Shown: one piece after another, positions 1 through 64,000 of the stretch
How positions within the stretch are numbered: position 1 is the first letter of the stretch
Layout of the letters: each line of letters begins with the position of its first letter
Source: a virus
DNA: 64,000 nt
Reading direction: 5' to 3' (one strand)
Virus record (IMG/VR): IMGVR_UViG_3300022868_000009
Coordinates: 248,001 to 312,000 of that record
Program-made: the position numbers and the translations under genes
Notes under the pieces: model-generated
What the model was told of the DNA's origin: nothing
The model's input: the letters and a program-made list of their open reading frames with translations, nothing else
The model's database searches: none

Positions 1-868
1 CATCATATTCTAATCTTATAATTTTTCCTTTAGCTCTTAAATCAGCAACAAAATCATCCATATTTTCATTTGAACCATTATAAGTTCCCTGAATTATGAA
101 AAAATCTCCAACATCAGACTCTGCAATCTCACAACCCAATGTTTCATATTCTGGTGATTGAGACAATGAAGCGGTATACCAATTATCAGTATAATAATAC
201 TTAGTTCCAAATGTTGTTTCAGTATCAGTTATATATGTAAATTGAATAAATATAGGAGCAGTCTCACTTAAACCAACACCATTAGTTAAATTGTAATTAA
301 TAGTATCTGGTAACGCAGCGTTATTTTGATTTAAAAATGTTGTTCTTTGTGGTGATAAAACTCTCACTGAAGGTACATCTAACTCAATATATTTAATCCA
401 AACTTGTTCGTCATAGTATTGAGGCACTCCAAATTGTACTTCATTTTGTCTATTAGGATCTTCATTATCAAAGAAATAATTAGATAATTCATATACATTA
501 TTATTATTATAATCATAAGTATAAACCTTAATTAAAAAACCTTTATAAGTTCCATCATCTATTGTGTTATTTTGAGATAATTTAATTTTTATTTTATCAT
601 ATAAAACTGGACTAGAATTATATGTTTGTGATTTTATAAAATTGTATGTTGTACTTAATTGAGCATATTTTCTAGATATAGGATCAATATTAATTAATTG
701 GTTATTTGGAATATTAATAGCAGTTGCTCTATTAGATGTGAACAACCTTTTACTATTATCATTTAGATTAGTGTATACTTGATATTGCTCAGATATATTG
801 TTATCATTATCATAAGTCCATTCAAGTAGAATATTAGTATCTAATTTTAAATATTTGTTCAACGACAT
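1..868 (-). CDS. Virion structural protein, C-terminus beyond the window edge
   Basis: An open frame of about 289 codons begins at the ATG at 868 and runs off the left edge without a stop. The product is rich in Asn, Thr, Tyr and Asp, has no enzyme motif, and has the beta-rich, low-Cys look of the large tail and baseplate proteins further along the same strand. It begins MSLNKYLKLDTNILLEW. A late-type promoter motif lies 24 nt upstream, at the same spacing as in front of two other structural operons, which supports both the start and the virion assignment. The exact role is not recognised. Confidence 0.6.
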   Translation of the reverse strand, partial: MSLNKYLKLDTNILLEWTYDNDNNISEQYQVYTNLNDNSKRLFTSNRATAINIPNNQLINIDPISRKYAQLSTTYNFIKSQTYNSSPVLYDKIKIKLSQNNTIDDGTYKGFLIKVYTYDYNNNNVYELSNYFFDNEDPNRQNEVQFGVPQYYDEQVWIKYIELDVPSVRVLSPQRTTFLNQNNAALPDTINYNLTNGVGLSETAPIFIQFTYITDTETTFGTKYYYTDNWYTASLSQSPEYETLGCEIAESDVGDFFIIQGTYNGSNENMDDFVADLRAKGKIIRLEYD

Positions 869-891
869 AAATTTTTACTATAATTTTAAAC

Positions 892-902
892 TATATATTA
901 AA
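892..902 (-). promoter_or_regulatory. Late-type promoter motif TTTAATATATA
   Basis: On the minus strand this reads TTTAATATATA and ends 24 nt before the ATG at 868. The same 11-mer occurs at the same distance before the starts at 12645 and 42761. It resembles the T4 late element TATAAATA in composition and position. That it acts as a promoter is inferred from recurrence and spacing only. Confidence 0.5.
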
Positions 903-941
903 ATGACAAATATGAAACTAGAAAATTTATAGATTATTAAA

Positions 942-2498
942 TTAAATTGTAATAGTTAATTCATCATATGGATATTCCTGTTTTTTATAAATATTATCCC
1001 TTCTCGATAAATAGTGATTATATAATGTATTAGTATATTGCTTTGAAAATCTATCAACTATATCAAATACAATTAATTTACTTTTTTCAGAATGTAATCT
1101 TAATCCACGTCCAATAGACTGACGTATAATTTGATCAGATTTAAAAGAATCAGCAAATACAATATTAACAATTGATTTTATATTAACACCTGTACTTAAT
1201 GTACCATAACTCGCTACAAGTATTTTTGGATTACCACTTGTAATCTCCATATATTTTTTAATTTGTATTCTAACATCCGATTTAACAGAACCATCTATAT
1301 AATAAAAATCTTTTCCCTGTATATTATTTCTAAAAAAATCATATAATTGTGTACCATAGTCAATACTATGAAACAAAACTAACGAATTTTGTTTAAATTT
1401 AGTAACCAATTTAGTTAAAAATAATTTTCTTTTTTCTGAATTATGAATATATTGTTTCTCTAATTCAAAAGCTTTCTTACCACCGCCCCTCTTCTTAATC
1501 ATAAAAACATTTTCTGCAAATTCATGATCATCATAATTTAATTGTAAAGACTTTATTTTTAAATTACTTATAACACCAATCTCCTGTAGTTTTTTAGCTC
1601 TCACAGTTAAAAGTTTAGGACCCATTAATGATTCAATAGTCATTAATTCTGAAGTTCCATTTAATGGATATGTACCAGACATACCAAATCTATATCTAGC
1701 ATAACCAAATGTTCTTTCTAGAATAGTATTAATAGTTTTAGCTTTAGCTTTATGTGCTTCATCAGTACCTATTAAATAAAATTGTTTGAAAAATTCTTTT
1801 GGATATTTCTCTAAAGATTGATATGTGCCAATATAAATATTCGGTTCAACATTATCTCTATTTTTTCTTGGTTTATCAGACATAATCTCTTGTATCTTAA
1901 TATCTAAAGGTTCTTTTTGTTCTTTATTATAACCCTCATTATAATCTAAAATATCATCATAAAATTGTGTCACCAAAGATATATTAGGAACAATTAACAA
2001 AAATTTAGCTTCAGGGTCAATATATTTTAATATGAAAAATACAACAGTCGCAAACACTAATGACTTACCACCCGCTGTAGCAATTTCTACTAAACCATAC
2101 CTGTGTTTTAACAACTTAAACATCGCATCTATCTGATGTTCATACGGGAAAAATATTTCTCCTTTATCAGTTTTATATCCTGTATAAAACTCATTACAAA
2201 AATTTTCAATTTCAATTTTTTTAATATCATTGTTCCTAGGAAAGTTTTCTTTATTTTCTATCTCAAACGGATACCCATATTCTTTACAAATTTCATATAC
2301 ATAGTTCCATAAACCAAAATTTATAAAACCATTTTTGAAAAAATCAATTTTACCATCCCAAACACCTAATTTATATCTTTTCATAAATCGATAATTATTA
2401 ACGAATGGATTTAATAAATGTTTTAATTGATTGTATTCTTCTCGGGTAGATTCTTGTAATATTATCTTAGTGTTGTGTTCATTCAACTTAAATTTCAT
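942..2498 (-). CDS. uvsW: UvsW-like superfamily 2 DNA/RNA helicase
   Basis: This is a 518-residue SF2 helicase, close in length to T4 UvsW, which unwinds branched DNA and R-loops during recombination-dependent replication. Visible motifs are Walker A ATAGGKS (residues 140-146), DEAH (246-249), motif III-like FGMSGTYP (271-278) and motif VI QSIGRGLRLH (460-469). The N-terminal 110 residues, before the helicase core, match the position of the UvsW substrate-binding domain. The gene follows a UvsY-like gene by about 60 bp on the same strand, and the two genes are also close together in T4-like phages. The start ATG at 2498 is the first in frame, and the leader is A-rich without a Shine-Dalgarno site. 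Confidence 0.88.
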   Translation of the reverse strand: MKFKLNEHNTKIILQESTREEYNQLKHLLNPFVNNYRFMKRYKLGVWDGKIDFFKNGFINFGLWNYVYEICKEYGYPFEIENKENFPRNNDIKKIEIENFCNEFYTGYKTDKGEIFFPYEHQIDAMFKLLKHRYGLVEIATAGGKSLVFATVVFFILKYIDPEAKFLLIVPNISLVTQFYDDILDYNEGYNKEQKEPLDIKIQEIMSDKPRKNRDNVEPNIYIGTYQSLEKYPKEFFKQFYLIGTDEAHKAKAKTINTILERTFGYARYRFGMSGTYPLNGTSELMTIESLMGPKLLTVRAKKLQEIGVISNLKIKSLQLNYDDHEFAENVFMIKKRGGGKKAFELEKQYIHNSEKRKLFLTKLVTKFKQNSLVLFHSIDYGTQLYDFFRNNIQGKDFYYIDGSVKSDVRIQIKKYMEITSGNPKILVASYGTLSTGVNIKSIVNIVFADSFKSDQIIRQSIGRGLRLHSEKSKLIVFDIVDRFSKQYTNTLYNHYLSRRDNIYKKQEYPYDELTITI

Positions 2499-2561
2499 AA
2501 TGCCTAAAAATTTTTATCACCGTGCCATAAATGATTATTATATTTTAAAGTGATTGTTTCA

Positions 2562-3023
2562 CTACATATCTAATCCAGTAATATTATGGATTTCTATCTT
2601 ATTCTTAATAGACCATATAACATGATCTACACTTTTTCTAGATTCTCCTAAAAATTGTATATGATTTTCATACAATTCTAACTTAGCCTTTTGCCAAGCT
2701 AAATCAGATTCTATTAACTTACCTTTTTCACTACCATTAGTCTTAATTTGATATTTAGTAGCATAATATTCAAATCTAGCCTTAGTCATTTGTTTCAATT
2801 TAGGAACATCTTTATATATTCTATAAGTATATATTGCAATTTCATCATTTAATATTTGTCTATAAGATATAGCTTCAGATTCTAATTGCATTGCATCTTT
2901 CAAATCACTGGTGATTCTGTTAGTTAAATTTTGAATAATTCTATTACATTTATTTCTTTGTTCCTCTAACTTATCAGCCAATTGTTCAATTATTTCTTCA
3001 AAATTAACTTCATTTTCTTTCAT
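2562..3023 (-). CDS. uvsY: UvsY-like recombination mediator
   Basis: A 153-residue, highly charged, mostly helical protein. T4 UvsY (137 aa) loads the UvsX recombinase onto ssDNA coated with gp32. By eye the C-terminal half lines up with UvsY: an ARFEYYATKY segment (compare ARLDYYSG), then an acidic stretch, then a helix ending SIKNKIEIHNI (compare AIKSRGFAIKHI). There is an extra N-terminal helix of about 40 residues. Its position immediately upstream of uvsW supports the call. Overall identity is low, so a profile search or structure model should confirm it. Confidence 0.6.
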   Translation of the reverse strand: MKENEVNFEEIIEQLADKLEEQRNKCNRIIQNLTNRITSDLKDAMQLESEAISYRQILNDEIAIYTYRIYKDVPKLKQMTKARFEYYATKYQIKTNGSEKGKLIESDLAWQKAKLELYENHIQFLGESRKSVDHVIWSIKNKIEIHNITGLDM

Positions 3024-3053
3024 GACAATTATAATATAAATTCAATTTTGGGT

Positions 3054-3803
3054 TTAAATTTTTTGATAATTGATATCAAAATAATAATTAAACTTATAAT
3101 TCTTAGAAGATTCAGTTTGATTATATGTCATAAACAATTCACCTAAACCATTACTAGGAAACTTCTTAACAACATTTAAATTACTTTCCAAATCACCTTT
3201 TTGCTTCGCTTCAAATGTGTATTCTGGGTTATATTTCAAAACTGAACTTGTACCTATTTTTTGATCATTTTCAATAGAAATATATTCAATATACATATCA
3301 ATATTTAAAAATTTATATCTATCTAAAACATTCTTTTCTATATAATAATAAATAGATTGATTAATATCTTTATTTAACAAATCATCATAATAGACAGATT
3401 TAAATGCTCTATTCTCTTTAATTTTAACAAATAAATATTCCTTTAAAATTGTCTTAACATCAATGGTATATTCCCATATAGTACTAATTTCTCTAATTTT
3501 GACGTTTTGTTGGGATTCTTTTATAGTATGATTATCATTTTTTAAAGACGTTAAATTCAATGTAAATACAGTTTCATCTCCTACATGTGTTTCACAATCA
3601 TAATATTGAAATCCATTATTTTTTACTAGATCTCTATCACCAGAAGTGAAAAATTGAGAATATTGTATTGTCTCATTATCAATAATAACATCATCTTCGA
3701 TTTCTAACATTTTAGAACCAAAAAAAGATTTCTCCTCTATCATATTAAGAGTACCAGGTACTCTAGAAGTTTTAAATTTTCTTAGTATAAGATTATTTTT
3801 CAC
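3054..3803 (-). CDS. Probable virion protein of unknown function (249 aa)
   Basis: The product starts MKNNLILRKFKTSRVPG and is a mixed beta/charged protein with no catalytic motif, signal peptide or membrane segment. Its start codon overlaps the end of the 1825-residue structural gene upstream by one base, so the two are co-transcribed and probably translationally coupled. Placement at the end of a structural operon and just before uvsY suggests a minor tail or baseplate component. No family was recognised. Confidence 0.55.
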   Translation of the reverse strand: MKNNLILRKFKTSRVPGTLNMIEEKSFFGSKMLEIEDDVIIDNETIQYSQFFTSGDRDLVKNNGFQYYDCETHVGDETVFTLNLTSLKNDNHTIKESQQNVKIREISTIWEYTIDVKTILKEYLFVKIKENRAFKSVYYDDLLNKDINQSIYYYIEKNVLDRYKFLNIDMYIEYISIENDQKIGTSSVLKYNPEYTFEAKQKGDLESNLNVVKKFPSNGLGELFMTYNQTESSKNYKFNYYFDINYQKI

Positions 3804-6800
3804 TATGTTAAATTCTTTTTTGTATCATCTTTAGATGTATCTAAAACTTCTTTATCTGTAAATATGTAATATTCTTTATCCCAAGTTGATTTAAATATAA
3901 ATCTTTCTACATAACTATAACCAAACTCATCAACCATAGGGTAAATTGATCTATCTTCTTCTGTATTTCTTATCTTTAATACATTTTCCACTGGGTTTAT
4001 TTTAGAATAAATAATCTCAGAAACCTTACCAAAATCTTCCAGATTTTCATTAAACTTATAATTTCTTTCTAATGCATTAAAATAATATTCACCTTCTGTT
4101 ACTCTTGGCATAGTATAACATACTTGAACTTCAACATTATCAAAATATGCATTATAAGTTGGACTTGATATTGGTGTAGCCAAAAATACAACATCAAAAT
4201 CACAATACACACTAAAATCTATATTTATTTCAATGTTACTAGAAGTAACTGCAGAACTTATATCTATACCAGAAATTGTATATTTATCTATAATCCAATA
4301 TGGATTATAAATTGTTGTTTTAGATAAATTATCAGAACTCGTATTATTTATCAAAATATCAACGAGATAGTCTTTAAAAAACAAATTCTTTTCAATGGAT
4401 ATTAACTTATAATATATAAAATCACCCTTTTTTTTAATAATAACATTAATTTCTGATATAATTGCCTCATTGGGAATGTCAAAATTAAAATTAGATAATC
4501 TTAATGTATCTGAATATCCTGTTAATGTTACAACAAGACCCGCTGAAATATCAGGTATTAAAAAATCAATTTTAGCAGAAATATTATCACTTTTATCTAA
4601 AATATTTTCTTCATCAACCCAATTTATAACAGTAGTATAACCTGATGTACCACCAGTTAATCCATTTGTAGTTATTTCAACATCACTAGCAAAAGATTTT
4701 TGACAAAATATTCCATTATGAGATGAATAATCTGTACCATCAAATAATTCAATATTTTTGAAAATAGGTTCATATGGCCCACTATATCTATATATTTCTT
4801 TATTATAAATTTGTGTTTCACCATGTTGTTGAACCTTTTTACTTATGTCTTTCTCATTTATAGTAATTTTTCTTGAAATAGGTTCATTAATGTCATAATT
4901 AACAGACGCACTAGCATCTACAGGTTTATATTTATCATAAATATTAGTTCTTGGACCTTTCAATGCACTATGATTAAATGATTGTTTCTTGATAGTTAAT
5001 AAATCTGGTCTACTAATAGAAACCATATATGGTGGGAAATCTTTGCCCCAAGACTCTAATTCTTCCATGGTACCATTTGTAGTGGCACTTGGAACCATAT
5101 TCATATAAGCATAATTACCATTTTCATCAATATAATGATAATATACATTTCTATCAAATCCATAAGTATTATTTAAATCATTTAAAGCAGATATTACATT
5201 TGAAGCAGTCAATGTAACAGTATTATAACTAATACCTGTATTATTATATGGTGTTCCATCTAATGCCTTAGCATAATAATATCCATAATTCTCACCAAAT
5301 ATTTTAATATTATTTAAATCATATAAATCCTTAAACATTGTTAATTTTGTATTAACAACAATTAATAAATTTTTATACTTATCATTTAAAAATATATCAA
5401 TACCAGTATCAGATGTATCAATATAATTTTCATTAATAATTGCAGAACTTTCAAAATCTAATTCATTTACAACTTCATATAACTCATATGTAGCACCACA
5501 AACAACAAAATCAGAAAAATTAGATGTCATATCATCTTCCTCCCAATTATCTAATGAAACATAAATAGTACAACCAGTATCACCACTAAATTGATATATT
5601 TGTGCAGTTAATCTAGTAGAATCAATATAATAAGAACTTCCAGTTGAATAAAAATGAGAATAATCTCCAGTTGTGTCTATATCATAAAAATCATATAAAG
5701 GTAGAGTTAAACCTGCAAATGTAAAACCTGTGGTTTTTATATAATAATCTTTATAATCTATAAAACTAGCATCATATGATCTTTTTAATTTTAAAGGGCC
5801 ATTGTTAACATAAGCTAAATCTGTAAAACTTGTTAAAGTCATAGTTTGTCCAGTAATAAAACCCCTAATACCTAAATTTTCATAATGCCAATTCACAGTA
5901 TCCATGTATCTTGTTTGATAAAAACTATATCCAGACACATCAACATAATCTGCAATAGTTCTTCCACTATCACCATCACTATTATAAACTGTTTCAATAT
6001 ACTGATAACAAGGATTAAATATAATACTACACTTATATTCATCATATTTCTTTTTACCGGAAATTATATTATAAATTTTATAATTAGAATCTCTAAATAA
6101 ATTTGCAACAGAATCTAAATCAATTCTCAAACCTTTAAAAAGAGTTGAAGCTGCATTATAATTATTTGTTGTTTTAAATATTGAATATTTAGTAGTAGAT
6201 TTAATATATAGTTGACTCTCATATTCATAATACATCTTATTCTTGAAAAAATAATCAAAATAATCAAAAGTAGAACCAACATATAAACTCAAATTAAATT
6301 TTTGACTATCATCATTCATTAAATTTGTTTCAATATTAGTACTTTGTTGAACATACTTTTCATTAGTACCATTATCATGCAAACCACCAACACGATACAT
6401 ATAATCCATATTTTTATCTGTTACACTTGGAGTATCTTTATAAATATTAGTTGTTTTATTGAATTGTGAGCCTACTTTATTATTATTATTTAATTTGTAT
6501 GAATAATCACTGTGACTTATACTATTCATAAAACCCCATTTACAAACTGTCTCATTTTTAATCCACATAGGATTAATATCTTTTGTTTCTGTTATTTGAT
6601 ATAATTCATCTGTAGAAATATACTCTGACGAAACATTCATTATCTTATTTTGACCAGGAACACCTTCTGGCATAACTTTAAATTGTTTAGGAGTTGAATT
6701 ATCTCTAAATTCAGTTGTATATAATTTATGTTCATCAGTATCAACATATTCTGTTTTCTCATAATCAAAATCAGCATAATGTGTATCAACTCTATCAAAA

Positions 6801-9280
6801 TCCCAATCTTTAATATCACTAAATTTAACTCTATAAACAGGATACATTAACGGTTTTCTTAATTTCTTATTTACTCTTATATCTTTAACTACAGAATATT
6901 CTGAATCATTTGATTTAATCCAATATTCTAATTTGGAACTATTAGATTTTATAGCATAATCAGTATCTATATAATACTTTAACTCAATTTCATCATTTTG
7001 ATCTATCGGCAAATTATATATATTTACATATGTTAATGAAGTATTAGAATCAGTTAAAGCTACAATATTTTCATTATAAAACACACCACCAGAATATATA
7101 TTATCATAATCAATACTAGGACTTAATAAATAATCAGTTAAAGTATCAGTTAAAGTATCATATTTCATTAATCCAGTACTAGCACTATTTTCAAACCACT
7201 TAAAAATTACATTATTATTATTATCATAAAAAACATGAGATGTTGAACCAGTAATATCATAACTAGTTGTTTGTGTAATATTTTTTTCATAATATTCTTT
7301 TTTAATAAACAAACCTTCAGTAGTACCCAAAAAAATTGTTCCATCATCTTTTAAATCAAATGTTAAAGGAATACCTTCCATAGACGTATTTGCAGAATTA
7401 TATTCAACAGAAGCTATAGGTTCTAAATCATAATAAACTGTAAAAATACCTGCATCTAATCCATTACTAATAACACTATATAAATTATTATTTTGTACTT
7501 CAATTTTACAATTAAAAACATCTCCTGTTACATTTGTATTATAAAATGTAACATCATATTTATTAGAAAGTTTTACAGACCAAGATACAGTTAAAGTACC
7601 ACCAGATCGAGCACAGGCAAAAATTGTAGAACCTGTAACAAAAATACTTTTAATTTGTTCAGCATCTTCTATACCAGAATTTAAATTAGTAATTGTATCT
7701 TCTACACCACTATCAAAATCTTTAATCCACATTCCTTCATATGTACCAACATACAATACATTATTATCTAAAAATAATGATTGCACACCTGAATTTGGTA
7801 ATGAAGAATTTGAAGTAGTATATGAATTTAATAAAACTAAATCTATATCATATATGAATAAACCATCATCAGCACCAATGTAAATCTTATCATCATTAAA
7901 ATAAACTACATTAAATGGTGGAATTGATTCTGTGATTGATGTATAAGAATAAGCAATATCTGATTTCTCAATAATATTTTGTTCAACTTTTAAAACATGA
8001 AACTTGTTGTCAATATCAACTAAATACAAATCACCATATAATCCCTTGAAATATCCATCATCATCAATATACGTATCACAAGTAAATTCACCAGTTCTGC
8101 CATTTACAACATTTATATAAGATGTACCAGTATTTTGAAAAACAATATCAACAATATTATCACTATGAATATCTGTAATAGATAAATCATAATCACTTAT
8201 AATTTTATATGTATCAACATTATCATCACTCTTTTTAACTACTCTATATAAATCTTCTAAAGCATAAATATAATACTCATTATTATTATCCCAAGTATTA
8301 ATAAAAGGCATGGTTGAACCAGTTGTTCCACTAACAACAAATATATTATTTACAATATCTAAACCATCTATTAATGTAGGTGGTTGATATGAAGTTAAGT
8401 TACAAACCTCATCCATTTGTTCCACATAAAAACCATAATATCTATTAACAGAATATTTATTTAAACCGAAAGGTGATGCAGGTGTATCATCATATAAAAA
8501 TTTAAAGTTGACAATGCTTGGAAATATCAAATTATTTAATTGATACCCCTCCGTTATAAATTGTTCTAATTGAAAATGTGGTTGTTCATAATATAATTTA
8601 TCATCTAAAAAGAAATCCTTTTCAGTATAAGTACCATAATCATAATCAATACCATACCATCTACTAAAATTATATTTTTTAGCATCAAACTCAAATGGAG
8701 ATTCAGGAAATCTGTCATTTTCAGTAAAATTTCTATACATCCAATATCCTAAAGGTGATTGATAAGTTAAATCAAATGTTGTAACACATTTCCATTTATC
8801 CACAATCTCACTTCTAAAATTATTTTTAGTTAAATTTACTATTTCATATGAATTACTATCATAAACTGCAGAATCATCAACTCTTAATATAATAAAATTT
8901 GAAGGTAAATTGTTAGGTCTAATATATAGAGGAGCCAAATATTCAAATTCTTCTTCATACCACTGATCTTGAATATTTTTAGCACCAGCATAATAAATAT
9001 CATCAAATTGACAATCATATGTATTATACATTTTATCACTATCATCTTCATATTTAACTTTAAAAGCTAAATTAGAAGGCAAACCTTTATAAAATATAGG
9101 TAATTGATCCTCCAAATAAGTATTCTTATTCATAGAAAAATGTTTAAATCTTTCATCACTTAATTGTCTATTAACCTTGAAAGATTCTAAATATAAGTTA
9201 TAATCAGTATTAACCACTACACTTACATTTGTTGTAAGTGTAGGATTAGTTCTTATTATTTGAAAACTTTTATCTATCAT
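3803..9280 (-). CDS. Giant virion protein with an internal beta-propeller-like region (1825 aa)
   Basis: The largest gene in the window. The product is rich in Tyr, Asp, Asn and Thr. Between about residues 310 and 720 there are repeats of the kind IYIGADDGLFIYD, LYVGTYEGMWIKDF and IFLGTTEGLFIKK, spaced about 40-90 residues apart. They resemble the blades of two-component-regulator or WD-type beta-propellers. The flanking N-terminal 300 and C-terminal 1000 residues look like beta-structured tail proteins. It lies 15 bp downstream of the 1116-residue structural gene in one late operon. A baseplate-periphery or tail-fibre-attachment role is likely, but the specific function is not known. Confidence 0.65.
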   Translation of the reverse strand: MIDKSFQIIRTNPTLTTNVSVVVNTDYNLYLESFKVNRQLSDERFKHFSMNKNTYLEDQLPIFYKGLPSNLAFKVKYEDDSDKMYNTYDCQFDDIYYAGAKNIQDQWYEEEFEYLAPLYIRPNNLPSNFIILRVDDSAVYDSNSYEIVNLTKNNFRSEIVDKWKCVTTFDLTYQSPLGYWMYRNFTENDRFPESPFEFDAKKYNFSRWYGIDYDYGTYTEKDFFLDDKLYYEQPHFQLEQFITEGYQLNNLIFPSIVNFKFLYDDTPASPFGLNKYSVNRYYGFYVEQMDEVCNLTSYQPPTLIDGLDIVNNIFVVSGTTGSTMPFINTWDNNNEYYIYALEDLYRVVKKSDDNVDTYKIISDYDLSITDIHSDNIVDIVFQNTGTSYINVVNGRTGEFTCDTYIDDDGYFKGLYGDLYLVDIDNKFHVLKVEQNIIEKSDIAYSYTSITESIPPFNVVYFNDDKIYIGADDGLFIYDIDLVLLNSYTTSNSSLPNSGVQSLFLDNNVLYVGTYEGMWIKDFDSGVEDTITNLNSGIEDAEQIKSIFVTGSTIFACARSGGTLTVSWSVKLSNKYDVTFYNTNVTGDVFNCKIEVQNNNLYSVISNGLDAGIFTVYYDLEPIASVEYNSANTSMEGIPLTFDLKDDGTIFLGTTEGLFIKKEYYEKNITQTTSYDITGSTSHVFYDNNNNVIFKWFENSASTGLMKYDTLTDTLTDYLLSPSIDYDNIYSGGVFYNENIVALTDSNTSLTYVNIYNLPIDQNDEIELKYYIDTDYAIKSNSSKLEYWIKSNDSEYSVVKDIRVNKKLRKPLMYPVYRVKFSDIKDWDFDRVDTHYADFDYEKTEYVDTDEHKLYTTEFRDNSTPKQFKVMPEGVPGQNKIMNVSSEYISTDELYQITETKDINPMWIKNETVCKWGFMNSISHSDYSYKLNNNNKVGSQFNKTTNIYKDTPSVTDKNMDYMYRVGGLHDNGTNEKYVQQSTNIETNLMNDDSQKFNLSLYVGSTFDYFDYFFKNKMYYEYESQLYIKSTTKYSIFKTTNNYNAASTLFKGLRIDLDSVANLFRDSNYKIYNIISGKKKYDEYKCSIIFNPCYQYIETVYNSDGDSGRTIADYVDVSGYSFYQTRYMDTVNWHYENLGIRGFITGQTMTLTSFTDLAYVNNGPLKLKRSYDASFIDYKDYYIKTTGFTFAGLTLPLYDFYDIDTTGDYSHFYSTGSSYYIDSTRLTAQIYQFSGDTGCTIYVSLDNWEEDDMTSNFSDFVVCGATYELYEVVNELDFESSAIINENYIDTSDTGIDIFLNDKYKNLLIVVNTKLTMFKDLYDLNNIKIFGENYGYYYAKALDGTPYNNTGISYNTVTLTASNVISALNDLNNTYGFDRNVYYHYIDENGNYAYMNMVPSATTNGTMEELESWGKDFPPYMVSISRPDLLTIKKQSFNHSALKGPRTNIYDKYKPVDASASVNYDINEPISRKITINEKDISKKVQQHGETQIYNKEIYRYSGPYEPIFKNIELFDGTDYSSHNGIFCQKSFASDVEITTNGLTGGTSGYTTVINWVDEENILDKSDNISAKIDFLIPDISAGLVVTLTGYSDTLRLSNFNFDIPNEAIISEINVIIKKKGDFIYYKLISIEKNLFFKDYLVDILINNTSSDNLSKTTIYNPYWIIDKYTISGIDISSAVTSSNIEINIDFSVYCDFDVVFLATPISSPTYNAYFDNVEVQVCYTMPRVTEGEYYFNALERNYKFNENLEDFGKVSEIIYSKINPVENVLKIRNTEEDRSIYPMVDEFGYSYVERFIFKSTWDKEYYIFTDKEVLDTSKDDTKKNLT

Positions 9281-9294
9281 AATTTATAATAATT

Positions 9295-12200
9295 TTATTG
9301 AAAACCTACTGATACTTGTGATTGTGTTGATATATAATTAGCCGTTCTGTGTTGTTTCATATTAAATATCAAAGTAAATTGGAACGGTCTAATACTGTTC
9401 TCAGTTTCTACAAATATTTTCAACGGTCTCTTTAATATACGTGAAACAGGTTTTTCAGTTGGATTTATAGTAAATGAACTTCCACTTACAGCATCAAACT
9501 TAAAATATAAATTTATTGGTATAATCATCTCTTCTTGACCATTTATTAATTTCAACTTTTCCTGTCCTGTGTCAATTAAATCTGATATATCTATAACTAA
9601 TGGATATATACTAGATAAAAATGCATTTTGGTTTGTTAATGTCCCATCAGTCCAACTAATACCAGTTAACAAATTGAACGTATAATCATCTCTAGTAAAA
9701 GTTGTCCCTGTTAATCCAAGATTTGAACCATATGTTCCACCATCAGCATTTAACCAATTATAAGCAGTTGCTTTATCAGACTCTGTTATACCTGAATATA
9801 AATTCTGTCCGTTGTGATTATCAGAAAACCAAAGAAATTGATTGTCTTCTTGATTATGTAGATAACCATCAGCATCAATATAACAGGATGAATCATCTGT
9901 AAATTGAAAGAAACTATTTGTTCCACCAACTGTATAATTTCTATCAGAAAATAAACCTAATGGGTTATTTTGTGCAATATTCTTCAAACTAATATAATAA
10001 TCTTTTATAACATAAATATTATTATAATAAATTCTATCTGCAGTAGCACCACTTATTTCTCCATAATCTTCACATTCAACTATAATATTAGTTTCCGAAT
10101 TATTACCAATTTCAGTTTCTGTTGTACCTTTAAATAATGTAACAAGAAGTTCACCTTTAGCTCTACTAACTTGTTCTTCTAAAGAAGATATCTTATTTGT
10201 TAATGTTTCTAAATAATCAAATAAATTAATTAAATTACCTTGAGCATCTCTAAATGACGTTGCCAAAGTTTTATCATTATGTGCATAATAACTATCATTT
10301 TGAGTAAAACTATCTCTAACGTGTCTATAAACACCTTTAGCATCCATTTCATTATCAAATTCAACTCTTACTGATTCTTGACTATTTTGTAATGTTATTA
10401 ATTGAGAATCATCATTAGTGTTTTCATATTCATCAGGAAAATCAATCTTAACAATATCCGACCATTCTGATTCAATCAAAGCATCGGGCCAACCAACCTC
10501 AGAAATAGATTTAACTTTTATTTCAATAGATTCATTTTCCTTAATGGGAATATCTACTTGATTTATATTTGGTTTTTCTGCATTTGCAACATCTTCAACA
10601 ACCCAATACCACACATTTTTGGTACTATCAAAACTTCTCTCTCTAGGTTTTGTTACATATTCTTTCCAATTAGAAAAGAAACCATTAGTATTTTGTGTTT
10701 GTAATATAGTTTGATTACTTAAAGGTATTTTTTGACCAGATGCAGTTGTTATAACTGTATTAGTTGGTGATGGTGTCATACCAATAGAAGGTGCATTAAT
10801 TTGTGAACTTCTAGGAGTAAATTCAGCACTACTACTTTCAGGATTATTTATAACCGATCCACTTGTTGTTGGATCTGGTTTTAAGTTTGGTTGCGTTAAT
10901 AAACTTGTATCAATAGTTAAACCTTGTTGACCAGATAAATCTTCTAAATTCACAGTAGGTTTAATATCAAAACTCTCTATTGGATTAGTTTGACCATCTT
11001 TAGCACTATATCTATACTGAATTTTAAATGCAACCACATCTTGTATTTTATCTTCAAGACTTCTAGCCATTGGAATATCAAAGAAACCTCTTAATCTATA
11101 TTTAGGGCTTGCAGATAAAGTTGTAACAACATTAGAAATTTGATTAACAATTGAGCCATATTGTTTAGATTCACTCTCTTGTTGTGTTATAAGTCTATTT
11201 AACTCATTTTGAGATTTATTTTTTTCACCAATACTTTTATATTGTTTTGTGTTTAATTCTTTATTTTTTTCAATAATAGAATCATTTAATTGGTTTAATC
11301 TAGACTTAATAGATTCTTTTCTTGTATGTAAATCTTTCTTTTCTTTTGAATTTCCATTATCTGTAAGATGTTTATTAATTTGTACAACTTTAAAATTATC
11401 TATTTCCAATACTGGTTTATTTGGAATTAATGCCTCATCAGTTGGTGTTTGTCTTCTTATTAAATCTTTTAATAATTTACCATAATCATATATATTATCT
11501 AAATAATAACTTGTCAAATCTATCGTATTATCCGTATTTAATACTAAATCATTTGTATAAAATGCACTACCTTGAGACCAAACACTACCAATTATATTAT
11601 TATCAGTATTTACAGGTTTCATAAATACAAGATTATATTCATTATAACCCACACCAATATTAACAGATTTATCTAACTCACCAGCTGAGTATATCTTTAA
11701 AACATCTGTTCCAACAGGAATAGGATCATAACCTTCAACTCTTTCAACTATTATCTTAGGCGTAGATGAAGCTTTACTAATTTCAATTATTTTATATCTA
11801 GTATTACTTTCTTTTTTATTTATTATTATTTCATCATTAATAGATAATTCTTTATTAACACCATCTTTAGTTCTATAAGTTAGAGTATTTAAGTGATACC
11901 AAAATTTCTTTCTTATTGTATCATCCTCTGTATTTAAAACACTAAAAAAACCAACATTATTTAATGTTTGTAAATTAATATCATAAATATCTTCATCCAA
12001 ATATTTATAAGGGTCCAAATTATCAACAACACCTGGTTGAGCCAAGTACCAATTAATAAAAGTGTCATAATTAATATCTGATTTATTCAAAAATGTGTCT
12101 ATAAAACTATTTAAAGAATTTCTTCCTGTCTCTGTTAATTGTCCATAACTACCAACTTGAAATTTTACAATATGTCTCCTTACCAAAACTTTCTTATTCC

Positions 12201-12645
12201 TATCATCAATTTTACCAGTTAAATCAAAATTTACATGTATGTTAGGGTTAATTAATTCTTCGAAAAACCAGTTAGTTTTACTTTCAAATTTATCAATGTT
12301 ATTTAAATTACTAATAGGTACAGGTTCTCTATTAAGATCAACTTGATAGATCTTTTTTGTAGTTTGTCCATCTATAATATAAGTTGAACCTTGACCTTCT
12401 CCGCCTGTTAATTTTTTAATATTTTGATTTAGTAAATCTATTTGTGATTTCAAATAACCAACTGTAGGCATCTGAAATGTTGAATTAGTATAATTACCAC
12501 TATTATCTTTTATCACCCAATCAACTGTTACATTACTATCATTAGTTGATAGTAGATCATTTATTGATGATAAAATTTCTATACTATTTTTATTAAGAAT
12601 AGCAATATCTTCTAATAATTTAACAAAGGAATTTTCTTGACTCAT
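9295..12645 (-). CDS. Large baseplate or tail protein with central coiled coil (1116 aa)
   Basis: First gene of the minus-strand operon running down to 942. It starts MSQENSFVKLLEDIAIL. Features seen: a short N-terminal helical segment; a charged coiled-coil stretch around residues 440-510 (Lys/Glu/Asn-rich, with SRLNQLNDSIIEKNKELN); a Pro/Ser/Thr-rich linker near 620-690; and a second short coiled coil near 825-850 (LETLTNKISSLEEQVSRAKG). The end is beta-rich. The layout fits an elongated virion protein, perhaps a baseplate wedge arm. A late-type promoter lies 24 nt upstream. No family could be named. Confidence 0.65.
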   Translation of the reverse strand: MSQENSFVKLLEDIAILNKNSIEILSSINDLLSTNDSNVTVDWVIKDNSGNYTNSTFQMPTVGYLKSQIDLLNQNIKKLTGGEGQGSTYIIDGQTTKKIYQVDLNREPVPISNLNNIDKFESKTNWFFEELINPNIHVNFDLTGKIDDRNKKVLVRRHIVKFQVGSYGQLTETGRNSLNSFIDTFLNKSDINYDTFINWYLAQPGVVDNLDPYKYLDEDIYDINLQTLNNVGFFSVLNTEDDTIRKKFWYHLNTLTYRTKDGVNKELSINDEIIINKKESNTRYKIIEISKASSTPKIIVERVEGYDPIPVGTDVLKIYSAGELDKSVNIGVGYNEYNLVFMKPVNTDNNIIGSVWSQGSAFYTNDLVLNTDNTIDLTSYYLDNIYDYGKLLKDLIRRQTPTDEALIPNKPVLEIDNFKVVQINKHLTDNGNSKEKKDLHTRKESIKSRLNQLNDSIIEKNKELNTKQYKSIGEKNKSQNELNRLITQQESESKQYGSIVNQISNVVTTLSASPKYRLRGFFDIPMARSLEDKIQDVVAFKIQYRYSAKDGQTNPIESFDIKPTVNLEDLSGQQGLTIDTSLLTQPNLKPDPTTSGSVINNPESSSAEFTPRSSQINAPSIGMTPSPTNTVITTASGQKIPLSNQTILQTQNTNGFFSNWKEYVTKPRERSFDSTKNVWYWVVEDVANAEKPNINQVDIPIKENESIEIKVKSISEVGWPDALIESEWSDIVKIDFPDEYENTNDDSQLITLQNSQESVRVEFDNEMDAKGVYRHVRDSFTQNDSYYAHNDKTLATSFRDAQGNLINLFDYLETLTNKISSLEEQVSRAKGELLVTLFKGTTETEIGNNSETNIIVECEDYGEISGATADRIYYNNIYVIKDYYISLKNIAQNNPLGLFSDRNYTVGGTNSFFQFTDDSSCYIDADGYLHNQEDNQFLWFSDNHNGQNLYSGITESDKATAYNWLNADGGTYGSNLGLTGTTFTRDDYTFNLLTGISWTDGTLTNQNAFLSSIYPLVIDISDLIDTGQEKLKLINGQEEMIIPINLYFKFDAVSGSSFTINPTEKPVSRILKRPLKIFVETENSIRPFQFTLIFNMKQHRTANYISTQSQVSVGFQ

Positions 12646-12668
12646 TTTGAAATGAATTTATTTTTTAT

Positions 12669-12679
12669 TATATATTAAA
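12669..12679 (-). promoter_or_regulatory. Late-type promoter motif TTTAATATATA
   Basis: The minus strand reads TTTAATATATA, ending 24 nt before the ATG at 12645. It would drive the structural operon at 12645-942. The sequence and distance are identical to the motif before 868 and 42761. Confidence 0.5.
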
Positions 12680-12764
12680 TTGAATCAATTAAAAGAAGGA
12701 AAATGATAATTATTATTTATCATAATTTTACGCCATTTTTAGCTAATGATAATAAGTTAAGTAA

Positions 12765-13520
12765 TTATAAATGCGGATCAAAATTAAAAAAAGTTATCTG
12801 TTCTTCTATTATTCTAAAAAAGAATTTTACTTCATTATTTTCTTTGTCAACATTTGTATATGGTGTAACTTTTTCAATCCAAGATTTATCTTGTGCAAAA
12901 TGTATTAACGATTGGTTTAAAAGTGTTTCATCTTTGTGATCTTCTTTAAATAAATCTAAAGACATAGTTTTACTAATTCTTAATTCATCTAATATTTTAA
13001 CTTCAGATTTTACATTAGACCACCAATCCACAAAATCTTTTTTAACTTGATGTAATAAATTTAAATTCTTAAGATTAGAATCTTTTAATCTCAACTTAAT
13101 TGATTTAACACATTGGTGTCTTGGAAAATCATACCTTAAAAATCTATCATTAATTTTAAATTTCCCTATTTTATAGACTAGATTTTTTATACTATTATAG
13201 AATCCATATTCTAAAATTTTATTCTTTATACCTATAAAAAATGATAATTTATCGTCTTTAATACTTCTTAATGTCAAAAATGCAGTTTCTAAACTTTTCT
13301 TCATTTCTAATTCACCAAGTAATTCATTAATCTTCGTTATTCTATCAGTTGAAAAAAAATAGTAAAAACTACCAGTATTTAAATAGTTTTGGAAAGCAAA
13401 ATCATTACCATGTTTATTAACCAAATCAAAAAAAATTCTAAATCCTTCTTTACCAGCTAACAATGGTTCTATTTGTATTTGTTCATTTATAAATTGTATA
13501 TATGTATTAATAACTTTCAT
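12765..13520 (-). CDS. Probable capsid-packaged internal protein (251 aa)
   Basis: The N-terminus MKVINTYIQFINEQ fits the T4-type capsid-targeting leader. It has an amphipathic start followed by I-N-E, the type of site the T4 prohead protease gp21 cuts after Glu. The remaining 238 residues are basic and helical, with no recognised catalytic motif. Its ATG overlaps the end of the gene upstream (ATGA-type coupling), placing it last in a three-gene minus-strand operon starting at 14337. I infer that it is packaged in the head and injected. Its activity is unknown. Confidence 0.55.
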   Translation of the reverse strand: MKVINTYIQFINEQIQIEPLLAGKEGFRIFFDLVNKHGNDFAFQNYLNTGSFYYFFSTDRITKINELLGELEMKKSLETAFLTLRSIKDDKLSFFIGIKNKILEYGFYNSIKNLVYKIGKFKINDRFLRYDFPRHQCVKSIKLRLKDSNLKNLNLLHQVKKDFVDWWSNVKSEVKILDELRISKTMSLDLFKEDHKDETLLNQSLIHFAQDKSWIEKVTPYTNVDKENNEVKFFFRIIEEQITFFNFDPHL

Positions 13521-13852
13521 AATAATCCAAGTTTAATTGCTTCTATTTTTGTATTTAAATCATTAATATTTTTAATATCCTCAGATTTACAAAATACATA
13601 GTTCGATTCACCACCCAAATTCTCTTCAATGCCAGTGTATGTTATTAAATTGTAATCTAGTTGATAAATTATACCTTTTATATAATTTTTAAAAGATTTT
13701 GGTTGTTGATCTGAATAACCATGCCCATCTTGCCAATATATCTTATTATTGAAAAACATTTCTTGCAATCTATAAAATTCTGATTTATCACACGATATAA
13801 TTAAATATTTTTCATTCGTTGTTCTTTCATTATATGTTTTTAAATACTTCAT
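13517..13852 (-). CDS. Small protein with both capsid-targeting leader and KLGLL tail
   Basis: A 111-residue protein starting MKYLKTYNERTTNEK and ending IEAIKLGLL. The leader matches the capsid-targeting-like set. The tail matches the C-terminal tag of the early small-protein array at 51.9-63.3 kb, about 40 kb away. The body (FYRLQEMFFNNKIYWQDG) resembles the helix-then-GYxW segment of those paralogues. It overlaps the neighbouring genes on both sides, so it is an operon member. It links the packaged-protein set and the early array, and its function is unknown. Confidence 0.65.
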   Translation of the reverse strand: MKYLKTYNERTTNEKYLIISCDKSEFYRLQEMFFNNKIYWQDGHGYSDQQPKSFKNYIKGIIYQLDYNLITYTGIEENLGGESNYVFCKSEDIKNINDLNTKIEAIKLGLL

Positions 13853-14337
13853 TAATAACTTTCATATCCATAAACACTATTCAAATATTCCTCTTTACTT
13901 ACTTTTGTTTCTTTACCATTTTTGTAAATATAATACTCACTTGGTGCAGTTTTAATTTTATCTTCATTAACAAAATTATTATATCGCATAATATTATTCT
14001 CATTATTCATGCCTGTCTCACCAACTAATGAATTTGGACTGCTTTCATCACTTCTATTAAATTTCTGATCATAATCAGCATTTACAATAGATTTTTCATA
14101 GAATTGATCTACAATAGCCTTAGCAATATCATAATCACCTTTACCAATATTCTCATCGAATATTTTTTTGATTCTGTTCTGATTTTCAGCCATCATCATA
14201 TTAAGAAAATCGTTAGCTTCCTGGTCATTATACTCAGTACCAGCATCTCTCTTATTTTCTTTAATGATATCCTTGATAATTTCTTGGATAGTCTGAAATT
14301 TATTGTCAACTTCTTTTGGTGTGAATTCTGTATACAT
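13852..14337 (-). CDS. Helical protein with an internal leader-like segment (161 aa)
   Basis: First gene of the 14337-12765 operon. It starts MYTEFTPKEVDNKF. Residues 1-110 are helical and acidic. At Met117 (codon at 13989) an MRYNNFVNEDK segment appears that looks like the capsid-targeting leaders found at true N-termini elsewhere in the window. The last 45 residues could therefore be a separately initiated internal protein, or the product of an old gene fusion. A TATATATAAAA-type promoter motif lies about 30 nt upstream of 14337. No family was recognised. Confidence 0.5.
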   Translation of the reverse strand: MYTEFTPKEVDNKFQTIQEIIKDIIKENKRDAGTEYNDQEANDFLNMMMAENQNRIKKIFDENIGKGDYDIAKAIVDQFYEKSIVNADYDQKFNRSDESSPNSLVGETGMNNENNIMRYNNFVNEDKIKTAPSEYYIYKNGKETKVSKEEYLNSVYGYESY

Positions 14338-14439
14338 ATCTTTTAAATTTTATTTTCATTCAACAGTATATATAAAAATTTAATTGTAAACTAAATATCC
14401 AATGATTAATATAATTTTAAATAAAAGAAAAACATACAA

Positions 14440-16071
14440 ATGATCACAATAAACGATCTTAACATACACTTCCCACTAAAACTTATACCAAGAAACCAAC
14501 AAATAGAATCACTACATTTTGTTAAAGAATCAATTAATACTGGTAATAAATTTGTACTTCTTAATATACCAACAGGTGTGGGTAAATCATATTTCGCAAT
14601 AATGTTTATGAACTGGTATAGAAACTTTGTTAATGAAGATGCAAAATTTGATATTTTAACAAACTCTAAAGTACTACAAAACCAATATATAAAAGATTAT
14701 GTTTTTATAGAAAATTTTAAAGGTAGAAGTAATTATAAATGTGAACCTTTTAACACAGACTGTGAACAAGGAAAAGAATTATGTTCAATTATGAAAAGAA
14801 AATGTTCAGATTGTCCATATGATATGGCAAAAGAAAAATGGAAAAACAGTAATATCTCACTTACAAACTTCCATTTATTTAACACAATTGCATTATATTT
14901 GCCATCTTTATTAAAAGAAAGATCTTCTAATGTTCTATTAATAGATGAAGCACACGATTTTGAAAATGTTTTTTGTGATTTCATTTCAACAAGATTAAAT
15001 GTTAGAGGTCTTAAAATGATGGGTTTTACATTATCAGAATTAGAAAAAATAGACAAACAAATACAAAAAGTAAAAAGGATTGACCAATATGTTAATTTAC
15101 TTGAACGAGTTATAATACCAGACTTAAATGAAAAAGATGTACTATTTTCAAAAGAGGTTATAGAAAAATCAATTACATCAAAAAGAAAAACAGAAATAAC
15201 TAAATATATATCTCAAATACAAACAAACAAATTAAAATATAAAAACTTTATCGAAGAATTCAAAAAAAATAAAAATAACTGGGTTCTAGATATTAATCTT
15301 AACAAAAAAGCCAAAATATATTCCGGAATTGAATTAATAACACAACCAGTATGGGGTAATGAATATTTAAAAGAATCTATATGGGATAAATATGACCATG
15401 TTATATTTATGTCTGGCACCATTCTAAATAAAGAAATGTTTAGCTATATAAATGGACTGGATAAAGAAGTTTCAACATATTATGAAATGAATAGTCCATT
15501 TTCTATTAAAAGAAGACCAATATATTATATAAAAGCTGGTAAAATGACTTATAATGAAAAAATAGAAACATTCAAAAATCAAAAAGAATGGATTAAAAAA
15601 ATTATAAAGAAAAACGCTAAAAGAAAAGGTATAATACATACAACTACATATGAATTCGCAGATATGTTAAAAACCCAAATTTATAACAAAAGATTAATTT
15701 TTCATGAAACAAAAAACCGTGAAGAAATGTTAAATAAACATATTGATAGCAAACAACCGACAATATTAGTAAGCCCAAGTATGAATAGTGGTGTTGATTT
15801 AAAAGATGATTTAAGCAGATTTCAAATTATAATGAAAATACCTTTCCCAAATATTAGTAGCAATAAGATTAAGCAAAGACAAAAAACAAATAAAGAATGG
15901 TATAACTGGAAAACATGTGTTGATTTTATTCAATCTTATGGTAGGTCATTGCGATCTGAAGAGGACTGGGCTGAAACGTATGTACTAGATTCTAGTTTAT
16001 CAACGTTACTTAAATATAATAGTAATTTAATTCCGAGATATATCACTGACGCTATTAAAGTTCTAAAATAA
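14440..16071 (+). CDS. DinG/XPD-like superfamily 2 helicase with iron-sulfur cysteines
   Basis: A 543-residue SF2 helicase of the Rad3/XPD-DinG type, expected to unwind DNA 5' to 3'. Seen: Walker A IPTGVGKS (43-50); five Cys between residues 101 and 125 (C101, C108, C115, C122, C125), in the place where this family binds a 4Fe-4S cluster; DEAH (169-172); a VIFMSGTIL motif; and a C-terminal QSYGRSLRS motif VI. It is divergently oriented to the minus-strand operon at 14337 and ends at a bidirectional terminator. A role in phage DNA repair or replication is likely. Four of the five Cys could be the cluster ligands. Confidence 0.82.
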   Translation: MITINDLNIHFPLKLIPRNQQIESLHFVKESINTGNKFVLLNIPTGVGKSYFAIMFMNWYRNFVNEDAKFDILTNSKVLQNQYIKDYVFIENFKGRSNYKCEPFNTDCEQGKELCSIMKRKCSDCPYDMAKEKWKNSNISLTNFHLFNTIALYLPSLLKERSSNVLLIDEAHDFENVFCDFISTRLNVRGLKMMGFTLSELEKIDKQIQKVKRIDQYVNLLERVIIPDLNEKDVLFSKEVIEKSITSKRKTEITKYISQIQTNKLKYKNFIEEFKKNKNNWVLDINLNKKAKIYSGIELITQPVWGNEYLKESIWDKYDHVIFMSGTILNKEMFSYINGLDKEVSTYYEMNSPFSIKRRPIYYIKAGKMTYNEKIETFKNQKEWIKKIIKKNAKRKGIIHTTTYEFADMLKTQIYNKRLIFHETKNREEMLNKHIDSKQPTILVSPSMNSGVDLKDDLSRFQIIMKIPFPNISSNKIKQRQKTNKEWYNWKTCVDFIQSYGRSLRSEEDWAETYVLDSSLSTLLKYNSNLIPRYITDAIKVLK

Positions 16072-16078
16072 ACAAGAA

Positions 16079-16102
16079 AACCTCCTATTAATATAGGAGG
16101 TT
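16079..16102. terminator. Bidirectional hairpin terminator
   Basis: A 10-bp perfect stem (AACCTCCTAT and ATAGGAGGTT) with a 4-nt loop sits between the convergent genes ending at 16071 (+) and 16106 (-). It has A/T-rich flanks on both sides. Confidence 0.75.
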
Positions 16103-16105
16103 ATA

Positions 16106-16471
16106 TTATTTATTGTATGATCCTGTGTTTGTCCAATCTCTTTTAGTTACCAATCCTGTTTGTTTTTTAAATTCTGTTTCTTGTGTTATTGATAAATTTT
16201 TATAACCATTTACAAGATTTGTAACTTTATCTAAACCTTTTTGATATGTTTCATCCGTTTCATCTTCAAATTTTTTATACCATTTTTTAGTAATAGCTGA
16301 CCACATAGGTTCACTACCCACCTCCGGATGATTTTCCTTATAATCTTGTAAATATTTTGTGCATTCTTCATAATCACCACAATTATCTATGTAATCCAAC
16401 ACATCTTGTAAATCATTATCATCTTGTAAATCATTATCTTGTAAATTTTCAAATTTTTTTAAGTGTTTCAT
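16106..16471 (-). CDS. Small acidic protein with capsid-targeting-like leader
   Basis: The frame is open from an ATG at 16501, but the ATG at 16471 gives MKHLKKFENLQDND, matching the leader set, so I chose it (121 aa). The earlier start would put an odd MSNDNKKKTI in front of it, encoded next to a long A-tract. Residues 10-24 hold a small tandem repeat (DLQDD, DLQDV). The rest is helical with Trp and Lys, and no motif was recognised. It follows the tandem winged-helix protein gene closely and could share its transcript. An internal-head-protein role is inferred. Confidence 0.5.
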   Translation of the reverse strand: MKHLKKFENLQDNDLQDDNDLQDVLDYIDNCGDYEECTKYLQDYKENHPEVGSEPMWSAITKKWYKKFEDETDETYQKGLDKVTNLVNGYKNLSITQETEFKKQTGLVTKRDWTNTGSYNK

Positions 16472-16505
16472 AATCGTTTTTTTTTTGTTGTCATTTGACA
16501 TATAT

Positions 16506-17126
16506 TTAAAATTTTTGGATAAACCAAAAATTATCTCTTCCCCAAGTGGTCTTTACAATTTTCCCTTTAGCTTGTAAATCAGTTAAAACATTATTAACAT
16601 CAGCTTCAGAAAAACCAACATGACCAGCAATAGTATAAGAACTCATCTTAACACCTTTATCTTTCATAACATGTAAAACATCATTACCTATTTCATTAAT
16701 ATCTTTAGAAATACCTTTAGTTTTTCCTAAAGTATTTAAACCTTTTGGTCCTTCACTTTGTAAATCATTAATAGTCTTAGAAATACCTAAAACTGGTTTT
16801 GCAATAGCTGGTCCTTTAGCTTTTGTATCATTCAATTGATCTAAACTATAACCTGGTTGATTACCTTCAAATTTTTGAATAAATTCAAATTTATCGTGTC
16901 CTAATATATTATTCTTAACGATATGACCACCGTCTTCTAGACCTTTTAGTATATTGTTAACTTGAGCTACAGTAACAGCACCACCCAAAGCGGTTTTAAT
17001 TGACATAGCAGTTGCAGGAACGCCTTTATCTTTCATTGCTGATATAACTTGATCTTTTAAATCACCTATTTCTTTTGCTACTTTATTAGCTTCTGTGATA
17101 AACTCTGTTAATGTTTTAATTTTCAT
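16506..17126 (-). CDS. Packaged tandem winged-helix DNA-binding protein
   Basis: A 206-residue protein with leader MKIKTLTEFITEANK, the closest in the window to the T4 internal-protein leader; I-T-E|A is a typical prohead protease site. The body holds two copies of a roughly 65-residue winged helix-turn-helix domain (about residues 22-89 and 145-206). Each has DQVISAMKDKGV/NDVLHVMKDKGV, then a recognition-helix region AQVNNILKGLE/ADVNNVLTDLQ, then a wing ending FEFIQKF/FWFIQKF. The internal duplication is clear by eye. It probably binds DNA, either in the capsid or in the newly infected cell. A late-type TATATATAAAA motif lies about 29 nt upstream. Confidence 0.7.
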   Translation of the reverse strand: MKIKTLTEFITEANKVAKEIGDLKDQVISAMKDKGVPATAMSIKTALGGAVTVAQVNNILKGLEDGGHIVKNNILGHDKFEFIQKFEGNQPGYSLDQLNDTKAKGPAIAKPVLGISKTINDLQSEGPKGLNTLGKTKGISKDINEIGNDVLHVMKDKGVKMSSYTIAGHVGFSEADVNNVLTDLQAKGKIVKTTWGRDNFWFIQKF

Positions 17127-17172
17127 AATAACAATTATTATTTTTTCTTTTACTTATATATAAAAGTTAAAA

Positions 17173-17230
17173 ATTCATTTTTTTAATTCAATACTATATA
17201 TAAAATTCGATTACCTAAAATTTTTAAACT
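17173..17230. repeat. 58-bp perfect direct repeat, copy 1
   Basis: Identical base for base to 18007-18064. The two copies bracket the gene at 17232-18005. Each holds a TATATATAAAA late-type promoter motif readable on the minus strand. This copy lies between the winged-helix gene and the stop of the bracketed gene. Confidence 0.9.
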
Positions 17231-17231
17231 A

Positions 17232-18005
17232 TCATAATTTTATATTTGGAAATAGGTTTTTAACATTATCATAATAAAGATTTCTAATATCATCTATAGA
17301 TATATTAAATTCTTCTAATAAATTAGTTGGAGAATGTTTAGTTTTACCTGTCAGAACATCTTCAAAAAAATTTAATTTTTCGTCTAATAAAGTTTTAAAA
17401 TCTGATTTTTGTCTTTTTGCCATTTTATTTATACCTCTTAAGTATGCTAAAATTTCATCTGGTGTGATGATTTTATTTAATAATCCATTTTTTTCTTTAA
17501 TCATTATGTTATATAAATGTTTATTATTATAAGTAATATTATATCTTTTAGATAATTTATCATTATAATCTGATTTAACCATGTCGATTATTTCATCTGT
17601 AAAGTATTTTTGGAAATGTGACATTTCATGATCAACTAATTCAGATATTTTATAAGATAATTCCTCATATATTTTTTTAATATTGAGTGGATTTAATTTA
17701 ATTTCTTCAATAGGAATACTAAATGTTATTACACTTACAAATATCATAAAATTTGTAGTTTTTGGTAAAATTTGACCACCAACTTTAACTGAATAATTAT
17801 CACTTTTTTTAAAATTGATATCAATATCAAAATAAAATCTAATATCATCAAATTTTTTTTCCTCTTTAATTTTTATACTCTTTGAATCATTAATATTTTC
17901 AACATTCTCAATTATATCAACACATTTATTAAAAAAATATTTTTGTAATGATTTTCTAATCTCTCTCTTTAAATTAAAATATTCGTAATATTTAATATAC
18001 TTCAT
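17232..18005 (-). CDS. Probable packaged zinc metalloprotease-like protein
   Basis: A 257-residue protein starting MKYIKYYEYFNLKRE, a capsid-targeting-like leader. Residues 126-130 are HEMSH, the HExxH zinc-binding pattern, preceded by a helix (YKISELVD). An Asp-Glu at 183-184 (TPDEILAYL) could give the third ligand, as in gluzincins. The N-terminal 100 residues are beta-rich. No signal peptide or membrane segment is seen. The gene and its promoter are bracketed by a perfect 58-bp direct repeat, suggesting it was inserted or duplicated as a cassette. HExxH can occur by chance, so the protease call needs a structure or profile check. Confidence 0.5.
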   Translation of the reverse strand: MKYIKYYEYFNLKREIRKSLQKYFFNKCVDIIENVENINDSKSIKIKEEKKFDDIRFYFDIDINFKKSDNYSVKVGGQILPKTTNFMIFVSVITFSIPIEEIKLNPLNIKKIYEELSYKISELVDHEMSHFQKYFTDEIIDMVKSDYNDKLSKRYNITYNNKHLYNIMIKEKNGLLNKIITPDEILAYLRGINKMAKRQKSDFKTLLDEKLNFFEDVLTGKTKHSPTNLLEEFNISIDDIRNLYYDNVKNLFPNIKL

Positions 18006-18006
18006 A

Positions 18007-18064
18007 ATTCATTTTTTTAATTCAATACTATATATAAAATTCGATTACCTAAAATTTTTAAACT
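18007..18064. repeat. 58-bp perfect direct repeat, copy 2
   Basis: Identical to 17173-17230. It lies just upstream of the start at 18005 and contains the TATATATAAAA motif 24 nt before that ATG, so this copy probably serves as the promoter of the bracketed gene. Confidence 0.9.
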
Positions 18065-18120
18065 TATAACTCTTATTAATATATATTTTTCGGAGAAACA
18101 CATAAAATTCAATAAATATT

Positions 18121-21100
18121 ATGACGAAAAAACTTGAAGAACGATATAAAAAATTAACCCATCGTGAGCATATTCTACAACGACCAGAAACATATATTGG
18201 TTCAACTGTCACAGAACTTAAAAAAATGTTCATTATCGAAGATATAAATGATATTAAAAATTTAAATATTGTAAATCAAATGGTACATTATAATCCAGGT
18301 TTTATTAAAATATTTGATGAAATAATTACAAATGCATCAGATCATTATATTAGAACAAAAAAAGTCAAATATATTAAAGTTATTATAGAAAAAGATCATA
18401 TTTCAATTGAAAATGATGGTCCTGGCATACCAGTAGAAATACATAAAAAAGAAAAAATTTATGTACCAGAATTAATATTCGGTCACCTTTTAACTGGAGA
18501 AAATTATGACGATACAGAAGAAAGAATAGTAGGCGGTAGAAACGGATATGGTTCAAAACTCACTAATACATACTCAACGAAATTTATTGTAGAAACTGCA
18601 GATGGTACAAATAAATATAAACAAGAATTTTCAAATAATCTTGAAATAAAAGGTAAACCAAAAATTACAAAAAATAAAAAGAATTTTACAAAAATAACAT
18701 TCTATCCAGATTTTAATAGATTTGGTCTAACAGAAATTACAGAAGAACTTCAACAAATAATGCTGAAAAGATGTGTGGACATATCTGTATATTGTCCAAA
18801 TGTAAAAGTATATTATAACAATACATTAATACCTGTTAAAACATTTAAAGACTATATGAAAATGTATGTTGAAGACCAAGACTATTTTTATGAAAAAGTA
18901 AACACATCATGGGAGATTGGAGTATCCAAATCCGAAGACGATTTATTCCAACAAATATCAATGGTAAATAGTATATCAACTTATCAAGGTGGAACTCATG
19001 TTAATTTTATAACTAAACAAATAACAAAAGGTGTTGCTGATATCTTAAATAAGAAATATAAAAATATTAATATTAAAGAAGCAGATATTAAAAGAAACCT
19101 TTTCATATTCGTTAATTCTAAAATAGTAAATCCTTCTTTTGATACACAAACAAAAGAAAACCTAATAACAAGAATGACACAGAAAAACACTGAAGGTGTA
19201 AACATATCAGATAAATTCTTGAAATTGCTAGCTTCTTCAGAAATAATGGAGAGCGTTCTTAGATATATCGAAGCAAAAGAAAAATCATCATTGGCTAAAG
19301 AAAGTGGTAAGAAGGTTTCTAAAGTTAGGATTAAAAAACTTGACGATGCAAATAAAGCAGGTACTACTCAATCACAAAAATGTATGTTATTCTTAACAGA
19401 AGGTGATTCAGCTTTATCTACGGCTTTATCAGGATTCGCAGTAACAGGTAGAGATTATTATGGAGCATTCCCCTTGAAAGGAAAACCTTTGAATGTCAGA
19501 GACATCGCAATGGATAAAATACGAGCCAATGAAGAAATTAAAAACATAGTATCAGCATTAGGATTAGAATATGGTAAAAAATATAAATCAACAAAAGATC
19601 TGAGATATGGCAAAGTTGTTATTATGTCTGACCAAGATTTGGATGGATATCACATTAAAGGATTATTAATAAATCTATTTGATACATTTTGGCCCGAATT
19701 ATTACAATTAGATTTTTTATATGAATTTATAACACCAATTGTTAAAGTAACAAAAGGAAAACAATATAAATATTTCTACAGATTAGAAGAATATAGAAAA
19801 TGGAAAAATAGCTCAGATACAAAAGGATTTTTTGTTAAATATTATAAAGGTCTTGGTACAATAGAACCAAAGGAATCTAAAAGATTTTTCAAAAATATCG
19901 CAAAACACTTAATAAGATTTAATTATAAAGATGAAGAAAAAACCGAAAATCTTATTGATTTAGCTTTCAATAAAAAAAGAGCAGAAGATAGGAAAAAATG
20001 GTTACTTAACTATAATCCAGCCAACGAAATAGATAAATTCACAACAAAAACAACTATTGATTCATTTATAGACGATGAACTAATAGAATTTTCAATGGCA
20101 GATAATATAAGATCAATACCTTCATTGTTAGATGGTTTAAAACCATCACAAAGGAAAATCTTATTTACAATGTTTTTGAATAATTATAAAAATGAAGTTA
20201 AAGTCAATCAACTAAGTGGTTCTATTATTGATAAATCAGCATATCACCATGGACCTGCTAGTTTAGAACAAGGCATAGTTGGAATGGCACAAAATTTTGT
20301 TGGTTCCAATAATATAAACTTATTAGTACCAAATGGTCAATTTGGTACAAGAATAACTGGTGGTAAAGATAGCTCTGCGTCAAGATATATCTTCACAAAA
20401 TTAAATAAAATATCTAATGTTATTTTTGATAAAAGAGATACAGATGTTTTAAATCACAATTATGATGATGGTAAGAAAATAGAACCTGAATATTATATAC
20501 CAGTAATACCAATGATACTTGTAAATGGTGCAAAAGGAATCGGAACAGGTTATTCTACAGATATTACACAATTTAATCCTGTTGATATAATAGAATATTA
20601 TGAAAACAAACTCACTAAAAAGAAAACAGACAAAATAATAAAGCCTTGGTTCAATGGATTTAAAGGTGAAATTAAATGGGATGAAGAAAATGGTAGATAT
20701 CTAACAAAAGGTATTTATGAGAAATTAAATGCAACAACAATTAGAATAACAGAATTACCAATCGGTACCTGGAATGATAAATATTTTGATCATTTAGATA
20801 AATTAATTGATAGAAAAGTTATTAAAGATTATACCAAAAATTGTACTGATATAGAAATAGATATTACTATTAATATAGGTAGAGAAGAAATCCAAAATAT
20901 TGATAGTATTAATAAAGTTTTTAATCTTATTAGTTATATAAGCCTAGACAACTTAAACGTGATGGATAAAGAAGGTAAAATAAAGAAATATAAAGATCAA
21001 TATGAAATATTAGATGATTTCTTAGTTATAAGATTAAATTATTATAAATTAAGAAAAGAAAATATGTTAGCTAAATTAAAACGTGAAAAATCTATTCTTT

Positions 21101-21384
21101 ATAATAAAATGAAATTTATCAAATATATTCTAGAAGATAAACTGGATTTTAAAAACAAAAAAAGAGTAACAATAGAAAAATCCATGATCGAATTAGGCTT
21201 AAAAAAAATTGATGATAATCTAGATTATTTGTTAAATATGAACTTTTTATCATTAAGTAATGAAAAATTACGTGATTTAAAAAACACATATGAAAATAAA
21301 AAGAGTGAAATTGATGTTATTCAAAATATATCAATAAATAAAATGTGGTTAACTGATTTACAAAATGTTAAAAAATTATTATAA
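18121..21384 (+). CDS. Single-chain type IIA DNA topoisomerase
   Basis: A 1087-residue enzyme carrying the whole ATP-dependent topoisomerase II in one chain, as in eukaryotes and some large eukaryotic DNA viruses. T4 uses separate gp39, gp60 and gp52. Domains in order: GHKL ATPase (DEIITNASDH 66-75, NDGPGIP 98-104, GGRNGYGSKL 138-147); transducer with QTK loop (343-345); TOPRIM (TEGDSA from 426, DQDLDG from 504); and the breakage-reunion core with KPSQRKIL and the catalytic Tyr at about residue 756 in SASRYIFT. It ends after the coiled-coil gate without a long C-terminal tail. It relaxes or decatenates DNA during replication. It is transcribed alone on the plus strand. Confidence 0.93.
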   Translation: MTKKLEERYKKLTHREHILQRPETYIGSTVTELKKMFIIEDINDIKNLNIVNQMVHYNPGFIKIFDEIITNASDHYIRTKKVKYIKVIIEKDHISIENDGPGIPVEIHKKEKIYVPELIFGHLLTGENYDDTEERIVGGRNGYGSKLTNTYSTKFIVETADGTNKYKQEFSNNLEIKGKPKITKNKKNFTKITFYPDFNRFGLTEITEELQQIMLKRCVDISVYCPNVKVYYNNTLIPVKTFKDYMKMYVEDQDYFYEKVNTSWEIGVSKSEDDLFQQISMVNSISTYQGGTHVNFITKQITKGVADILNKKYKNINIKEADIKRNLFIFVNSKIVNPSFDTQTKENLITRMTQKNTEGVNISDKFLKLLASSEIMESVLRYIEAKEKSSLAKESGKKVSKVRIKKLDDANKAGTTQSQKCMLFLTEGDSALSTALSGFAVTGRDYYGAFPLKGKPLNVRDIAMDKIRANEEIKNIVSALGLEYGKKYKSTKDLRYGKVVIMSDQDLDGYHIKGLLINLFDTFWPELLQLDFLYEFITPIVKVTKGKQYKYFYRLEEYRKWKNSSDTKGFFVKYYKGLGTIEPKESKRFFKNIAKHLIRFNYKDEEKTENLIDLAFNKKRAEDRKKWLLNYNPANEIDKFTTKTTIDSFIDDELIEFSMADNIRSIPSLLDGLKPSQRKILFTMFLNNYKNEVKVNQLSGSIIDKSAYHHGPASLEQGIVGMAQNFVGSNNINLLVPNGQFGTRITGGKDSSASRYIFTKLNKISNVIFDKRDTDVLNHNYDDGKKIEPEYYIPVIPMILVNGAKGIGTGYSTDITQFNPVDIIEYYENKLTKKKTDKIIKPWFNGFKGEIKWDEENGRYLTKGIYEKLNATTIRITELPIGTWNDKYFDHLDKLIDRKVIKDYTKNCTDIEIDITINIGREEIQNIDSINKVFNLISYISLDNLNVMDKEGKIKKYKDQYEILDDFLVIRLNYYKLRKENMLAKLKREKSILYNKMKFIKYILEDKLDFKNKKRVTIEKSMIELGLKKIDDNLDYLLNMNFLSLSNEKLRDLKNTYENKKSEIDVIQNISINKMWLTDLQNVKKLL

Positions 21385-21410
21385 TATTTTATTTTTTTGA
21401 ATAATTATTA

Positions 21411-21418
21411 TATATTTG
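21411..21418 (+). promoter_or_regulatory. Bacteroidota-type promoter (-7 TATATTTG)
   Basis: TATATTTG matches the TAnnTTTG -7 consensus. A TTTTTTG stretch about 14 bp upstream can serve as the -33 region. It lies only 4 nt before the ATG at 21423, implying a very short leader. Confidence 0.6.
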
Positions 21419-21422
21419 TATT

Positions 21423-21812
21423 ATGGAAAGGGAATATGAAAAATTAAAATTTATACTTAATAAAAAACCCCATAAAAGAGGTATAACTAACTATAATAAA
21501 TATTGGGATAGTTTAAGAAAAGAATCAGAAGAAGAATATTTTAGACAACAATATGAATTAGTAGAAGATGAATTACATGTGTGGTTTAGTAGAAAAACTG
21601 TTACTTCATTTATGTATAAATTATTTATTGGTTTATCTATAGTATTTATATTTTTGAATGTTATATTAGCTTTAATTTTCTTAGTGTTATCTTTTATTTC
21701 ACAATTATATATGAAACACAGTGACCAAAAAATTATAAGTACACAATTTTTTTACCGACTATTAGAAATAGATGAAAAAACTGAACCTTTTTCAGAAATA
21801 GATAAAAATTGA
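21423..21812 (+). CDS. Small membrane protein (129 aa)
   Basis: The first 60 residues are charged and helical. They are followed by a hydrophobic hairpin at about residues 65-97 (LFIGLSIVFIFLNVILAL then IFLVLSFIS) that fits one long or two short membrane segments. A polar C-terminus of about 30 residues follows. It is alone between its own promoter and a terminator shared with a convergent gene. Host-envelope modification or superinfection control are possible, but nothing in the sequence decides it. Confidence 0.6.
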   Translation: MEREYEKLKFILNKKPHKRGITNYNKYWDSLRKESEEEYFRQQYELVEDELHVWFSRKTVTSFMYKLFIGLSIVFIFLNVILALIFLVLSFISQLYMKHSDQKIISTQFFYRLLEIDEKTEPFSEIDKN

Positions 21813-21839
21813 AAACTTAAAAAATTGTTTAAAAAAATT

Positions 21840-21867
21840 AAAACCAATCTGGTATCAGATTGGTTTT
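21840..21867. terminator. Bidirectional hairpin terminator
   Basis: A 12-bp perfect stem around AAACCAATCTG/CAGATTGGTTT with loop GTAT, between the convergent genes ending at 21812 (+) and 21892 (-). It is flanked by A and T runs. Confidence 0.8.
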
Positions 21868-21891
21868 AAAATTTATATTAAATTTATTACT

Positions 21892-22284
21892 TTATAATGT
21901 AGGTAAATTTGAAGTTGGTCCTGACATTAATCGACCAGATTGTTTTGCTGGCATATAAACCCATTTTGTATGTTTTTTATCAATACCAATCAATCCTCTA
22001 AATTTATCTACTTCTGCTTCTTTTACTAATTCATCAACATCTTTTTTAGTTAACTTTAATTTAGTTCTATGTGTTTGTAAAATCTTTTGTTTATGTTTAG
22101 TATTTTTATTTAGTTTATTAAATTTTTCTAATATATCACCTTCTACACCAAGTTTTGTCATCAATTCAGTCCAACCTTTTTTTACTTTTTCTAAATTTGC
22201 TTTATCTTCTTTTGACATAAATGAAAAACCTTCATCTATTTGATTCTCTTTTGAGAATGATTCATATGTCATTAAATGTTTCAT
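21892..22284 (-). CDS. Probable capsid-packaged internal protein (130 aa)
   Basis: The leader is MKHLMTYESFSKENQ, with a possible cut after S-K-E. The mature part is Lys-rich and helical (KLGVEGDILEKFNKLNKNTKHKQ), then ends with a short polar tail. No enzyme motif is seen. It stands alone on the minus strand with a late-type TTTAATATATA motif 27 nt upstream. This fits a late, packaged, basic protein like the T4 internal proteins. The function after injection is unknown. Confidence 0.55.
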   Translation of the reverse strand: MKHLMTYESFSKENQIDEGFSFMSKEDKANLEKVKKGWTELMTKLGVEGDILEKFNKLNKNTKHKQKILQTHRTKLKLTKKDVDELVKEAEVDKFRGLIGIDKKHTKWVYMPAKQSGRLMSGPTSNLPTL

Positions 22285-22310
22285 AATTTTAATTTTATTT
22301 TTCTTTATTT

Positions 22311-22321
22311 TATATATTAAA
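22311..22321 (-). promoter_or_regulatory. Late-type promoter motif TTTAATATATA
   Basis: The minus strand reads TTTAATATATA, 27 nt before the ATG at 22284. It is the same motif as before the structural operons. Confidence 0.45.
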
Positions 22322-22375
22322 CAAAAAAATTCATTTTTTAATCCATTGAAATTTTTAATTTTTGAAAAAATTCCG

Positions 22376-22383
22376 TATATTTA
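22376..22383 (+). promoter_or_regulatory. Bacteroidota-type promoter (-7 TATATTTA)
   Basis: TTTG at 22361-22364 and TTCCGTATATTTA ending at 22383 resemble the early promoters of the 55-63 kb block, with the final G changed to A. It precedes the plus-strand run starting at 22403. Confidence 0.5.
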
Positions 22384-22402
22384 ATTAAACTAAAACACTA
22401 AA

Positions 22403-22771
22403 ATGAAAAAATTAATTAAAATATTGATAACAATTTATAACGTAATATCAATACCTAGTATATTAATACACGAACTTCTACACATAATTGCAACCTATTT
22501 AACAGGAAACACAGTTAATTGGTATAATTCAGAATTTAGATGTTATCTAGACACCGGTGAAATGTATGCCTCTGTAGTAATTAATAAAAAATTAACAAAG
22601 GTAAAATCAGCAATAATATCTATGGCTCCTATATTTGCGGTATTGTTAACTCTATCTTTAAGTTTTATTTCCCCTTTCTTTATATATATATTAGCTTACC
22701 AAGCAACAACTTTCATATATTCATTACCAAGCAAAACCGATTTTGAAGATTTTTTAGACTTATTAGAATAA
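22403..22771 (+). CDS. Membrane zincin-like protein with HELLH motif
   Basis: A 122-residue, mostly hydrophobic protein. A first membrane helix runs into LIHELLHIIATYLTG, with HELLH at residues 23-27, as in site-2-type or DUF3267-like membrane zinc peptidases. A short polar loop follows (about residues 38-68), then two more hydrophobic stretches (IISMAPIFAVLLTLSLSFIS and FFIYILAYQ). It is shorter than known site-2 proteases and lacks a clear second NxxPxxxxDG motif, so activity is uncertain. It starts a plus-strand run that includes NADAR and dNMP kinase genes. Confidence 0.6.
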   Translation: MKKLIKILITIYNVISIPSILIHELLHIIATYLTGNTVNWYNSEFRCYLDTGEMYASVVINKKLTKVKSAIISMAPIFAVLLTLSLSFISPFFIYILAYQATTFIYSLPSKTDFEDFLDLLE

Positions 22772-22806
22772 TTATTATATATTAAATATAAAATAAAATT
22801 TTATTA

Positions 22807-23301
22807 ATGATCGGCCCTTTTGAAGGTAAATATGAGTTTCTAAGTAATTTCTACAATTTTTATAAGAAACATGGAATTATGATTTCATTCAATGGTATTG
22901 AATGTGAAACATCTGAACATGCATATCAAGCTGCAAAATCAACCACTTTTGATGATTTCATGTATGTTATGAATTCATCTACAGCATCAAAATCTAAAAA
23001 AAGAGGCAAAGAAATTAAGAAAAGAATTGATTGGAGAGAAGCTAAATTTAAAGTTATGTATGAAGTTTGTAGAAGAAAATTTGAAATACCAGAACTTAAA
23101 CAACTTTTGTTAAATACAGAAGAAGAAGAACTCATAGAACTTAATTGGTGGGGAGATGAAGTATTTGGTGTCAATAGCAATACAATGAAAGGCGAAAATC
23201 ATCTCGGTAAAATATTAATGAAAATAAGAGATGAGTTTAACGGTAAAGTTGATGAAAATAAATCAACTGGACTCGGCAAAATATTATTTCCAGATGAATG
23301 A
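22807..23301 (+). CDS. NADAR-family N-glycosidase (YbiA-like)
   Basis: A 164-residue protein with the family hallmarks: an N-terminal GPFEGKYEFLSNFY, a central GIECETSEHAYQAAK (about residues 31-45), and a C-terminal NWWGDEVFGVNS followed by NHLGKILMKIR. NADAR proteins cleave N-glycosidic bonds, either in riboflavin pathway intermediates or by removing ADP-ribose from DNA or nucleotides. Some act as antitoxins to DarT-type toxins. In a phage, reversal of host ADP-ribosylation defence is a plausible role, but this is inference. The stop overlaps the ATG of the dNMP kinase gene (ATGA). Confidence 0.85.
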   Translation: MIGPFEGKYEFLSNFYNFYKKHGIMISFNGIECETSEHAYQAAKSTTFDDFMYVMNSSTASKSKKRGKEIKKRIDWREAKFKVMYEVCRRKFEIPELKQLLLNTEEEELIELNWWGDEVFGVNSNTMKGENHLGKILMKIRDEFNGKVDENKSTGLGKILFPDE

Positions 23302-23861
23302 TAATTATTGGTATTAGTGGAAAAATTGGTAGTGGTAAAGATACTGTCACCAATTCAATTATTAAAAACTTCAAAGAATACAAATTTAAAAATAAAAAAT
23401 TTGCACATTATGTTAAAAAAATCTGTGCACTTCTCACAGGTATAAATCTTAAAGTGCTCACTAATAGACAAACAAAAGAAAAATATCTAGAAGATTGGGG
23501 AATGACAGTTGGTAGGATGTTTCAATTAATAGGAACAGAATCAATTAGAAATAATTTACACCCTGATGCCTGGATTTTAACACTAGTTGCCAACAGCAAA
23601 GGACAAAATGTTATTATATCAGATGTAAGATTTAAAAATGAAGCAAATTACATAAAAAATAATGGTGGTATTCTAATAAGATTGGAAGGCGATCCAAAAG
23701 AAATAAGAGGAAAAGATGGTAGAGATTTAAATCATATATCAGAAACAGATTTAGACGATTATGAAGATTTTGACATAATATGGAACAACAAACCACCCAT
23801 CGAAAATCTCAAAAACTTAATGAAAATAATAAAAGATAAGATAAATGAAAAATATAACTAA
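23298..23861 (+). CDS. Deoxynucleoside monophosphate kinase
   Basis: A 187-residue P-loop kinase starting MIIIGISGKIGSGKDT, with Walker A at residues 5-16 and the GKDT ending typical of T4 gene 1-type dNMP kinases. These phosphorylate dNMPs for phage DNA synthesis. Further family-like features are WGMTVGRMFQLIGTESIRN, PDAWIL, and VIISDVRFKNEA (a Walker B-like strand plus the base-binding Arg). Coupled to the NADAR gene by a 4-base overlap and overlapping the next gene, it belongs to a plus-strand operon. Confidence 0.85.
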   Translation: MIIIGISGKIGSGKDTVTNSIIKNFKEYKFKNKKFAHYVKKICALLTGINLKVLTNRQTKEKYLEDWGMTVGRMFQLIGTESIRNNLHPDAWILTLVANSKGQNVIISDVRFKNEANYIKNNGGILIRLEGDPKEIRGKDGRDLNHISETDLDDYEDFDIIWNNKPPIENLKNLMKIIKDKINEKYN

Positions 23862-24162
23862 AGTTTATGAAATAAAAGACTCTAAAATTGATATAACAAT
23901 CAATTATGGTTTAGATAAAGAACAAATATTAAATCACCCAATATCTTTTGATGAAAAAAATCCACATATATTATATGTATTTCTTTCAAGTAAAGAAATG
24001 GAAAAACATACAGATTGGTTATGGGAAAATAAAGAAAATAATCCTTTCGTAGTTGTTATGTTAACACAATACGAAGAAAAAGATTTCGATGAAATAGAAT
24101 CAAGCATAGATTTATTATATACTTCTGTAAAAGAAAAATTTGAAAATAAGAATGACAATTAG
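23845..24162 (+). CDS. Unknown acidic protein (105 aa)
   Basis: It overlaps the end of the dNMP kinase gene by 17 bp. It starts MKNITKVYEIKDSKIDI and contains ILYVFLSSKEMEKHTDWLW and an acidic helical end. There are no Cys and no recognisable motif. The alternating beta and helix pattern suggests a small alpha/beta fold. It is an operon member, and the function is unknown. Confidence 0.5.
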   Translation: MKNITKVYEIKDSKIDITINYGLDKEQILNHPISFDEKNPHILYVFLSSKEMEKHTDWLWENKENNPFVVVMLTQYEEKDFDEIESSIDLLYTSVKEKFENKNDN

Positions 24163-24406
24163 TGAACTATTTGAAAAAGAAAGACCAATGTATGTTATTT
24201 GTGTAAAATCAGATTCAGCTTATAATGTATCTGAAGGTACAAAATATAAAATTGAATCTTATACTACTAGAAGTCTTAAATTATTCATGTTATTTAAAAA
24301 TGATAATAATGATGAATTAGAATTACAAGTAGGTGAATCTTCAAAACATTTTATACCAATTATTTCTGATAGAAAAAGAAAATTAGATAGAGTGAGAGGA
24401 TTATAA
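24140..24406 (+). CDS. Unknown small protein (88 aa)
   Basis: It overlaps the preceding gene by 23 bp and starts MKIRMTISELFEKERPMYV. The middle (YNVSEGTKYKIESYTTRSLKLF) reads like a small beta-barrel, similar to short SH3- or KOW-like phage proteins, but this is only a pattern impression. The possible start at the internal ATG (MTISELF, 24152) would shorten the overlap. It is the last gene of the 22.4-24.4 kb plus-strand run, ending directly against a convergent minus-strand gene. Confidence 0.5.
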   Translation: MKIRMTISELFEKERPMYVICVKSDSAYNVSEGTKYKIESYTTRSLKLFMLFKNDNNDELELQVGESSKHFIPIISDRKRKLDRVRGL

Positions 24407-24691
24407 TTATCTTTTAACATCTCTAATAACTTTATCCATTCCTTTTTTCATATCTTCTATTAAAGATAATATAGTTTTATATTGTGGATCTTTTTTATGA
24501 TATTTATCTAATTCTTGATATAATCTTTGTAATTCTTCTTCAAAATCTGGTCGTTTATTTTGTTTGCCAGTTTTTATTCCTTTAGTATAAACAGTTCCTT
24601 CCTCATCTACAAACCTATTTCTCCAATTCCAACCTATAGGCCCAATTTTATTTTCATTAACATAATCATCAAAATTACAAATATGTTTCAT
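24407..24691 (-). CDS. Probable capsid-packaged internal protein (94 aa)
   Basis: The leader is MKHICNFDDYVNENKIG, with V-N-E|N as the likely prohead protease site. The remainder (about 81 aa) begins with a WNWRNRF segment, then a Lys/Glu-rich helix (EEELQRLYQELDKYHKK) and a basic end. No enzyme motif is visible. It is a single gene on the minus strand between plus-strand runs, the same arrangement as other leader-bearing genes here. Confidence 0.55.
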   Translation of the reverse strand: MKHICNFDDYVNENKIGPIGWNWRNRFVDEEGTVYTKGIKTGKQNKRPDFEEELQRLYQELDKYHKKDPQYKTILSLIEDMKKGMDKVIRDVKR

Positions 24692-24773
24692 AATATTTAG
24701 ATATTTTTATCTAAATATTAAAAAACTTAAATTATTTTTTATACTAAGTAAGTAAATCTAAAATTTTAACTTC

Positions 24774-25205
24774 ATGAAAAAAACTATGACGATTGATTAT
24801 AACGAATATATGTCTTTAATCAATAGTAAAGATGAACTTCGAAAACAAATGGAAATACTTAAAAAAGAAGTCTTTAAGAAAAACGAAGAATTATCTTTTA
24901 TTAAAGATAATGCGGAAGAAATATTAGTAATTGAAAAAACAGAAGATGGTTCAAAAATAGAAAGCAGAAGAAAAGAAAAAGATGTTATATCAAGTATTGT
25001 TAATGAAAATATGAAATTAATGGAAAAATTAGAAAAGACAAAAGAAAAATTATCAGAACTTAAAGATGAGTTTGATTTAATAAAATATGAATATGAAGAT
25101 TATTTAAAACTAAACCATGAATTAAAAATAAATAATTTTGAAAATAAAATTCAAAAATTAGAAAAAAGAAATATTCTACAAAGAATAATAAATAAAAAAC
25201 AATGA
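24774..25205 (+). CDS. Coiled-coil protein (143 aa)
   Basis: Nearly the whole length is charged heptad-like helix (EYMSLINSKDELRKQMEILKK and later KLMEKLEKTKEKLSELKDE). It ends with a basic segment, ILQRIINKK. There are no catalytic residues. Its stop overlaps the start of the GIY-YIG-like gene, so the pair is probably made together and may interact. The upstream leader is A-rich without a clear promoter of the TAnnTTTG type. Confidence 0.55.
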   Translation: MKKTMTIDYNEYMSLINSKDELRKQMEILKKEVFKKNEELSFIKDNAEEILVIEKTEDGSKIESRRKEKDVISSIVNENMKLMEKLEKTKEKLSELKDEFDLIKYEYEDYLKLNHELKINNFENKIQKLEKRNILQRIINKKQ

Positions 25206-25525
25206 AAATGGCTTTTATCTATTTAATTGAAAGTGACAACGAACATGAAAAATTATATAAGATAGGTTTTACAAGAAATAACGATGTCAAAAAAAGATTA
25301 AAACAACTTAAAATTGGTAATACATCTAAATTAACAATAATAGAAAAATTTGAAACAAACCACAATAGAAAAGTAGAAATTACACTACACAATATTTATT
25401 CAGTAAAAAATATTGATGGAGAATGGTTTAAACTTGAAAATTATGATGTTGATAATTTTTTAGAAAATTGTTCTAAAATTGAAAAAAATTTTGACCTACT
25501 TGAAAATGAAAACCCATATTATTAA
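25202..25525 (+). CDS. T5orf172/GIY-YIG-like domain protein
   Basis: A 107-residue single domain. IYLIESDNEHEKLYKIGFT near the N-terminus corresponds to the split GIY-YIG signature seen in the T5orf172/Mug113 branch (Y-x-I ... Y-K-I-G-x-T). It is followed by VKKRLKQLKIGNTSKLTII, a conserved RLKQL basic helix of that branch, and a C-terminal GEWFKL. Members are known or predicted nucleases. It could be a repair or anti-host nuclease, or a free-standing selfish nuclease. It overlaps the coiled-coil gene (ATGA). Confidence 0.7.
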   Translation: MKMAFIYLIESDNEHEKLYKIGFTRNNDVKKRLKQLKIGNTSKLTIIEKFETNHNRKVEITLHNIYSVKNIDGEWFKLENYDVDNFLENCSKIEKNFDLLENENPYY

Positions 25526-25543
25526 AAAATAAATATATTATAT

Positions 25544-26041
25544 ATGCAAATTACAATAACACCAAATGATATTATAGAAAGATGTCTATGGTATGAATAT
25601 AAAAAGTTTTGTCTTAAAGACAAATCAGAACAAGAAATAGAAGAATTAATAATTGAAAACAAACCTTTTGTTATTACAGAAAATAACGCATATGTAACTG
25701 GATTATTGAAAATAATATCAACTAATAACTTAACACATAGATTTAAACAATATATAAATGAATTACTAGATATAAGATCAATTATTTATGAAAATAACGT
25801 TTATATAAATAAAATAATTCTAATGAAAGAATCTATTTCATTTAAAAATAGATTTCCTATATCATATAATCCAGACTTATCATTTAAATTAGCTCTAGAA
25901 GAAATGAACAATTTTATCAATACTGTAGTAAAAGAATTTGATAAACTTGAAGTAATTGAAGTTAGTAGAAAAATTAAAGGACAAATTAAAAAATATAATT
26001 GTGTTAAATCTACACAAATAGCAAAATTAGTTAAACTTTAA
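25544..26041 (+). CDS. Unknown protein (165 aa)
   Basis: It starts MQITITPNDIIERCLWYEYKKFC and is helical and charged, with two Cys. It ends IAKLVKL, overlapping the stop of the convergent minus-strand gene by 4 bp. No motif, signal or membrane segment was recognised. It is only 18 bp after the GIY-YIG-like gene, so it probably belongs to the same transcript. Confidence 0.5.
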   Translation: MQITITPNDIIERCLWYEYKKFCLKDKSEQEIEELIIENKPFVITENNAYVTGLLKIISTNNLTHRFKQYINELLDIRSIIYENNVYINKIILMKESISFKNRFPISYNPDLSFKLALEEMNNFINTVVKEFDKLEVIEVSRKIKGQIKKYNCVKSTQIAKLVKL

Positions 26042-26499
26042 ATTGTTTTAGGGTAACCATTAATAACAAGATCATTTGATATTTTATCTGTTTGTCTAGT
26101 TCCTAAATCGGTTTGTAAAGCAGGAGAATTATTTGATCTGTACATAGCAACAATATCAGTGCTCTTGATAGTGGCTTCAGGAGCATTTCTAAATAAACTA
26201 CCTTCAATATTAAAATCAACAGTATAACTATTCTTTGAATTTACTTTAATAATTTTAACAGGAGTCATATCACCAGTTTGCCAATATCTTATCATTACAA
26301 CATCCCCAGTCGTGTAAACATTACCAACTTCATGATTATGTGAAATATCATCTTCTAATTTCTTAATCTTATTCTTAGTTTTAAGATAATCATCATCATT
26401 AAAATTCAACTTCTTTAAATACTTATTTAATTTTGCAATATCTTTTTGTTTACCTTTAAAAGATTCATTTAATTCGTTATACGTTAGAAGATGTTTCAT
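26038..26499 (-). CDS. Probable capsid-packaged internal protein (153 aa)
   Basis: The leader is [16 protein letters not shown], with L-N-E|S as a good prohead protease site. A Lys-rich helical linker follows (QKDIAKLNKYLKKLN), then a beta-rich domain around VYTTGDVVMIRYWQTGDMTPVKIIKV that looks like a small SH3/KOW-type barrel. It ends with a flexible Ser/Thr tail. It is coupled to the gene upstream by an ATGA-type overlap at 26496-26499. The activity is unknown. Confidence 0.55.
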   Translation of the reverse strand: MKHLLTYNELNESFKGKQKDIAKLNKYLKKLNFNDDDYLKTKNKIKKLEDDISHNHEVGNVYTTGDVVMIRYWQTGDMTPVKIIKVNSKNSYTVDFNIEGSLFRNAPEATIKSTDIVAMYRSNNSPALQTDLGTRQTDKISNDLVINGYPKTI

Positions 26500-26834
26500 G
26501 TTTTTAATAATATTAAGTTCTTATCACAAATATCATATATTTTATTATATATAGAATTTGAATTTTGTAAATCAGTTTGCAATATATTTAATTCTTTTAC
26601 TAAATCATCCCAACATTGACACTTTTCCAATATTTCTAATTTTTTAGTTTTAAATAAATTGATCAATTCTTTAACAAAATTAGGTTCATCAATTGTAGAA
26701 TTAGTAAAATTATTCCAAGTTTGAGATATATCTACAACGATATTCCAATCTATATCAGATTCAAATTGAACATCACCATCAAATATTAATTTTCCGGTTT
26801 GTTGTTCTTTAATATATTGATTATATTTTTTCAT
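26496..26834 (-). CDS. Probable capsid-packaged internal protein (112 aa)
   Basis: The leader is [15 protein letters not shown], with I-K-E|Q as the possible cut. The mature part is acidic with two Cys close together ([11 protein letters not shown]) and is otherwise helical. It is the first gene of a two-gene minus-strand operon. About 125 bp of AT-rich non-coding sequence separates it from the tail-fibre gene at 26959. Confidence 0.5.
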
Positions 26835-26958
26835 ATTTTATTCATAAATGCTTTTTTCATAATAATTTTATTTTCTTTTCTGATCCAATAAGGTCATTTC
26901 AATTATTAGGACCAACATTAAATACAAGAAATGAATTTTTTAGGGCTAATTATCTTCA

Positions 26959-28797
26959 TCATTTTGAGGGAAGTATATGAGATAAAATTCCGGTATTAAG
27001 CGTAGTTAGGTATAAATTTCCATCAACAGTAATAAGTTGTTTACTTTGACTTGCAGATATATTCATAGTTGCACTACCATCTATCAATTCTCCACCTTCT
27101 GTTTGAATAAGTATCTCTTTTCCAACAGCCGCTGAAAAAGGTATAATTGTTAGTTTTCTACCCTCAATCGCAATTTGTGCGGATAAAATAGTCATTGTAA
27201 CTGCTGTCGTTGAATTAATAAAAATGACATTATCTGTTGATAATACAGTATAACCACTTGTTGAACCAGATATTTTAGTCACATTAATATAATTGGCTTG
27301 TTTTGAATATAAATCACCATTTATATCTAATGTTCTACTTGAAAAATCACCATCTAATAAAGGTGAATTTGTTGTTGTATTATCAATCATTAATCTATTT
27401 GAAAAAGACACTAAACTATCTTTACCAACATCATAACCAATTATAATATTATCTTCAAATGTTAAACCAGTTGTCTCAGTTGAGAATGCACCGGAGCCAA
27501 TACTAACATTTCTGTTATATGTAGCGGCTTTTTGAGCATTATTGTTTCCAATAAAAACATTTCTTTGCCCACCTATAACATATCTACAACAATTATTACC
27601 AATAGCAACATTTTGTTTATCATCAGTTGTATCACCTATTACACCACCTGCTTCATGTCCTATAAAAGTATTTGATGAGCCTTCTTTTATTCCCATGCCA
27701 GACTTATAACCAAGTGTTGTGTTTTTTGTACCAGTGGTTAAACCAGAACTTGAATATTGTCCTATATGAAGCGACTCAGTTCCAAATAGTATATAATCTT
27801 TATTATATATTTTCGTACCATCAAATGTTAAATTACTTGAAGAACCTAAAACATCACCATCATTAAATTGTATTTCTGTATCAGAACCTGCCACTAAACT
27901 TGTATTAGCACTTAAAAAATTATTATTTGCTTGTGTTTCTGTATAAACATCAGCAATACTATATCCTGAAATTGTAGTCGGTGTTGATGTTATATCACTC
28001 CAACCAAGATTTCCATAAAATGTTGTAGCTGTTATTATTGTTGAATTTATTGTTGATGAACTTAAACTAATAAAAAATGCTTCACCATTACCTTTAACAT
28101 ATCCATTTATTGTTGTAGCACTAGATTGAAATGTTACAACATTATCAAAATCTGAACCACTACCAACTCTAAAGTCAACTGACCCTCTAGTCGAATCCGT
28201 TAATATTTCAGGTGTAGGTGTTGAATTATTATAAGCATTTTGTAGGTTTGTTATAGAACTGAGACTAACATATGTTTCTACCCAATCTTGGCTCGCTAAA
28301 GTTTCTCCACTAAATAAAAAATTAGAACCACTAATACTTAATGGTATTTGATCTAAATAAATTGTGCCACCAGATACCCATATATCTTTCCATTGTCTAC
28401 CAGTAGAACCTAATGAATATATACCATCAACGATAGGAACCAAATCACCAGTAATACCAGTAGAACCAGATAATGTTATATATCGATCATCAAGAACACC
28501 ATCTTCAAGTTGTACTTTTGTATAATATTCAACATAAATATTTTGTATTAATTCTTTTTTGATAGTATTTAATTTCTGTAATGCCTGTATTGCGATATCA
28601 GATGTTTCAAAATCTAAATTTAAATCAACATCATCTTCTTGTTTTATAATAACATAATTGTTTTTATAATAAAAATATGATAAATTTGGCGTGACATTAT
28701 ACTGAAAATTATCATATTTGTCGTATAATCTTATTCTATTGTCACTAGTATCTGGGATTTGTATGAAATTATCTAATTTATAATTAAAAGTAGCCAT
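26959..28797 (-). CDS. Tail fibre with collagen-free, head-repeat-like region (612 aa)
   Basis: A probable receptor-binding tail fibre. Residues 1-180 form an N-terminal attachment region, with [20 protein letters not shown], shared with the 400-residue protein at 29212. The middle has Ser/Thr/Gly-rich shaft repeats. Residues of about 360-470 carry successive [34 protein letters not shown] and NVSIGSGA units, spaced 15-25 residues apart. These resemble the trimeric head repeats of autotransporter adhesins and phage fibres. The C-terminal 130 residues form a further beta domain. A late-type motif lies 23 nt upstream. Confidence 0.8.
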
Positions 28798-28819
28798 GAA
28801 AAAGAATAATATTTTTAAC

Positions 28820-28830
28820 TATATATTAAT
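28820..28830 (-). promoter_or_regulatory. Late-type promoter motif (A/T variant)
   Basis: The minus strand reads ATTAATATATA, 23 nt before the ATG at 28797. It matches the TTTAATATATA motif at the other structural operons except for one base. Confidence 0.45.
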
Positions 28831-28924
28831 TAAAAATACCAAAAAACCTTGTTTTACATCAATTCTACATTAATCCTACATAATTTTTACATTTTTTCAT
28901 GAAAATCTATTTATATATAAGATT

Positions 28925-29230
28925 ATGAAAAAAATGAAAACAATCGTAATTCAAGAAGATTTACACACAAAACTCAAAAAATATTGTAAAGATAACAATA
29001 TTAAAATAAATGAATATGTAGAAAAAATAATTTTAGATCATTTACAATTCACATTAGAAAGTGAATCACAACTTCCATTAGTTTTAAAAAATTCTAAAAA
29101 TGAAATAGTAGAAACAATTATATGTTCTTCAATTTCTAGAGAATATCAAAAAAATATGCCAATAGAAATAACTTTAATTAGAAATGTTGGTGATGAGGGT
29201 CATATAGGAAATTATTCTATTAATCTATAA
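28925..29230 (+). CDS. Ribbon-helix-helix transcriptional regulator-like protein
   Basis: A 101-residue protein with an N-terminal ribbon-helix-helix: beta strand MKTIVIQED, helix LHTKLKKYCKDN, turn NIKIN, helix EYVEKIILDHL. This is the CopG/Arc arrangement for binding DNA as a dimer. The last 50 residues form an additional acidic beta region. It lies on the opposite strand between the two tail-fibre genes and overlaps the end of one by 19 bp. It may control local or fibre gene expression. Confidence 0.7.
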   Translation: MKKMKTIVIQEDLHTKLKKYCKDNNIKINEYVEKIILDHLQFTLESESQLPLVLKNSKNEIVETIICSSISREYQKNMPIEITLIRNVGDEGHIGNYSINL

Positions 29231-30414
29231 ATATATCTAAATGTTCCATCACCAGTATAATATGGTGTAATTATACAACCTGTAGAAGTATCTATTGATA
29301 TAACATCCCATTCATCCATTGTAGCATCATTAATTTGATAATTATGTGTCCATATAGCTGCATCAACGCCGTCACCTTTTAGAATTCTTAATTCACCTTC
29401 TTGTCTATTAGTACCATTAAGAATAATATAATCTACAATAATAGCATTCCAATTTGTATTTGTTGTTACTGTTGTGTTACCACTAGCATCTGAAATATTT
29501 GTAGTTGCATCATCACTATTAATTATAACTGCATTATCAGTAACATCAACATTTAAACCAGTACCACCAACAAATGTTAGAGTGTCACCTAAATCTACGA
29601 AATCAGTTCCAGTATCACCTGAAATAGTGAAACCACTGTTTACAAGAGAAGCATTTTCAATACTATTAGCATCTATACCAATTGTTAATGATTGAGTTGC
29701 CCAATTAATAACTGATTCAGTGATATTTAAACCATCACTAGCACTTATGGTAATACCTGAAAGATATCTACCTTCTAAACTAATATTAGGAACTGCAGTA
29801 TCATTTCTATATAATATTAAATTACCATCAACTATACTAAATGTACCACCTGTGACAAATATATCTTCAGTTGATGCACTTAAAAAATTTTCATTAACTT
29901 GTGTTTTAGTATAATAATTTGTTAATCCACTAATACTACCAGTAATTATTTCACTACCATTAAAATATAAATCATCACCAGAAACATATAGAGATAAACC
30001 ACTAATTGTTACTAAAGTTGAACATATATTAAACCATTGTTTAGTATATGATCCAAGTGAGTGTGTTGCATCTGTTAATGGAACTAAATCACCGTATATA
30101 TTACTAGAACCAGAAAGTGGTATATACTCATAAATACCAGGTTCTGATGTTCTATTTAAAAAGTATTTTTTAATAGTATTTAATTTTACCAAAGCACATT
30201 CAGATTCATTGTTATCAGCAAAATCTAATACATTATTATAATTTTTCTTATTTTCAACCAACATATATACAAATCTACTCTTTGCATAAAAAGATGTAAC
30301 GTAAGGATCTAGAGAAAATCTATGGACTCCCCTAATATCATATATTTGTATAGCAGTATCATTTATACTTGGTGTCTGTACAAAAGAATCACAAGAATAA
30401 TTATATGTTGACAT
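29212..30414 (-). CDS. Tail fibre paralogue (400 aa)
   Basis: It shares its N-terminal plan with the 612-residue fibre: MSTYNYSCDSFVQTP against [24 protein letters not shown] against LQKLNTIKK, and GDLVPLTDATHSLGSYTKQW against [20 protein letters not shown]. The rest is beta-rich and Ser/Thr/Asp-rich. The C-terminal 90 residues differ entirely from the longer protein, as expected if the receptor-binding tip has been exchanged. It is 5 bp downstream of the 590-codon tail gene, in the same operon. Confidence 0.75.
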   Translation of the reverse strand: MSTYNYSCDSFVQTPSINDTAIQIYDIRGVHRFSLDPYVTSFYAKSRFVYMLVENKKNYNNVLDFADNNESECALVKLNTIKKYFLNRTSEPGIYEYIPLSGSSNIYGDLVPLTDATHSLGSYTKQWFNICSTLVTISGLSLYVSGDDLYFNGSEIITGSISGLTNYYTKTQVNENFLSASTEDIFVTGGTFSIVDGNLILYRNDTAVPNISLEGRYLSGITISASDGLNITESVINWATQSLTIGIDANSIENASLVNSGFTISGDTGTDFVDLGDTLTFVGGTGLNVDVTDNAVIINSDDATTNISDASGNTTVTTNTNWNAIIVDYIILNGTNRQEGELRILKGDGVDAAIWTHNYQINDATMDEWDVISIDTSTGCIITPYYTGDGTFRYIYRLIE

Positions 30415-30418
30415 AATA

Positions 30419-32122
30419 TTATGTTATAATAGTTTTAGTAGTTGTACCTGTTAATTGTGAAAAGTTAACCACATTAAAATCAGCGACATAAGTTTGACCA
30501 CTCGATAATGGGAACACAACACCAGAAACATATACACTACTCACACCTAAACTAGGTTCGAATGTATCAGTAATACCAGAAACCATTTCAGTTATTAATT
30601 CAGATTCAGTATAACCAGATAATGTTGCACCAGTTGAACCTGATATAATAGGCACATCATATGAATCATAGAAATTAATAGTAGCCGCAGATAATTCATA
30701 AACCACTAATGATATTTCAGATGAATAACCTCTATTACCTACTGTATCATCAGCATAAAATTTAAATGGATATTCTCCAACATATTCTATCATTCCAGTG
30801 TCACCTGAAAATGTCACAGCTGATGTTGAACCAGAAATATATGAATTACTCTTACTAATAACACCATCAACGGCATCATAAATACCTTCTATATAATAAT
30901 CTTTTAATTCAGCACCAGTAATAAACGGATCACTTGGATAATATAAATACAATGTATTAGATACATCATATAAAGTAAATTCAGGAGCCGTAGAATCAAC
31001 TATTAAATCTTTAACATCTGTAACTCTATTATTTGCTATATCAGCGACAGAGAAAACTAGTTCATAATTACCATCCTGACTTATATAATCTATTTCCTCT
31101 AAAGAACCAACTCTTGTAATAGTAACACCTACATTATCAACAGATATCACACCATCTCTAGGAATAGTATTACCACTATCAGCATAATCATAAACAGATG
31201 AGATAAAGTAACTTCTAATATCGCCCTTACTTATAGTAGGATTTAATGGTAATGTATTAACACTATGTGAAATATAAGTTATTAATGGAACTTGTGAATC
31301 TATAATTGGATATGTTCCACCACTAGCAGGATTTGCTAAATATCTAGTACTTTGACTCTCCATAACCCAATTAATTCTACTATTAGCTTGGTAAGCATTA
31401 AACTCACTTAAAAAACTTAATTTAGCTTTATCATCATGTGTTGTTGTAACAATCAAATCACTACCATCTTGTTCTATTATATCAATTTCAGCATAAGTTA
31501 AAACTAATTGTGGTATATAATTTAAATCCAATATTTCTAATTGTGTAGATCCAGTATTACCAAACATATCATATATTTGATCTGATGATATAGAATTAAA
31601 GAATAAACCACTAAATGTTTGTGCTGCTGATAATACAGCAGAAATAGTGCAATCACCAACATTTGCAACCATAACTTCAACTTCAACAGCGTTATCATTT
31701 GGATTATATAAATAAACTTGTGGTATTCTGTGTTGTTCAGTACCAGTTAAAATCATAAAATTAGACATATATCTCTTAGTCAAAGCATCATCTTCAAAAT
31801 AATACTCCAAATAAGATTGTGTATCACAACATATAGATGTAACATTATTACAACAACTAGCCTGACTAACTGTAGAATCATAATTAACCTTAATCATAAG
31901 ATATGTAATATCTGTACCCAAAAATCCATACATTATTGGTTTATCAGCTTCACCAGATTCCAATTTCATTTTTGATACGAAAAATGTTTCATATGGTATA
32001 TTTAAATCACTTAAACTTAATTTACCCACAATATTAGGGCCTTCTGCAACTATCATACTACAGTCGTAATTAGTGATATATTTATTTGTTGATTGTAATA
32101 ATTGACTTGGCTTTATTTTCAT
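30419..32122 (-). CDS. Tail protein with Ig-like DUF5011-type domains (567 aa)
   Basis: I set the start at the ATG at 32122 (MKIKPSQLLQSTNKY). The longer frame, from 32191, would overlap the divergent gene at 32173 and add an unlikely hydrophobic prefix. A Cys-rich loop lies near residue 100 (CCNNVTSICCD). Two repeated beta domains, about residues 260-370 and 380-480, each include an IYDAVDG/VYDYADSG segment and a GEYPFKFYADDTVGN or GNYELVFSVADIANN segment. This is the pattern of DUF5011/bacterial Ig-like surface domains, which often bind surface glycans. The end is Ser/Thr/Gly-rich. Confidence 0.7.
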   Translation of the reverse strand: MKIKPSQLLQSTNKYITNYDCSMIVAEGPNIVGKLSLSDLNIPYETFFVSKMKLESGEADKPIMYGFLGTDITYLMIKVNYDSTVSQASCCNNVTSICCDTQSYLEYYFEDDALTKRYMSNFMILTGTEQHRIPQVYLYNPNDNAVEVEVMVANVGDCTISAVLSAAQTFSGLFFNSISSDQIYDMFGNTGSTQLEILDLNYIPQLVLTYAEIDIIEQDGSDLIVTTTHDDKAKLSFLSEFNAYQANSRINWVMESQSTRYLANPASGGTYPIIDSQVPLITYISHSVNTLPLNPTISKGDIRSYFISSVYDYADSGNTIPRDGVISVDNVGVTITRVGSLEEIDYISQDGNYELVFSVADIANNRVTDVKDLIVDSTAPEFTLYDVSNTLYLYYPSDPFITGAELKDYYIEGIYDAVDGVISKSNSYISGSTSAVTFSGDTGMIEYVGEYPFKFYADDTVGNRGYSSEISLVVYELSAATINFYDSYDVPIISGSTGATLSGYTESELITEMVSGITDTFEPSLGVSSVYVSGVVFPLSSGQTYVADFNVVNFSQLTGTTTKTIIT

Positions 32123-32143
32123 TTTCTGATATACTTTTTTTAA

Positions 32144-32153
32144 TATATATAAA
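32144..32153 (-). promoter_or_regulatory. Late-type promoter motif TTTATATATA
   Basis: The minus strand reads TTTATATATA, 22 nt before the ATG at 32122. It supports that start over the one at 32191, which would lie upstream of the motif. Confidence 0.45.
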
Positions 32154-32172
32154 AAAATCATACTGATTTTAA

Positions 32173-34554
32173 ATGCAAAACAATTTAACATATTTACTTA
32201 GTAAGAAGTATGATATGACTTTCTCAATGAATTGGGTTGGCACTCAACCAAACCTTTTTAATGTTGGTGATTCTCAAAAATTATCAACAAATGATACAAC
32301 GACGGGAATCAAAAATTTTACATCTTATGACATTTCTACAGAAGAAGAAACTACAAATAGTTATCTAAAAATATTATTTAAATATAAAAATAGTCCTGAA
32401 AATTGTGAAAATTGGAGCGATTTAATACCAATTGAAAATATCACAGGTTTAACATTAAATTCTTCATATACATTTGATATAGAATTACAAGTTTTTAGAG
32501 TTGATGATAGTATAACAGGAAATATACCATCTGATATTTATCTTAACTATGTTAAATTATATGGTGATTATGAATATACAGTTACAGATAGTTTAGCTCT
32601 ACTTTTACCAGGTGAAGAAACAATATTAGAACCTATAGAAACTTATAAAGTATTTGATTTAGAAGATTATCAAATAAACGCAAGAAACCTTAAACTAGGT
32701 GGGTATGAAATAAAATATAGATTTACACAAAATAATGGAAGATCATATACAGAATGGGAAAATTTAACAACAGAAAATTTAAAAACATTAAGATTAGATG
32801 AATTAAGATTTGCTAATGTACAATATTTAATTAAAAATATTGGTACAGACACATTTATAATCAATGATATTACGTTAATAGGAGATTTTCAAAATGTGTC
32901 TGCTGATTATATAAAAGTAAACAGATATGGATTAAGAGAAGATTGTATAACATTTTTTCAAAATACAACCGTAGGTATTAATGCATTTAATAAAAATGCA
33001 TTAACAAACGGATTAAGTTGTTATCAAAATCCATTAACCGATCTAGAAAATAAAGATAAATCTGGGTTTTGGAATCCTTATGACTTTGATAAAATAGTAG
33101 GATTAGCTAATCTATTTGGGGGACATGTTTCAGATATTGCTGGATGGACTTCAACTTATTGTTTAGCTGATCCAGACGGAAACGGTATAGATAAATATTT
33201 ACATGAACATCAACTTAAAAATATAATTGATATGCAAGATGTAAAAATAATAATTCCAGAAAATAAATTTCCAAACGAAACTATCAAAATAAATATATTT
33301 AACTTAGATCTTTTTGATACATTTGAAGTTCATATTATGAAAGACCCATTCAAAGAAGCTTTTGGAATAACAAAAAGACCAGGTGAAGATGATATAGTGT
33401 ACATATGCGAATCAAATCGATTATTTAGAGTTAAACATGCTCAAGCATTTAGAGAAGTTATGAATGCATCAACTTATTATAAAGTTATTCTAGAAAAATA
33501 TGAAGATAGAAAAAATATTCAATTTATTGATGAAGATGCAAAAGATTTAATCGATGAATTAACTAAAAATACTTCTATAGATGAAATACTTGGTATTGAA
33601 AATGAACAAGATGAAGATAAAATCTCAAATAAAGAACAAACATATACATTATCATTTGATAAAATAAGAGCAGAAATACACAAAGACGTACTATTTGAAA
33701 ATTATAATATAAATCAAGATAATACAACAATTTCAAAATCTCAATATGATTTCAAAGATGTAATTGGTAATACTGCTGTAGATTATTTAAAAACAGACCC
33801 TACATTAGGAAAAGGTAATAATAGGTCTTTTATTACTTGGTTTAATTTTAATTATAAATATACATCAGAAAATTATTTATCTAATGAAGTATTTGATGCA
33901 TATACACCAACTAAAAATGCAGTATTTCCTCTATTATATAATTATGATACTACTGAAAAATTAGGTTATAGATACTGGTTAGAATATGATAAATTAATAT
34001 TTCAAATAAATGAAAAATATTTCAGTTTAGAATATAATTTTATGACTGGTATATGGTACGGTATAATAATAAACCTAAACCAAAAACAAGGATCAATATC
34101 ACTGGATATTTATAAAAGAAGTTATGATATTGAAATTACAATGTTTAATAAAGACTACGAAAAAATCACAATGACAACAGAAGATACAATAGAAAACAGT
34201 CACGAACAATATAATACAGGTTATACATATACTGATGCAATTGCTGATGGTTATGAACCTGTTAAAAATATCCAGAATATATATTCTGTTACAGATGATA
34301 ACTTGACAAATGTTAGTAGTATAACATATGAAAATATTGAACCTTCAGAATTCTCACATGATCAATCTATTAAAATTATAGGTTCAGATATACAATATAC
34401 AAACTTAAGGTTATTCAATGACGTTATTAAAGAAGAAAGCCAAGAAAATTTATTAAAACAATTTATTATCAAAGATGCACAATATTTAATTTTATCAGAC
34501 AACTCATCAAAACAAGTCATAACAACAAATTATTGGAACAAAAATTTTAAATAA
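32173..34554 (+). CDS. Probable virion protein (793 aa)
   Basis: The only large structural-type gene on the plus strand. It starts MQNNLTYLLSKKYDMTF; the second Met (32215, MTFSMNW) is an alternative start. The N-terminal 250 residues are beta-rich with repeated elements (YLKILFKYKNSPENCENWSD and GYEIKYRFTQNNGRSYTEW). They look like two copies of a fibronectin- or lectin-like fold. A central region has DPDGNGIDKYLHEHQLKN, then an acidic helical region near 450-520, then a C-terminal beta domain. It ends in a strong bidirectional terminator. Baseplate or tail attachment is likely but not shown. Confidence 0.55.
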   Translation: MQNNLTYLLSKKYDMTFSMNWVGTQPNLFNVGDSQKLSTNDTTTGIKNFTSYDISTEEETTNSYLKILFKYKNSPENCENWSDLIPIENITGLTLNSSYTFDIELQVFRVDDSITGNIPSDIYLNYVKLYGDYEYTVTDSLALLLPGEETILEPIETYKVFDLEDYQINARNLKLGGYEIKYRFTQNNGRSYTEWENLTTENLKTLRLDELRFANVQYLIKNIGTDTFIINDITLIGDFQNVSADYIKVNRYGLREDCITFFQNTTVGINAFNKNALTNGLSCYQNPLTDLENKDKSGFWNPYDFDKIVGLANLFGGHVSDIAGWTSTYCLADPDGNGIDKYLHEHQLKNIIDMQDVKIIIPENKFPNETIKINIFNLDLFDTFEVHIMKDPFKEAFGITKRPGEDDIVYICESNRLFRVKHAQAFREVMNASTYYKVILEKYEDRKNIQFIDEDAKDLIDELTKNTSIDEILGIENEQDEDKISNKEQTYTLSFDKIRAEIHKDVLFENYNINQDNTTISKSQYDFKDVIGNTAVDYLKTDPTLGKGNNRSFITWFNFNYKYTSENYLSNEVFDAYTPTKNAVFPLLYNYDTTEKLGYRYWLEYDKLIFQINEKYFSLEYNFMTGIWYGIIINLNQKQGSISLDIYKRSYDIEITMFNKDYEKITMTTEDTIENSHEQYNTGYTYTDAIADGYEPVKNIQNIYSVTDDNLTNVSSITYENIEPSEFSHDQSIKIIGSDIQYTNLRLFNDVIKEESQENLLKQFIIKDAQYLILSDNSSKQVITTNYWNKNFK

Positions 34555-34587
34555 TGAAATTCCTCAAATAGAAATAACCCAAAAAAA

Positions 34588-34605
34588 AGAGCGCCGAAGC
34601 ACTCT
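34588..34605. terminator. Bidirectional terminator with UUCG loop on the minus transcript
   Basis: A 7-bp stem AGAGCGC/GCACTCT closes a 4-nt loop. In the minus transcript the stem is AGAGUGC/GCGCUCU with the stable UUCG tetraloop and one G-U pair. Runs of 8 A and 7 T flank it. It serves the convergent genes ending at 34554 (+) and 34610 (-). Confidence 0.85.
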
Positions 34606-34609
34606 TTTT

Positions 34610-35485
34610 TTATTTTAATGTTATCAAATTTAAAGGATCCAGTGTCTTATCATTATAATATATTTCATAATGTAAATGAGATCCAGTTGATAAACCAGTA
34701 CTACCAACATAAGCTATAACATCATCAACATCTACTGTATCACCTAATTCAACGTTAAAATTAGATAAATGAGCGTATAATGTTTTATAACCATTTTGAT
34801 GATTAATAACTAATCTGTTGCCATATCCGATTCTAGAATATATTTTCATAGTCACAATACCTTTACCAGGTGAATATATATCTGCACCATATTCTGTGTC
34901 TAAATCTATACCATCATGGAAATCTATTTTTTTAGTTATAGGATGTTTCCTATAACCATATCCTGATGTTATCCGATTAAGATCAATTGTTGATATTGGA
35001 GAACGATATGGTATATATTCCAATTCATTAACATAATCTGAAAGTTCGTTATATGACTCTTTTTGAATTTTGAGTCTAGTTTCAAATTTATCAACATTCA
35101 AATATGAATCTTTTATAAAAGATTCTAAATCTTCGTCAAATAAAAAGATATTTTTATATCTTTCAACACCACCAAATCCACCATTTCTATCATATGGTAT
35201 TTCATTAACTCCAAGTACATTTCTAAACATTGAATCGTTTTTTTCAAAATCCATTAATGCTGTTTTTAAAAGTGTAACTTTGTTGTTAATTTTTTGGTAG
35301 GTGTTTGTTAGGGCTTTTTTATCATTTTTTAGTTCAATATTTTCTCTACTTTTATCAATAGAAATAATATTAACTGTTAAAAACAATAATAATAAAAGTA
35401 AAACCCAATTTTTTTTGAAAAAGATTTTTTTCTTTTCATTTTTCATCTTTAATTTTTGTTTTTTAAGACTTGTAACCCCAACCAT
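34610..35485 (-). CDS. Membrane-anchored M23-family peptidoglycan endopeptidase
   Basis: A 291-residue protein. A basic N-terminus and a single membrane helix (WVLLLLLLFLTVNIISI, about residues 28-44) are followed by a helical stalk (about 45-165) and a C-terminal LytM/M23 domain. The domain shows SGYGYRKHPITKK, the zinc ligands of FHDGIDLD (HxxxD), and HLHYEIY. M23 enzymes cut peptide cross-links in the cell wall. The stalk-plus-M23 layout resembles cellular envelope enzymes, so host origin is possible. It may help lysis or wall penetration. A shorter start at the MKNEKKKIF Met is also possible. Confidence 0.85.
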   Translation of the reverse strand: MVGVTSLKKQKLKMKNEKKKIFFKKNWVLLLLLLFLTVNIISIDKSRENIELKNDKKALTNTYQKINNKVTLLKTALMDFEKNDSMFRNVLGVNEIPYDRNGGFGGVERYKNIFLFDEDLESFIKDSYLNVDKFETRLKIQKESYNELSDYVNELEYIPYRSPISTIDLNRITSGYGYRKHPITKKIDFHDGIDLDTEYGADIYSPGKGIVTMKIYSRIGYGNRLVINHQNGYKTLYAHLSNFNVELGDTVDVDDVIAYVGSTGLSTGSHLHYEIYYNDKTLDPLNLITLK

Positions 35486-35716
35486 TTTAGTGTAATATTA
35501 CTAAAGTAGTATCAATATTCAATTTTAATTTAAAATCTTCCAAAGTCATATAAAATGAAAGATTACAGTCTAGTAACGATTTATATATAAAAATAAATTA
35601 CTCAAAAAATTCTAAAAACACGAATTAATTATAATTAGATTTATTTATTTAGTTTGAAAAAATTTTTTGGCATGAAAATTGTATTATATTAAATATAAAA
35701 ACTTAAAAAATATATT

Positions 35717-36781
35717 ATGAAAACACTACTTTTAACAATTTTACTCGCAATTACAACATTATTCTCATATTCACAAATAGATGAATATGATGATGTTTAT
35801 TATTCTCCTCTAAAAGAGAAAGATACTATATATATAGTGGATACTATATACACAGACACAACAGTTGAAAAAAACACACACGTAACGAATAACTATTATG
35901 ATGATAATGATTATGAAGATTATTATTACACAAAAAGAATCCAAAGATTTCATAGATATTATAATTATGATTACTATTCAACGTATTATTCAGATTACTA
36001 TTTTTTATTTGATATAGGTGGTGTTGATTTTTACTTTACAAATTATTATTATCCATATTATTACGGACATTATTATAGACCATATCATTATCATTATTAT
36101 AGACCATATTATTATTCATACTACAATAATTATCACTACTGGGGATATAATCATTATTATTATAATTATAATGGATGGAATAATGGACATAACTATGGAT
36201 ATCATAATAATGAACAATATACCAACAACAATAATATTTATTATGGACACAGAAATAATTCAATTACAAATGGATCTAGAGGAAATAACAATAGAACAGA
36301 TAATGTTGCAGTTTCAACTAATACAAAAAACCCAACTAGTAACCCTACATCTTATAGTCACAAACAAGACCAGTCACACACACCTGTTGCAACTAATACT
36401 TTAGAAAATAAAAAACCTTATACAAGACCTTCAAATTATAGTAAAGATAAAAGTCCATATACAGAATTATTAAATGGTTCAGAAAATAAAAAACCATATA
36501 ATAAACCTAATTTTAGACCTAACAATACAAAGAAACCTACTAACACATACACTAAACCTAACAATAAACCAACTTATAAACCAACTTATAAACCATCTAG
36601 TTCAAGATCAAGTTATTCTAAACCTAGTAGAAGTTCATCAAATTATTCTAGACCAAGTTCAAAATCAAGTTACTCTAGACCTAGTTCTAGTAGAAGTTCA
36701 TCAAGTTACTCTAGACCTAGTTCTAGTAGAAGTTCATCAAGTTCATCAAGACCATCTAGTAGAAGTGGTGGGCGAAGATAA
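35717..36781 (+). CDS. Secreted low-complexity Tyr- and Ser/Arg-rich protein (354 aa)
   Basis: A clear signal peptide, MKTLLLTILLAITTLFSYS, is followed by three compositional zones. Acidic residues and Thr occupy about 20-75. Tyr, His and Asn dominate about 80-180 (repeats such as YYRPYHYHYY). A Lys/Pro/Asn/Thr linker is followed by Ser-Arg-Pro-Tyr repeats from about 295 to the end (SSRSSYSKPS, SYSRPSSSRSS). The DNA repeats with it. The product should be exported and intrinsically disordered. The style resembles Bacteroidota host proteins more than virion proteins. A hairpin terminator follows. The role is unknown. Confidence 0.65.
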   Translation: MKTLLLTILLAITTLFSYSQIDEYDDVYYSPLKEKDTIYIVDTIYTDTTVEKNTHVTNNYYDDNDYEDYYYTKRIQRFHRYYNYDYYSTYYSDYYFLFDIGGVDFYFTNYYYPYYYGHYYRPYHYHYYRPYYYSYYNNYHYWGYNHYYYNYNGWNNGHNYGYHNNEQYTNNNNIYYGHRNNSITNGSRGNNNRTDNVAVSTNTKNPTSNPTSYSHKQDQSHTPVATNTLENKKPYTRPSNYSKDKSPYTELLNGSENKKPYNKPNFRPNNTKKPTNTYTKPNNKPTYKPTYKPSSSRSSYSKPSRSSSNYSRPSSKSSYSRPSSSRSSSSYSRPSSSRSSSSSSRPSSRSGGRR

Positions 36782-36794
36782 TCGTTCATAAAAA

Positions 36795-36819
36795 AACCTC
36801 TCGATTGAGAGGTTTTTTT
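36795..36819. terminator. Hairpin terminator
   Basis: An 8-bp perfect stem AACCTCTC/GAGAGGTT with loop GATT is followed by a T run on the plus strand and preceded by an A run. It ends the secreted-protein gene (+) and also faces the baseplate operon ending at 36826 (-). Confidence 0.85.
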
Positions 36820-36825
36820 ATGCGA

Positions 36826-37218
36826 CTATTTATATAATAACCGTATTAAATCTTGTGTAATTATTTTAATCAATTTTTGATCACCAACTTGAACATCTGG
36901 TATATTCTTAAGAATAGAAAAATTGTCATTTCCCTCAATAACTAAATTTTCAATGTGTTGGTACATTTCTAAATCTTTTTTATAATATTCTTTAAGAGAT
37001 TCTACAAATTTCTGACAATTAAATCCAACTCTATTATTATATTTTATCATTTGTAAATCTTCACCTTCATTACTATCTTTTTCAATAATAAAATACCATA
37101 ATTTTTTCTTAGAAACTTTTATATTTTCTAATACATTATAAGCTTTACTAGCTTGAACATTTTTTGGAAATGTAGCTACTTTACCATAAAAATTTACATC
37201 ACTTGTATTACCTGTCAT
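36826..37218 (-). CDS. Unknown protein after baseplate operon (130 aa)
   Basis: It starts MTGNTSDVNFYGKVATFPKN and is alpha/beta with a basic core (KVSKKKLWYFIIEKD) and a helical end. No motif was recognised. It lies 71 bp downstream of the 84-residue gene on the same strand and ends against the terminator at 36795-36819. An AT-rich stretch with ATATATAA before its start might be its own late promoter. A small baseplate accessory role is possible. Confidence 0.5.
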   Translation of the reverse strand: MTGNTSDVNFYGKVATFPKNVQASKAYNVLENIKVSKKKLWYFIIEKDSNEGEDLQMIKYNNRVGFNCQKFVESLKEYYKKDLEMYQHIENLVIEGNDNFSILKNIPDVQVGDQKLIKIITQDLIRLLYK

Positions 37219-37289
37219 ATTTTATATTAAGATTTTAAGATTTTAATTATATATCTTCTTATAGAAGTCTAAAAAAGTCAAAAATTTTA

Positions 37290-37544
37290 TTAATTATTAT
37301 GTTTATCATAATACTTATCAACATTATAATTCCAAAAATTTCTTAATACTAAATTTGAATTAATTACATCAATAGCAAGTTTTTGAAGCCATCCTAAAAA
37401 TTCATATGTAGTATCATTATGTAAAAGATAACCAGAAGTCATTTTCTCAACCAATTTATTCTCATAATCAACCCCAGTATTTTTTAAATTATCATTTCTG
37501 TGTTTTAATTCATACAATTCTCTTATATGTCTATCTTTTTCCAT
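37290..37544 (-). CDS. Unknown small protein in baseplate operon (84 aa)
   Basis: It starts MEKDRHIRELYELKHRND, is helical and charged, and contains a Trp-rich segment (YEFLGWLQKLAIDVIN). Its start overlaps the stop of the gp6-like gene by one base, so it is translated with it. No family was recognised. Position suggests a small baseplate component or assembly factor. Confidence 0.5.
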   Translation of the reverse strand: MEKDRHIRELYELKHRNDNLKNTGVDYENKLVEKMTSGYLLHNDTTYEFLGWLQKLAIDVINSNLVLRNFWNYNVDKYYDKHNN

Positions 37545-39496
37545 TATACAGTTTTATTCTCTTTCTTAGTAACACCATCAAATATTATATTAATACTTGT
37601 TAAACCATCAGAATCTGGATTCTCATTGTAATATAAATTGTCTCTATCTTTCCAACCACCTCTTATAATAGCATATTCATCTTTACTAATAATAATATCA
37701 CCATGCACTGGGTCTAAACCTATTATAGCATTATTATCATAAGAATTTACTTTATCTTTATCATTAATAACCAATTCACTTATAGGTGTTATACTTTTTG
37801 TATTTATACTAACAATAGATTTTTTTGATAATTTAGAAAATTTTAAATTTTTTTGTTTCAAACCTTTTTGAATTAAATTAGAATTTCTTGCATGATAATC
37901 TTCATTATTTTGACTTACAAAATGAATATCAATAGAATCAACACCATCAACTCCTTTTAAAATTTTGATTAAATCTGATTTTACTATTCTATCAAATCTT
38001 TCGTTATTTAATAAATAATCAGACATTTTAGATATAATATCTTGTTTAATATTAGTTTCAATAACATCATCATATCTTCTAACATAAACATAAGAAACAT
38101 ATTTAGTTATCTTAGGTTGAATTATAACCAATTCAGAAGTCATACTCAATATACCCATTTTTTTAATATAATTAACAATTTTTTGCTGTTCTACATCATC
38201 TAAATAAAATACATCAACAGGAACATTAAAATAATTAACACTATCAGTAAAATAATTAGATATTTTAGGTATCAAGTATAAATAAATTTGATTGTCATTT
38301 GTATTACTAAAATACTCATAATAAGCATTCTCAAAATTTATCATTTTGTTTTGAATATATGCACTACTCTTGCCATTTGAAATAGATTTTTTTAATTCTT
38401 GCATCTTTGTATTGATAACAGTAGATGTAATATTAGAACCAAAGTTATTATCATCAGACTTATTAAAAGCATTTATTTTACTAAACATATTTAATCTCTT
38501 TAAATGAAATATAAATTGTGGAGGAGTAGATAAAATAAAATTCCTAGAAACATAAGGAATTAAAGATTTTGTAAATTTAGGTGATTCGCCATTACTAGAC
38601 AATCCAATATTAACATCAACTTCAATATTAAATAAATCTTCCATTTCTAAAGAATTACCATCACTATCATTAATCATATCAATAAACGTCCAATCATTAT
38701 TAATTGGATTTAAAATATCACCCCTTTGACCTTCTGTTAATAAATATTTAACTTCTATAATTGAACCTAATGCAGGTATAAAACCAAAATCATCAGTACC
38801 AAATTCAACATCTACACCACCATTAAAACCTGTTTTAACAACACATGATAATTCACCAGATGTCATACTATATTTATGTTCTTTAATAGTTAATGGATAA
38901 CCATTAACATAAACTAAAACATTAAAATTTTCAATTAAAGATTCACTAGAAATATTAACACTTATAGATTGATCAGGCTCTGCAGCACCAGTAAAAGTTT
39001 GAGTTTCAAATTGACCTTGAATAATATTTGCAAAAAATTGTGTACTTGTGTTCATATTATAAATATTAGAATCAGTACCAAGTACGATAGAATATTTTAA
39101 ATTATTCGTTTTATTTTTAACAACAGTATAATTATTAATAGTAAATGTGCCAGAAGATATTTCCTCATTAATATTAATACCTGGTTTTAATTTAAACATT
39201 AATGTACCTGTAGCACTAATCGGTCTAGTAGGGCTATGTCCTGCAATTCTAGATATATTCCAAATAACTTTAGGATCAATTGTTTGTTCAATATTTATTT
39301 GTTCAACCGATCTTTTTTGATAAATCATAGTATGTCTAAAAACCTCTTCAATGAAAATTAACATTTGACCATAAGGGGAACTAGAATTAAAAAGAAGATC
39401 AGATTTCTGATACTGGTTTCGTAACCAAGTATTAGTTTGATTTACAAGACTATCAAATTTTAATTCTATAAAATTAAATATATTCTTTGCAGGCAT
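37544..39496 (-). CDS. Baseplate wedge subunit, T4 gp6-like
   Basis: A 650-residue protein; T4 gp6 is 660. Gp6 dimers form the inner ring of the baseplate and trigger sheath contraction. The N-terminal part (QMLIFIEEVFRHTMIYQK, then PKVIWNISRIAGHSPTRPISATGTL) has the pattern of gp6: an intake helix followed by a loop with R-x-x-x-A-x-G-T. The C-terminal half has the Baseplate-J-like alpha/beta repeats, including YVSYVYVRRYDDV and IVKSDLIKILKGVDGVDSIDI. It sits in the middle of a tightly overlapping operon with two other structural genes upstream. Confidence 0.75.
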   Translation of the reverse strand: MPAKNIFNFIELKFDSLVNQTNTWLRNQYQKSDLLFNSSSPYGQMLIFIEEVFRHTMIYQKRSVEQINIEQTIDPKVIWNISRIAGHSPTRPISATGTLMFKLKPGININEEISSGTFTINNYTVVKNKTNNLKYSIVLGTDSNIYNMNTSTQFFANIIQGQFETQTFTGAAEPDQSISVNISSESLIENFNVLVYVNGYPLTIKEHKYSMTSGELSCVVKTGFNGGVDVEFGTDDFGFIPALGSIIEVKYLLTEGQRGDILNPINNDWTFIDMINDSDGNSLEMEDLFNIEVDVNIGLSSNGESPKFTKSLIPYVSRNFILSTPPQFIFHLKRLNMFSKINAFNKSDDNNFGSNITSTVINTKMQELKKSISNGKSSAYIQNKMINFENAYYEYFSNTNDNQIYLYLIPKISNYFTDSVNYFNVPVDVFYLDDVEQQKIVNYIKKMGILSMTSELVIIQPKITKYVSYVYVRRYDDVIETNIKQDIISKMSDYLLNNERFDRIVKSDLIKILKGVDGVDSIDIHFVSQNNEDYHARNSNLIQKGLKQKNLKFSKLSKKSIVSINTKSITPISELVINDKDKVNSYDNNAIIGLDPVHGDIIISKDEYAIIRGGWKDRDNLYYNENPDSDGLTSINIIFDGVTKKENKTV

Positions 39497-40152
39497 TATT
39501 GTCTAATATTATTTTTTAAAACATCTCCAACTGTCTCCACAATTGTTGTTAAATTATTTTTTTCAACATGTATAAATTTATCATATATTTGAAAATCAAA
39601 TTTAAATAAACCATCTCTTTCTTTTGTAATATTTAATTTAACATCATGTTTATTACTAACATTAATATCAAAATTAAACGCTAAATATTTACACGGAACC
39701 ATAGTAACTTGTGGATCATATTTAAAACCATAAATAGATATTTCATTAACATCATTTTTAGAAAACCATTCATTAATCATAACAGCAGGCGAATTAATAA
39801 ATTCCGATAAAATTTTTATATTTTTTCCAAATTTATTTTTCTTAAAAACATTAGAAAGATTTTTTTTAAACTCATCTATATCTTCAAAATAAATAGCCTT
39901 ATATAAACAATTAATATCATATAAATATAAGCATTCATTTTTAGTTAAATATTGTTTATCTGAATCAACAACAAATATCAACTTTGTATGTAACACTTGT
40001 GTTTTCTTATAATATAATTTATTAAAAGCAACAACCAATTTCAAATCATCAGAACCTTCTATTTTCTCATAAACATGATCGACAGTTAAAACTTGACTAT
40101 CATCAAATTTTTCTTTCGTAGCTTTATATATTTCGTCAATACTTATATTCAT
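39496..40152 (-). CDS. Baseplate operon protein (218 aa)
   Basis: It overlaps both neighbours by one base. It starts MNISIDEIYKATKEKFDD. The alpha/beta content includes repeated Lys-rich segments (NVFKKNKFGKNIKILSEF) and a C-terminal strand-rich part (YDKFIHVEKNNLTTIVETVG). By position just before the gp6-like gene it could play the part of a small wedge subunit such as gp53 or gp25 in T4, but I could not see sequence evidence for either. Confidence 0.55.
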   Translation of the reverse strand: MNISIDEIYKATKEKFDDSQVLTVDHVYEKIEGSDDLKLVVAFNKLYYKKTQVLHTKLIFVVDSDKQYLTKNECLYLYDINCLYKAIYFEDIDEFKKNLSNVFKKNKFGKNIKILSEFINSPAVMINEWFSKNDVNEISIYGFKYDPQVTMVPCKYLAFNFDINVSNKHDVKLNITKERDGLFKFDFQIYDKFIHVEKNNLTTIVETVGDVLKNNIRQ

Positions 40153-42761
40153 TATAATAATTTTCTTGTTATTTCATATCTTTCTGAAACTGTAGACGTA
40201 TTAGATTCATCAACTCTTAATATTCTAATATTCATTCCTTTATAATAATTCATATCAGAATAATTTTTCATAGTTAAACCACTACTAGTACTATCCAAAT
40301 TAATATTATAGTAATATGTTGTTCCAGTCATACCAGTTGATTGTATCGTATAAACGCCTGTTAAATCTACAACAGTATCTCCACTATTAAAATAAAAATT
40401 GTCTACATAAACTGTATCACCAGATTGAAATATAGGATATTTATAAGGTTCTAAATAAAGTGAACTAGTTGAACCACTAACAAATGTTATTAACCTTTCA
40501 TTAACATTAGTATGATTATAATAAGAATTTGCATATGTAGAACCAGTTGGATTCGAAGAATTATATTCATATAAATCCACTGGTAAATTAACACTAAACA
40601 ATCTAATCTCTGAATTTGAATCACCGTCATAAAAATTCATATTCACATTTAACTTATTTAACACCGATGTCATATTTGCATCAATAGTTATATCCATAAC
40701 TTGCGCATATTCTAAATCTTTTGTTAACATAATATATAATTCACCACCAAAATCAACAATATCATCATTATCAACTGTCAATTTAACTTGATTAGTTGTC
40801 GGTATAATTATTGGATAACTTGTACCACTAGCAGTTTGGTTATAATTATATATTTCAGTTGAAGTTATATCATATATTTCTGAATATTCAGAATTCAAAG
40901 CTCTCATTCTCAATGTAGGATAATTACCTGTATAATCAGTTTCTATTTTAATTGAAGGTGAATCCACAAATTGATAAGTAGAATATAAAGTTAACAATTC
41001 TTCTAAATTAATAATTTGTGATTTAATTAAATCTAAATCTGTTTGAGAATAAATCAAACTTTTTATGTTCCATAACTCTTCATGAAAATAAGTATATCCA
41101 CTTAAAACTTTCATATAATTATCACTCATTTGAGCATTTGTCTGCAATATTCTCTTATATAAATCTAGACTAAATGAATTATAGATACTAGTTGGATCAT
41201 AACTCATAGGCAAAACATCATTATCAATATCATAATTTATATTTAATATAAAATCATAACTAACACCATCTTGTACCCCGTTACTCACATATTTTGGATA
41301 TGGTCTTATTAATGTGCCATCTGGATCAACTGCACCATCCAAATCGTTATTTGGATTATTAAGAAATTCTACACCATATAAATTAGTTGTAATATTTCCT
41401 GATCCATCATCAATTTCATAATACCATAAAATAGCATTAAAATAAAAATCAGAAGGAGCCTCGTTATTATAACTATAACTATTAAATTCATTAAATGTTT
41501 CTAAATTAGCAATAGTCATTTTATAATAATGTTCTGTTTCAAAGTCAATTGTTAAACCATCAATATCATCTGAATTAAAACTAACAAGACTCTCGACATA
41601 ATCAGATTGATCTAAATCAACATTATTAGTTAATTCTATACCATAATAATTTCCTTTTTTCCTCAATTTATCACCACTTGAACAAATATATGTTTTATCG
41701 TCTGTATCAAAATAACCAAAATAAGAGCCTGGATAATCAGACGGATTTAATCTTATAGGAGAATTCAATGATTCTGCGCCCATAATTTCATCTTGTATTT
41801 CTTCTGGAATAATAGGTAATTCTAAATTTGGATAATAATTATTATTATCTTCTATTTTAAATAAGATATTTGGAGTTTGACCCTCGTGATGAGGAATCTT
41901 AGCTATTATCTCATTGTAATTTCTTCTACTTGTCTGTACTTGGCTATCTACTTGTGTATCACCAGCATATTGTATAAATCTAGTATAATCTAAATAAATT
42001 GTAGCCGATTCGCTGATTATACTATGTACAGTAGAACCTAAATCAAGATATGTTATACTGCCAACAACAGTCACATTTTCAATTGTGTATGTTGTGTCTA
42101 CTAAATATATGTTTGTTGTACCTGAAAAATTAACTTCATCACCAATTTTGAATTTAGCAACACTTGATATTTCCACACTTATTGTACCACCACTGTAGTA
42201 ACCAGTTGAACTATCTACAACACAACTATAATAATTAATTTCTCTTTCTTTCCATAAATACTCTCTAAAATAATCTGTATTAGTTACAGTAGATGCATTC
42301 GGATTTTGAAAATCAGGAAGATTTTTATCCCAGTCTACCAAATGTACACCTGGTTCAAAATCCATCAAATTTAATTTTCTACACCATTTCCAAAAAATCA
42401 TTTCGGTAGGTGTTTGTAACTCTGATATATTGTAGAAATCCGTGTTCGAGTTTATTCTACTTTCTCGTTCAACATCATCATAATTAGCAACATAATTTCT
42501 TAATGATTCAATTAAATTATCACCAAATGATAAAGCAGGTGGACTTGGTTCATAACAGAAAAAGTCTCCTTTTTTATTGGTTGTAATATCAAAATTTAAT
42601 GTATCTCCAGATTGATTTGGAAAATTAAGACATACAAATTTTGTAAAATTTACTTTGAAATTCTGATTATTATGCGCTTGATTAATATCTTCTGCTGCAC
42701 TTGGAAAAGCATAAAAACTTGTTCCACGTTCTTTCATTGCTTTGTAAAGTGGTGTAGCCAT
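40152..42761 (-). CDS. Large baseplate protein, first in operon (869 aa)
   Basis: It starts MATPLYKAMKERGTSFYAFP. The product is beta-rich and Tyr/Asp/Ser-rich, with segments such as EVNFSGTTNIYLVDTTYTIEN and a repeat-like TGSTYYNINL-style end, typical of elongated baseplate or wedge proteins. It is co-transcribed with the gp6-like gene. The late-type promoter motif 24 nt upstream marks the start of the operon. Gp7-like function is possible by location and size (T4 gp7 is 1032 aa), but this is inference. Confidence 0.65.
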   Translation of the reverse strand: MATPLYKAMKERGTSFYAFPSAAEDINQAHNNQNFKVNFTKFVCLNFPNQSGDTLNFDITTNKKGDFFCYEPSPPALSFGDNLIESLRNYVANYDDVERESRINSNTDFYNISELQTPTEMIFWKWCRKLNLMDFEPGVHLVDWDKNLPDFQNPNASTVTNTDYFREYLWKEREINYYSCVVDSSTGYYSGGTISVEISSVAKFKIGDEVNFSGTTNIYLVDTTYTIENVTVVGSITYLDLGSTVHSIISESATIYLDYTRFIQYAGDTQVDSQVQTSRRNYNEIIAKIPHHEGQTPNILFKIEDNNNYYPNLELPIIPEEIQDEIMGAESLNSPIRLNPSDYPGSYFGYFDTDDKTYICSSGDKLRKKGNYYGIELTNNVDLDQSDYVESLVSFNSDDIDGLTIDFETEHYYKMTIANLETFNEFNSYSYNNEAPSDFYFNAILWYYEIDDGSGNITTNLYGVEFLNNPNNDLDGAVDPDGTLIRPYPKYVSNGVQDGVSYDFILNINYDIDNDVLPMSYDPTSIYNSFSLDLYKRILQTNAQMSDNYMKVLSGYTYFHEELWNIKSLIYSQTDLDLIKSQIINLEELLTLYSTYQFVDSPSIKIETDYTGNYPTLRMRALNSEYSEIYDITSTEIYNYNQTASGTSYPIIIPTTNQVKLTVDNDDIVDFGGELYIMLTKDLEYAQVMDITIDANMTSVLNKLNVNMNFYDGDSNSEIRLFSVNLPVDLYEYNSSNPTGSTYANSYYNHTNVNERLITFVSGSTSSLYLEPYKYPIFQSGDTVYVDNFYFNSGDTVVDLTGVYTIQSTGMTGTTYYYNINLDSTSSGLTMKNYSDMNYYKGMNIRILRVDESNTSTVSERYEITRKLL

Positions 42762-42784
42762 TTAAATATACTATATTTTTTTAT

Positions 42785-42795
42785 TATATATTAAA
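42785..42795 (-). promoter_or_regulatory. Late-type promoter motif TTTAATATATA
   Basis: The minus strand reads TTTAATATATA, 24 nt before the ATG at 42761, identical in sequence and spacing to the motifs before 868 and 12645. Confidence 0.5.
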
Positions 42796-42860
42796 TAAAC
42801 TCATTCATAATTCAAAAATTTATTTTTAAAACTTTTAAAAATAAGAACACTAAAATATAA

Positions 42861-43238
42861 ATGAGATGGAAACCCGGTACAATATTTCAGGCAGATGAAA
42901 GATTTATTTTTGCAAGAAAAATGATAGATAAAAATACACTAATAATTTGTACCAGAGATGATGAATATAAAATGTACAAAAAAATTATCACAGAAAAAAT
43001 ATATTCTAAAGGCAAAGTATTTATAAATAAAAGAATAGTAGAAATAAATCTAATGGCTGATGATATTACAAGAAATGGTTCATATTATAAAATAATAAAA
43101 CCAATGTTTACTCCGTTTAAAAGTGAACACTTAGCAATAAGACTAGATAAGAATTTTAATAAACTAGAAGAAATAATAGATTTCCAATTAGACAAAATGA
43201 TAAATCTAAAACTTAGTATTTTTGCCCCTGTCGTCTAA
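42861..43238 (+). CDS. Unknown protein (125 aa)
   Basis: It starts MRWKPGTIFQADERFIFARK. The N-terminal 90 residues look like a small beta domain with basic loops. The C-terminus ends FAPVV and overlaps the convergent gene at 43206 by 33 bp. No motif was recognised. It is a single plus-strand gene between minus-strand runs, and no clear promoter was seen. Confidence 0.5.
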   Translation: MRWKPGTIFQADERFIFARKMIDKNTLIICTRDDEYKMYKKIITEKIYSKGKVFINKRIVEINLMADDITRNGSYYKIIKPMFTPFKSEHLAIRLDKNFNKLEEIIDFQLDKMINLKLSIFAPVV

Positions 43239-43610
43239 ATAAACATTTAACATATCATACATACTAATAGCCAGTTTTATCTGAAACTCAACTTCCTTAA
43301 ACTTACCAGAATTTAACATATTCATCAATTGAAATAAAGAATGATCTTTAAAAAGATAAAGAGTTAAACCATCCATTTCTTCTTCATCAACTAACTCTTC
43401 AACTTCAATTTTTTGATCCTCAATCTTTTTCTCAATTTTTTTCAATTCTTTAGCATCTTTTTTATTTTTAACATCGATATATTGTGTATTTCCAAGAGAA
43501 TCATGCATATAATATCCAAGTACTTTACCACCATGTCCATATACAATTTGAGGCGGTTTATTTATAGGGTATCTGTCCATTTCACTACCAAATAATTTAT
43601 GAATATCCAT
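43206..43610 (-). CDS. Unknown protein with acidic coiled-coil middle (134 aa)
   Basis: It starts MDIHKLFGSEMDRYPIN and has a Gly-rich strand segment (PPQIVYGHGGKVLGYYM). A strongly charged helix (KKDAKELKKIEKKIEDQKIE) and an acidic LVDEEEMDGL stretch follow, with a C-terminal helix. Its ATG lies inside the end of the HAD gene (14-bp overlap), so the two are translationally linked. The function is unknown. Confidence 0.5.
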   Translation of the reverse strand: MDIHKLFGSEMDRYPINKPPQIVYGHGGKVLGYYMHDSLGNTQYIDVKNKKDAKELKKIEKKIEDQKIEVEELVDEEEMDGLTLYLFKDHSLFQLMNMLNSGKFKEVEFQIKLAISMYDMLNVYLDDRGKNTKF

Positions 43611-44034
43611 TTAATATTTTTATTGCTTTTTTAGACGAAATTAAACCAAATTCAGCATCTACTTTAATTAAATTATCATATAATCCATCTATATCCATAT
43701 CATCAATTATAATAAATGATTCTACATCATTTAAATATATCCAATGATTAATTTCTTCACTTCTATTTTTATATTCAAAACCAATAGGAGTAACATCTAT
43801 TATGTTCTTTATACCTCTCTTTTTAAATATTTCTTGTATTTTTTCTAAACCTGCCGTTCTCCATGTACTAGTCACTACAATTTTCGCATCGGTTTTATTT
43901 TGAATTTCGTTGATAAATTTGACTACTTCTGGATTAAATTTTGATAATTTATCCTTAGCCTCTTTATAATCAATTGAAATTTGATGTTTTCTAGTTACTA
44001 AAACACCATCTATATCCAAAAATATTATTTTCAT
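43597..44034 (-). CDS. HAD-family phosphatase
   Basis: A 145-residue HAD hydrolase of the short type found alone or in RNA-repair proteins. Motif I is FLDIDGVLV (residues 5-13; nucleophile in DIDG). Motif II is VVTSTWR (about 53-59). The distal Asp pair lies in FIIIDDMD (about 111-118). HAD enzymes of this branch remove phosphates from nucleotides or nucleic-acid ends. In T4 a HAD phosphatase sits in the polynucleotide kinase PseT, but here there is no kinase domain. It is co-translated with the gene at 43206. Confidence 0.75.
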   Translation of the reverse strand: MKIIFLDIDGVLVTRKHQISIDYKEAKDKLSKFNPEVVKFINEIQNKTDAKIVVTSTWRTAGLEKIQEIFKKRGIKNIIDVTPIGFEYKNRSEEINHWIYLNDVESFIIIDDMDIDGLYDNLIKVDAEFGLISSKKAIKILNGYS

Positions 44035-44083
44035 ATTTAATATATATTAAAGAATATAAATCCATTATGAAAAATTTAATGAC

Positions 44084-44143
44084 ATGAAAATTGGTTTAAA
44101 AAGAAAGCACATCATCGAAGCACTTAAAATGAATTTATTATAA
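44084..44143 (+). CDS. Possible 19-residue protein ending in KMNLL
   Basis: The frame ATG to TAA encodes a 19-residue peptide whose last eight residues, EALKMNLL, match the tail of the small-protein array; KMNLL also ends the gene at 56952. It is either a microprotein or the last remnant of a lost array member. It lies just before the RNase H gene in a 124-bp gap. Its short size means the frame alone proves little, and the tail match is the only support. Confidence 0.35.
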   Translation: MKIGLKRKHIIEALKMNLL

Positions 44144-44158
44144 TAATATATAAAATAT

Positions 44159-44764
44159 ATGAGAAACCTTAAAACATATGAAGATTATTTATATGAATAT
44201 TCTGAAATTAAAAAAGAAGAAACACTACACATATACACAGATGGTAGTTATTCTGACCAAGTTTCAAATTATAAAATAAGTTATAGTGCAGTTTTAATAA
44301 CAGAAAACGAAAACGAATATTATCTTTCAGGACATATGGTTAGAAAATATGTTGATCAATTATTTGGTTCTCAAACACCATTAAATAGTTTAACTGCTGA
44401 ATTAGTGGCTTTAAATCAACTACTTTATATTATGAATAGCTATAAAATATCTAATAAAAATCTTCTAATTTATACAGATTGTGAATCTGTTTACGAACAC
44501 TTCAATGAATCTTTGCCTGTAATAAAGAAAAAAAATATGTCTAAATTAGTCAATAATATAAAACATAATATTAACAATTTAAAAAATAAAAAAAATATCG
44601 TTGATATTAGATGGATTCCAGGACATAAACAAATATACGGTAATATGATAGCAAACTATCTAGCCAAAAAAGGTGAAGATATCAACACTTTTAAAATATA
44701 TTTTAATATGGCAGATAGACATTTTAAAAATATGAAAGACTACGATTGGTTCAAAAAACTTTAA
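44159..44764 (+). CDS. RNase HI with capsid-targeting-like leader
   Basis: A 201-residue protein. The prefix MRNLKTYEDYLYEYSE resembles the capsid-targeting leader set. The RNase HI core follows: Asp28 in IYTDGS, Glu81 in LTAELVAL, Asp107 in YTDCES, then WIPGHKQIYGN. The fourth catalytic Asp (E. coli Asp134) aligns with Asn166 in NMIANYLAK. Asn at that place is known to keep much of the activity in the E. coli enzyme. RNase H cuts RNA in RNA-DNA hybrids, and packaging one in the head would be unusual. The end overlaps the convergent glycosyltransferase gene by 4 bp. Confidence 0.85.
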   Translation: MRNLKTYEDYLYEYSEIKKEETLHIYTDGSYSDQVSNYKISYSAVLITENENEYYLSGHMVRKYVDQLFGSQTPLNSLTAELVALNQLLYIMNSYKISNKNLLIYTDCESVYEHFNESLPVIKKKNMSKLVNNIKHNINNLKNKKNIVDIRWIPGHKQIYGNMIANYLAKKGEDINTFKIYFNMADRHFKNMKDYDWFKKL

Positions 44765-45399
44765 AAATCACCACCTTTTATTGGAGGAGCACCCCAGTGA
44801 CAAACTAAATATTGTGGCATATTTTCAAGTTTCTTAAATTTCAAACCTTTACTAGCTAAAGTTAAAACAAATAACCAATCATGACCATAACCAGTTTTCC
44901 ATTCTATACCAGAAATATTCTTATGACAAATAGAACTTGTTCCGATCTGACCAAATCTCGGTTCAACCAACCTTTTATGTAATATTTTAAAATCTTTACT
45001 ACCAACTAAATAATCATCATAATATACCCAGTCATATTTATTAATATCAAATTGAGACATTATAGTTTCTAAATGTGTTTTACCCCAAGCATCATCACTA
45101 TCAAGATAAGCGATAACTTCACCTTTAGCATGGTTTAATCCTTCTGTTCTAACATTTCCACTATAAGTTGGCTGTTTTGGTATTATTATACATTCAATAT
45201 TTGGAATATCATCCCAATTTTCTTTATATATCTCATAAGTTTTTGTACAACCATCTGAAACAATAATTAATTCAGTATTTTTATATGATTGTTTTATAAA
45301 AGTTTTAACAGCTCTTATAAATTTTTTATCTCTATTTTTAGCAGCATTTGGATAATCACCCAAATAACTTGCCATTATAACTGAAACTAATTTATTCAT
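44761..45399 (-). CDS. Family 2 glycosyltransferase
   Basis: A 212-residue GT-A enzyme: N-terminal VSVIMASYLGDYPNAAKN (nucleotide-binding start), ELIIVSDGCT, and the metal-binding DSDDAW around residue 97. A later acceptor-side GYGHDWLFVLTLA completes the pattern. It is short but complete, without a membrane anchor, so it is probably a cytoplasmic transferase. It follows the thymidylate synthase gene on the same strand. Targets could be modified phage DNA or a surface glycan; nothing decides which. Confidence 0.85.
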   Translation of the reverse strand: MNKLVSVIMASYLGDYPNAAKNRDKKFIRAVKTFIKQSYKNTELIIVSDGCTKTYEIYKENWDDIPNIECIIIPKQPTYSGNVRTEGLNHAKGEVIAYLDSDDAWGKTHLETIMSQFDINKYDWVYYDDYLVGSKDFKILHKRLVEPRFGQIGTSSICHKNISGIEWKTGYGHDWLFVLTLASKGLKFKKLENMPQYLVCHWGAPPIKGGDF

Positions 45400-45414
45400 A
45401 TTATTTATTTTATT

Positions 45415-46587
45415 TTAAACTGCAACCTCCATTTTTATATTAGGATGATATTCATAATTAACAAATTCAAAATCTTCATATCTATAATCATAAATAGAAA
45501 CTTTTTTTTCTATTTTTAATTTACAGGGTTTAAAACTATCCCTTGTTAACAATTCTGTTAATTGTTCCTCATGATTCTTATAAATATGAACATCTCCCCC
45601 CTGCCAAATAAATTCATCAGGTTTCATATTAACAACAGATGCAATCATATTTAATAAAATAGAATAAGATGCAATGTTAAATGGTAAACCTAAACCAACA
45701 TCCACAGATCTTTGATATAATTGCAAAGATAAAGATTTAGTAGATACATTTAAATCATTTAATTTATGTATTTGTTCAACTCTATCATATTTATCCATAA
45801 AAGTAACAATTTGATATTTATCATTATCAAAATAGTATTCTAATCTTTCTTTATGTGACAATGTTTTAACATAACATTGAAATAATATATGACATGGTGG
45901 TAACATCATATCATCAACATCATTAACATTCCATGCATTAACAATATGCCTTCTTGAATCTGGATTTGACATTAAACCATCAATTAAATTATCAATTTGA
46001 TTTATACCTGGAAAATATACATCTTTCCAACCAAGATGATCTACTATCTTAGTTTCTGATTTAGTATAATTATATTCTTTCTTTACTTCAACTTTTTCAT
46101 AATGTCCATTCCAATCAACCCATTGTTTACCATAAACTGGTCCAAGATCTCCCCATTTAAGAGCAAAATTATCATCTTTTTCAATTTTAGTTTCAAATTC
46201 TTTCTGATTCAACATTTTAAATTTCTTTACAGTCTTTTCATCTATTAAATCATTTTGCATATATTTTTCTAATTTCTTACTTCTGTAATCTTTATACGGC
46301 CAATCACTCCAAAAAGTGACACCATTATCAATTAAATATTTGATATTAGTATTACCAAATTTATCATATTTCTCGTCATAAGATTTTAAAAACCATAATA
46401 ATTCATGAATTAATGATTTATTGTGTATTTTTCTTAATGTTAATAATGGAAATCCATCATCCATTTTAAATCTTATATTATAACCAAAAACACTTTTAGT
46501 ACCAATATTAGTTCTGTCTGCTTTATCAGAACCATTTTCAAATATATGTTTGATAAGTTCTTTATATTTCTTATCATGTATATTCAT
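45415..46587 (-). CDS. thyA: Thymidylate synthase with a large insertion
   Basis: It makes dTMP from dUMP with methylene-tetrahydrofolate. Active-site Cys232 lies in LPPCHILFQCYV. The dUMP-binding region is QRSVDVGLGLPFNIASY, with Asn304 kept; dCMP-hydroxymethylases have Asp there, so the substrate should be dUMP. The length is 390 residues against about 264 for the bacterial enzyme. Extra sequence lies at about residues 105-190 before RRHIVNAWN, and near 243-285. Thymidylate supply suits an AT-rich genome. It belongs to the minus-strand run 48370-44761. Confidence 0.92.
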   Translation of the reverse strand: MNIHDKKYKELIKHIFENGSDKADRTNIGTKSVFGYNIRFKMDDGFPLLTLRKIHNKSLIHELLWFLKSYDEKYDKFGNTNIKYLIDNGVTFWSDWPYKDYRSKKLEKYMQNDLIDEKTVKKFKMLNQKEFETKIEKDDNFALKWGDLGPVYGKQWVDWNGHYEKVEVKKEYNYTKSETKIVDHLGWKDVYFPGINQIDNLIDGLMSNPDSRRHIVNAWNVNDVDDMMLPPCHILFQCYVKTLSHKERLEYYFDNDKYQIVTFMDKYDRVEQIHKLNDLNVSTKSLSLQLYQRSVDVGLGLPFNIASYSILLNMIASVVNMKPDEFIWQGGDVHIYKNHEEQLTELLTRDSFKPCKLKIEKKVSIYDYRYEDFEFVNYEYHPNIKMEVAV

Positions 46588-46610
46588 ATTATTCTTTATT
46601 TTTGGAAAGA

Positions 46611-47141
46611 TTAACGTTTCATTAATTCTCTATATTGTTCTTCTAATTGAGATATTTTATCTTTCATATATTCATTCTCACTAGTTAATTTTTCAACCTC
46701 ACATTTATATTCATTTAATTCAATTTGCAAATTCCCAGTCGTTGTACCTTCACAACACTTATCAAATATATCACCATCTTCTTCCATTAAAATAGTTGAA
46801 ATATATTTTCCAGATATTTCATTTTTTATATCATTTAATTTCGCATGTAATGCATTTTGATAATTAATATCAGAATCTAATTCTAATTCATCTTTAATCC
46901 ATCCAGATGATACTTCTAAACAATGATTTTCATGTTCTGTTATTAATTGTCGAACTTGTGGTTTAATTGCATTTGATATCAATAAAGTAAAATTACTTTT
47001 ATCTGCATATGATTTACATAATATCTCACTTATAGTGTCAGCAATAATATTTGATATTATTTCGTAAGCTTCTGTTGATACAACCATTTCGGTGTATGTT
47101 TGTTCTCTATTTTCATTAAATATGAAACCTTTTTTAATCAT
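46611..47141 (-). CDS. Unknown helical protein (176 aa)
   Basis: It starts MIKKGFIFNENREQTYTEM. It has a long predicted helix bundle with a CC pair (DKCCEGTTTG) at about 129-130 and a C-terminal coiled coil (ELNEYKCEVEKLTSENEYMK to the end). No catalytic motif is seen. It sits between the GT-B glycosyltransferase and thymidylate synthase genes with short gaps, so it is co-transcribed. Confidence 0.5.
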   Translation of the reverse strand: MIKKGFIFNENREQTYTEMVVSTEAYEIISNIIADTISEILCKSYADKSNFTLLISNAIKPQVRQLITEHENHCLEVSSGWIKDELELDSDINYQNALHAKLNDIKNEISGKYISTILMEEDGDIFDKCCEGTTTGNLQIELNEYKCEVEKLTSENEYMKDKISQLEEQYRELMKR

Positions 47142-47152
47142 TTTTTAAATTA

Positions 47153-48370
47153 TTATTTTTTAGATACTATCTCTTTATAAAGATCAGTTCTTTTTTTATT
47201 TACTACACTCATTTCAAACGTTTTCATAAAATATTCATGATTTGCTTCACCATGATCAATAATAGCATTTGGGTTATCAACATACCATTTCATTTTATTA
47301 TACCAATCACTATTTTTTTCACTAACATAAAAACCTTTTTGTTTACCGTCATTTTTGCCTTCTATATCATCTATAAGATAAGGACCATAATCACTTAATA
47401 TTATTGGCATTTTGTGAGCACCAGATTCAATTACTTTTAATTGAGATTTACAATAATTAAACATATGATTATTTTTTAAAGGTGCTAAAGAAATATCAGC
47501 CTCTCTATACATTGTACCATATTCTAAAATGGCTTTTGTCCATCTTCTTTGATAAAATTCATCTTTGTATTTTTCAACATATCCAAAAGTAACATTATCA
47601 TTTTTTTCATTATTATCTAAATGAGATCTATAATTATGATCTTTTATATATTTATTACCACTTGTAAATATACTCTCAAAATGACCCCATTGACTTCTTC
47701 TAGAATCATCAATTGCAGTTTGGCCACCAGCCATTCTGATTCTTAAATCAAACCCACACAAATAAATTTGTGCCTTTGTCAAAAATTCTTTATCAAATAA
47801 TTTAAAATCATCCTTTAATAATCTTAAATCTGGCATATGAGAAATACCACCACCCCATATAAATCTAGTTTTTTCAGATTCAACTTTAACAGAGTTCCAT
47901 TGTTGCTCTTTAATATTTAAAGCATTTTCAATAACAGTAATATTTGGATTATGTTCTCTAATTATATCTGCAAACAAAGGAGAAGTAGTTGTTATATGAT
48001 CTGAATTTTTAAGAATTTTTTCAATAACTGATTGTGAATTATTCTTTTTCCATGATCTATAATTTAAATGAGTACTATTCAATATCCAATAATCATCAAT
48101 ATCATAAACTAATTTAATATTATATTTTTTAATAATTGAATAAAAAACAGATTCAATTTCAGGTTTTAAAGGTAACATTTTATTATAAAATAAAATATCA
48201 TATTTACTCATAAATTCCTCGCTTAATAACGGTAATGTACCATCAGAAAGAAGTCTAATGTCTACATTAATATCTGGGTCATTCATACATAAATGTGGAT
48301 TTAATATCCGATAATATCCAACACCATCGTTATCACCTGAAACTACAAGTATATTAATTTTTTTGCTCAT
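47153..48370 (-). CDS. GT-B glycosyltransferase, family 4-like
   Basis: A 405-residue protein with two Rossmann halves. The N-terminus INILVVSGDNDGVGYYRI has the Gly-rich acceptor loop, and KLVYDIDDYWILNS and DHITTTSPLFADII are typical of GT4-like enzymes. The C-terminal half holds ISLAPLKNNHMFNYCKSQLKVIESGAHKMPIILSDYG, whose KxxE-type region contacts the nucleotide sugar. It is the first gene of the 48370-44761 minus-strand run, with a terminator just upstream. Sugar and acceptor are unknown. Confidence 0.82.
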   Translation of the reverse strand: MSKKINILVVSGDNDGVGYYRILNPHLCMNDPDINVDIRLLSDGTLPLLSEEFMSKYDILFYNKMLPLKPEIESVFYSIIKKYNIKLVYDIDDYWILNSTHLNYRSWKKNNSQSVIEKILKNSDHITTTSPLFADIIREHNPNITVIENALNIKEQQWNSVKVESEKTRFIWGGGISHMPDLRLLKDDFKLFDKEFLTKAQIYLCGFDLRIRMAGGQTAIDDSRRSQWGHFESIFTSGNKYIKDHNYRSHLDNNEKNDNVTFGYVEKYKDEFYQRRWTKAILEYGTMYREADISLAPLKNNHMFNYCKSQLKVIESGAHKMPIILSDYGPYLIDDIEGKNDGKQKGFYVSEKNSDWYNKMKWYVDNPNAIIDHGEANHEYFMKTFEMSVVNKKRTDLYKEIVSKK

Positions 48371-48444
48371 AAATAGTAATATTTTTAATTTTATATATCC
48401 TTAGAGATTAAGTTTAATAAAAATTATTTTTTAAAATTCAAAAA

Positions 48445-48470
48445 ACCTATTCGACGAATCGAACAGGTTT
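48445..48470 (-). terminator. Hairpin terminator (minus strand)
   Basis: On the minus strand an 11-bp stem AACCUGUUCGA/UCGAAUAGGUU, with one G-U pair, closes loop UUCG and is followed by a U run. It ends the bS21 operon before the glycosyltransferase gene. Confidence 0.8.
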
Positions 48471-48494
48471 TCTATATTTGAAGTATAATTTTAT

Positions 48495-48678
48495 TTATTT
48501 TTTAAAATCATGTACATTACAATAATTATTTTTTGAAACTATTTCTATTAACTCATCAAGAGTAACTTTTATGAGAAATTCACCTCTCTTTACATTCTTT
48601 GCAAATTTGCATGTCTTTTATTCCTGTACCAATACAATCTTCACAAAGTTTGTGAACATAATATAATCCTTTCAGGAT
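48495..48678 (-). pseudogene. Possible frameshifted zinc-ribbon gene remnant
   Basis: One minus frame encodes LCEDCIGTGIKDMQICKECKER then stop, with CxxC...CxxC like a DnaJ-type or zinc-ribbon knuckle. Another frame directly continues GEFLIKVTLDELIEIVSKNN to a stop at 48495. No in-frame ATG precedes the first part. The simplest reading is a small protein broken by a frameshift after the second CxxC. It fills the 308-bp gap between genes 47153-48370 and 48679-48912, apart from the terminator. Confidence 0.4.
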
Positions 48679-48912
48679 TTAATTTAATTTTTCTAATTCT
48701 TCATAAAATTTTTCCATTAACTTCTCTTTATACATTATCCAATCTTTATTTGTCTTATCAAAATAACTAAAAACAAGCAAAGGTGATATTAAATAAATTA
48801 TAGGTACTCTTAATAACCAAAAAGGGTATATACATATTTTACCAATTTTATTATAATTAGACCAATCCTCTTTTATATATTGATTATACACAAACTTATA
48901 GAATTTTCTCAT
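48679..48912 (-). CDS. Small membrane protein (77 aa)
   Basis: It starts MRKFYKFVYNQYIKED, partly like the capsid-targeting leaders, though without the MKYL core. One hydrophobic segment (CIYPFWLLRVPIIYLISPLLVFSYF, residues 27-51) spans a membrane. The C-terminal 25 residues form a charged helix. It is the last intact gene of the bS21 operon. Because of the membrane segment I would not count it among packaged proteins. Confidence 0.5.
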   Translation of the reverse strand: MRKFYKFVYNQYIKEDWSNYNKIGKICIYPFWLLRVPIIYLISPLLVFSYFDKTNKDWIMYKEKLMEKFYEELEKLN

Positions 48913-48929
48913 TTAAATTTTTTCTTTTG

Positions 48930-49133
48930 TTAATAAATAAGTACATATTCTACATTAATATAACATTTCTTTTTTAACTCCACTAAATCAACTTTTAATT
49001 CCTGTGGAATTCCATACAATCTACCATGATATTTAGATTTCATTTTAATTTCTAATTGATCTGAAACAAATCTAATATAATCACCTTTTGTTTCAAAAAT
49101 TTCCATATCATGACCACTAACATTTAATTTCAT
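48930..49133 (-). CDS. Unknown small protein (67 aa)
   Basis: It starts MKLNVSGHDMEIFETKGDY. It shows a mostly strand-helix-strand pattern with one Cys. It lies in the bS21 operon with gaps of 15-20 bp to both neighbours. No motif was recognised. Confidence 0.5.
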   Translation of the reverse strand: MKLNVSGHDMEIFETKGDYIRFVSDQLEIKMKSKYHGRLYGIPQELKVDLVELKKKCYINVEYVLIY

Positions 49134-49148
49134 ATAATTTTATTTATT

Positions 49149-49523
49149 TTATTTTCCTAAGCCAAATAAACGTTGAAAAAAATTTCTTGAAGGTTTAACC
49201 ATAATAATCTCTTTCAATTCTCGAACAACTTCTTGTTCATTTTTTTCTTCAACTTTAGGTTCAACTTTAGGTTCAACTTTAGGTTCAACTTTAGGTTCAA
49301 CTTTAGGTTCAACTTTAGGTTCAACTTTAAGTTTTTTAGCAGAATCAACTGATCTAATTAAATCTTTATAATTTGCTTCAAATCTGTGTCTTTCATTAGA
49401 ATCTAACATTTCTTTTAAAATACTATCAATTTTAATTTTATACTCTTCATAATTTAAATCAACTTTTAATAAAGGTTTAACTTTATGCCAAAAGTAATAA
49501 GCAACTGTTGTTTTTGGTACCAT
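49149..49523 (-). CDS. Protein with VEPK tandem repeats (124 aa)
   Basis: The N-terminal 65 residues are helical (MVPKTTVAYYFWHKVKPLL). Residues 64-91 are seven near-perfect copies of V-E-P-K, a rigid Pro-rich spacer of the TonB/PKVE type. The C-terminus (VREL to SRNFFQRLFGLGK) is short, basic and amphipathic. The spacer suggests the two ends act some distance apart. No family was recognised. It is a member of the bS21 operon. Confidence 0.55.
   Translation of the reverse strand: MVPKTTVAYYFWHKVKPLLKVDLNYEEYKIKIDSILKEMLDSNERHRFEANYKDLIRSVDSAKKLKVEPKVEPKVEPKVEPKVEPKVEPKVEEKNEQEVVRELKEIIMVKPSRNFFQRLFGLGK
49248..49331. repeat. 12-bp tandem repeat, seven units
   Basis: Seven in-frame units of TTCAACTTTAGG (the last differs by one base) encode the VEPK spacer of the surrounding gene. 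The near identity of the units suggests recent expansion by slippage. Confidence 0.9.
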
Positions 49524-49541
49524 AATTTTATGTTTTTAAGT

Positions 49542-49997
49542 TTATACTAATTTTATTTCTATATTTTCATTCTTGTAAAAATGTTCCTTCATTAAAAATA
49601 TAACAGAAGTTTTTCTTAAAAAATAAGTCTTTGAAGTAAAACATTCTTTATCATCCATAATCTTAATAACCAAGCCATCTTTCATTTTAAATTCACCATC
49701 TCTCAATAAATCTATAACTTGTTCATATGTTAAATCAACTTCTTTAAATTTAAGAGATTCGCCATTTTTAATTACATATCTTGTTTCATTATATTTCTTA
49801 CTAATTGTATCTGTAGTTTCATCTACAAAATCTTTAACCTCTGAATTTTTATAATTTTCCATTAATCCATCAACCCTTTTTTTGAAATTAGATTTTTTAT
49901 ATTTTTCTTGCGCTTTCTTAGCACTAACTTTAACATTTCTCTTTACAGAATATTTGAGTGTTTCAAATAATAACTGTTGTTTTAAAAAATTCCACAT
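49542..49997 (-). CDS. Unknown protein (151 aa)
   Basis: It starts MWNFLKQQLLFETLKY. The first 50 residues form a basic amphipathic helix region (RNVKVSAKKAQEKYKKSNFKK) that could bind nucleic acid or membrane. The remainder is alpha/beta (YVIKNGESLKFKEVDL to FYKNENIEIKLV). One Cys is present, with no recognised motif. It lies in the bS21 operon, 15 bp after the gene at 50012. Confidence 0.5.
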   Translation of the reverse strand: MWNFLKQQLLFETLKYSVKRNVKVSAKKAQEKYKKSNFKKRVDGLMENYKNSEVKDFVDETTDTISKKYNETRYVIKNGESLKFKEVDLTYEQVIDLLRDGEFKMKDGLVIKIMDDKECFTSKTYFLRKTSVIFLMKEHFYKNENIEIKLV

Positions 49998-50011
49998 TTT
50001 TTTTATATTTT

Positions 50012-50464
50012 TTAGTTAATAAATTCTTTATGTACTATTACATTTTCTCTGAATTCTTCAGAGAAAGTTTTCTTCAAATCTTCATTCTCTTTTTTCAATA
50101 CCTTATTCTCTTTTTTCAATTCTTCTATCTTCTTATATTCAGGTGTTAAATTACCATCCCAATTTAACCATTCTTCAGTTTCACCAATAATATTCAAATA
50201 ATTCTCAATCAATCTTGTAACACCAACTTGATAATCTTCCAATTTATCATATAAATCACGAGTCCAATCATTATAAAATATAAATTTACTCTTAGAATGA
50301 TACCTTTCTGAATGTAATTCAACTTTTCTAATTTTTTTATAACCAAAAAAATTTTTTTTTATAACATCCTTATATAAAGTAGTTTTTATTTCCCAAGAAA
50401 AACTACTATCATGAAAAGTCGTATAATACTTTTTACCCTTATAATGAATTTCTCTATATGTCAT
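50012..50464 (-). CDS. Unknown protein with C-terminal coiled coil (150 aa)
   Basis: It starts MTYREIHYKGKKYYTTFHD. A strand-rich basic N-terminus (about 60 residues) is followed by helices and then a clear coiled coil (KIEELKKENKVLKKENEDLK). It lies 2 bp downstream of the bS21 gene and is co-transcribed with it. The coiled coil suggests self-association. The function is unknown. Confidence 0.5.
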   Translation of the reverse strand: MTYREIHYKGKKYYTTFHDSSFSWEIKTTLYKDVIKKNFFGYKKIRKVELHSERYHSKSKFIFYNDWTRDLYDKLEDYQVGVTRLIENYLNIIGETEEWLNWDGNLTPEYKKIEELKKENKVLKKENEDLKKTFSEEFRENVIVHKEFIN

Positions 50465-50466
50465 TT

Positions 50467-50661
50467 TTAGTTGTCTTCTGACTCCTTTAATTTCTGAACA
50501 TAAATCGCTTTCAATTTTTGTTCTCTTTTCTTAACTGATTTCTTTTTATAATCTTTCTTGTCCCTGATTGCTTTTAAAACACCAGTCTTAATATATTTTT
50601 GCTTATATTTTTTTAAAGCTCTATCAATTTTATCTTTACTATCTACTTTAATTATTAACAT
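50467..50661 (-). CDS. rpsU: Ribosomal protein bS21 homologue
   Basis: A 64-residue protein with the form of Bacteroidota bS21: MLIIKVDSKDKIDRALKKYK, a KTGVL turn, a basic middle (RDKKDYKKKSVKKREQ), and AIYVQKLKE at the end. Tyr54 is present. In Bacteroidota ribosomes bS21, with bS18 and bS6, covers the anti-Shine-Dalgarno end of 16S rRNA, and Tyr54 is part of that contact. The phage copy could enter host ribosomes and alter start-site choice. Its own leader is A-rich with no Shine-Dalgarno site. It is the first gene of a minus-strand operon with a TATATTTG promoter. Confidence 0.88.
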   Translation of the reverse strand: MLIIKVDSKDKIDRALKKYKQKYIKTGVLKAIRDKKDYKKKSVKKREQKLKAIYVQKLKESEDN

Positions 50662-50721
50662 TTTTTATATTTATTATTTTTATTCTGTTTTGTTTAATTA
50701 TTTGTTAAAATTTCACTAACA

Positions 50722-50729
50722 CAAATATA
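50722..50729 (-). promoter_or_regulatory. Bacteroidota-type promoter (-7 TATATTTG) for bS21 operon
   Basis: The minus strand reads TATATTTG, followed after about 55 nt by the bS21 ATG. A T-rich stretch upstream may serve as the -33 region. It is unlike the late motif seen at the structural operons, so the bS21 operon is probably early. Confidence 0.55.
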
Positions 50730-50768
50730 GTAAAAATTTAACAAATAAAAAATTTAAAAAGAAAAATA

Positions 50769-51842
50769 CTAAGAAACTACATACTTATATAACTTCTTGT
50801 GATAGTCAAGATCCTTATAATCACTAACCATCAAATAAACTATATAACAAAAATAAAATATTTTATCAATCATCAAACTTCTATCAACATCACCACCAAC
50901 AAACCTAAATTCAACATAATCATCATCAATAATTCTTCTTAAATTCATACCGAAAGTTTTAGAACCTAGATTATTAGATAATTCCTTTAATTCGATTTCC
51001 AAAAACTTCTCAACATCATCTACAAAATTATCACTACTAAACTCAGGAAACTCACCCTTCTTTATCTTATCTAAAAATGTCTGACAATATGCAGTAAATT
51101 GTCTATATTCAATATCTTTATAAATATAGGGTTTTTCACTAGTCTCAACCATCATAATTAAACCCTTTACAAAATTCCATCTATCTACATCTTTATTTAA
51201 ACCAATATTAATATGAATAGAAGTGTGATTATTCATATACCAATAATCCTGTTTATTAAAATCATCATAAAAATCATTAATCATTTCTAAACCTTTATCC
51301 AAACCAGTCACATATTTCTTAGGTGAAAATTCAACCCCCCTAGATAAAGTTTGATCAAACTCAAATTTTAAATCATCATAATATTTAGTATAAAAATTAG
51401 GCAAATATTCACCAATTTTATTTATAACATATCCAAGATTTTCAAATTCATCTTCTTCCTCTTCCTCATATTCAATTTCTAAATTATCAATAATATTAAT
51501 CATATTAGAAACTATATATTCCTCTGTCTTATTCTTACAACTATTCATAATATTATCCAAAGAATCAGATATATTTCCAAAATCAAACTGATTATAAACT
51601 ATCTGTTTTAAAAAATCTAAATCATAATCAATTTTATCAATGTCTAATCCAACACGTAATTTTTTAAATATTTCTAATAAATACTTATCCTCTACTTTAG
51701 AAACTTTAACATTCTCATCATCTGTTTCTAATTCAAATTCAAAAGCTAATGTAAAATGTTCTACCATACCAGAATCAAATAATAATTTCTTATCTTTTCT
51801 ATTAAATTCTAGTAATTGTTTATATGTTATAAGATATTTCAT
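50769..51842 (-). CDS. Amidoligase-like protein with capsid-targeting-like leader (357 aa)
   Basis: The leader is MKYLITYKQLLEFNRKD, with L-L-E as a possible cut. The body has four short motifs in the order seen in the predicted amidoligase family (glutamine-synthetase-like fold): FEFELET (about residues 33-39), RGVEFSPKKY (about 169-178), HTSIHINIG (about 206-214) and VEFRFVGG (near 316-323). Such enzymes would form amide bonds using ATP. An acidic run (YEEEEEDEFEN) lies near 125. Assignment is by motif order only. If it is both packaged and active, it might modify a host protein soon after entry. Confidence 0.5.
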   Translation of the reverse strand: MKYLITYKQLLEFNRKDKKLLFDSGMVEHFTLAFEFELETDDENVKVSKVEDKYLLEIFKKLRVGLDIDKIDYDLDFLKQIVYNQFDFGNISDSLDNIMNSCKNKTEEYIVSNMINIIDNLEIEYEEEEEDEFENLGYVINKIGEYLPNFYTKYYDDLKFEFDQTLSRGVEFSPKKYVTGLDKGLEMINDFYDDFNKQDYWYMNNHTSIHINIGLNKDVDRWNFVKGLIMMVETSEKPYIYKDIEYRQFTAYCQTFLDKIKKGEFPEFSSDNFVDDVEKFLEIELKELSNNLGSKTFGMNLRRIIDDDYVEFRFVGGDVDRSLMIDKIFYFCYIVYLMVSDYKDLDYHKKLYKYVVS

Positions 51843-51878
51843 TTCAACTTTATATATTAAAAATTAATATATACTAGT

Positions 51879-52271
51879 ATGAAAAATTTTTTAAATTTTA
51901 TAAATAATAATCACGAATATTCAAATAATGAAATGAATAAAATTATTAAATTCATTGGCAAATTATGTAAATATGAAAACAAAAAAGCAAACGCAATATT
52001 CAATTTTAACATATCAAAAAATATACTTAATGATACAGATTTTAATGCATCAGTAAGATCAAATAACATATATTCAAACGATATAAAACAAGTTACAAAA
52101 ATACTTGATAAAGTATGCGAAAAATTAAATATGTATCCAACAATAAATATTATGATTAATACATTTGGTAGATCAACAAATTATAATATTAACTGTACAT
52201 TTGAATTTACAGAAAAAAATAAATTAGACATTCTTGCAACTATAGAAGGAAATAAATTAGGACTATTATAA
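51879..52271 (+). CDS. Small protein with KLGLL tail (130 aa)
   Basis: It starts MKNFLNFINNNHEYSNN, which is only loosely like the packaging leader. It ends TIEGNKLGLL, the shared tail of the small-protein array. The body is helical then beta-rich (INIMINTFGRSTNYNINCTF). It is followed without a gap by the next array gene (stop TAA, then ATG). The upstream 36 bp shared with the divergent amidoligase-like gene contain TATATATTAA-type sequence on both strands. Confidence 0.6.
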   Translation: MKNFLNFINNNHEYSNNEMNKIIKFIGKLCKYENKKANAIFNFNISKNILNDTDFNASVRSNNIYSNDIKQVTKILDKVCEKLNMYPTINIMINTFGRSTNYNINCTFEFTEKNKLDILATIEGNKLGLL

Positions 52272-52616
52272 ATGAAACATCTTAAAAAATATAACGAAGA
52301 GAAAATAGAAAATAAATGGAAAAATACAATAGTAATTTATGAATCTTACTCGGATTCATGGGTATATGTAGATGGTTCATTGATATCAGAATGGTCTGTT
52401 ACCATATTTGATATATTATTAATATTATCAGAGGATAATGTTAATATATTGAAATATAAAATATCAATGTTAACAGATCATTTTCCTCAAAATATAATTG
52501 ATCATTTAAACGATCACCCAGAACAAGAATTTCCAATGTATGATTTAGATATATATGAACAAGAAATAATAAAAAGAAAAGCAGAAAAAGAAGGACAAAA
52601 AATGGGTCTGTTTTAA
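52272..52616 (+). CDS. Small protein with leader and KMGLF tail (114 aa)
   Basis: It starts MKHLKKYNEEKIENKW (packaging-like leader) and ends KEGQKMGLF (array tail). The body has an acidic beta part (YESYSDSWVYVDGSLISEWS) and a long charged helix at the end. It abuts the preceding gene and the decayed gene downstream, so the three formed one operon. The function is unknown. Confidence 0.6.
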   Translation: MKHLKKYNEEKIENKWKNTIVIYESYSDSWVYVDGSLISEWSVTIFDILLILSEDNVNILKYKISMLTDHFPQNIIDHLNDHPEQEFPMYDLDIYEQEIIKRKAEKEGQKMGLF

Positions 52617-52617
52617 A

Positions 52618-52941
52618 ATGAAACATATTTCAACATATAACGAATACTTACAAACACCCTTAAATTTATCAATACCAATATAGAAGATAATGATAAATTT
52701 ACAAATTACCTAGAACAATCAAACCTAATATCAAAAAATTCTTTATTTAGAACATATCATAAAGGATGTATATATCATACATTTTTAATATCAATTATAG
52801 ATAATCATTCTTAAAAATTAGTTGTTCAAACCCAGATAATGTATCTGGGTTTGAACAAAAAGGAGTAAATGAAATATTATTTGATCCAGATATAATTATA
52901 TAATTATAAGATTAGAAGCAAATAAAATGGGATTATTATGA
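52618..52941 (+). pseudogene. Decayed leader-and-tail protein gene
   Basis: The ATG opens a normal leader (MKHISTYNEYLQ) but meets a stop after 21 codons. A shifted frame then reads NIEDNDKFTNYLEQSNLISK for about 45 codons to another stop. After a long hairpin, a third frame ends LEANKMGLL with a TGA overlapping the ATG of the next gene, as in intact array operons. Leader, tail and overlap remain while the frame is broken at least twice. I read this as a recently decayed member of the family. Confidence 0.65.
52822..52858. repeat. Perfect 17-bp inverted repeat with 3-nt loop
   Basis: Arms TTGTTCAAACCCAGATA and TATCTGGGTTTGAACAA flank the loop ATG. It lies inside the decayed gene, is longer than the terminators in this window, and is not followed by a T run (AAAAGGAG follows). 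It could be an inserted palindrome, a small mobile or recombination element, or a transcript-stabilising hairpin. Confidence 0.8.
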
Positions 52942-53219
52942 AATATTTAAAGACATACAACGAATCAAAATATAAACCATCATATACTGCACGCCCAATG
53001 CCAGATAAATATCGGCTTAGATGTGAATATTTAATAGATAAATACGGTAAACTAAATACAAATAATAAAATTACACATTTATCAGAAGAATCAGAAATTT
53101 TACAAATAGATATAAATGATGATTATAGATTAGATATTTTTAAAACTACTGATAAATCGTTACTTAATATGAGAGAATTAGAAATGAAATTACAAGCAAA
53201 AGAATTAGGATTGTTATAG
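52938..53219 (+). CDS. Small protein with leader and ELGLL tail (93 aa)
   Basis: It starts MKYLKTYNESKYKPSY and ends LQAKELGLL. The body MPDKYRLRCEYLIDKYGKLN is similar to MPDKVFNRCLYLLDKYGEKN in the gene at 53664, so these two are paralogues despite opposite strands. The start overlaps the TGA of the decayed gene upstream. It carries both the packaging-like leader and the shared tail. The activity is unknown. Confidence 0.6.
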   Translation: MKYLKTYNESKYKPSYTARPMPDKYRLRCEYLIDKYGKLNTNNKITHLSEESEILQIDINDDYRLDIFKTTDKSLLNMRELEMKLQAKELGLL

Positions 53220-53281
53220 ATTTAATGAAAAGGGGAATTTATATTATAATATATTTAATGTATCATAATTTAGCACCTTTT

Positions 53282-53663
53282 TTATAATAATCCCATTTGA
53301 TTTGCCTGTTTAACATTATCGAGTGATATACCAACATTTTTTTCTAACCAATTTTCAATTGTAATATAATTGTATTTTTTATAATCAGGATCTTGTAAAT
53401 TATTTTGTAAATATACCATACTACCCCCAATTAAAATCATAATCTTTAACATTAAATATTTCATAATTTTCTTGAGAAATAGATATCAGAAAATAACTAG
53501 GTCTACCACCAGAATAACGAAAAATATAATCATAATCTATATCAATATTATAAAAATCATCATATAATGAAAATAATACAAAATTAATACATAATATATG
53601 TATACATAATATTAAAACAGATGATATAAAATTATTAGAAAAAATATGTTGTTTTAAGGTATT
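53282..53663 (-). pseudogene. Decayed leader-and-tail protein gene
   Basis: Directly after the stop of the gene at 53664, the minus strand reads IKYLKTTY where intact genes read MKYLKTY; the ATG has become ATA. A shifted frame then encodes about 75 codons (including YNIDIDYDYIFRYSGGRPSY) up to a stop. A further frame encodes the end, QDPDYKKYNYITIENWLEK and VKQANQMGLL. A 60-codon frame starting at 53464 exists, but its first 15 residues are out of frame with the ancestral protein. The gene has lost its start and has at least two frameshifts. Confidence 0.6.
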
Positions 53664-54050
53664 TTATAACAATCCCATTTTTTTCGCAGTTAATATTTTT
53701 TCTATTTCAGAACCTAATAAAAATGCATTTAATTTTATGAGTATAGAATTATCTAAATCATCATATTGTACATTTCTTTCATATTCACTATCTGATAAAT
53801 TATAATAATAAATAATACCGGTTGTATTAATATTACTTTGATAAATGTCAAATTTTAAATCATCTAATTTTATTTTTATTAAATTAGTAGATGTAGATCT
53901 ACCATAAAGATCAGATATTCTATTATTACCATCATTATTTTTTTCACCGTATTTATCTAGTAAATATAAACACCTATTAAATACTTTATCAGGCATTAAA
54001 TAACAATGATTTCTATTAATTTTTTCTAAATATGATTTCAAATATCTCAT
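53664..54050 (-). CDS. Small protein with leader and KMGLL tail (128 aa)
   Basis: It starts MRYLKSYLEKINRNHC and ends ILTAKKMGLL. It is a paralogue of the 93-residue protein at 52938 through the MPDKxxxRCxYLxDKYG segment, with an extra 35 residues before the tail. The stop TAA abuts the ruined start of the decayed gene downstream. A TATATATTAA-type motif lies just upstream of the start, also facing the divergent gene at 54092. Confidence 0.6.
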   Translation of the reverse strand: MRYLKSYLEKINRNHCYLMPDKVFNRCLYLLDKYGEKNNDGNNRISDLYGRSTSTNLIKIKLDDLKFDIYQSNINTTGIIYYYNLSDSEYERNVQYDDLDNSILIKLNAFLLGSEIEKILTAKKMGLL

Positions 54051-54091
54051 TAATCTTATATATTAAATTTAAATAAGAATATATAAATAAT

Positions 54092-54394
54092 ATGAAATAC
54101 CTTAAAACATATAATGAAAATAAATCATTTAATGATAAAGTTAATATGATTAAAAAAATAGTAGACACCGTTGGTAAAACTGATGATAGAGGTAAAATTT
54201 TAAATTTAAACTATAAATCAAAAGGTTCTAAAACCTATCTTTTAAAAATTCAAGATACATGCTGGATAAGTATTGAGATGATAGGTACAAGATTTTTAAG
54301 AAATTTAGATTCTAGAGTAATTGAATCTATATATAAAGAATTAAAAGAAAAATACCCAGAGTTTTTTATGGGAGATAAATTAGGTATTTTATAA
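54092..54394 (+). CDS. Small protein with leader and KLGIL tail (100 aa)
   Basis: It starts MKYLKTYNENKSFNDK and ends FMGDKLGIL. The body is helical, then a strand segment (TYLLKIQDTCWISIEMIG), then a charged helix. It is divergent from the gene at 54050 across about 40 bp. It is the last leader-bearing gene before the non-coding region and the promoter-led array. Confidence 0.6.
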   Translation: MKYLKTYNENKSFNDKVNMIKKIVDTVGKTDDRGKILNLNYKSKGSKTYLLKIQDTCWISIEMIGTRFLRNLDSRVIESIYKELKEKYPEFFMGDKLGIL

Positions 54395-54688
54395 AATAAA
54401 AGTCTTAAAAAATTTTCCAAAAAAATTTTCCAAAAAAATTTTAGAAACAAAATCCCAGTTTCTAAGTTATACTTTGTAACGGATACCCAAACGTAATTAT
54501 ATTATATATTATATTATATACACTTTTTAAATTTACACTTTCTGACAAATACTTAATATCTACTACAAAACAGTTACTAATTTAAATGAACACTACTTAC
54601 TCTATAAAAACAAACTTACTATTCTGTGATATAAAAAGTACTCTATTTACTATAAAATAGTTAATACCTTATATAGATAATACTTTAT

Positions 54689-54729
54689 TTTAAAATAAAC
54701 TTCTTTATATTATTTAAAATAAACTTCTT
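54689..54729. repeat. 17-bp direct repeat in the non-coding region
   Basis: TTTAAAATAAACTTCTT occurs at 54689-54705 and again at 54713-54729, 24 bp start to start. Short direct repeats with this spacing could be protein-binding iterons, but two copies are few. Confidence 0.75.
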
Positions 54730-54851
54730 CATGACCTCATATATTCACTATATCTATATATGTAGATAGGTGGCCCGTGAGCTATTTTTACTTATTATTA
54801 TTAATCTTAAATTAGGAGGATTTTTATAATCCTTATCTATTATTATTTTTT

Positions 54852-54879
54852 TGTCATGGATCATTGTGACATCTTTTTT
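54852..54879 (+). terminator. Weak hairpin followed by T run
   Basis: TGTCA (54852-54856) pairs with TGACA (54867-54871), followed by TC and seven T. The stem is short, so termination is only possible, but its place just before the first early promoter fits insulation of the array. Confidence 0.35.
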
Positions 54880-54905
54880 TATTTTTATATTAAGGTTGCT
54901 TTCCT

Positions 54906-54913
54906 TATCTTTG
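54906..54913 (+). promoter_or_regulatory. Early promoter (-7 TATCTTTG)
   Basis: GGTTGCTTTCCTTATCTTTG shows TTG about 15 bp before TATCTTTG. It is the first of a series of near-identical promoters on the plus strand. It lies inside the longest possible upstream reading frame, which argues for the start at 54937 instead. Confidence 0.7.
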
Positions 54914-54936
54914 TAATGAATAAAAATTATAATGAG

Positions 54937-55488
54937 ATGGAAAATTATTTTAAAATTGAACATGGAAGAAAGGTTGAGACATACACACCTAAAGATACAT
55001 ATGTATTAACATGGAATGAAAGACATGGTGATGCTGATCAAAGTATGCCTACATCTATGACTATACACAGTATGGATGAGTTATGGTTCATGTTATGGTT
55101 TAGTAAGTGGTTAGATAGATACAGACAGTATAGTGACTTAGATGAGTATAGTAAGGTACTTAATAAGTATAGTAAGGAGTTATTGGGTAGTAGTTGGTAT
55201 ATAACTGATTGGTGTAGTGATGTGTATGATCATGATTGTATATATTCTAGTTGTTATTGTGGTGTGGATGCCATGAAGTTATATTATTATGATGAGCATG
55301 GTGTTAAGTATGAAGAGGAGATTGATGGTAGTACATATATATCTTTAGTGAAGATGGGATATAAGTTAGATTGTTGGTTCATTGATAAGTATCCACATAT
55401 AGCTAATGAGTTACAGGGTATGATATGTGATGCTGCATTGGAAGATAAGAAGGATGTTATTGAGGCTAATAAAATGGGGTTGATATGA
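54937..55488 (+). CDS. Early protein with KMGLI tail (183 aa)
   Basis: The start is set at the ATG at 54937 (MENYFKIEHGRKVET), because the promoter lies downstream of the two earlier in-frame ATGs or leaves almost no leader. It has an acidic, Trp- and Tyr-rich body with a Cys-rich part (WCSDVYDHDCIYSSCYCGVD). The segment LYYYDEHGVKYEEEID is close to LYYIDEYGVKHETKI in the gene at 59584, so the two are distant relatives. It ends IEANKMGLI. It is coupled by ATGA to the next gene. The function is unknown. Confidence 0.65.
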   Translation: MENYFKIEHGRKVETYTPKDTYVLTWNERHGDADQSMPTSMTIHSMDELWFMLWFSKWLDRYRQYSDLDEYSKVLNKYSKELLGSSWYITDWCSDVYDHDCIYSSCYCGVDAMKLYYYDEHGVKYEEEIDGSTYISLVKMGYKLDCWFIDKYPHIANELQGMICDAALEDKKDVIEANKMGLI

Positions 55489-55817
55489 TAGATAAGAATA
55501 TAGTTATAGTATCGTATAGTAAAGAGGAGTTTAATTATGTATTGAATCTATTTAAATCTAGGGAGTTCAGTAGGTCTACGATTGATTCGTATCTACGTTA
55601 CGTTAATGATGATGGTCATTATAATGATTATGTATATCCTATTGCATTAATTGTGAGGTTTAAATTAATGTCAGCAACGTGGCAGTATAAAGATATGTGG
55701 GATCATATTAATGATTTATTAGATAGGGGTGAGGTTGATAGTGTTATTGATTGTAAAGATTTCAAAGAGATGGGTGGTGATAATTATATTGAAGGTATTA
55801 AATTAGGTTTACTTTAA
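55485..55817 (+). CDS. Early small protein with KLGLL tail (110 aa)
   Basis: It starts MIDKNIVIVSYSKEEFNYV and ends IEGIKLGLL. A strand followed by a helix (EEFNYVLNLFKSREF) occupies the place of the GYxW unit of the array family, although the GYxW itself is missing. ATGA overlap with the gene before. Immediately after it comes the next early promoter. It is probably a diverged member of the approximately 110-residue family. Confidence 0.6.
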   Translation: MIDKNIVIVSYSKEEFNYVLNLFKSREFSRSTIDSYLRYVNDDGHYNDYVYPIALIVRFKLMSATWQYKDMWDHINDLLDRGEVDSVIDCKDFKEMGGDNYIEGIKLGLL

Positions 55818-55835
55818 AGTTTAGAAGGTATTCCT

Positions 55836-55843
55836 TATCTTTG
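55836..55843 (+). promoter_or_regulatory. Early promoter (-7 TATCTTTG)
   Basis: TTTAGAAGGTATTCC then TATCTTTG-type core and TATT. It nearly repeats at 58069, 58819 and 63307. It precedes the three-gene unit 55890-56841. Confidence 0.75.
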
Positions 55844-55889
55844 TATTGAATATAATTTAAAGAATAGAAAATGATAAAAGGAATAAGTA

Positions 55890-56207
55890 ATGACATATAA
55901 GGTATTGATTAAGGTTCGTAATGAATCTGAATGGATATCATGTTGTGATATGTTGTATAGTCATGGTTATCGATGGCAAGACAATTGTATGGACTCAAAG
56001 AAGATACATGGATATAAGTTGATAAGTGAAGGTGATATATATTTAGTTATATATAATCATACTGACCCTCATCATCATGATGATCGTTTATTTTATAATA
56101 CTAATGTTAATGTTGATATTTATGGGCCGGATGTTATTATAATTAATTATGTTGAAGGTATGGATTTACATGAGATAATAGAAGTTAATAAATTGGGATT
56201 AATATGA
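55890..56207 (+). CDS. Array-family protein, GYRW type (105 aa)
   Basis: It starts MTYKVLIKVRNESEWISCC and has MLYSHGYRWQD at about residues 24-34. It ends IEVNKLGLI. The family plan is strand, helix, G-Y-x-W, two or three strands with an acidic loop, and the tail. The DNA over about 65 bp (ATTAAGGTTCG onward) is almost identical to the next gene, showing recent tandem duplication. A partial Shine-Dalgarno site AAAAGGA lies 8 nt before the ATG. ATGA overlap with the next gene. Confidence 0.65.
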   Translation: MTYKVLIKVRNESEWISCCDMLYSHGYRWQDNCMDSKKIHGYKLISEGDIYLVIYNHTDPHHHDDRLFYNTNVNVDIYGPDVIIINYVEGMDLHEIIEVNKLGLI

Positions 56208-56539
56208 TAGTATTTAGTAAAGATATAAAGAAAATAAATATTAAGGTTCGTAATGAATCTGAATGGGTATCATGTTGCAATATGTTGTATAGTCATGGTT
56301 ATCATTGGAATGTTGAGTCTGATTTTATGGAGATATATTCTGAATGTTTAGAAACTGCTAAGGAATATATTAAGACTTATGCAATAAATGATGGTATATA
56401 TTTAGTTGTTTATAATGATAATAGTGGACGGTTATATTATAATTATAAATATAAGACTGATGGTATAATAAATCTTGATTGGTATGATGGTATGGATTTA
56501 CATGAGATAAATGAAGCTAATAAATTGGGGTTAATATGA
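56204..56539 (+). CDS. Array-family protein, GYHW type (111 aa)
   Basis: It starts MIVFSKDIKKINIKVRNES and has WVSCCNMLYSHGYHW, matching the preceding gene almost residue for residue over 20 positions. It then diverges in the middle before DGMDLHEINEANKLGLI, again close to its neighbour. The pattern is conserved ends with a variable centre. ATGA overlap with the genes on both sides. Confidence 0.65.
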   Translation: MIVFSKDIKKINIKVRNESEWVSCCNMLYSHGYHWNVESDFMEIYSECLETAKEYIKTYAINDGIYLVVYNDNSGRLYYNYKYKTDGIINLDWYDGMDLHEINEANKLGLI

Positions 56540-56841
56540 AAGAGAAGATATACATAATATTAAATAATATAGATGATTGGATTAATTGTTGTAATCAATT
56601 AGACAATGAGGGATATTTTTGGGCAAGAAGTAGTGACTCATATAAAGATAAATATCATAAATGTAAAACTTTCGGTAATCCTGAAAATTATATAGTAATA
56701 GGTCATAATGAGTATGATGATAATCGTTTATATTATGGTAATATATATAATGATAAGAAGTTTGATGGTATTATTTTATATTGGGATGCTGATGTAGATT
56801 TAGAAAGTTATTTTGCAGGTTTAAAAATGGGATTATTATAA
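56536..56841 (+). CDS. Array-family protein (101 aa)
   Basis: It starts MKEKIYIILNNIDDWINCC and contains QLDNEGYFWARSSD, the family GYxW unit. NRLYYGNIYNDKK corresponds to RLYYNYKYKTD next door, and the protein ends FAGLKMGLL. It is the third gene of the 55836 promoter unit. The function is unknown. Confidence 0.65.
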   Translation: MKEKIYIILNNIDDWINCCNQLDNEGYFWARSSDSYKDKYHKCKTFGNPENYIVIGHNEYDDNRLYYGNIYNDKKFDGIILYWDADVDLESYFAGLKMGLL

Positions 56842-56916
56842 TAATATTTTCATGTTTGACCAGGGAGAATTTAGGTTGGAGGAAAGGGGATATTTTTATT
56901 TGGTGAAGGTTTGTTG

Positions 56917-56924
56917 TGTATTTG
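56917..56924 (+). promoter_or_regulatory. Probable early promoter (TGTATTTG)
   Basis: TTTGTTGTGTATTTGTG resembles the -7 element with TG for TA, about 28 nt before the ATG at 56952. The 110 bp before it are G-rich on the plus strand and hold no gene. Confidence 0.5.
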
Positions 56925-56951
56925 TGTATAAATTAAAATGTAAAAAAGATT

Positions 56952-57332
56952 ATGATAAAATGGATTAATATAAGGCTGGAAGGTTATGGTAAAGGTAAAG
57001 GTAAAGGTAAAGGTAAGAAGAAACTGAATAAGATGGTTATGCGTAAATTGTTACATCAAATTGATTGTAAGGTTGGTTTTCGTATTAAGGATGGTGGATG
57101 GAAACCAGTTTTAAATAGTTTAAAAGAATATAAGCATTATAAATATATATGGATTGCTATATGTCCTTTTGGTAAAGATATGGCTGCGGATTATCATGAA
57201 AATAAAGAAGAATGGGAGAGTTATAAAGACGGTATTGAGGCGGATGAAGCTGAGGTATGGTTGAGTTGGGAAGAGTTTATGGATTTAGATATTCAGATGA
57301 TTGTTAATGGTTCTAAAATGAATTTATTATGA
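56952..57332 (+). CDS. Early protein with GKGK repeat and KMNLL tail (126 aa)
   Basis: It starts MIKWINIRLEGYGKGKGKGK; the GK run comes from a 6-bp DNA repeat (GGTAAA) at 56987-57016. The body has a strand-rich basic part and an acidic Trp/Glu-rich end (ENKEEWESYKDGIEADEAE), finishing VNGSKMNLL. It differs from the GYxW family, yet the tail is kept. ATGA overlap with the next gene. The function is unknown. Confidence 0.6.
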   Translation: MIKWINIRLEGYGKGKGKGKGKKKLNKMVMRKLLHQIDCKVGFRIKDGGWKPVLNSLKEYKHYKYIWIAICPFGKDMAADYHENKEEWESYKDGIEADEAEVWLSWEEFMDLDIQMIVNGSKMNLL

Positions 57333-57721
57333 AAGATATAAAGTGGATAAATATAATGTTAGACTGGGATAAGTTTAAGTGGGAACAATTCCATGATGTT
57401 GTTGATTATTATAAAGAGTTATTTCCTAAATTAGATTGGACAACTGTTCAAACTGAGATACAGATACATGATAAAATTCGAAATGAATCTGTTTTTGATA
57501 TTTTAGGTTTATCTATATGTTTGGAACATGATAGTAATGATTTTAATATTAATAATTGTGAAAATACTATAAATAATTGGCATCCTGTTATATTTAAGTA
57601 TGGTATTGGTGATGATTTATATGACAAGCAAACTGGTATTGAAATAATTGTTAAATATAGTAAAGATTTCCGTGAAGAGATTGAGTTTTATTTAGAGGGT
57701 TCTAAAATGGGTTTATTATGA
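57329..57721 (+). CDS. Early protein with KMGLL tail (130 aa)
   Basis: It starts MKDIKWINIMLDWDKFKWEQ, similar in its first residues to the gene before (IKWINI), which suggests common ancestry. The body is acidic alpha/beta with two Cys, and it ends YLEGSKMGLL. It lacks the GYxW unit. ATGA overlap on both sides. The function is unknown. Confidence 0.6.
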   Translation: MKDIKWINIMLDWDKFKWEQFHDVVDYYKELFPKLDWTTVQTEIQIHDKIRNESVFDILGLSICLEHDSNDFNINNCENTINNWHPVIFKYGIGDDLYDKQTGIEIIVKYSKDFREEIEFYLEGSKMGLL

Positions 57722-58050
57722 AAAAAACAATAATATTTTTACATAACAATAAGGATTTGGGCAACTTGTTCATGTATTTACATGTTATTGGATGCAAATG
57801 GTCTAGTGGTAGACCTATTATAATAGATAGTGAAATACAAAGATTTAATTTATCTTGTTCTAGATCTAAATCTGTTGCAATTATCGTTGATGATGGTAGT
57901 CTTACTTATGTATCAAATAAGAAAGATATTGTTTATAGTTATATATCTGGTGATAAATTTAAATATTATGATCATTATGAGTATGTAGATTTTGATAAGG
58001 AGTTTGATATTGATGTAACTATTAATGGTAATAAGATGGGATTACTTTAA
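57718..58050 (+). CDS. Array-family protein (110 aa)
   Basis: It starts MKKTIIFLHNNKDLGNLFMY and contains LHVIGCKWSSG in the GYxW position, with Cys replacing Tyr. The middle is beta-rich with a Ser/Arg/Asp motif (SCSRSKSVAIIVDDGSLTYV). It ends YDHYEYVDFDKEFDIDVTINGNKMGLL-like, that is, a KMGLL tail. It is closely related to the genes at 58103 and 58435. Its TAA stop is followed by a new promoter, so the tail is kept even where there is no overlap with a next start. Confidence 0.65.
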   Translation: MKKTIIFLHNNKDLGNLFMYLHVIGCKWSSGRPIIIDSEIQRFNLSCSRSKSVAIIVDDGSLTYVSNKKDIVYSYISGDKFKYYDHYEYVDFDKEFDIDVTINGNKMGLL

Positions 58051-58068
58051 AGTTTAGAAGGTATTCCG

Positions 58069-58076
58069 TGTCTTTG
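58069..58076 (+). promoter_or_regulatory. Early promoter (TGTCTTTG variant)
   Basis: The surrounding AGTTTAGAAGGTATTCCG matches the 58819 and 63307 promoters, with TG for TA at the start of the -7 element. It drives 58103-58800. Confidence 0.65.
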
Positions 58077-58086
58077 TATTATAATT

Positions 58087-58094
58087 AAAGGAGG
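58087..58094 (+). promoter_or_regulatory. Strong Shine-Dalgarno site
   Basis: AAAGGAGG lies 8 nt before the ATG at 58103. This is a near-perfect Shine-Dalgarno site, unusual for Bacteroidota-type messages, where such sites are mostly absent or masked. Confidence 0.75.
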
Positions 58095-58102
58095 AAACAA
58101 AA

Positions 58103-58438
58103 ATGAAAATGATAATATATGCACATAATGACGAAGATATTTATAAGTTATCAACTTATTTACATTATATTGGAATTAAATGGCAAACTGAAATTTTTAT
58201 TATGAATGATGGTGAAATGACAATAGATTGTAATAGAGCTGAATCTAAATCTATTGCATTTTGTGTTAAAAATAATCGTGTGTCATATATGAATGATGGT
58301 GGTTCTTTTGGTGGTGATGTTTATAATTTTTTCAAAAGGCAACCATATGAATGTTATGACCATTATGAGTATATTGAATTTGATAAGGAGTTTGGTGTTG
58401 ATATGGTTTTAGAATCAATAAAGATGGGTTTATTATGA
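58103..58438 (+). CDS. Array-family protein (111 aa)
   Basis: It starts MKMIIYAHNDEDIYKLSTYL and contains LHYIGIKWQTE in the GYxW place. The middle includes IDCNRAESKSIAFCVKNNRV and MNDGGSFGGDVYNFF. The end CYDHYEYIEFDKEF then LESIKMGLL is nearly the same as in the neighbours. Strong Shine-Dalgarno site. ATGA overlap with 58435. It belongs to a close trio with 57718 and 58435. Confidence 0.65.
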   Translation: MKMIIYAHNDEDIYKLSTYLHYIGIKWQTEIFIMNDGEMTIDCNRAESKSIAFCVKNNRVSYMNDGGSFGGDVYNFFKRQPYECYDHYEYIEFDKEFGVDMVLESIKMGLL

Positions 58439-58800
58439 AAAAAACAATAATATATGTACATAGTGATGAGGATATGATTAATTTATTAAGTTATTTACAT
58501 TTTGTTGGAGTTACATGGCATGGCTCTGCTATTATAAAAGATGATGATAGTTCCGATAATTTTTTTAATGCCGATGCCAGATATATAGATATTAGTTGTA
58601 AAAAAACGGGAACTGTTGGATTTTGTATTGATCAAGATGATTATATTACATATATGGATGATGGTACTTTTAAAGGCGAGAATGTTTATGAATATTTCGG
58701 TAGAGATTTTATGGAGTATGATCATTATGAGTATGATGAATATGTTGAAAAGTTTGATATTGAACCACTCATAAATGGAATAAAGATGGGTTTACTTTAA
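58435..58800 (+). CDS. Array-family protein (121 aa)
   Basis: It starts MKKTIIYVHSDEDMINLLSY and contains LHFVGVTWHGS in the GYxW place. The middle has an insertion of acidic residues (KDDDSSDNFFNADARYIDIS), then YMDDGTFKGENVYEYF, matching the previous gene. It ends INGIKMGLL with a TAA stop, followed by a promoter. It is a diverged duplicate of 58103. Confidence 0.65.
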   Translation: MKKTIIYVHSDEDMINLLSYLHFVGVTWHGSAIIKDDDSSDNFFNADARYIDISCKKTGTVGFCIDQDDYITYMDDGTFKGENVYEYFGRDFMEYDHYEYDEYVEKFDIEPLINGIKMGLL

Positions 58801-58818
58801 AGTTTAGAAGGTATTCCG

Positions 58819-58826
58819 TATCTTTG
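58819..58826 (+). promoter_or_regulatory. Early promoter (-7 TATCTTTG)
   Basis: AGTTTAGAAGGTATTCCG directly precedes TATCTTTG, with TATTATAATTAAA after it. Over 35 bp it is almost identical to the 58069 promoter, as if copied with the gene units. Confidence 0.75.
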
Positions 58827-58839
58827 TATTATAATTAAA

Positions 58840-58845
58840 AAGGAG
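58840..58845 (+). promoter_or_regulatory. Shine-Dalgarno site
   Basis: AAGGAG lies 7 nt before the ATG at 58853, in a leader otherwise made of A and T. Confidence 0.65.
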
Positions 58846-58852
58846 AAGAAAA

Positions 58853-59107
58853 ATGAAAAAGAAACAAAATAAAAAAGAAGAGAGTAAATATCAATACAGA
58901 AGTGATACTGCTGTTAGGGTTGAAGAAACTGAATATAGTGTAAATGAGTATGACGAATGGGATCGCATAGTATTTTATTTATGGAAGAAGAGTGGTTATT
59001 GGTCTGTGAATGTTTTTGCTCCTGTAACTGATGGTAAAAGGGTTTCATTAGAACCTTTACAAGTAATTCATAAGTATTGGACATCTTATAATAAATTATC
59101 AATATGA
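58853..59107 (+). CDS. Unknown early protein (84 aa)
   Basis: It starts MKKKQNKKEESKYQYRSD, a basic tail followed by an acidic Tyr/Trp-rich part (EYDEWDRIVFYLWKKSGYWS). It ends SYNKLSI, without the shared tail. The end overlaps the next gene (ATGA). No motif was recognised. Confidence 0.55.
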   Translation: MKKKQNKKEESKYQYRSDTAVRVEETEYSVNEYDEWDRIVFYLWKKSGYWSVNVFAPVTDGKRVSLEPLQVIHKYWTSYNKLSI

Positions 59108-59370
59108 AAAGATTAAATATATTTGTAAGAAGTGGATTACAGCAAACGTTGTTTCTACATTATTTATATACTAATGGTTATAGTTATAAAGATAGAAAGG
59201 ATCTTTATTGGAAATTTACTAATGGTTCAGGTGCTATTGTGGTTAATGTAATTGATAAAATAATATTAGGTGGTAACACAGGTTGGTTTGCAACACAATC
59301 ACATATGAATGTAAAAGAATTTGTTGATAAGGCGTGGGAATTTGAAAGTATGAGGATTGGTGTATTATGA
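59104..59370 (+). CDS. Array-family protein with diverged tail (88 aa)
   Basis: It starts MKRLNIFVRSGLQQTLFLHY and contains YLYTNGYSYKDRKDLYW, a variant of the GYxW unit with Tyr for Trp. It ends FESMRIGVL, a diverged form of the tail (R for K, V for L). It is shorter than its relatives because the middle strands are reduced. ATGA overlap with the gene before. Confidence 0.6.
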   Translation: MKRLNIFVRSGLQQTLFLHYLYTNGYSYKDRKDLYWKFTNGSGAIVVNVIDKIILGGNTGWFATQSHMNVKEFVDKAWEFESMRIGVL

Positions 59371-59400
59371 TTAAGGAATATCATATATGTATTATAAATA

Positions 59401-59408
59401 AAAAGGAG
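59401..59408 (+). promoter_or_regulatory. Shine-Dalgarno site fixing the start at 59415
   Basis: AAAAGGAG lies 6 nt before the ATG at 59415. The longer in-frame start at 59367 would have no such site and would add a polar prefix unlike related zinc proteins. Confidence 0.65.
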
Positions 59409-59414
59409 AAAAAA

Positions 59415-59606
59415 ATGCTAACAATATTAACAATATTATTAATATGGAATCAATTTAGTGGTTGGTTTAGAAAGATGTTTTGTAAAATTGGTTTACACAC
59501 ATGGATTAAAGTCTATTCACATAATGAAAAAGGTTGGCATATAAAGGAAAAGAAATGTAGAATATGTAATAAGGAGGTAAAAAATGATAAAAATAATAGA
59601 AAATAA
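59415..59606 (+). CDS. Small zinc-knuckle protein, DUF1660-like (63 aa)
   Basis: It starts MLTILTILLIWNQFSGWF, a hydrophobic helix that may be a membrane segment. It is followed by CKIGLHTWIKV and, after about 20 residues, CRICNKE. C-x3-G-x-H-x-W with a later CxxC is the pattern of DUF1660-type phage proteins that bind zinc. It overlaps the next gene by 23 bp. The function of this family is not known to me. Confidence 0.6.
   Translation: MLTILTILLIWNQFSGWFRKMFCKIGLHTWIKVYSHNEKGWHIKEKKCRICNKEVKNDKNNRK
59571..59577 (+). promoter_or_regulatory. Strong Shine-Dalgarno site
   Basis: AAGGAGG lies 6 nt before the ATG at 59584, inside the end of the preceding gene. Confidence 0.7.
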
Positions 59607-60093
59607 AACACAAACTAAAAGAATTGAACCTTATTATAGGTTAAAATTTAGTTACATGATTGGTGATGCTGATGGTGACACTACAGAGAAGATTGATATT
59701 CCTCTTAACAATCCATATGTCGAAAGAGTTGTTGATGTTTTAAATAATTGTGATACACCTAAAGGTCATTGGGGTATGATATTAGACTCTGAACATTTCA
59801 CTAAGTTATTGAATCAGGGTAAAATGACACAGAGTGATTATAATTTTTGTAAAGTGGTTGTATTTGGTGATGACATTGATGAACACATGGAAGAGTTTTT
59901 CAGCAAGGAAAGAATTGAGGCTGACAAATTAAAATTATTGGAGATAACTGGCGATGAAAAATCATACGCTTATGAATTTGAAGAGGCTTGTATTACTTCG
60001 ATTGGACATAGTTTCGCAGTTTTTGAAGGTATTGATTTATATTATATTGATGAATATGGAGTAAAACATGAGACCAAAATAGTTGATGATTAA
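59584..60093 (+). CDS. Early acidic protein (169 aa)
   Basis: It starts MIKIIENKTQTKRIEPYYRL. The acidic body has GDADGDTTEKIDIPLNNPYV and, near the end, FEGIDLYYIDEYGVKHETKI, the latter shared with the protein at 54937. It lacks the KxGLL tail, ending KIVDD. The reading frame starts inside the preceding gene with its own Shine-Dalgarno site. The function is unknown. Confidence 0.6.
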   Translation: MIKIIENKTQTKRIEPYYRLKFSYMIGDADGDTTEKIDIPLNNPYVERVVDVLNNCDTPKGHWGMILDSEHFTKLLNQGKMTQSDYNFCKVVVFGDDIDEHMEEFFSKERIEADKLKLLEITGDEKSYAYEFEEACITSIGHSFAVFEGIDLYYIDEYGVKHETKIVDD

Positions 60094-60130
60094 AACATTA
60101 AAATGGTAAGGAATTTCAGAAGGAGTTCCT

Positions 60131-60138
60131 TATCTTTG
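60131..60138 (+). promoter_or_regulatory. Early promoter (-7 TATCTTTG)
   Basis: TTTCAGAAGGAGTTCC precedes TATCTTTG, a variant of the TTTAGAAGGTATTCC type. It starts the unit 60168-61161. Confidence 0.7.
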
Positions 60139-60167
60139 TATTAATATTAATTTAAAGAAGAAATAAA

Positions 60168-60395
60168 ATGATAAAATATAAAATAACAGATGAAAAAATT
60201 GAAGTAGGCGACATTGTTGCTTATGGAATAACATGGAGAGAGAAACGTGTAAGAAAGCACGGTTATGTACTTGGTGTTTGGGAAGAATATTGGGATGAGG
60301 ATTCACAGAAGTTTAGAAATAAGGTTGAATGTGTTGATAAAGATAATCATATAATTCGTAGTGAAGAATGGTTAAAAAAGGTGGTATTGATATGA
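60168..60395 (+). CDS. Unknown small beta protein (75 aa)
   Basis: It starts MIKYKITDEKIEVGDIVAYG. VGDIVAYGITWREKRVRKHGYVLGVWEEYW followed by strand-rich sequence looks like a small SH3-like barrel of the kind common in phage accessory proteins. It ends EWLKKVVLI without the shared tail. ATGA overlap with the next gene at 60392. Confidence 0.55.
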   Translation: MIKYKITDEKIEVGDIVAYGITWREKRVRKHGYVLGVWEEYWDEDSQKFRNKVECVDKDNHIIRSEEWLKKVVLI

Positions 60396-60697
60396 TAAAA
60401 CGATATTATAAAATAGGAATAGATATTCCTGATAATAAATTTGTTAAGTTGATATCAGATCATTTATATTCTTTGGGTTATAAATGGTGTAGTGATTTTA
60501 GAGACGAATCTTTTTATGATAAAGTAACGAATGAATGTATAAGAAGTAATGTGCGTGGTATTGGTGTTGAATGTAATGGTCGCATGAGTTACAATGTTGT
60601 TAAAAATCAAACTGAAAAGTGGTATTCTCTTGAAGAATATGTAATAAAATATGATTTAGTGATTGAATATGAAGGATTAAAAATGGGTTTATTATGA
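60392..60697 (+). CDS. Array-family protein, GYKW type (101 aa)
   Basis: The start is placed at the ATG at 60392 (MIKRYYKIGIDIPDNKF), overlapping the upstream TGA. The earlier in-frame GTG or ATG at 60368 would extend 24 bp into the previous gene. It contains HLYSLGYKWCSD, the family unit. The middle is acidic and Cys-containing, and the protein ends EYEGLKMGLL. ATGA overlap with the small membrane protein gene. Confidence 0.65.
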   Translation: MIKRYYKIGIDIPDNKFVKLISDHLYSLGYKWCSDFRDESFYDKVTNECIRSNVRGIGVECNGRMSYNVVKNQTEKWYSLEEYVIKYDLVIEYEGLKMGLL

Positions 60698-60801
60698 GAA
60701 AGAGAAAACGAATCAAGGAAAATATTGACTATTTGTTATTTGGAATGGATTGTGCATTGATAGTATTATTTGTATTATTCATAGTATTAATTATAATTTA
60801 G
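60694..60801 (+). CDS. Small single-pass membrane protein (35 aa)
   Basis: ATG at 60694 overlaps the stop of the gene before, and TAG at 60799 lies in the Shine-Dalgarno site of the gene after, as in tight operons. It has a basic start (MRKRKRIKENIDYLLFGMD) then one hydrophobic helix (LIVLFVLFIVLIII) to the end. Basic side inside and hydrophobic C-terminus predict a tail-in membrane peptide. The function is unknown. Confidence 0.55.
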   Translation: MRKRKRIKENIDYLLFGMDCALIVLFVLFIVLIII

Positions 60802-60805
60802 GAGG
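60800..60805 (+). promoter_or_regulatory. Strong Shine-Dalgarno site
   Basis: AGGAGG lies 5 nt before the ATG at 60811, overlapping the stop codon of the small membrane protein gene. Confidence 0.7.
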
Positions 60806-60810
60806 AAAAA

Positions 60811-61161
60811 ATGAGAAAAATATATTTAGCAACAAATTATTTCACAGCGTTAACCCCGCTTGATGATGATAACAATTTATTAAAATTAGAAAGAGGTAAA
60901 GATCCTGTTATTATTTGTACCCTTGAGAAATATCTGGAAGATGTTGATAACACAATAATCACAGGTAACATATTAAGATTAGAAATAATTGCAAAAACAG
61001 ATGATGGTTGGATAATTGAACAAGAATTTATAACACCGGGAATGTTAGAGAGTTTGAATTGTAGAAAGATAAGTCTTGACTCACAATTTATTGAAACTTT
61101 AAATCGAAGCCAGAAAGTGGCTTTAGAGTTAAAGAATATAAATGAAAAATTGTCAAGGTAA
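60811..61161 (+). CDS. Unknown early protein (116 aa)
   Basis: It starts MRKIYLATNYFTALTPLDDD. It has a strand-rich first half, then acidic residues, then DDGWIIEQEFITPGMLESLN and a helical end (VALELKNINEKLSR). It lacks the shared tail. It is preceded by AGGAGG and is the last gene before two tandem promoters. No family was recognised. Confidence 0.55.
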   Translation: MRKIYLATNYFTALTPLDDDNNLLKLERGKDPVIICTLEKYLEDVDNTIITGNILRLEIIAKTDDGWIIEQEFITPGMLESLNCRKISLDSQFIETLNRSQKVALELKNINEKLSR

Positions 61162-61186
61162 ATTTTTTTATTAAGTAGAATCACCG

Positions 61187-61194
61187 TATATTTG
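61187..61194 (+). promoter_or_regulatory. Early-type promoter (-7 TATATTTG)
   Basis: TAAGTAGAATCACCG precedes TATATTTG. It is the first of two promoters before the HU gene. The 70 bp to the next promoter hold no gene. Confidence 0.6.
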
Positions 61195-61266
61195 TATTAT
61201 ACAATTGAGAAGATAGAAAAAGAAGAGAAATAAACAGAATGATTTTTTAATTCAGAATAAAGTTCT

Positions 61267-61274
61267 TATCTTTG
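61267..61274 (+). promoter_or_regulatory. Early promoter (-7 TATCTTTG) for HU gene
   Basis: TTCAGAATAAAGTTCT precedes TATCTTTG, about 55 nt before the HU ATG at 61330. Tandem with the promoter at 61187, it suggests strong expression. Confidence 0.65.
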
Positions 61275-61329
61275 TATAGACAAAAACAAGTAAACATAAT
61301 ATTAATTAATTTAAAAAACGAAAAACAAA

Positions 61330-61644
61330 ATGGCAAACAAAAAAGATTTAACAAACGCAATTGCAATAGCTACAGGCAAAACAAAAAAAGATAGCAAAGA
61401 ATTAGTAAACGTCATAATGGCATCTATTAAATCTGAATTAAGTAACGGTGAAGGTTCTATCGTAAAATTAGTAAACTTTGGAACATTTAAAGTAGTTAAT
61501 CGAAAAGCAAGAAAAGGAAGAAATCCAAGGACTGGTGAATCAATTGATATCCCTGCAAAGAATGTAGTTAGATTCAAAGCTGGTAAAGGTCTTAAAGAAG
61601 CGGTTGATTATACTGCTGAAGAAAGAGAAGAATTAGGAATATAA
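61330..61644 (+). CDS. HU-family DNA-binding protein
   Basis: A 104-residue histone-like protein. The N-terminal helices MANKKDLTNAIAIATGKTKK and DSKELVNVIMASI are followed by VKLVNFGTFKVVNRKARKG, the typical saddle with GTF. The DNA-clasping arm contains RKGRNPRTGESIDIPA with the intercalating Pro, then FKAGKGLKEAV. It bends or compacts DNA. It has its own tandem promoters and a strong terminator, and its A-rich leader has no Shine-Dalgarno site. It could serve phage DNA organisation or replication. Confidence 0.92.
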   Translation: MANKKDLTNAIAIATGKTKKDSKELVNVIMASIKSELSNGEGSIVKLVNFGTFKVVNRKARKGRNPRTGESIDIPAKNVVRFKAGKGLKEAVDYTAEEREELGI

Positions 61645-61667
61645 GAAATAAAACTCCTGAAATATCG

Positions 61668-61694
61668 AAGCCACCTGGAGAGGTGGCTTTTTTT
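61668..61694 (+). terminator. Hairpin terminator of HU gene
   Basis: A 9-bp perfect stem AAGCCACCT/AGGTGGCTT with loop GGAG is followed directly by a T run. Confidence 0.9.
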
Positions 61695-61710
61695 ATTTGA
61701 AAAAATTCCT

Positions 61711-61718
61711 TATATTTG
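61711..61718 (+). promoter_or_regulatory. Early-type promoter (-7 TATATTTG), near-leaderless
   Basis: TTGAAAAAATTCCT precedes TATATTTG. The ATG at 61722 begins 4 nt after the element, at about the expected transcription start. Confidence 0.65.
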
Positions 61719-61721
61719 TAT

Positions 61722-62042
61722 ATGAATAACGAAAAATATATAAGGTTTAAGGTAAAAACTCTATCAGATAGTAAGAGTATTCAAGAATTTTTATTTTCTT
61801 TAGGATATATGTGGTGTTCAGAAAATAGGAAAGAATATTATTATATGAATTTTGAAACGTCTGATATTTTATTATGTCTTGAGAGTGACTTTAATCCTAA
61901 TATAGATCATATTTTTCATGGTGATGTAGAGATATTAAATTATGATAAAAGATGGATGGATAAGATAATAAAATCTTATGATATGAGTAATTATAAAGAT
62001 TTTATTCAATATAAAAATGCAAAACAACTGGGATTAATTTAA
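61722..62042 (+). CDS. Array-family protein, GYMW type (106 aa)
   Basis: ATG at 61722 (MNNEKYIRFKVKTLSDSK) is preferred over an upstream TTG inside the promoter. It contains SIQEFLFSLGYMWCSENRKE, the family unit, and ends YKNAKQLGLI. It is closest to the next gene (IRFKVKTLSDSKSIQEFLFS against ILFKVDTSRESKEIQEFLFS). With its own promoter and almost no leader, it would be among the first proteins made. The function is unknown. Confidence 0.65.
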   Translation: MNNEKYIRFKVKTLSDSKSIQEFLFSLGYMWCSENRKEYYYMNFETSDILLCLESDFNPNIDHIFHGDVEILNYDKRWMDKIIKSYDMSNYKDFIQYKNAKQLGLI

Positions 62043-62060
62043 TATTAAGAACAAACTCCG

Positions 62061-62068
62061 TATCTTTA
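62061..62068 (+). promoter_or_regulatory. Early promoter (-7 TATCTTTA), near-leaderless
   Basis: AAGAACAAACTCCG precedes TATCTTTA, and ATG follows 4 nt later at 62073. The sequence recurs at 62397. Confidence 0.6.
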
Positions 62069-62072
62069 CACT

Positions 62073-62378
62073 ATGAAAAAACATGAAAAATTTATATTAT
62101 TTAAGGTTGATACTTCAAGGGAAAGTAAGGAAATTCAAGAATTTTTGTTTTCTTTAGGTTATTCTTGGCGTGGAGATAATAATATGGAATATTTCTCTGT
62201 TGAAATTGGGGCTTATATTTTATTATGTGTTGATAGTAATAATATTAAGAGCAAAAATTGTATTTTTTATGGAAATGATAAAATGCAATATGATCAAGAA
62301 CTTATAAAATCTTATAACATGAATAATTATAAAGATTCTTTATGTTTTATAGAATCATTTAAATTGGGATTATTTTAA
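62073..62378 (+). CDS. Array-family protein, GYSW type (101 aa)
   Basis: It starts MKKHEKFILFKVDTSRESKE and contains EFLFSLGYSWRGDNNMEYFS, the family unit. The middle has YILLCVDSNNIKSKNCIFYG, matching ILLCLESDFNPNIDHIFHG in the previous gene. It ends FIESFKLGLF. It is a tandem duplicate of 61722, with its own promoter and a short leader. Confidence 0.65.
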   Translation: MKKHEKFILFKVDTSRESKEIQEFLFSLGYSWRGDNNMEYFSVEIGAYILLCVDSNNIKSKNCIFYGNDKMQYDQELIKSYNMNNYKDSLCFIESFKLGLF

Positions 62379-62396
62379 AATTGAGAACAAACTCCG

Positions 62397-62404
62397 TATC
62401 TTTA
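62397..62404 (+). promoter_or_regulatory. Early promoter (-7 TATCTTTA) without a following gene
   Basis: TTGAGAACAAACTCCG precedes TATCTTTA, nearly identical to the promoter at 62061. The next ATG-led gene has its own promoter at 62506, so this one appears to serve a short non-coding transcript. Confidence 0.6.
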
Positions 62405-62408
62405 CATA

Positions 62409-62476
62409 GTTAAAGGGCGGAGAATTTTTATAGGTTCTGGGAGAGTAGACTCCAACTTGCGATATATTTTTTTTAA
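62409..62476 (+). ncRNA. Candidate small RNA
   Basis: It runs from the expected start of the 62397 promoter to a run of eight or more T (62467-62474). The roughly 65 nt contain the most GC-rich stretch nearby (AAAGGGCGGAGAA, GGTTCTGGGAGAGTAGACTCC). GGAG...CTCC can form a small stem and AGAA...TTCT another. No open frame is present. The T run is not directly preceded by a strong stem, so termination is uncertain. It is not a tRNA by fold or length. It could also be the remains of a gene. Confidence 0.35.
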
Positions 62477-62505
62477 CACAATTTTTATTTCTTAGAAGTA
62501 ATCCG

Positions 62506-62513
62506 TATCTTTG
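62506..62513 (+). promoter_or_regulatory. Early promoter (-7 TATCTTTG), near-leaderless
   Basis: TTCTTAGAAGTAATCCG precedes TATCTTTG. The ATG at 62518 is 4 nt later. Confidence 0.7.
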
Positions 62514-62517
62514 TTAT

Positions 62518-62949
62518 ATGAAAATGAAAGTATTATATATTAAAGCTGAAAACATGAAAGATGGTGATTTTGACATTATGTTAAAATTTGTTAATAATAA
62601 TAAAAATTTAGATTATTATTTAACAGGTATAAATATGGGGGGTATTATGAGAACATTTATATGTATAGCCGTAAATGATGATAATTATAATGAGGTTAAA
62701 GAAAAATTATTCTCTAAATATAATACACCATCACATATTACTGATTTTCAAAATTATGAAGATTATAAATATCCCTATTTATCAATTGAAATATCAATGG
62801 AAAATGAACATGCAGATCATTTAACTATTCATCCTTTGAATGATGATGATGTAGATGTTAAAAATTTTGAAATAATTTATAGTAATATTGATGACATATT
62901 TGATGATATTGATATGCATATAACTACAAAAAAACTTGGTTTATCTTAA
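62518..62949 (+). CDS. Early protein with KLGLS tail (143 aa)
   Basis: It starts MKMKVLYIKAENMKDGDFDI and ends ITTKKLGLS, a diverged tail. The body has an alpha/beta start, a basic middle, and an acidic end (HPLNDDDVDVKNFEII). The GYxW unit is absent. A nearby in-frame MGGIMRTFICIAVNDDNYNE suggests two alpha/beta repeats. Promoter and ATG almost touch, so the message is probably near-leaderless. Confidence 0.6.
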   Translation: MKMKVLYIKAENMKDGDFDIMLKFVNNNKNLDYYLTGINMGGIMRTFICIAVNDDNYNEVKEKLFSKYNTPSHITDFQNYEDYKYPYLSIEISMENEHADHLTIHPLNDDDVDVKNFEIIYSNIDDIFDDIDMHITTKKLGLS

Positions 62950-62964
62950 CTAAAAAAAATAATT

Positions 62965-63285
62965 ATGAGAAAATTTAATTGTATTAAAATAGAAAATGAA
63001 GAACATTTAAATGAATGTTATAAAAAGATAATTGATCTTAAAACACATTATCCATATAACACTTTTGTTGATAGATTTATTATGATAAAGGGTTATTGTA
63101 TTGGTTTTGAAATAGAAGAAATAGAAGAAGGAAGATTAATTTTAACATTTTTAACTGATAATGATCTTCAACGATTTGATGAATCAAATGAATTAGCTTT
63201 TAATTGTAATTATTTTAATGATATTGATTCTTTTGTTGAATATCATAAGATTTATTTTGATTGTAGATCATTAGGGGTTTTATAA
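62965..63285 (+). CDS. Early protein with SLGVL tail (106 aa)
   Basis: It starts MRKFNCIKIENEEHLNECYK, a strand-helix start like the array family. The middle is acidic (IEEIEEGRLILTFLTDND), with YNTFVDRFIMIKGYCIGFEI before it. It ends YFDCRSLGVL, a diverged tail. It lies 15 bp after the preceding gene under the same promoter. The function is unknown. Confidence 0.6.
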   Translation: MRKFNCIKIENEEHLNECYKKIIDLKTHYPYNTFVDRFIMIKGYCIGFEIEEIEEGRLILTFLTDNDLQRFDESNELAFNCNYFNDIDSFVEYHKIYFDCRSLGVL

Positions 63286-63306
63286 GAAAGTTTAGAAGGT
63301 ATTCCG

Positions 63307-63314
63307 TATCTTTG
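63307..63314 (+). promoter_or_regulatory. Early promoter (-7 TATCTTTG)
   Basis: AAGTTTAGAAGGTATTCCG precedes TATCTTTG, the same extended sequence as at 58819. It drives the SprT-like gene. Confidence 0.75.
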
Positions 63315-63338
63315 TATAAATATTAAAATAATATAATT

Positions 63339-63800
63339 ATGGAATTAGATAAAGCAAGAATAAAAATGAGAGAATTGTTATCAAAACATGGTCTTGATAA
63401 TTGGAGTTTTGATTTTGATAGAGCAGTTAGACGTTTAGGTCAATGTGTTTGGAAAAAGAATAGTATCATGACTCGAAAAATTACTATGTCTAGAATTATG
63501 ACTGAAAGTAGAACTGATAAAGAAGTTATTAATACAATGTTACATGAAATAGCACACGCAATAGATTTTGAAACAAGGGGTAGAAGTGCTCATGATGATG
63601 TTTGGAGATCAATTGCATTGAGTATTGGTTGTGATGGTAATAGATCTAGTAATGTTGATGTTGAGGTTTCAGAAAAGAATTATAAGTGGTTGGCTATATG
63701 TCCAGAGCATGGTGTTTTGGGTGGATGGCAAAGAAAACCAAAAGATAATAAAATGTGTAAAAAATGTAAAAGTAAAATCATAATAAAGGAAAATAAATAA
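63339..63800 (+). CDS. SprT-like zinc metalloprotease
   Basis: A 153-residue protein with the SprT arrangement: LLSKHGLDNWSFDFDRAVRR, then KKNSIMTRKITMSRIM, then TMLHEIAHAID (HEIAH at residues 69-73) and SAHDDVWRSIA with His85 as third ligand. A C-terminal zinc ribbon begins AICPEHG and ends CKKCKSK. In eukaryotes SPRTN cuts DNA-bound proteins; bacterial and phage members are less studied. Clearing proteins from phage DNA is a reasonable guess. It is expressed from its own early promoter. Confidence 0.85.
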   Translation: MELDKARIKMRELLSKHGLDNWSFDFDRAVRRLGQCVWKKNSIMTRKITMSRIMTESRTDKEVINTMLHEIAHAIDFETRGRSAHDDVWRSIALSIGCDGNRSSNVDVEVSEKNYKWLAICPEHGVLGGWQRKPKDNKMCKKCKSKIIIKENK

Positions 63801-63801
63801 C

Positions 63802-64000
63802 ATGAAAATAAAAGAAATAATAAGAAAAATATATGATAAAACCGGACATGGATATACTGCTACGGCTATTAGTGTTTTAAAAAAATCTGGTTTGATGGGT
63901 GATAAAACACATCAAAAGATTAAGAACATTGTTGAGAATGAAATTCAAAGATATGAAAAAGAATATTTTGAAAAATATAAGTCTTATATTAGTGAGTATA
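63802..64000 (+). CDS. Partial gene at right edge, helical basic protein
   Basis: An open frame starts at the ATG at 63802, directly after the SprT-like gene, and runs off the window (66 codons seen). It starts MKIKEIIRKIYDKTGHGYTA and continues with ISVLKKSGLMGDKTHQKIK, a helix-rich and possibly helix-turn-helix region, then a charged helix. It is probably co-transcribed with the protease. No family can be named from the part seen. Confidence 0.5.
   Translation, partial: MKIKEIIRKIYDKTGHGYTATAISVLKKSGLMGDKTHQKIKNIVENEIQRYEKEYFEKYKSYISEY

Follow-up and report, generated by a model that had tools for sequence, protein, structure and literature searches.

More than 100 small, mostly unlike proteins of a huge phage share a C-terminal tail of about 14 residues, [DE][LI]xxx[ILFY][EN][SAG]xK[ML]GL[LIM]-COOH. 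It resembles an address label, one that would direct many proteins to a single destination. With a probability of roughly 0.85, this tail is a protein-level sorting or docking tag. Our best reading makes it a docking tag, C-terminal and specific to this lineage, by which diverse cargo is assembled at a single structure of the phage, perhaps the prohead; of these points the tag itself is firm, and its reader and destination are proposed. A literature search found no published description of such a shared C-terminal tag; the initial annotation of this DNA knew of none either.

Positions refer to the window, a 64,000-nt stretch of IMGVR_UViG_3300022868_000009 (the own record, 345 kb), which together with G001, a continuation record that overlaps and extends it, constitutes the own phage; G003 duplicates part of G001. 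ORFs are the longest ATG or GTG frames, taken without a gene finder; in the window they were called greedily at a length of at least 40 amino acids and scored as tailed if they ended in [LMIVF][GN][LIMVF][LIMVF]. The tail closes 22 of the 83 ORFs called across the window and 21 of the 28 in the interval 51879–63285, where some 25 had been annotated: the tail is real, and the count is slightly lower unless variants such as TTKKLGLS are included. The annotated EAIKLGLL at 13517 is the terminus of a 111-aa ORF; EALKMNLL at 44084 is present as well, but ends a 19-aa mini-ORF (44084–44143) that is no ordinary gene. The tail-bearing and variant ORFs of the window are listed below with their N-terminal MKYLKTY-like tag (N-tag) and membership of the GYxW superfamily, where present.

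13517..13852, minus strand: 111-aa ORF, N-tag MKYLKTYNE, GYxW superfamily, tail IEAIKLGLL
44084..44143, plus strand: 19-aa mini-ORF ending IIEALKMNLL; uncertain, may be chance or remnant
51879..52271, plus strand: 130-aa ORF, N-tag-like start MKNFLNFINNN, tail IEGNKLGLL
52272..52616, plus strand: 114-aa ORF, N-tag MKHLKKYNE, tail KEGQKMGLF
52938..53219, plus strand: 93-aa ORF, N-tag MKYLKTYNE, tail LQAKELGLL
53282..53464, minus strand: 60-aa ORF, tail KQANQMGLL
53664..54050, minus strand: 128-aa ORF, N-tag MRYLKSYLE, tail LTAKKMGLL
54092..54394, plus strand: 100-aa ORF, N-tag MKYLKTYNE, tail FMGDKLGIL
54856..55488, plus strand: 210-aa ORF, tail IEANKMGLI; weak match to phrog_8562 (unknown function, E 5e-4)
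55485..55817, plus strand: 110-aa ORF, tail IEGIKLGLL
55890..56207, plus strand: 105-aa ORF, GYxW superfamily, tail IEVNKLGLI
56204..56539, plus strand: 111-aa ORF, GYxW superfamily, tail NEANKLGLI
56536..56841, plus strand: 101-aa ORF, GYxW superfamily, tail FAGLKMGLL
56952..57332, plus strand: 126-aa ORF, tail VNGSKMNLL
57329..57721, plus strand: 130-aa ORF, tail LEGSKMGLL
57718..58050, plus strand: 110-aa ORF, GYxW superfamily, tail INGNKMGLL
58103..58438, plus strand: 111-aa ORF, GYxW superfamily, tail LESIKMGLL
58435..58800, plus strand: 121-aa ORF, GYxW superfamily, tail INGIKMGLL
59104..59370, plus strand: 88-aa ORF, GYxW superfamily, variant tail FESMRIGVL
60368..60697, plus strand: 109-aa ORF, GYxW superfamily, tail YEGLKMGLL; modelled from the inner start 60392 (101 aa)
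61716..62042, plus strand: 108-aa ORF (106 aa from the ATG at 61722), GYxW superfamily, tail KNAKQLGLI
62073..62378, plus strand: 101-aa ORF, GYxW superfamily, tail IESFKLGLF
62518..62949, plus strand: 143-aa ORF, degenerate tail ITTKKLGLS, left out of the tail count
62965..63285, plus strand: 106-aa ORF, variant tail FDCRSLGVL

Counts of observed and expected ends rule out a chance origin. The own phage has 106 tailed ORFs (63 of 273 in the own record, 43 of 113 in G001) where internal frequencies predict about 1; stretches beyond the window were selected by pattern hits, so these fractions are not genome averages. Judged by how often the 4-mer occurs internally in these proteins, the own record shows 63 ends for 0.84 expected, G001 43 for 0.32 and a further record, G002, 19 for 0.24; for K[ML]G[LI][LIMF] the figures are 45 for 0.011, 21 for 0.015 and 14 for 0. 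Across the whole own record, the codon pattern K-[LMIF]-G-phi-phi-stop (TAA or TGA) has 37 forward and 15 reverse matches, and its reversed control one and none. The peptide K[ML]G[LI][LIF] is strictly C-terminal, with 41 ends versus 2 internal copies in 50,468 residues.

Although the annotated consensus, E-x-x-K-[ML]-G-L-[LI]-stop, captured the shared end, the real tail is longer. In the 63 tails of the own record we find D/E at −14 (34), L/I at −13 (38), I/L/F/Y at −9 (49), E/N/Q at −8 (51), S/A/G at −7 (58), K at −5 (49), M/L at −4 (60), G at −3 (59), L at −2 (54) and L at −1 (47). Small residues at −7 and −3 with hydrophobic residues at −13, −9, −4, −2 and −1 are spaced in a way that fits a helix. 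In an AlphaFold2 model of the 101-aa protein starting at 60392, residues 90–97 are predicted to be helical and the last four, MGLL, are not; the tail region is among the best-scored parts (89 for residues 81–90 and for 91–100). Two models were made, with mean pLDDT of 63 (GYxW family; moderate confidence) and 48 (another family; poor), and a Foldseek search of PDB and BFVD with the former found nothing at E ≤ 0.001. A proteolytic site was rejected, as glutamate occupies −8 in just 36 of 63 tails and hence is not general; so was a membrane-targeting helix, the charge of the tail being balanced by eye.

In the proposed mechanism, a free-carboxylate M/L-G-L-L end preceded by a short amphipathic helix would be presented to one phage-encoded reader, and a single structure would thereby collect the many small, unlike proteins that bear the tag. 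This structure would most likely be the prohead or its core; the cargo would be packed into the virion and then injected, as with T4 internal proteins and their shared targeting peptide. The single reader, its prohead location and the injection of cargo are what we infer; we name the prohead as destination tentatively, and give the complete proposal, from docking tag and one reader to prohead loading and injection, somewhat less than even odds. Encapsulin cargo-loading peptides and peroxisomal PTS1 follow the same principle, a short C-terminal peptide sending diverse cargo to one receptor, in different sequences and systems. The T4 signal is found on few proteins, whereas the tail is on more than 100, and the tail has no general glutamate at the position of T4-type cleavage (−8, 36 of 63 only). 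The T4 capsid targeting sequence serves to target internal proteins (PMC3012670, PMC5694885) and is N-terminal and 10–20 residues long (PMC5694885); like the tail, it is one short terminal peptide common to a highly diverse protein set, but the tail lies at the C terminus. According to the relevant passages of PMC5694885, giant phages of the SPN3US type have about 50 different head proteins and a bolus of ejection proteins, with cutting at N and/or C termini and one C-terminal region that, by inference, targets the protease; these are long propeptides on few proteins, in contrast to a short tail on many, and the same passages mention no short C-terminal tag common to many proteins.

The N-tag may provide a link to the head. 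The start MKxLxx[YF] occurs in 41 of 125 tailed ORFs and in 30 of the 338 that are untailed; ten of these 30 close with a Tyr variant of the tail. With Tyr variants scored as tails and ORFs limited to 300 aa, it marks 37 of 114 tailed versus 15 of 229 untailed ORFs in the own phage (odds ratio 6.9) and 14 of 24 versus 3 of 48 in G002 (odds ratio 21); the P values of 1e-9 and 3e-6, respectively, are too small because paralogues were counted singly. An ATG-start MKxLKxx[YF]-like pattern has 27 matches in the own record versus 1 in the control, and 53, 40, 21 and 14 in four other huge phages versus 0–1 in controls; LR756501 has just 3 versus 1, and MaF61 none. N-terminal and on many unrelated proteins, the N-tag resembles the motif of the T4 capsid targeting sequence. 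The own record also has a PF03420 prohead-protease domain in an 816-aa frame (E 5.7e-6, below the curated cut-off); a search of G001 and G002 found no such domain.

Other phages extend the comparison. A scan of viral_contigs gave multiple matches on G001, G002 and G003 only; seven other contigs had one match each, with an ORF of at least 40 aa ending on it at two loci (...RKKLGLI and ...EASKLGFM), and 37 single-match stretches in genome_contigs were taken as background without individual inspection. G002 lacks detectable counterparts of the topoisomerase and of the 869-aa and 1116-aa window proteins, and what it has in common with the own phage is mainly a single family of repeat-rich paralogues (58–73% identity), so it may be either a relative or another part of the same phage. 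The search of related phages that the initial annotation had proposed found no copy of this tail in the distant huge phages tested, three of which carry different shared C-terminal peptides; the pattern without K stood at about control level in ten relatives. C-terminal motif searches were weak or nil in LR756500 (181 versus 143, s.d. 8) and MaF61 (116 versus 115), and these margins are somewhat flattered, controls having had 15 starting points versus up to 40 for the data; small excesses in LR756500 and LR756501 may be composition. In a 735-kb phage, DPY[GA]EExW, first noticed by eye as DPYGEExW, has 104 copies, which are distributed over protein ends, positions behind N-terminal tags and protein interiors. 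Of 58 DPYGEExW copies, 29 are internal and 12 lie within 40 residues of the N terminus, most after a T4-like start (by eye); not being only C-terminal, this peptide may be something other than a counterpart of the tail. A head maturation protease of the same phage (phrog_207, E 3.4e-19; PF03420, E 1.9e-5, below cut-off) ends in DPYGEENWSE.

We counted the co-occurrence of tail and N-tag, the likeness of the N-tag to the T4 sequence, the PF03420 domain of the own record and the tagged protease of the 735-kb phage for the prohead, and against it the missing N-tag on 77 of 114 own-phage tailed ORFs (≤300 aa), the avoidance between tail and N-tag in relatives described below, the untailed end of the own prohead-protease ORF and the internal half of the DPYGEExW copies. 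Tag and reader would co-evolve within each lineage, so that different peptides are expected in different huge-phage lineages. More broadly, huge Bacteroidetes-type phages might run their own protein-sorting system, in which one short peptide address per lineage, on dozens to about 100 unrelated proteins, is recognized by one lineage-specific receptor, which would carry these proteins to the head or to a compartment of the infected cell, an idea we advance with reserve. The proposed addresses are KMGLL-COOH here and RDxKLxxLG or RKxxIxxLL ends, or DPYGEExW, in relatives.

The destination might instead be a hub in the infected cell (replication site, membrane patch, RNA polymerase, ribosome or early compartment) at which the tag assembles takeover proteins, a possibility we regard as rather unlikely. 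By eye, many tailed genes lie in runs of small, often overlapping ORFs away from structural genes, like early takeover genes, and most own-phage tailed proteins have no N-tag. In LR756502 and LR745206, some stretches of which had been selected for N-tag hits, an R-type C-terminal tail and the N-tag tend to exclude one another, the N-tag being on 1 of 23 (P = 7e-4) and 0 of 36 (P = 0.008) R-type tailed proteins; in LR756504 the two are unlinked (0 of 14 versus 5 of 111, P = 1). Nearly separate sets fit two alternative signals to one place and, equally, two different places. Against a hub stand the N-tag's co-occurrence with the tail in the records that bear this tail and the tagged head protease of the 735-kb relative, and a candidate hub was not found.

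It is improbable that the tail is a degron by which short-lived proteins are cleared by one ATP-dependent protease. A short hydrophobic free C terminus on many unrelated proteins follows the logic of the ssrA tag, but ssrA tags end in (A)LAA, whereas the common tails end in GLL, GLI or GLM and conserve E, K and Gly within.

Still less probable is that all tailed proteins form one superfamily with the tail as its last structural helix. The GYxW superfamily (22 members) does cover 17 of 125 tailed ORFs and 11 of the 22 in the window, which qualifies the annotated view of a module on several unrelated folds; kinship below sequence detection may exist, and the tail helix is modelled with fair confidence. 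However, after the first 10 and last 16 residues were trimmed, with at least 25 aa remaining, phmmer at 1e-3 divided 104 own-phage bodies into 82 groups (71 singletons), and 123 bodies including G002 into 101 groups (90 singletons). At the level of sequence, this argues against a single family homologous over its full length. The tail is absent from five GYxW members, one of which ends ESSKMDLI, and an N-tag stands before two tailed members. Pfam and PHROGs gave only weak matches and no trusted named function for ten window proteins, and Pfam only weak sub-cut-off matches for nine further tailed proteins from other stretches. At 1e-4, the 125 tailed proteins matched five families in each database, the PHROGs ones without description and the Pfam ones including ankyrin (2 members), LRR models and a peptidase_M16 middle domain; the ankyrin and LRR matches are also at odds with one superfamily. 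Searched with the largest tailed window protein, the phage collection yielded nothing at 0.01 and the viral contigs only the other record of the same phage.

We likewise give little credence to a sliding-clamp-binding peptide, for which K[ML]GL[LF] would stand in for QLxLF: QMGLL and QLGLL ends (2 each of 125) recall clamp motifs such as QLGLF, but these require Gln first in the pentapeptide, where 95 of 125 tails have Lys. A clamp search (PF02916) found no match here, nor any in control genomes. Parts of the polymerase were detected, its C terminus not among them.

Least probable is that a DNA or RNA signal at the ends of genes, the ribosome-binding site of the next gene, produces the tail as a by-product. 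The Gly −3 codon is GGA in 76 of 115 tails, compared with 966 of 3392 Gly codons in protein bodies (115 of 301 where Leu follows) and 62 of 151 among the final 12 codons of ORFs without a tail; the bias is stronger with a close downstream gene (42 of 55 versus 34 of 60 elsewhere; Fisher P = 0.03), as expected of an embedded ribosome-binding site. A start within 6 nt downstream is also commoner for tailed than untailed ORFs (own record, 25/63 versus 46/210; G001, 25/43 versus 31/70; G002, 10/19 versus 15/58). Nevertheless, 38 of the 63 own-record tailed ORFs have no such start, bearing out the annotated statement that genes without an overlapping neighbour keep the tail, and 46 untailed ORFs have one. 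The last 18 nt differ among 100 of 125 tails, the alternations M/L, L/I/M and S/A/G and the conservation at −13 and −9 are protein-like, and the codons of E −8, K −5 and L −4 track body usage; codon and neighbour counts thus largely refute this reading. The codon comparison thereby indicates protein-level selection, and the claim of the initial annotation that the tail is not just a DNA signal for coupled translation stands, except that the GGA bias adds a DNA- or RNA-level component: in these sequences selection acts mainly at the protein level, and the Gly codon is constrained more weakly.

In huge phages, most genes are short and their function is unknown. Sharing a tag makes more than 100 of them a single testable set, for which one partner is expected, and gives a handle on how huge phages sort, load or place their arsenal; the different peptides of relatives would allow the reader to be sought through co-variation. 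If head loading is true, the tail would correspond to the T4 targeting sequence, but at the C terminus and on a much larger scale; if the tagged proteins act in the cell, it would be a sorting signal within the infected bacterium.

The shared C-terminal tail that the initial annotation had noted in the window stretch 51879–63285 is real: it closes 21 of 28 called ORFs there (22 of 83 across the whole window), and its codon pattern matches 52 times over the virus record against once when reversed. Among the ORFs of the stretches fetched from this record (344,634 bases, of which the window, at 25% G+C, covers 248001–312000), 63 of 273 end in [LMIVF][GN][LIMVF][LIMVF], against 0.84 predicted from internal frequency. 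The tail sites recur at a constant offset, from about 104 kb on, in IMGVR_UViG_3300023257_000007 (G001, 348 kb), which extends past the end of the virus record and bears the tail on 43 of 113 further ORFs; the phage is thus longer than either record and carries at least 106 tails. A 19-residue mini-ORF, MKIGLKRKHIIEALKMNLL (window 44084–44143), also ends in the tail and lies just upstream of an ORF that, by eye, resembles RNase H.

Counted over 63 tails, the outer positions are D/E at −14 (34), L/I at −13 (38) and I/L/F/Y at −9 (49), followed by E/N/Q at −8 (51), S/A/G at −7 (58), K at −5 (49), M/L at −4 (60), G at −3 (59), L at −2 (54) and L/I/M at −1 (60), a residue spacing that suits a helix. 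The AlphaFold2 model of the protein at 60392–60697 has a helix at residues 90–97, as far as the conserved lysine, followed by a non-helical MGLL; this region falls in the best-scored part of a model that is moderate overall (mean pLDDT 63). A second model was set aside for its poor quality.

A third record, IMGVR_UViG_3300022890_000011 (G002, 167 kb), has the tail on 19 of 77 ORFs (18 pattern matches versus 2). The tail sites on it differ from those of the phage, and the three large window proteins looked for on it were not found; G002 may come from a relative or be a further portion of the phage itself. G002 and G001 share, at 58–73% identity, a repeat-rich paralogue family that starts with an MKYLKTY(NE)-like N-terminus (the N-tag) and ends in NANKMGLY:
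G002 17058–19322, 85963–86502 and 160520–161059, NANKMGLY paralogues
G001 268440–269479, 276687–277405 and 281819–282538, NANKMGLY paralogues
At least ten N-tagged ORFs with this or a similar ending (the Tyr variant) in the records of the phage and G002 were left out of the tail counts. Short frames with polymerase B profile matches, which hint at a split gene, lie near 130535 of the virus record (profile 129–203 of 453) and near 21790 of G002 (21–145 of 453); such matches to different profile parts would also fit G002 belonging to the same phage.

That all bearers form one homologous family is contradicted, at the level of sequence, by their bodies, which fall into 82 groups among 104 in the phage (71 of them single), the 'GYxW' superfamily obtained by profile iteration (22 ORFs) accounting for only 17 tailed members. 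For this grouping, 10 residues were trimmed from the N-terminus and 16 from the C-terminus, and bodies of at least 25 aa were compared by phmmer at 1e-3; with G002 included, there are 101 groups among 123 bodies, 90 of them single. Within the window, 11 of the 22 tailed ORFs belong to GYxW, so that the originally described interval seems less diverse than the genome. Judged from sequence, the spread of the tail reaches far past this superfamily, two tailed members of which also carry the N-tag in front.

The claim that the tail is not just a DNA signal survives with one qualification. Codons for Glu −8, Lys −5 and Leu −4 match body usage (P = 0.45, 0.64 and 0.83), the last 18 bases differ in 100 of 125 tails, and, as had been stated, the tail is kept where there is no close downstream neighbour: in the virus record, no start follows within 6 nt of 38 of the 63 tailed ORFs, and one does follow 46 of the 210 that are untailed. 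Gly −3, however, is GGA in 76 of 115 tails, off body usage (P = 3e-18; baselines are 28% for body Gly, 38% for body Gly before Leu and 41% for untailed ORFs over their final 12 codons), with weaker departures at −7, Leu −2 and Leu −1 (P = 0.001–0.02). In tails, GGA accounts for 42 of 55 such codons where a downstream start follows within 6 nt and for 34 of 60 elsewhere (P = 0.03). We interpret the bias as an additional function in ribosome binding. These sequence comparisons show that more than 100 proteins of one phage share a C-terminal peptide under protein-level constraint.

Many proteins start with MKYLKTYNE or similar. A strict form of this N-tag occurs in 41 of 125 ORFs with the tail and in 30 of 338 without it; of these 30, ten end in the Tyr variant. 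When Tyr variants are counted as tails among ORFs of up to 300 aa, the proportions are 37 of 114 tailed versus 15 of 229 untailed in the phage and 14 of 24 versus 3 of 48 in G002, with P values (1e-9 and 3e-6, respectively) inflated by paralogues. The N-tag resembles the capsid targeting sequence of T4. According to a passage of PMC3012670, the internal proteins of T-even phages vary greatly, and this sequence alone is conserved among them. The virus record has a prohead-protease domain match, under the curated cut-off, in an ORF that ends without the tail.

We consider the tail a docking or sorting tag, with a probability of roughly 85%; one reader would recognise all tails. That its destination is the prohead, to which tailed cargo would be delivered, is a tentative suggestion, somewhat short of an even chance. 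The main rival to this destination is that the tail gathers proteins at a hub inside the infected cell.

Window genes assigned by PHROGs include two DNA helicases, a topoisomerase II, a baseplate wedge subunit, thymidylate synthase and an HU-like DNA-binding protein. A VEPK repeat occurs in a 124-aa ORF (49149–49523, minus strand), and several ORFs of about 445–580 aa, possibly mobile homing-type genes, share a C-terminal YRIY[ND]SG[NK][LI]K:
Virus record 1788–3440, 8010–9752 and 130817–132418, ORFs with this end
Fetched stretches L096 and L097, further such ORFs
The large window protein at 40152–42761 has a counterpart of 43% identity in the huge phage LR756501 (735 kb) and of 33–36% in LR756502, LR745206 and LR756504 (642, 635 and 636 kb). 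Passages of PMC7162821 report complete huge-phage genomes of 634, 636, 642 and 735 kb, and place the largest in a 'Mahaphage' clade with predicted Bacteroidetes hosts.

A search of related genomes found no KMGLL tail in six distant phages (0 of 1,243 sampled ORFs; 1–3 pattern matches per record versus 1–2 in controls). We regard both the absence from the distant phages tested and the association with the N-tag as shown. The N-tag pattern is plentiful elsewhere too, with 53, 40, 21 and 14 matches in four further huge phages (0–1 in controls), but not abundant in LR756501 (3 versus 1) or MaF61 (0). A motif finder was run on the C-terminal 14 residues of ORFs whose bodies are not homologous, with random internal windows as control. 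Against six controls each, run from fewer starting points than the real runs, it recovered the tail in the phage (log-likelihood 847 versus 147) and G002 (249 versus 129), and scored other C-terminal motifs in LR756502 (288 versus 146), LR745206 (346 versus 147) and LR756504 (434 versus 150), with 221 versus 147 for LR756501, 181 versus 143 for LR756500 and 116 versus 115 for MaF61. R-[DNE]-x-K-[LI]-x-x-[LI]-[LG] lies near the end of 16 of 173 ORFs in LR756502 (3 internal matches) and 25 of 186 in LR745206 (0 internal), and R-K-x-[IK]-I-x-x-[LI]-[LI] near that of 21 of 283 in LR756504 (0 internal):
LR756502, LR745206 and LR756504, stretches L099–L118 and L136–L139, R-type tails (RDxKLxxLG or RKxxIxxLL) on many small proteins
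This R-type C-terminus differs from the window's tail. The latter and the LR756502/LR745206 motif align over six positions, [ILFY]-[E or R]-[small or D/N]-x-K-[LM or LI], which may reflect common descent or chance likeness. Whereas tail and N-tag co-occur in our phage, no such association is seen in these relatives: R-type tail and N-tag avoid each other in LR756502 (1 of 23 tailed ORFs with N-tag) and LR745206 (0 of 36), and are unlinked in LR756504 (0 of 14).

A short terminal peptide common to diverse phage proteins is already known from T4; the C-terminal position, scale and dialects of the present one are, to our knowledge, known nowhere else. Titles and abstract openings on shared C-terminal motifs, sorting signals and the motif letters (subscription papers and some preprints lying outside) describe no such tails, the sole match to the letters being a yeast-peptide paper. 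Term searches of the accessible text found neither 'C-terminal motif' nor 'C-terminus' in PMC7824862, and no 'C-termin' in PMC7162821.

LR756501 has a peptide of its own, DPY[GA]EExW, which occurs 104 times versus 0 in the control and is missing from all eight further records that were searched; IMG/VR holds more contigs with several copies (66 stretches). A sample of 49 proteins, many of which were taken from around the matches, holds 58 copies: 17 lie within 6 residues of the C-terminus, 29 are internal and 12 fall in the first 40 residues, mostly after starts like MIKKFRIFEN. A 1,233-aa protein with deaminase and tRNA-nucleotidyltransferase domains has several copies, and an example of a bearer is:
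LR756501, L104:11317–11850, minus strand, DPY[GA]EExW-bearing ORF
Not being purely C-terminal, this peptide is a parallel to the window's tail and not the same feature. It is also found on a head maturation protease of LR756501 and so, in one relative, links such a peptide with a head protein.
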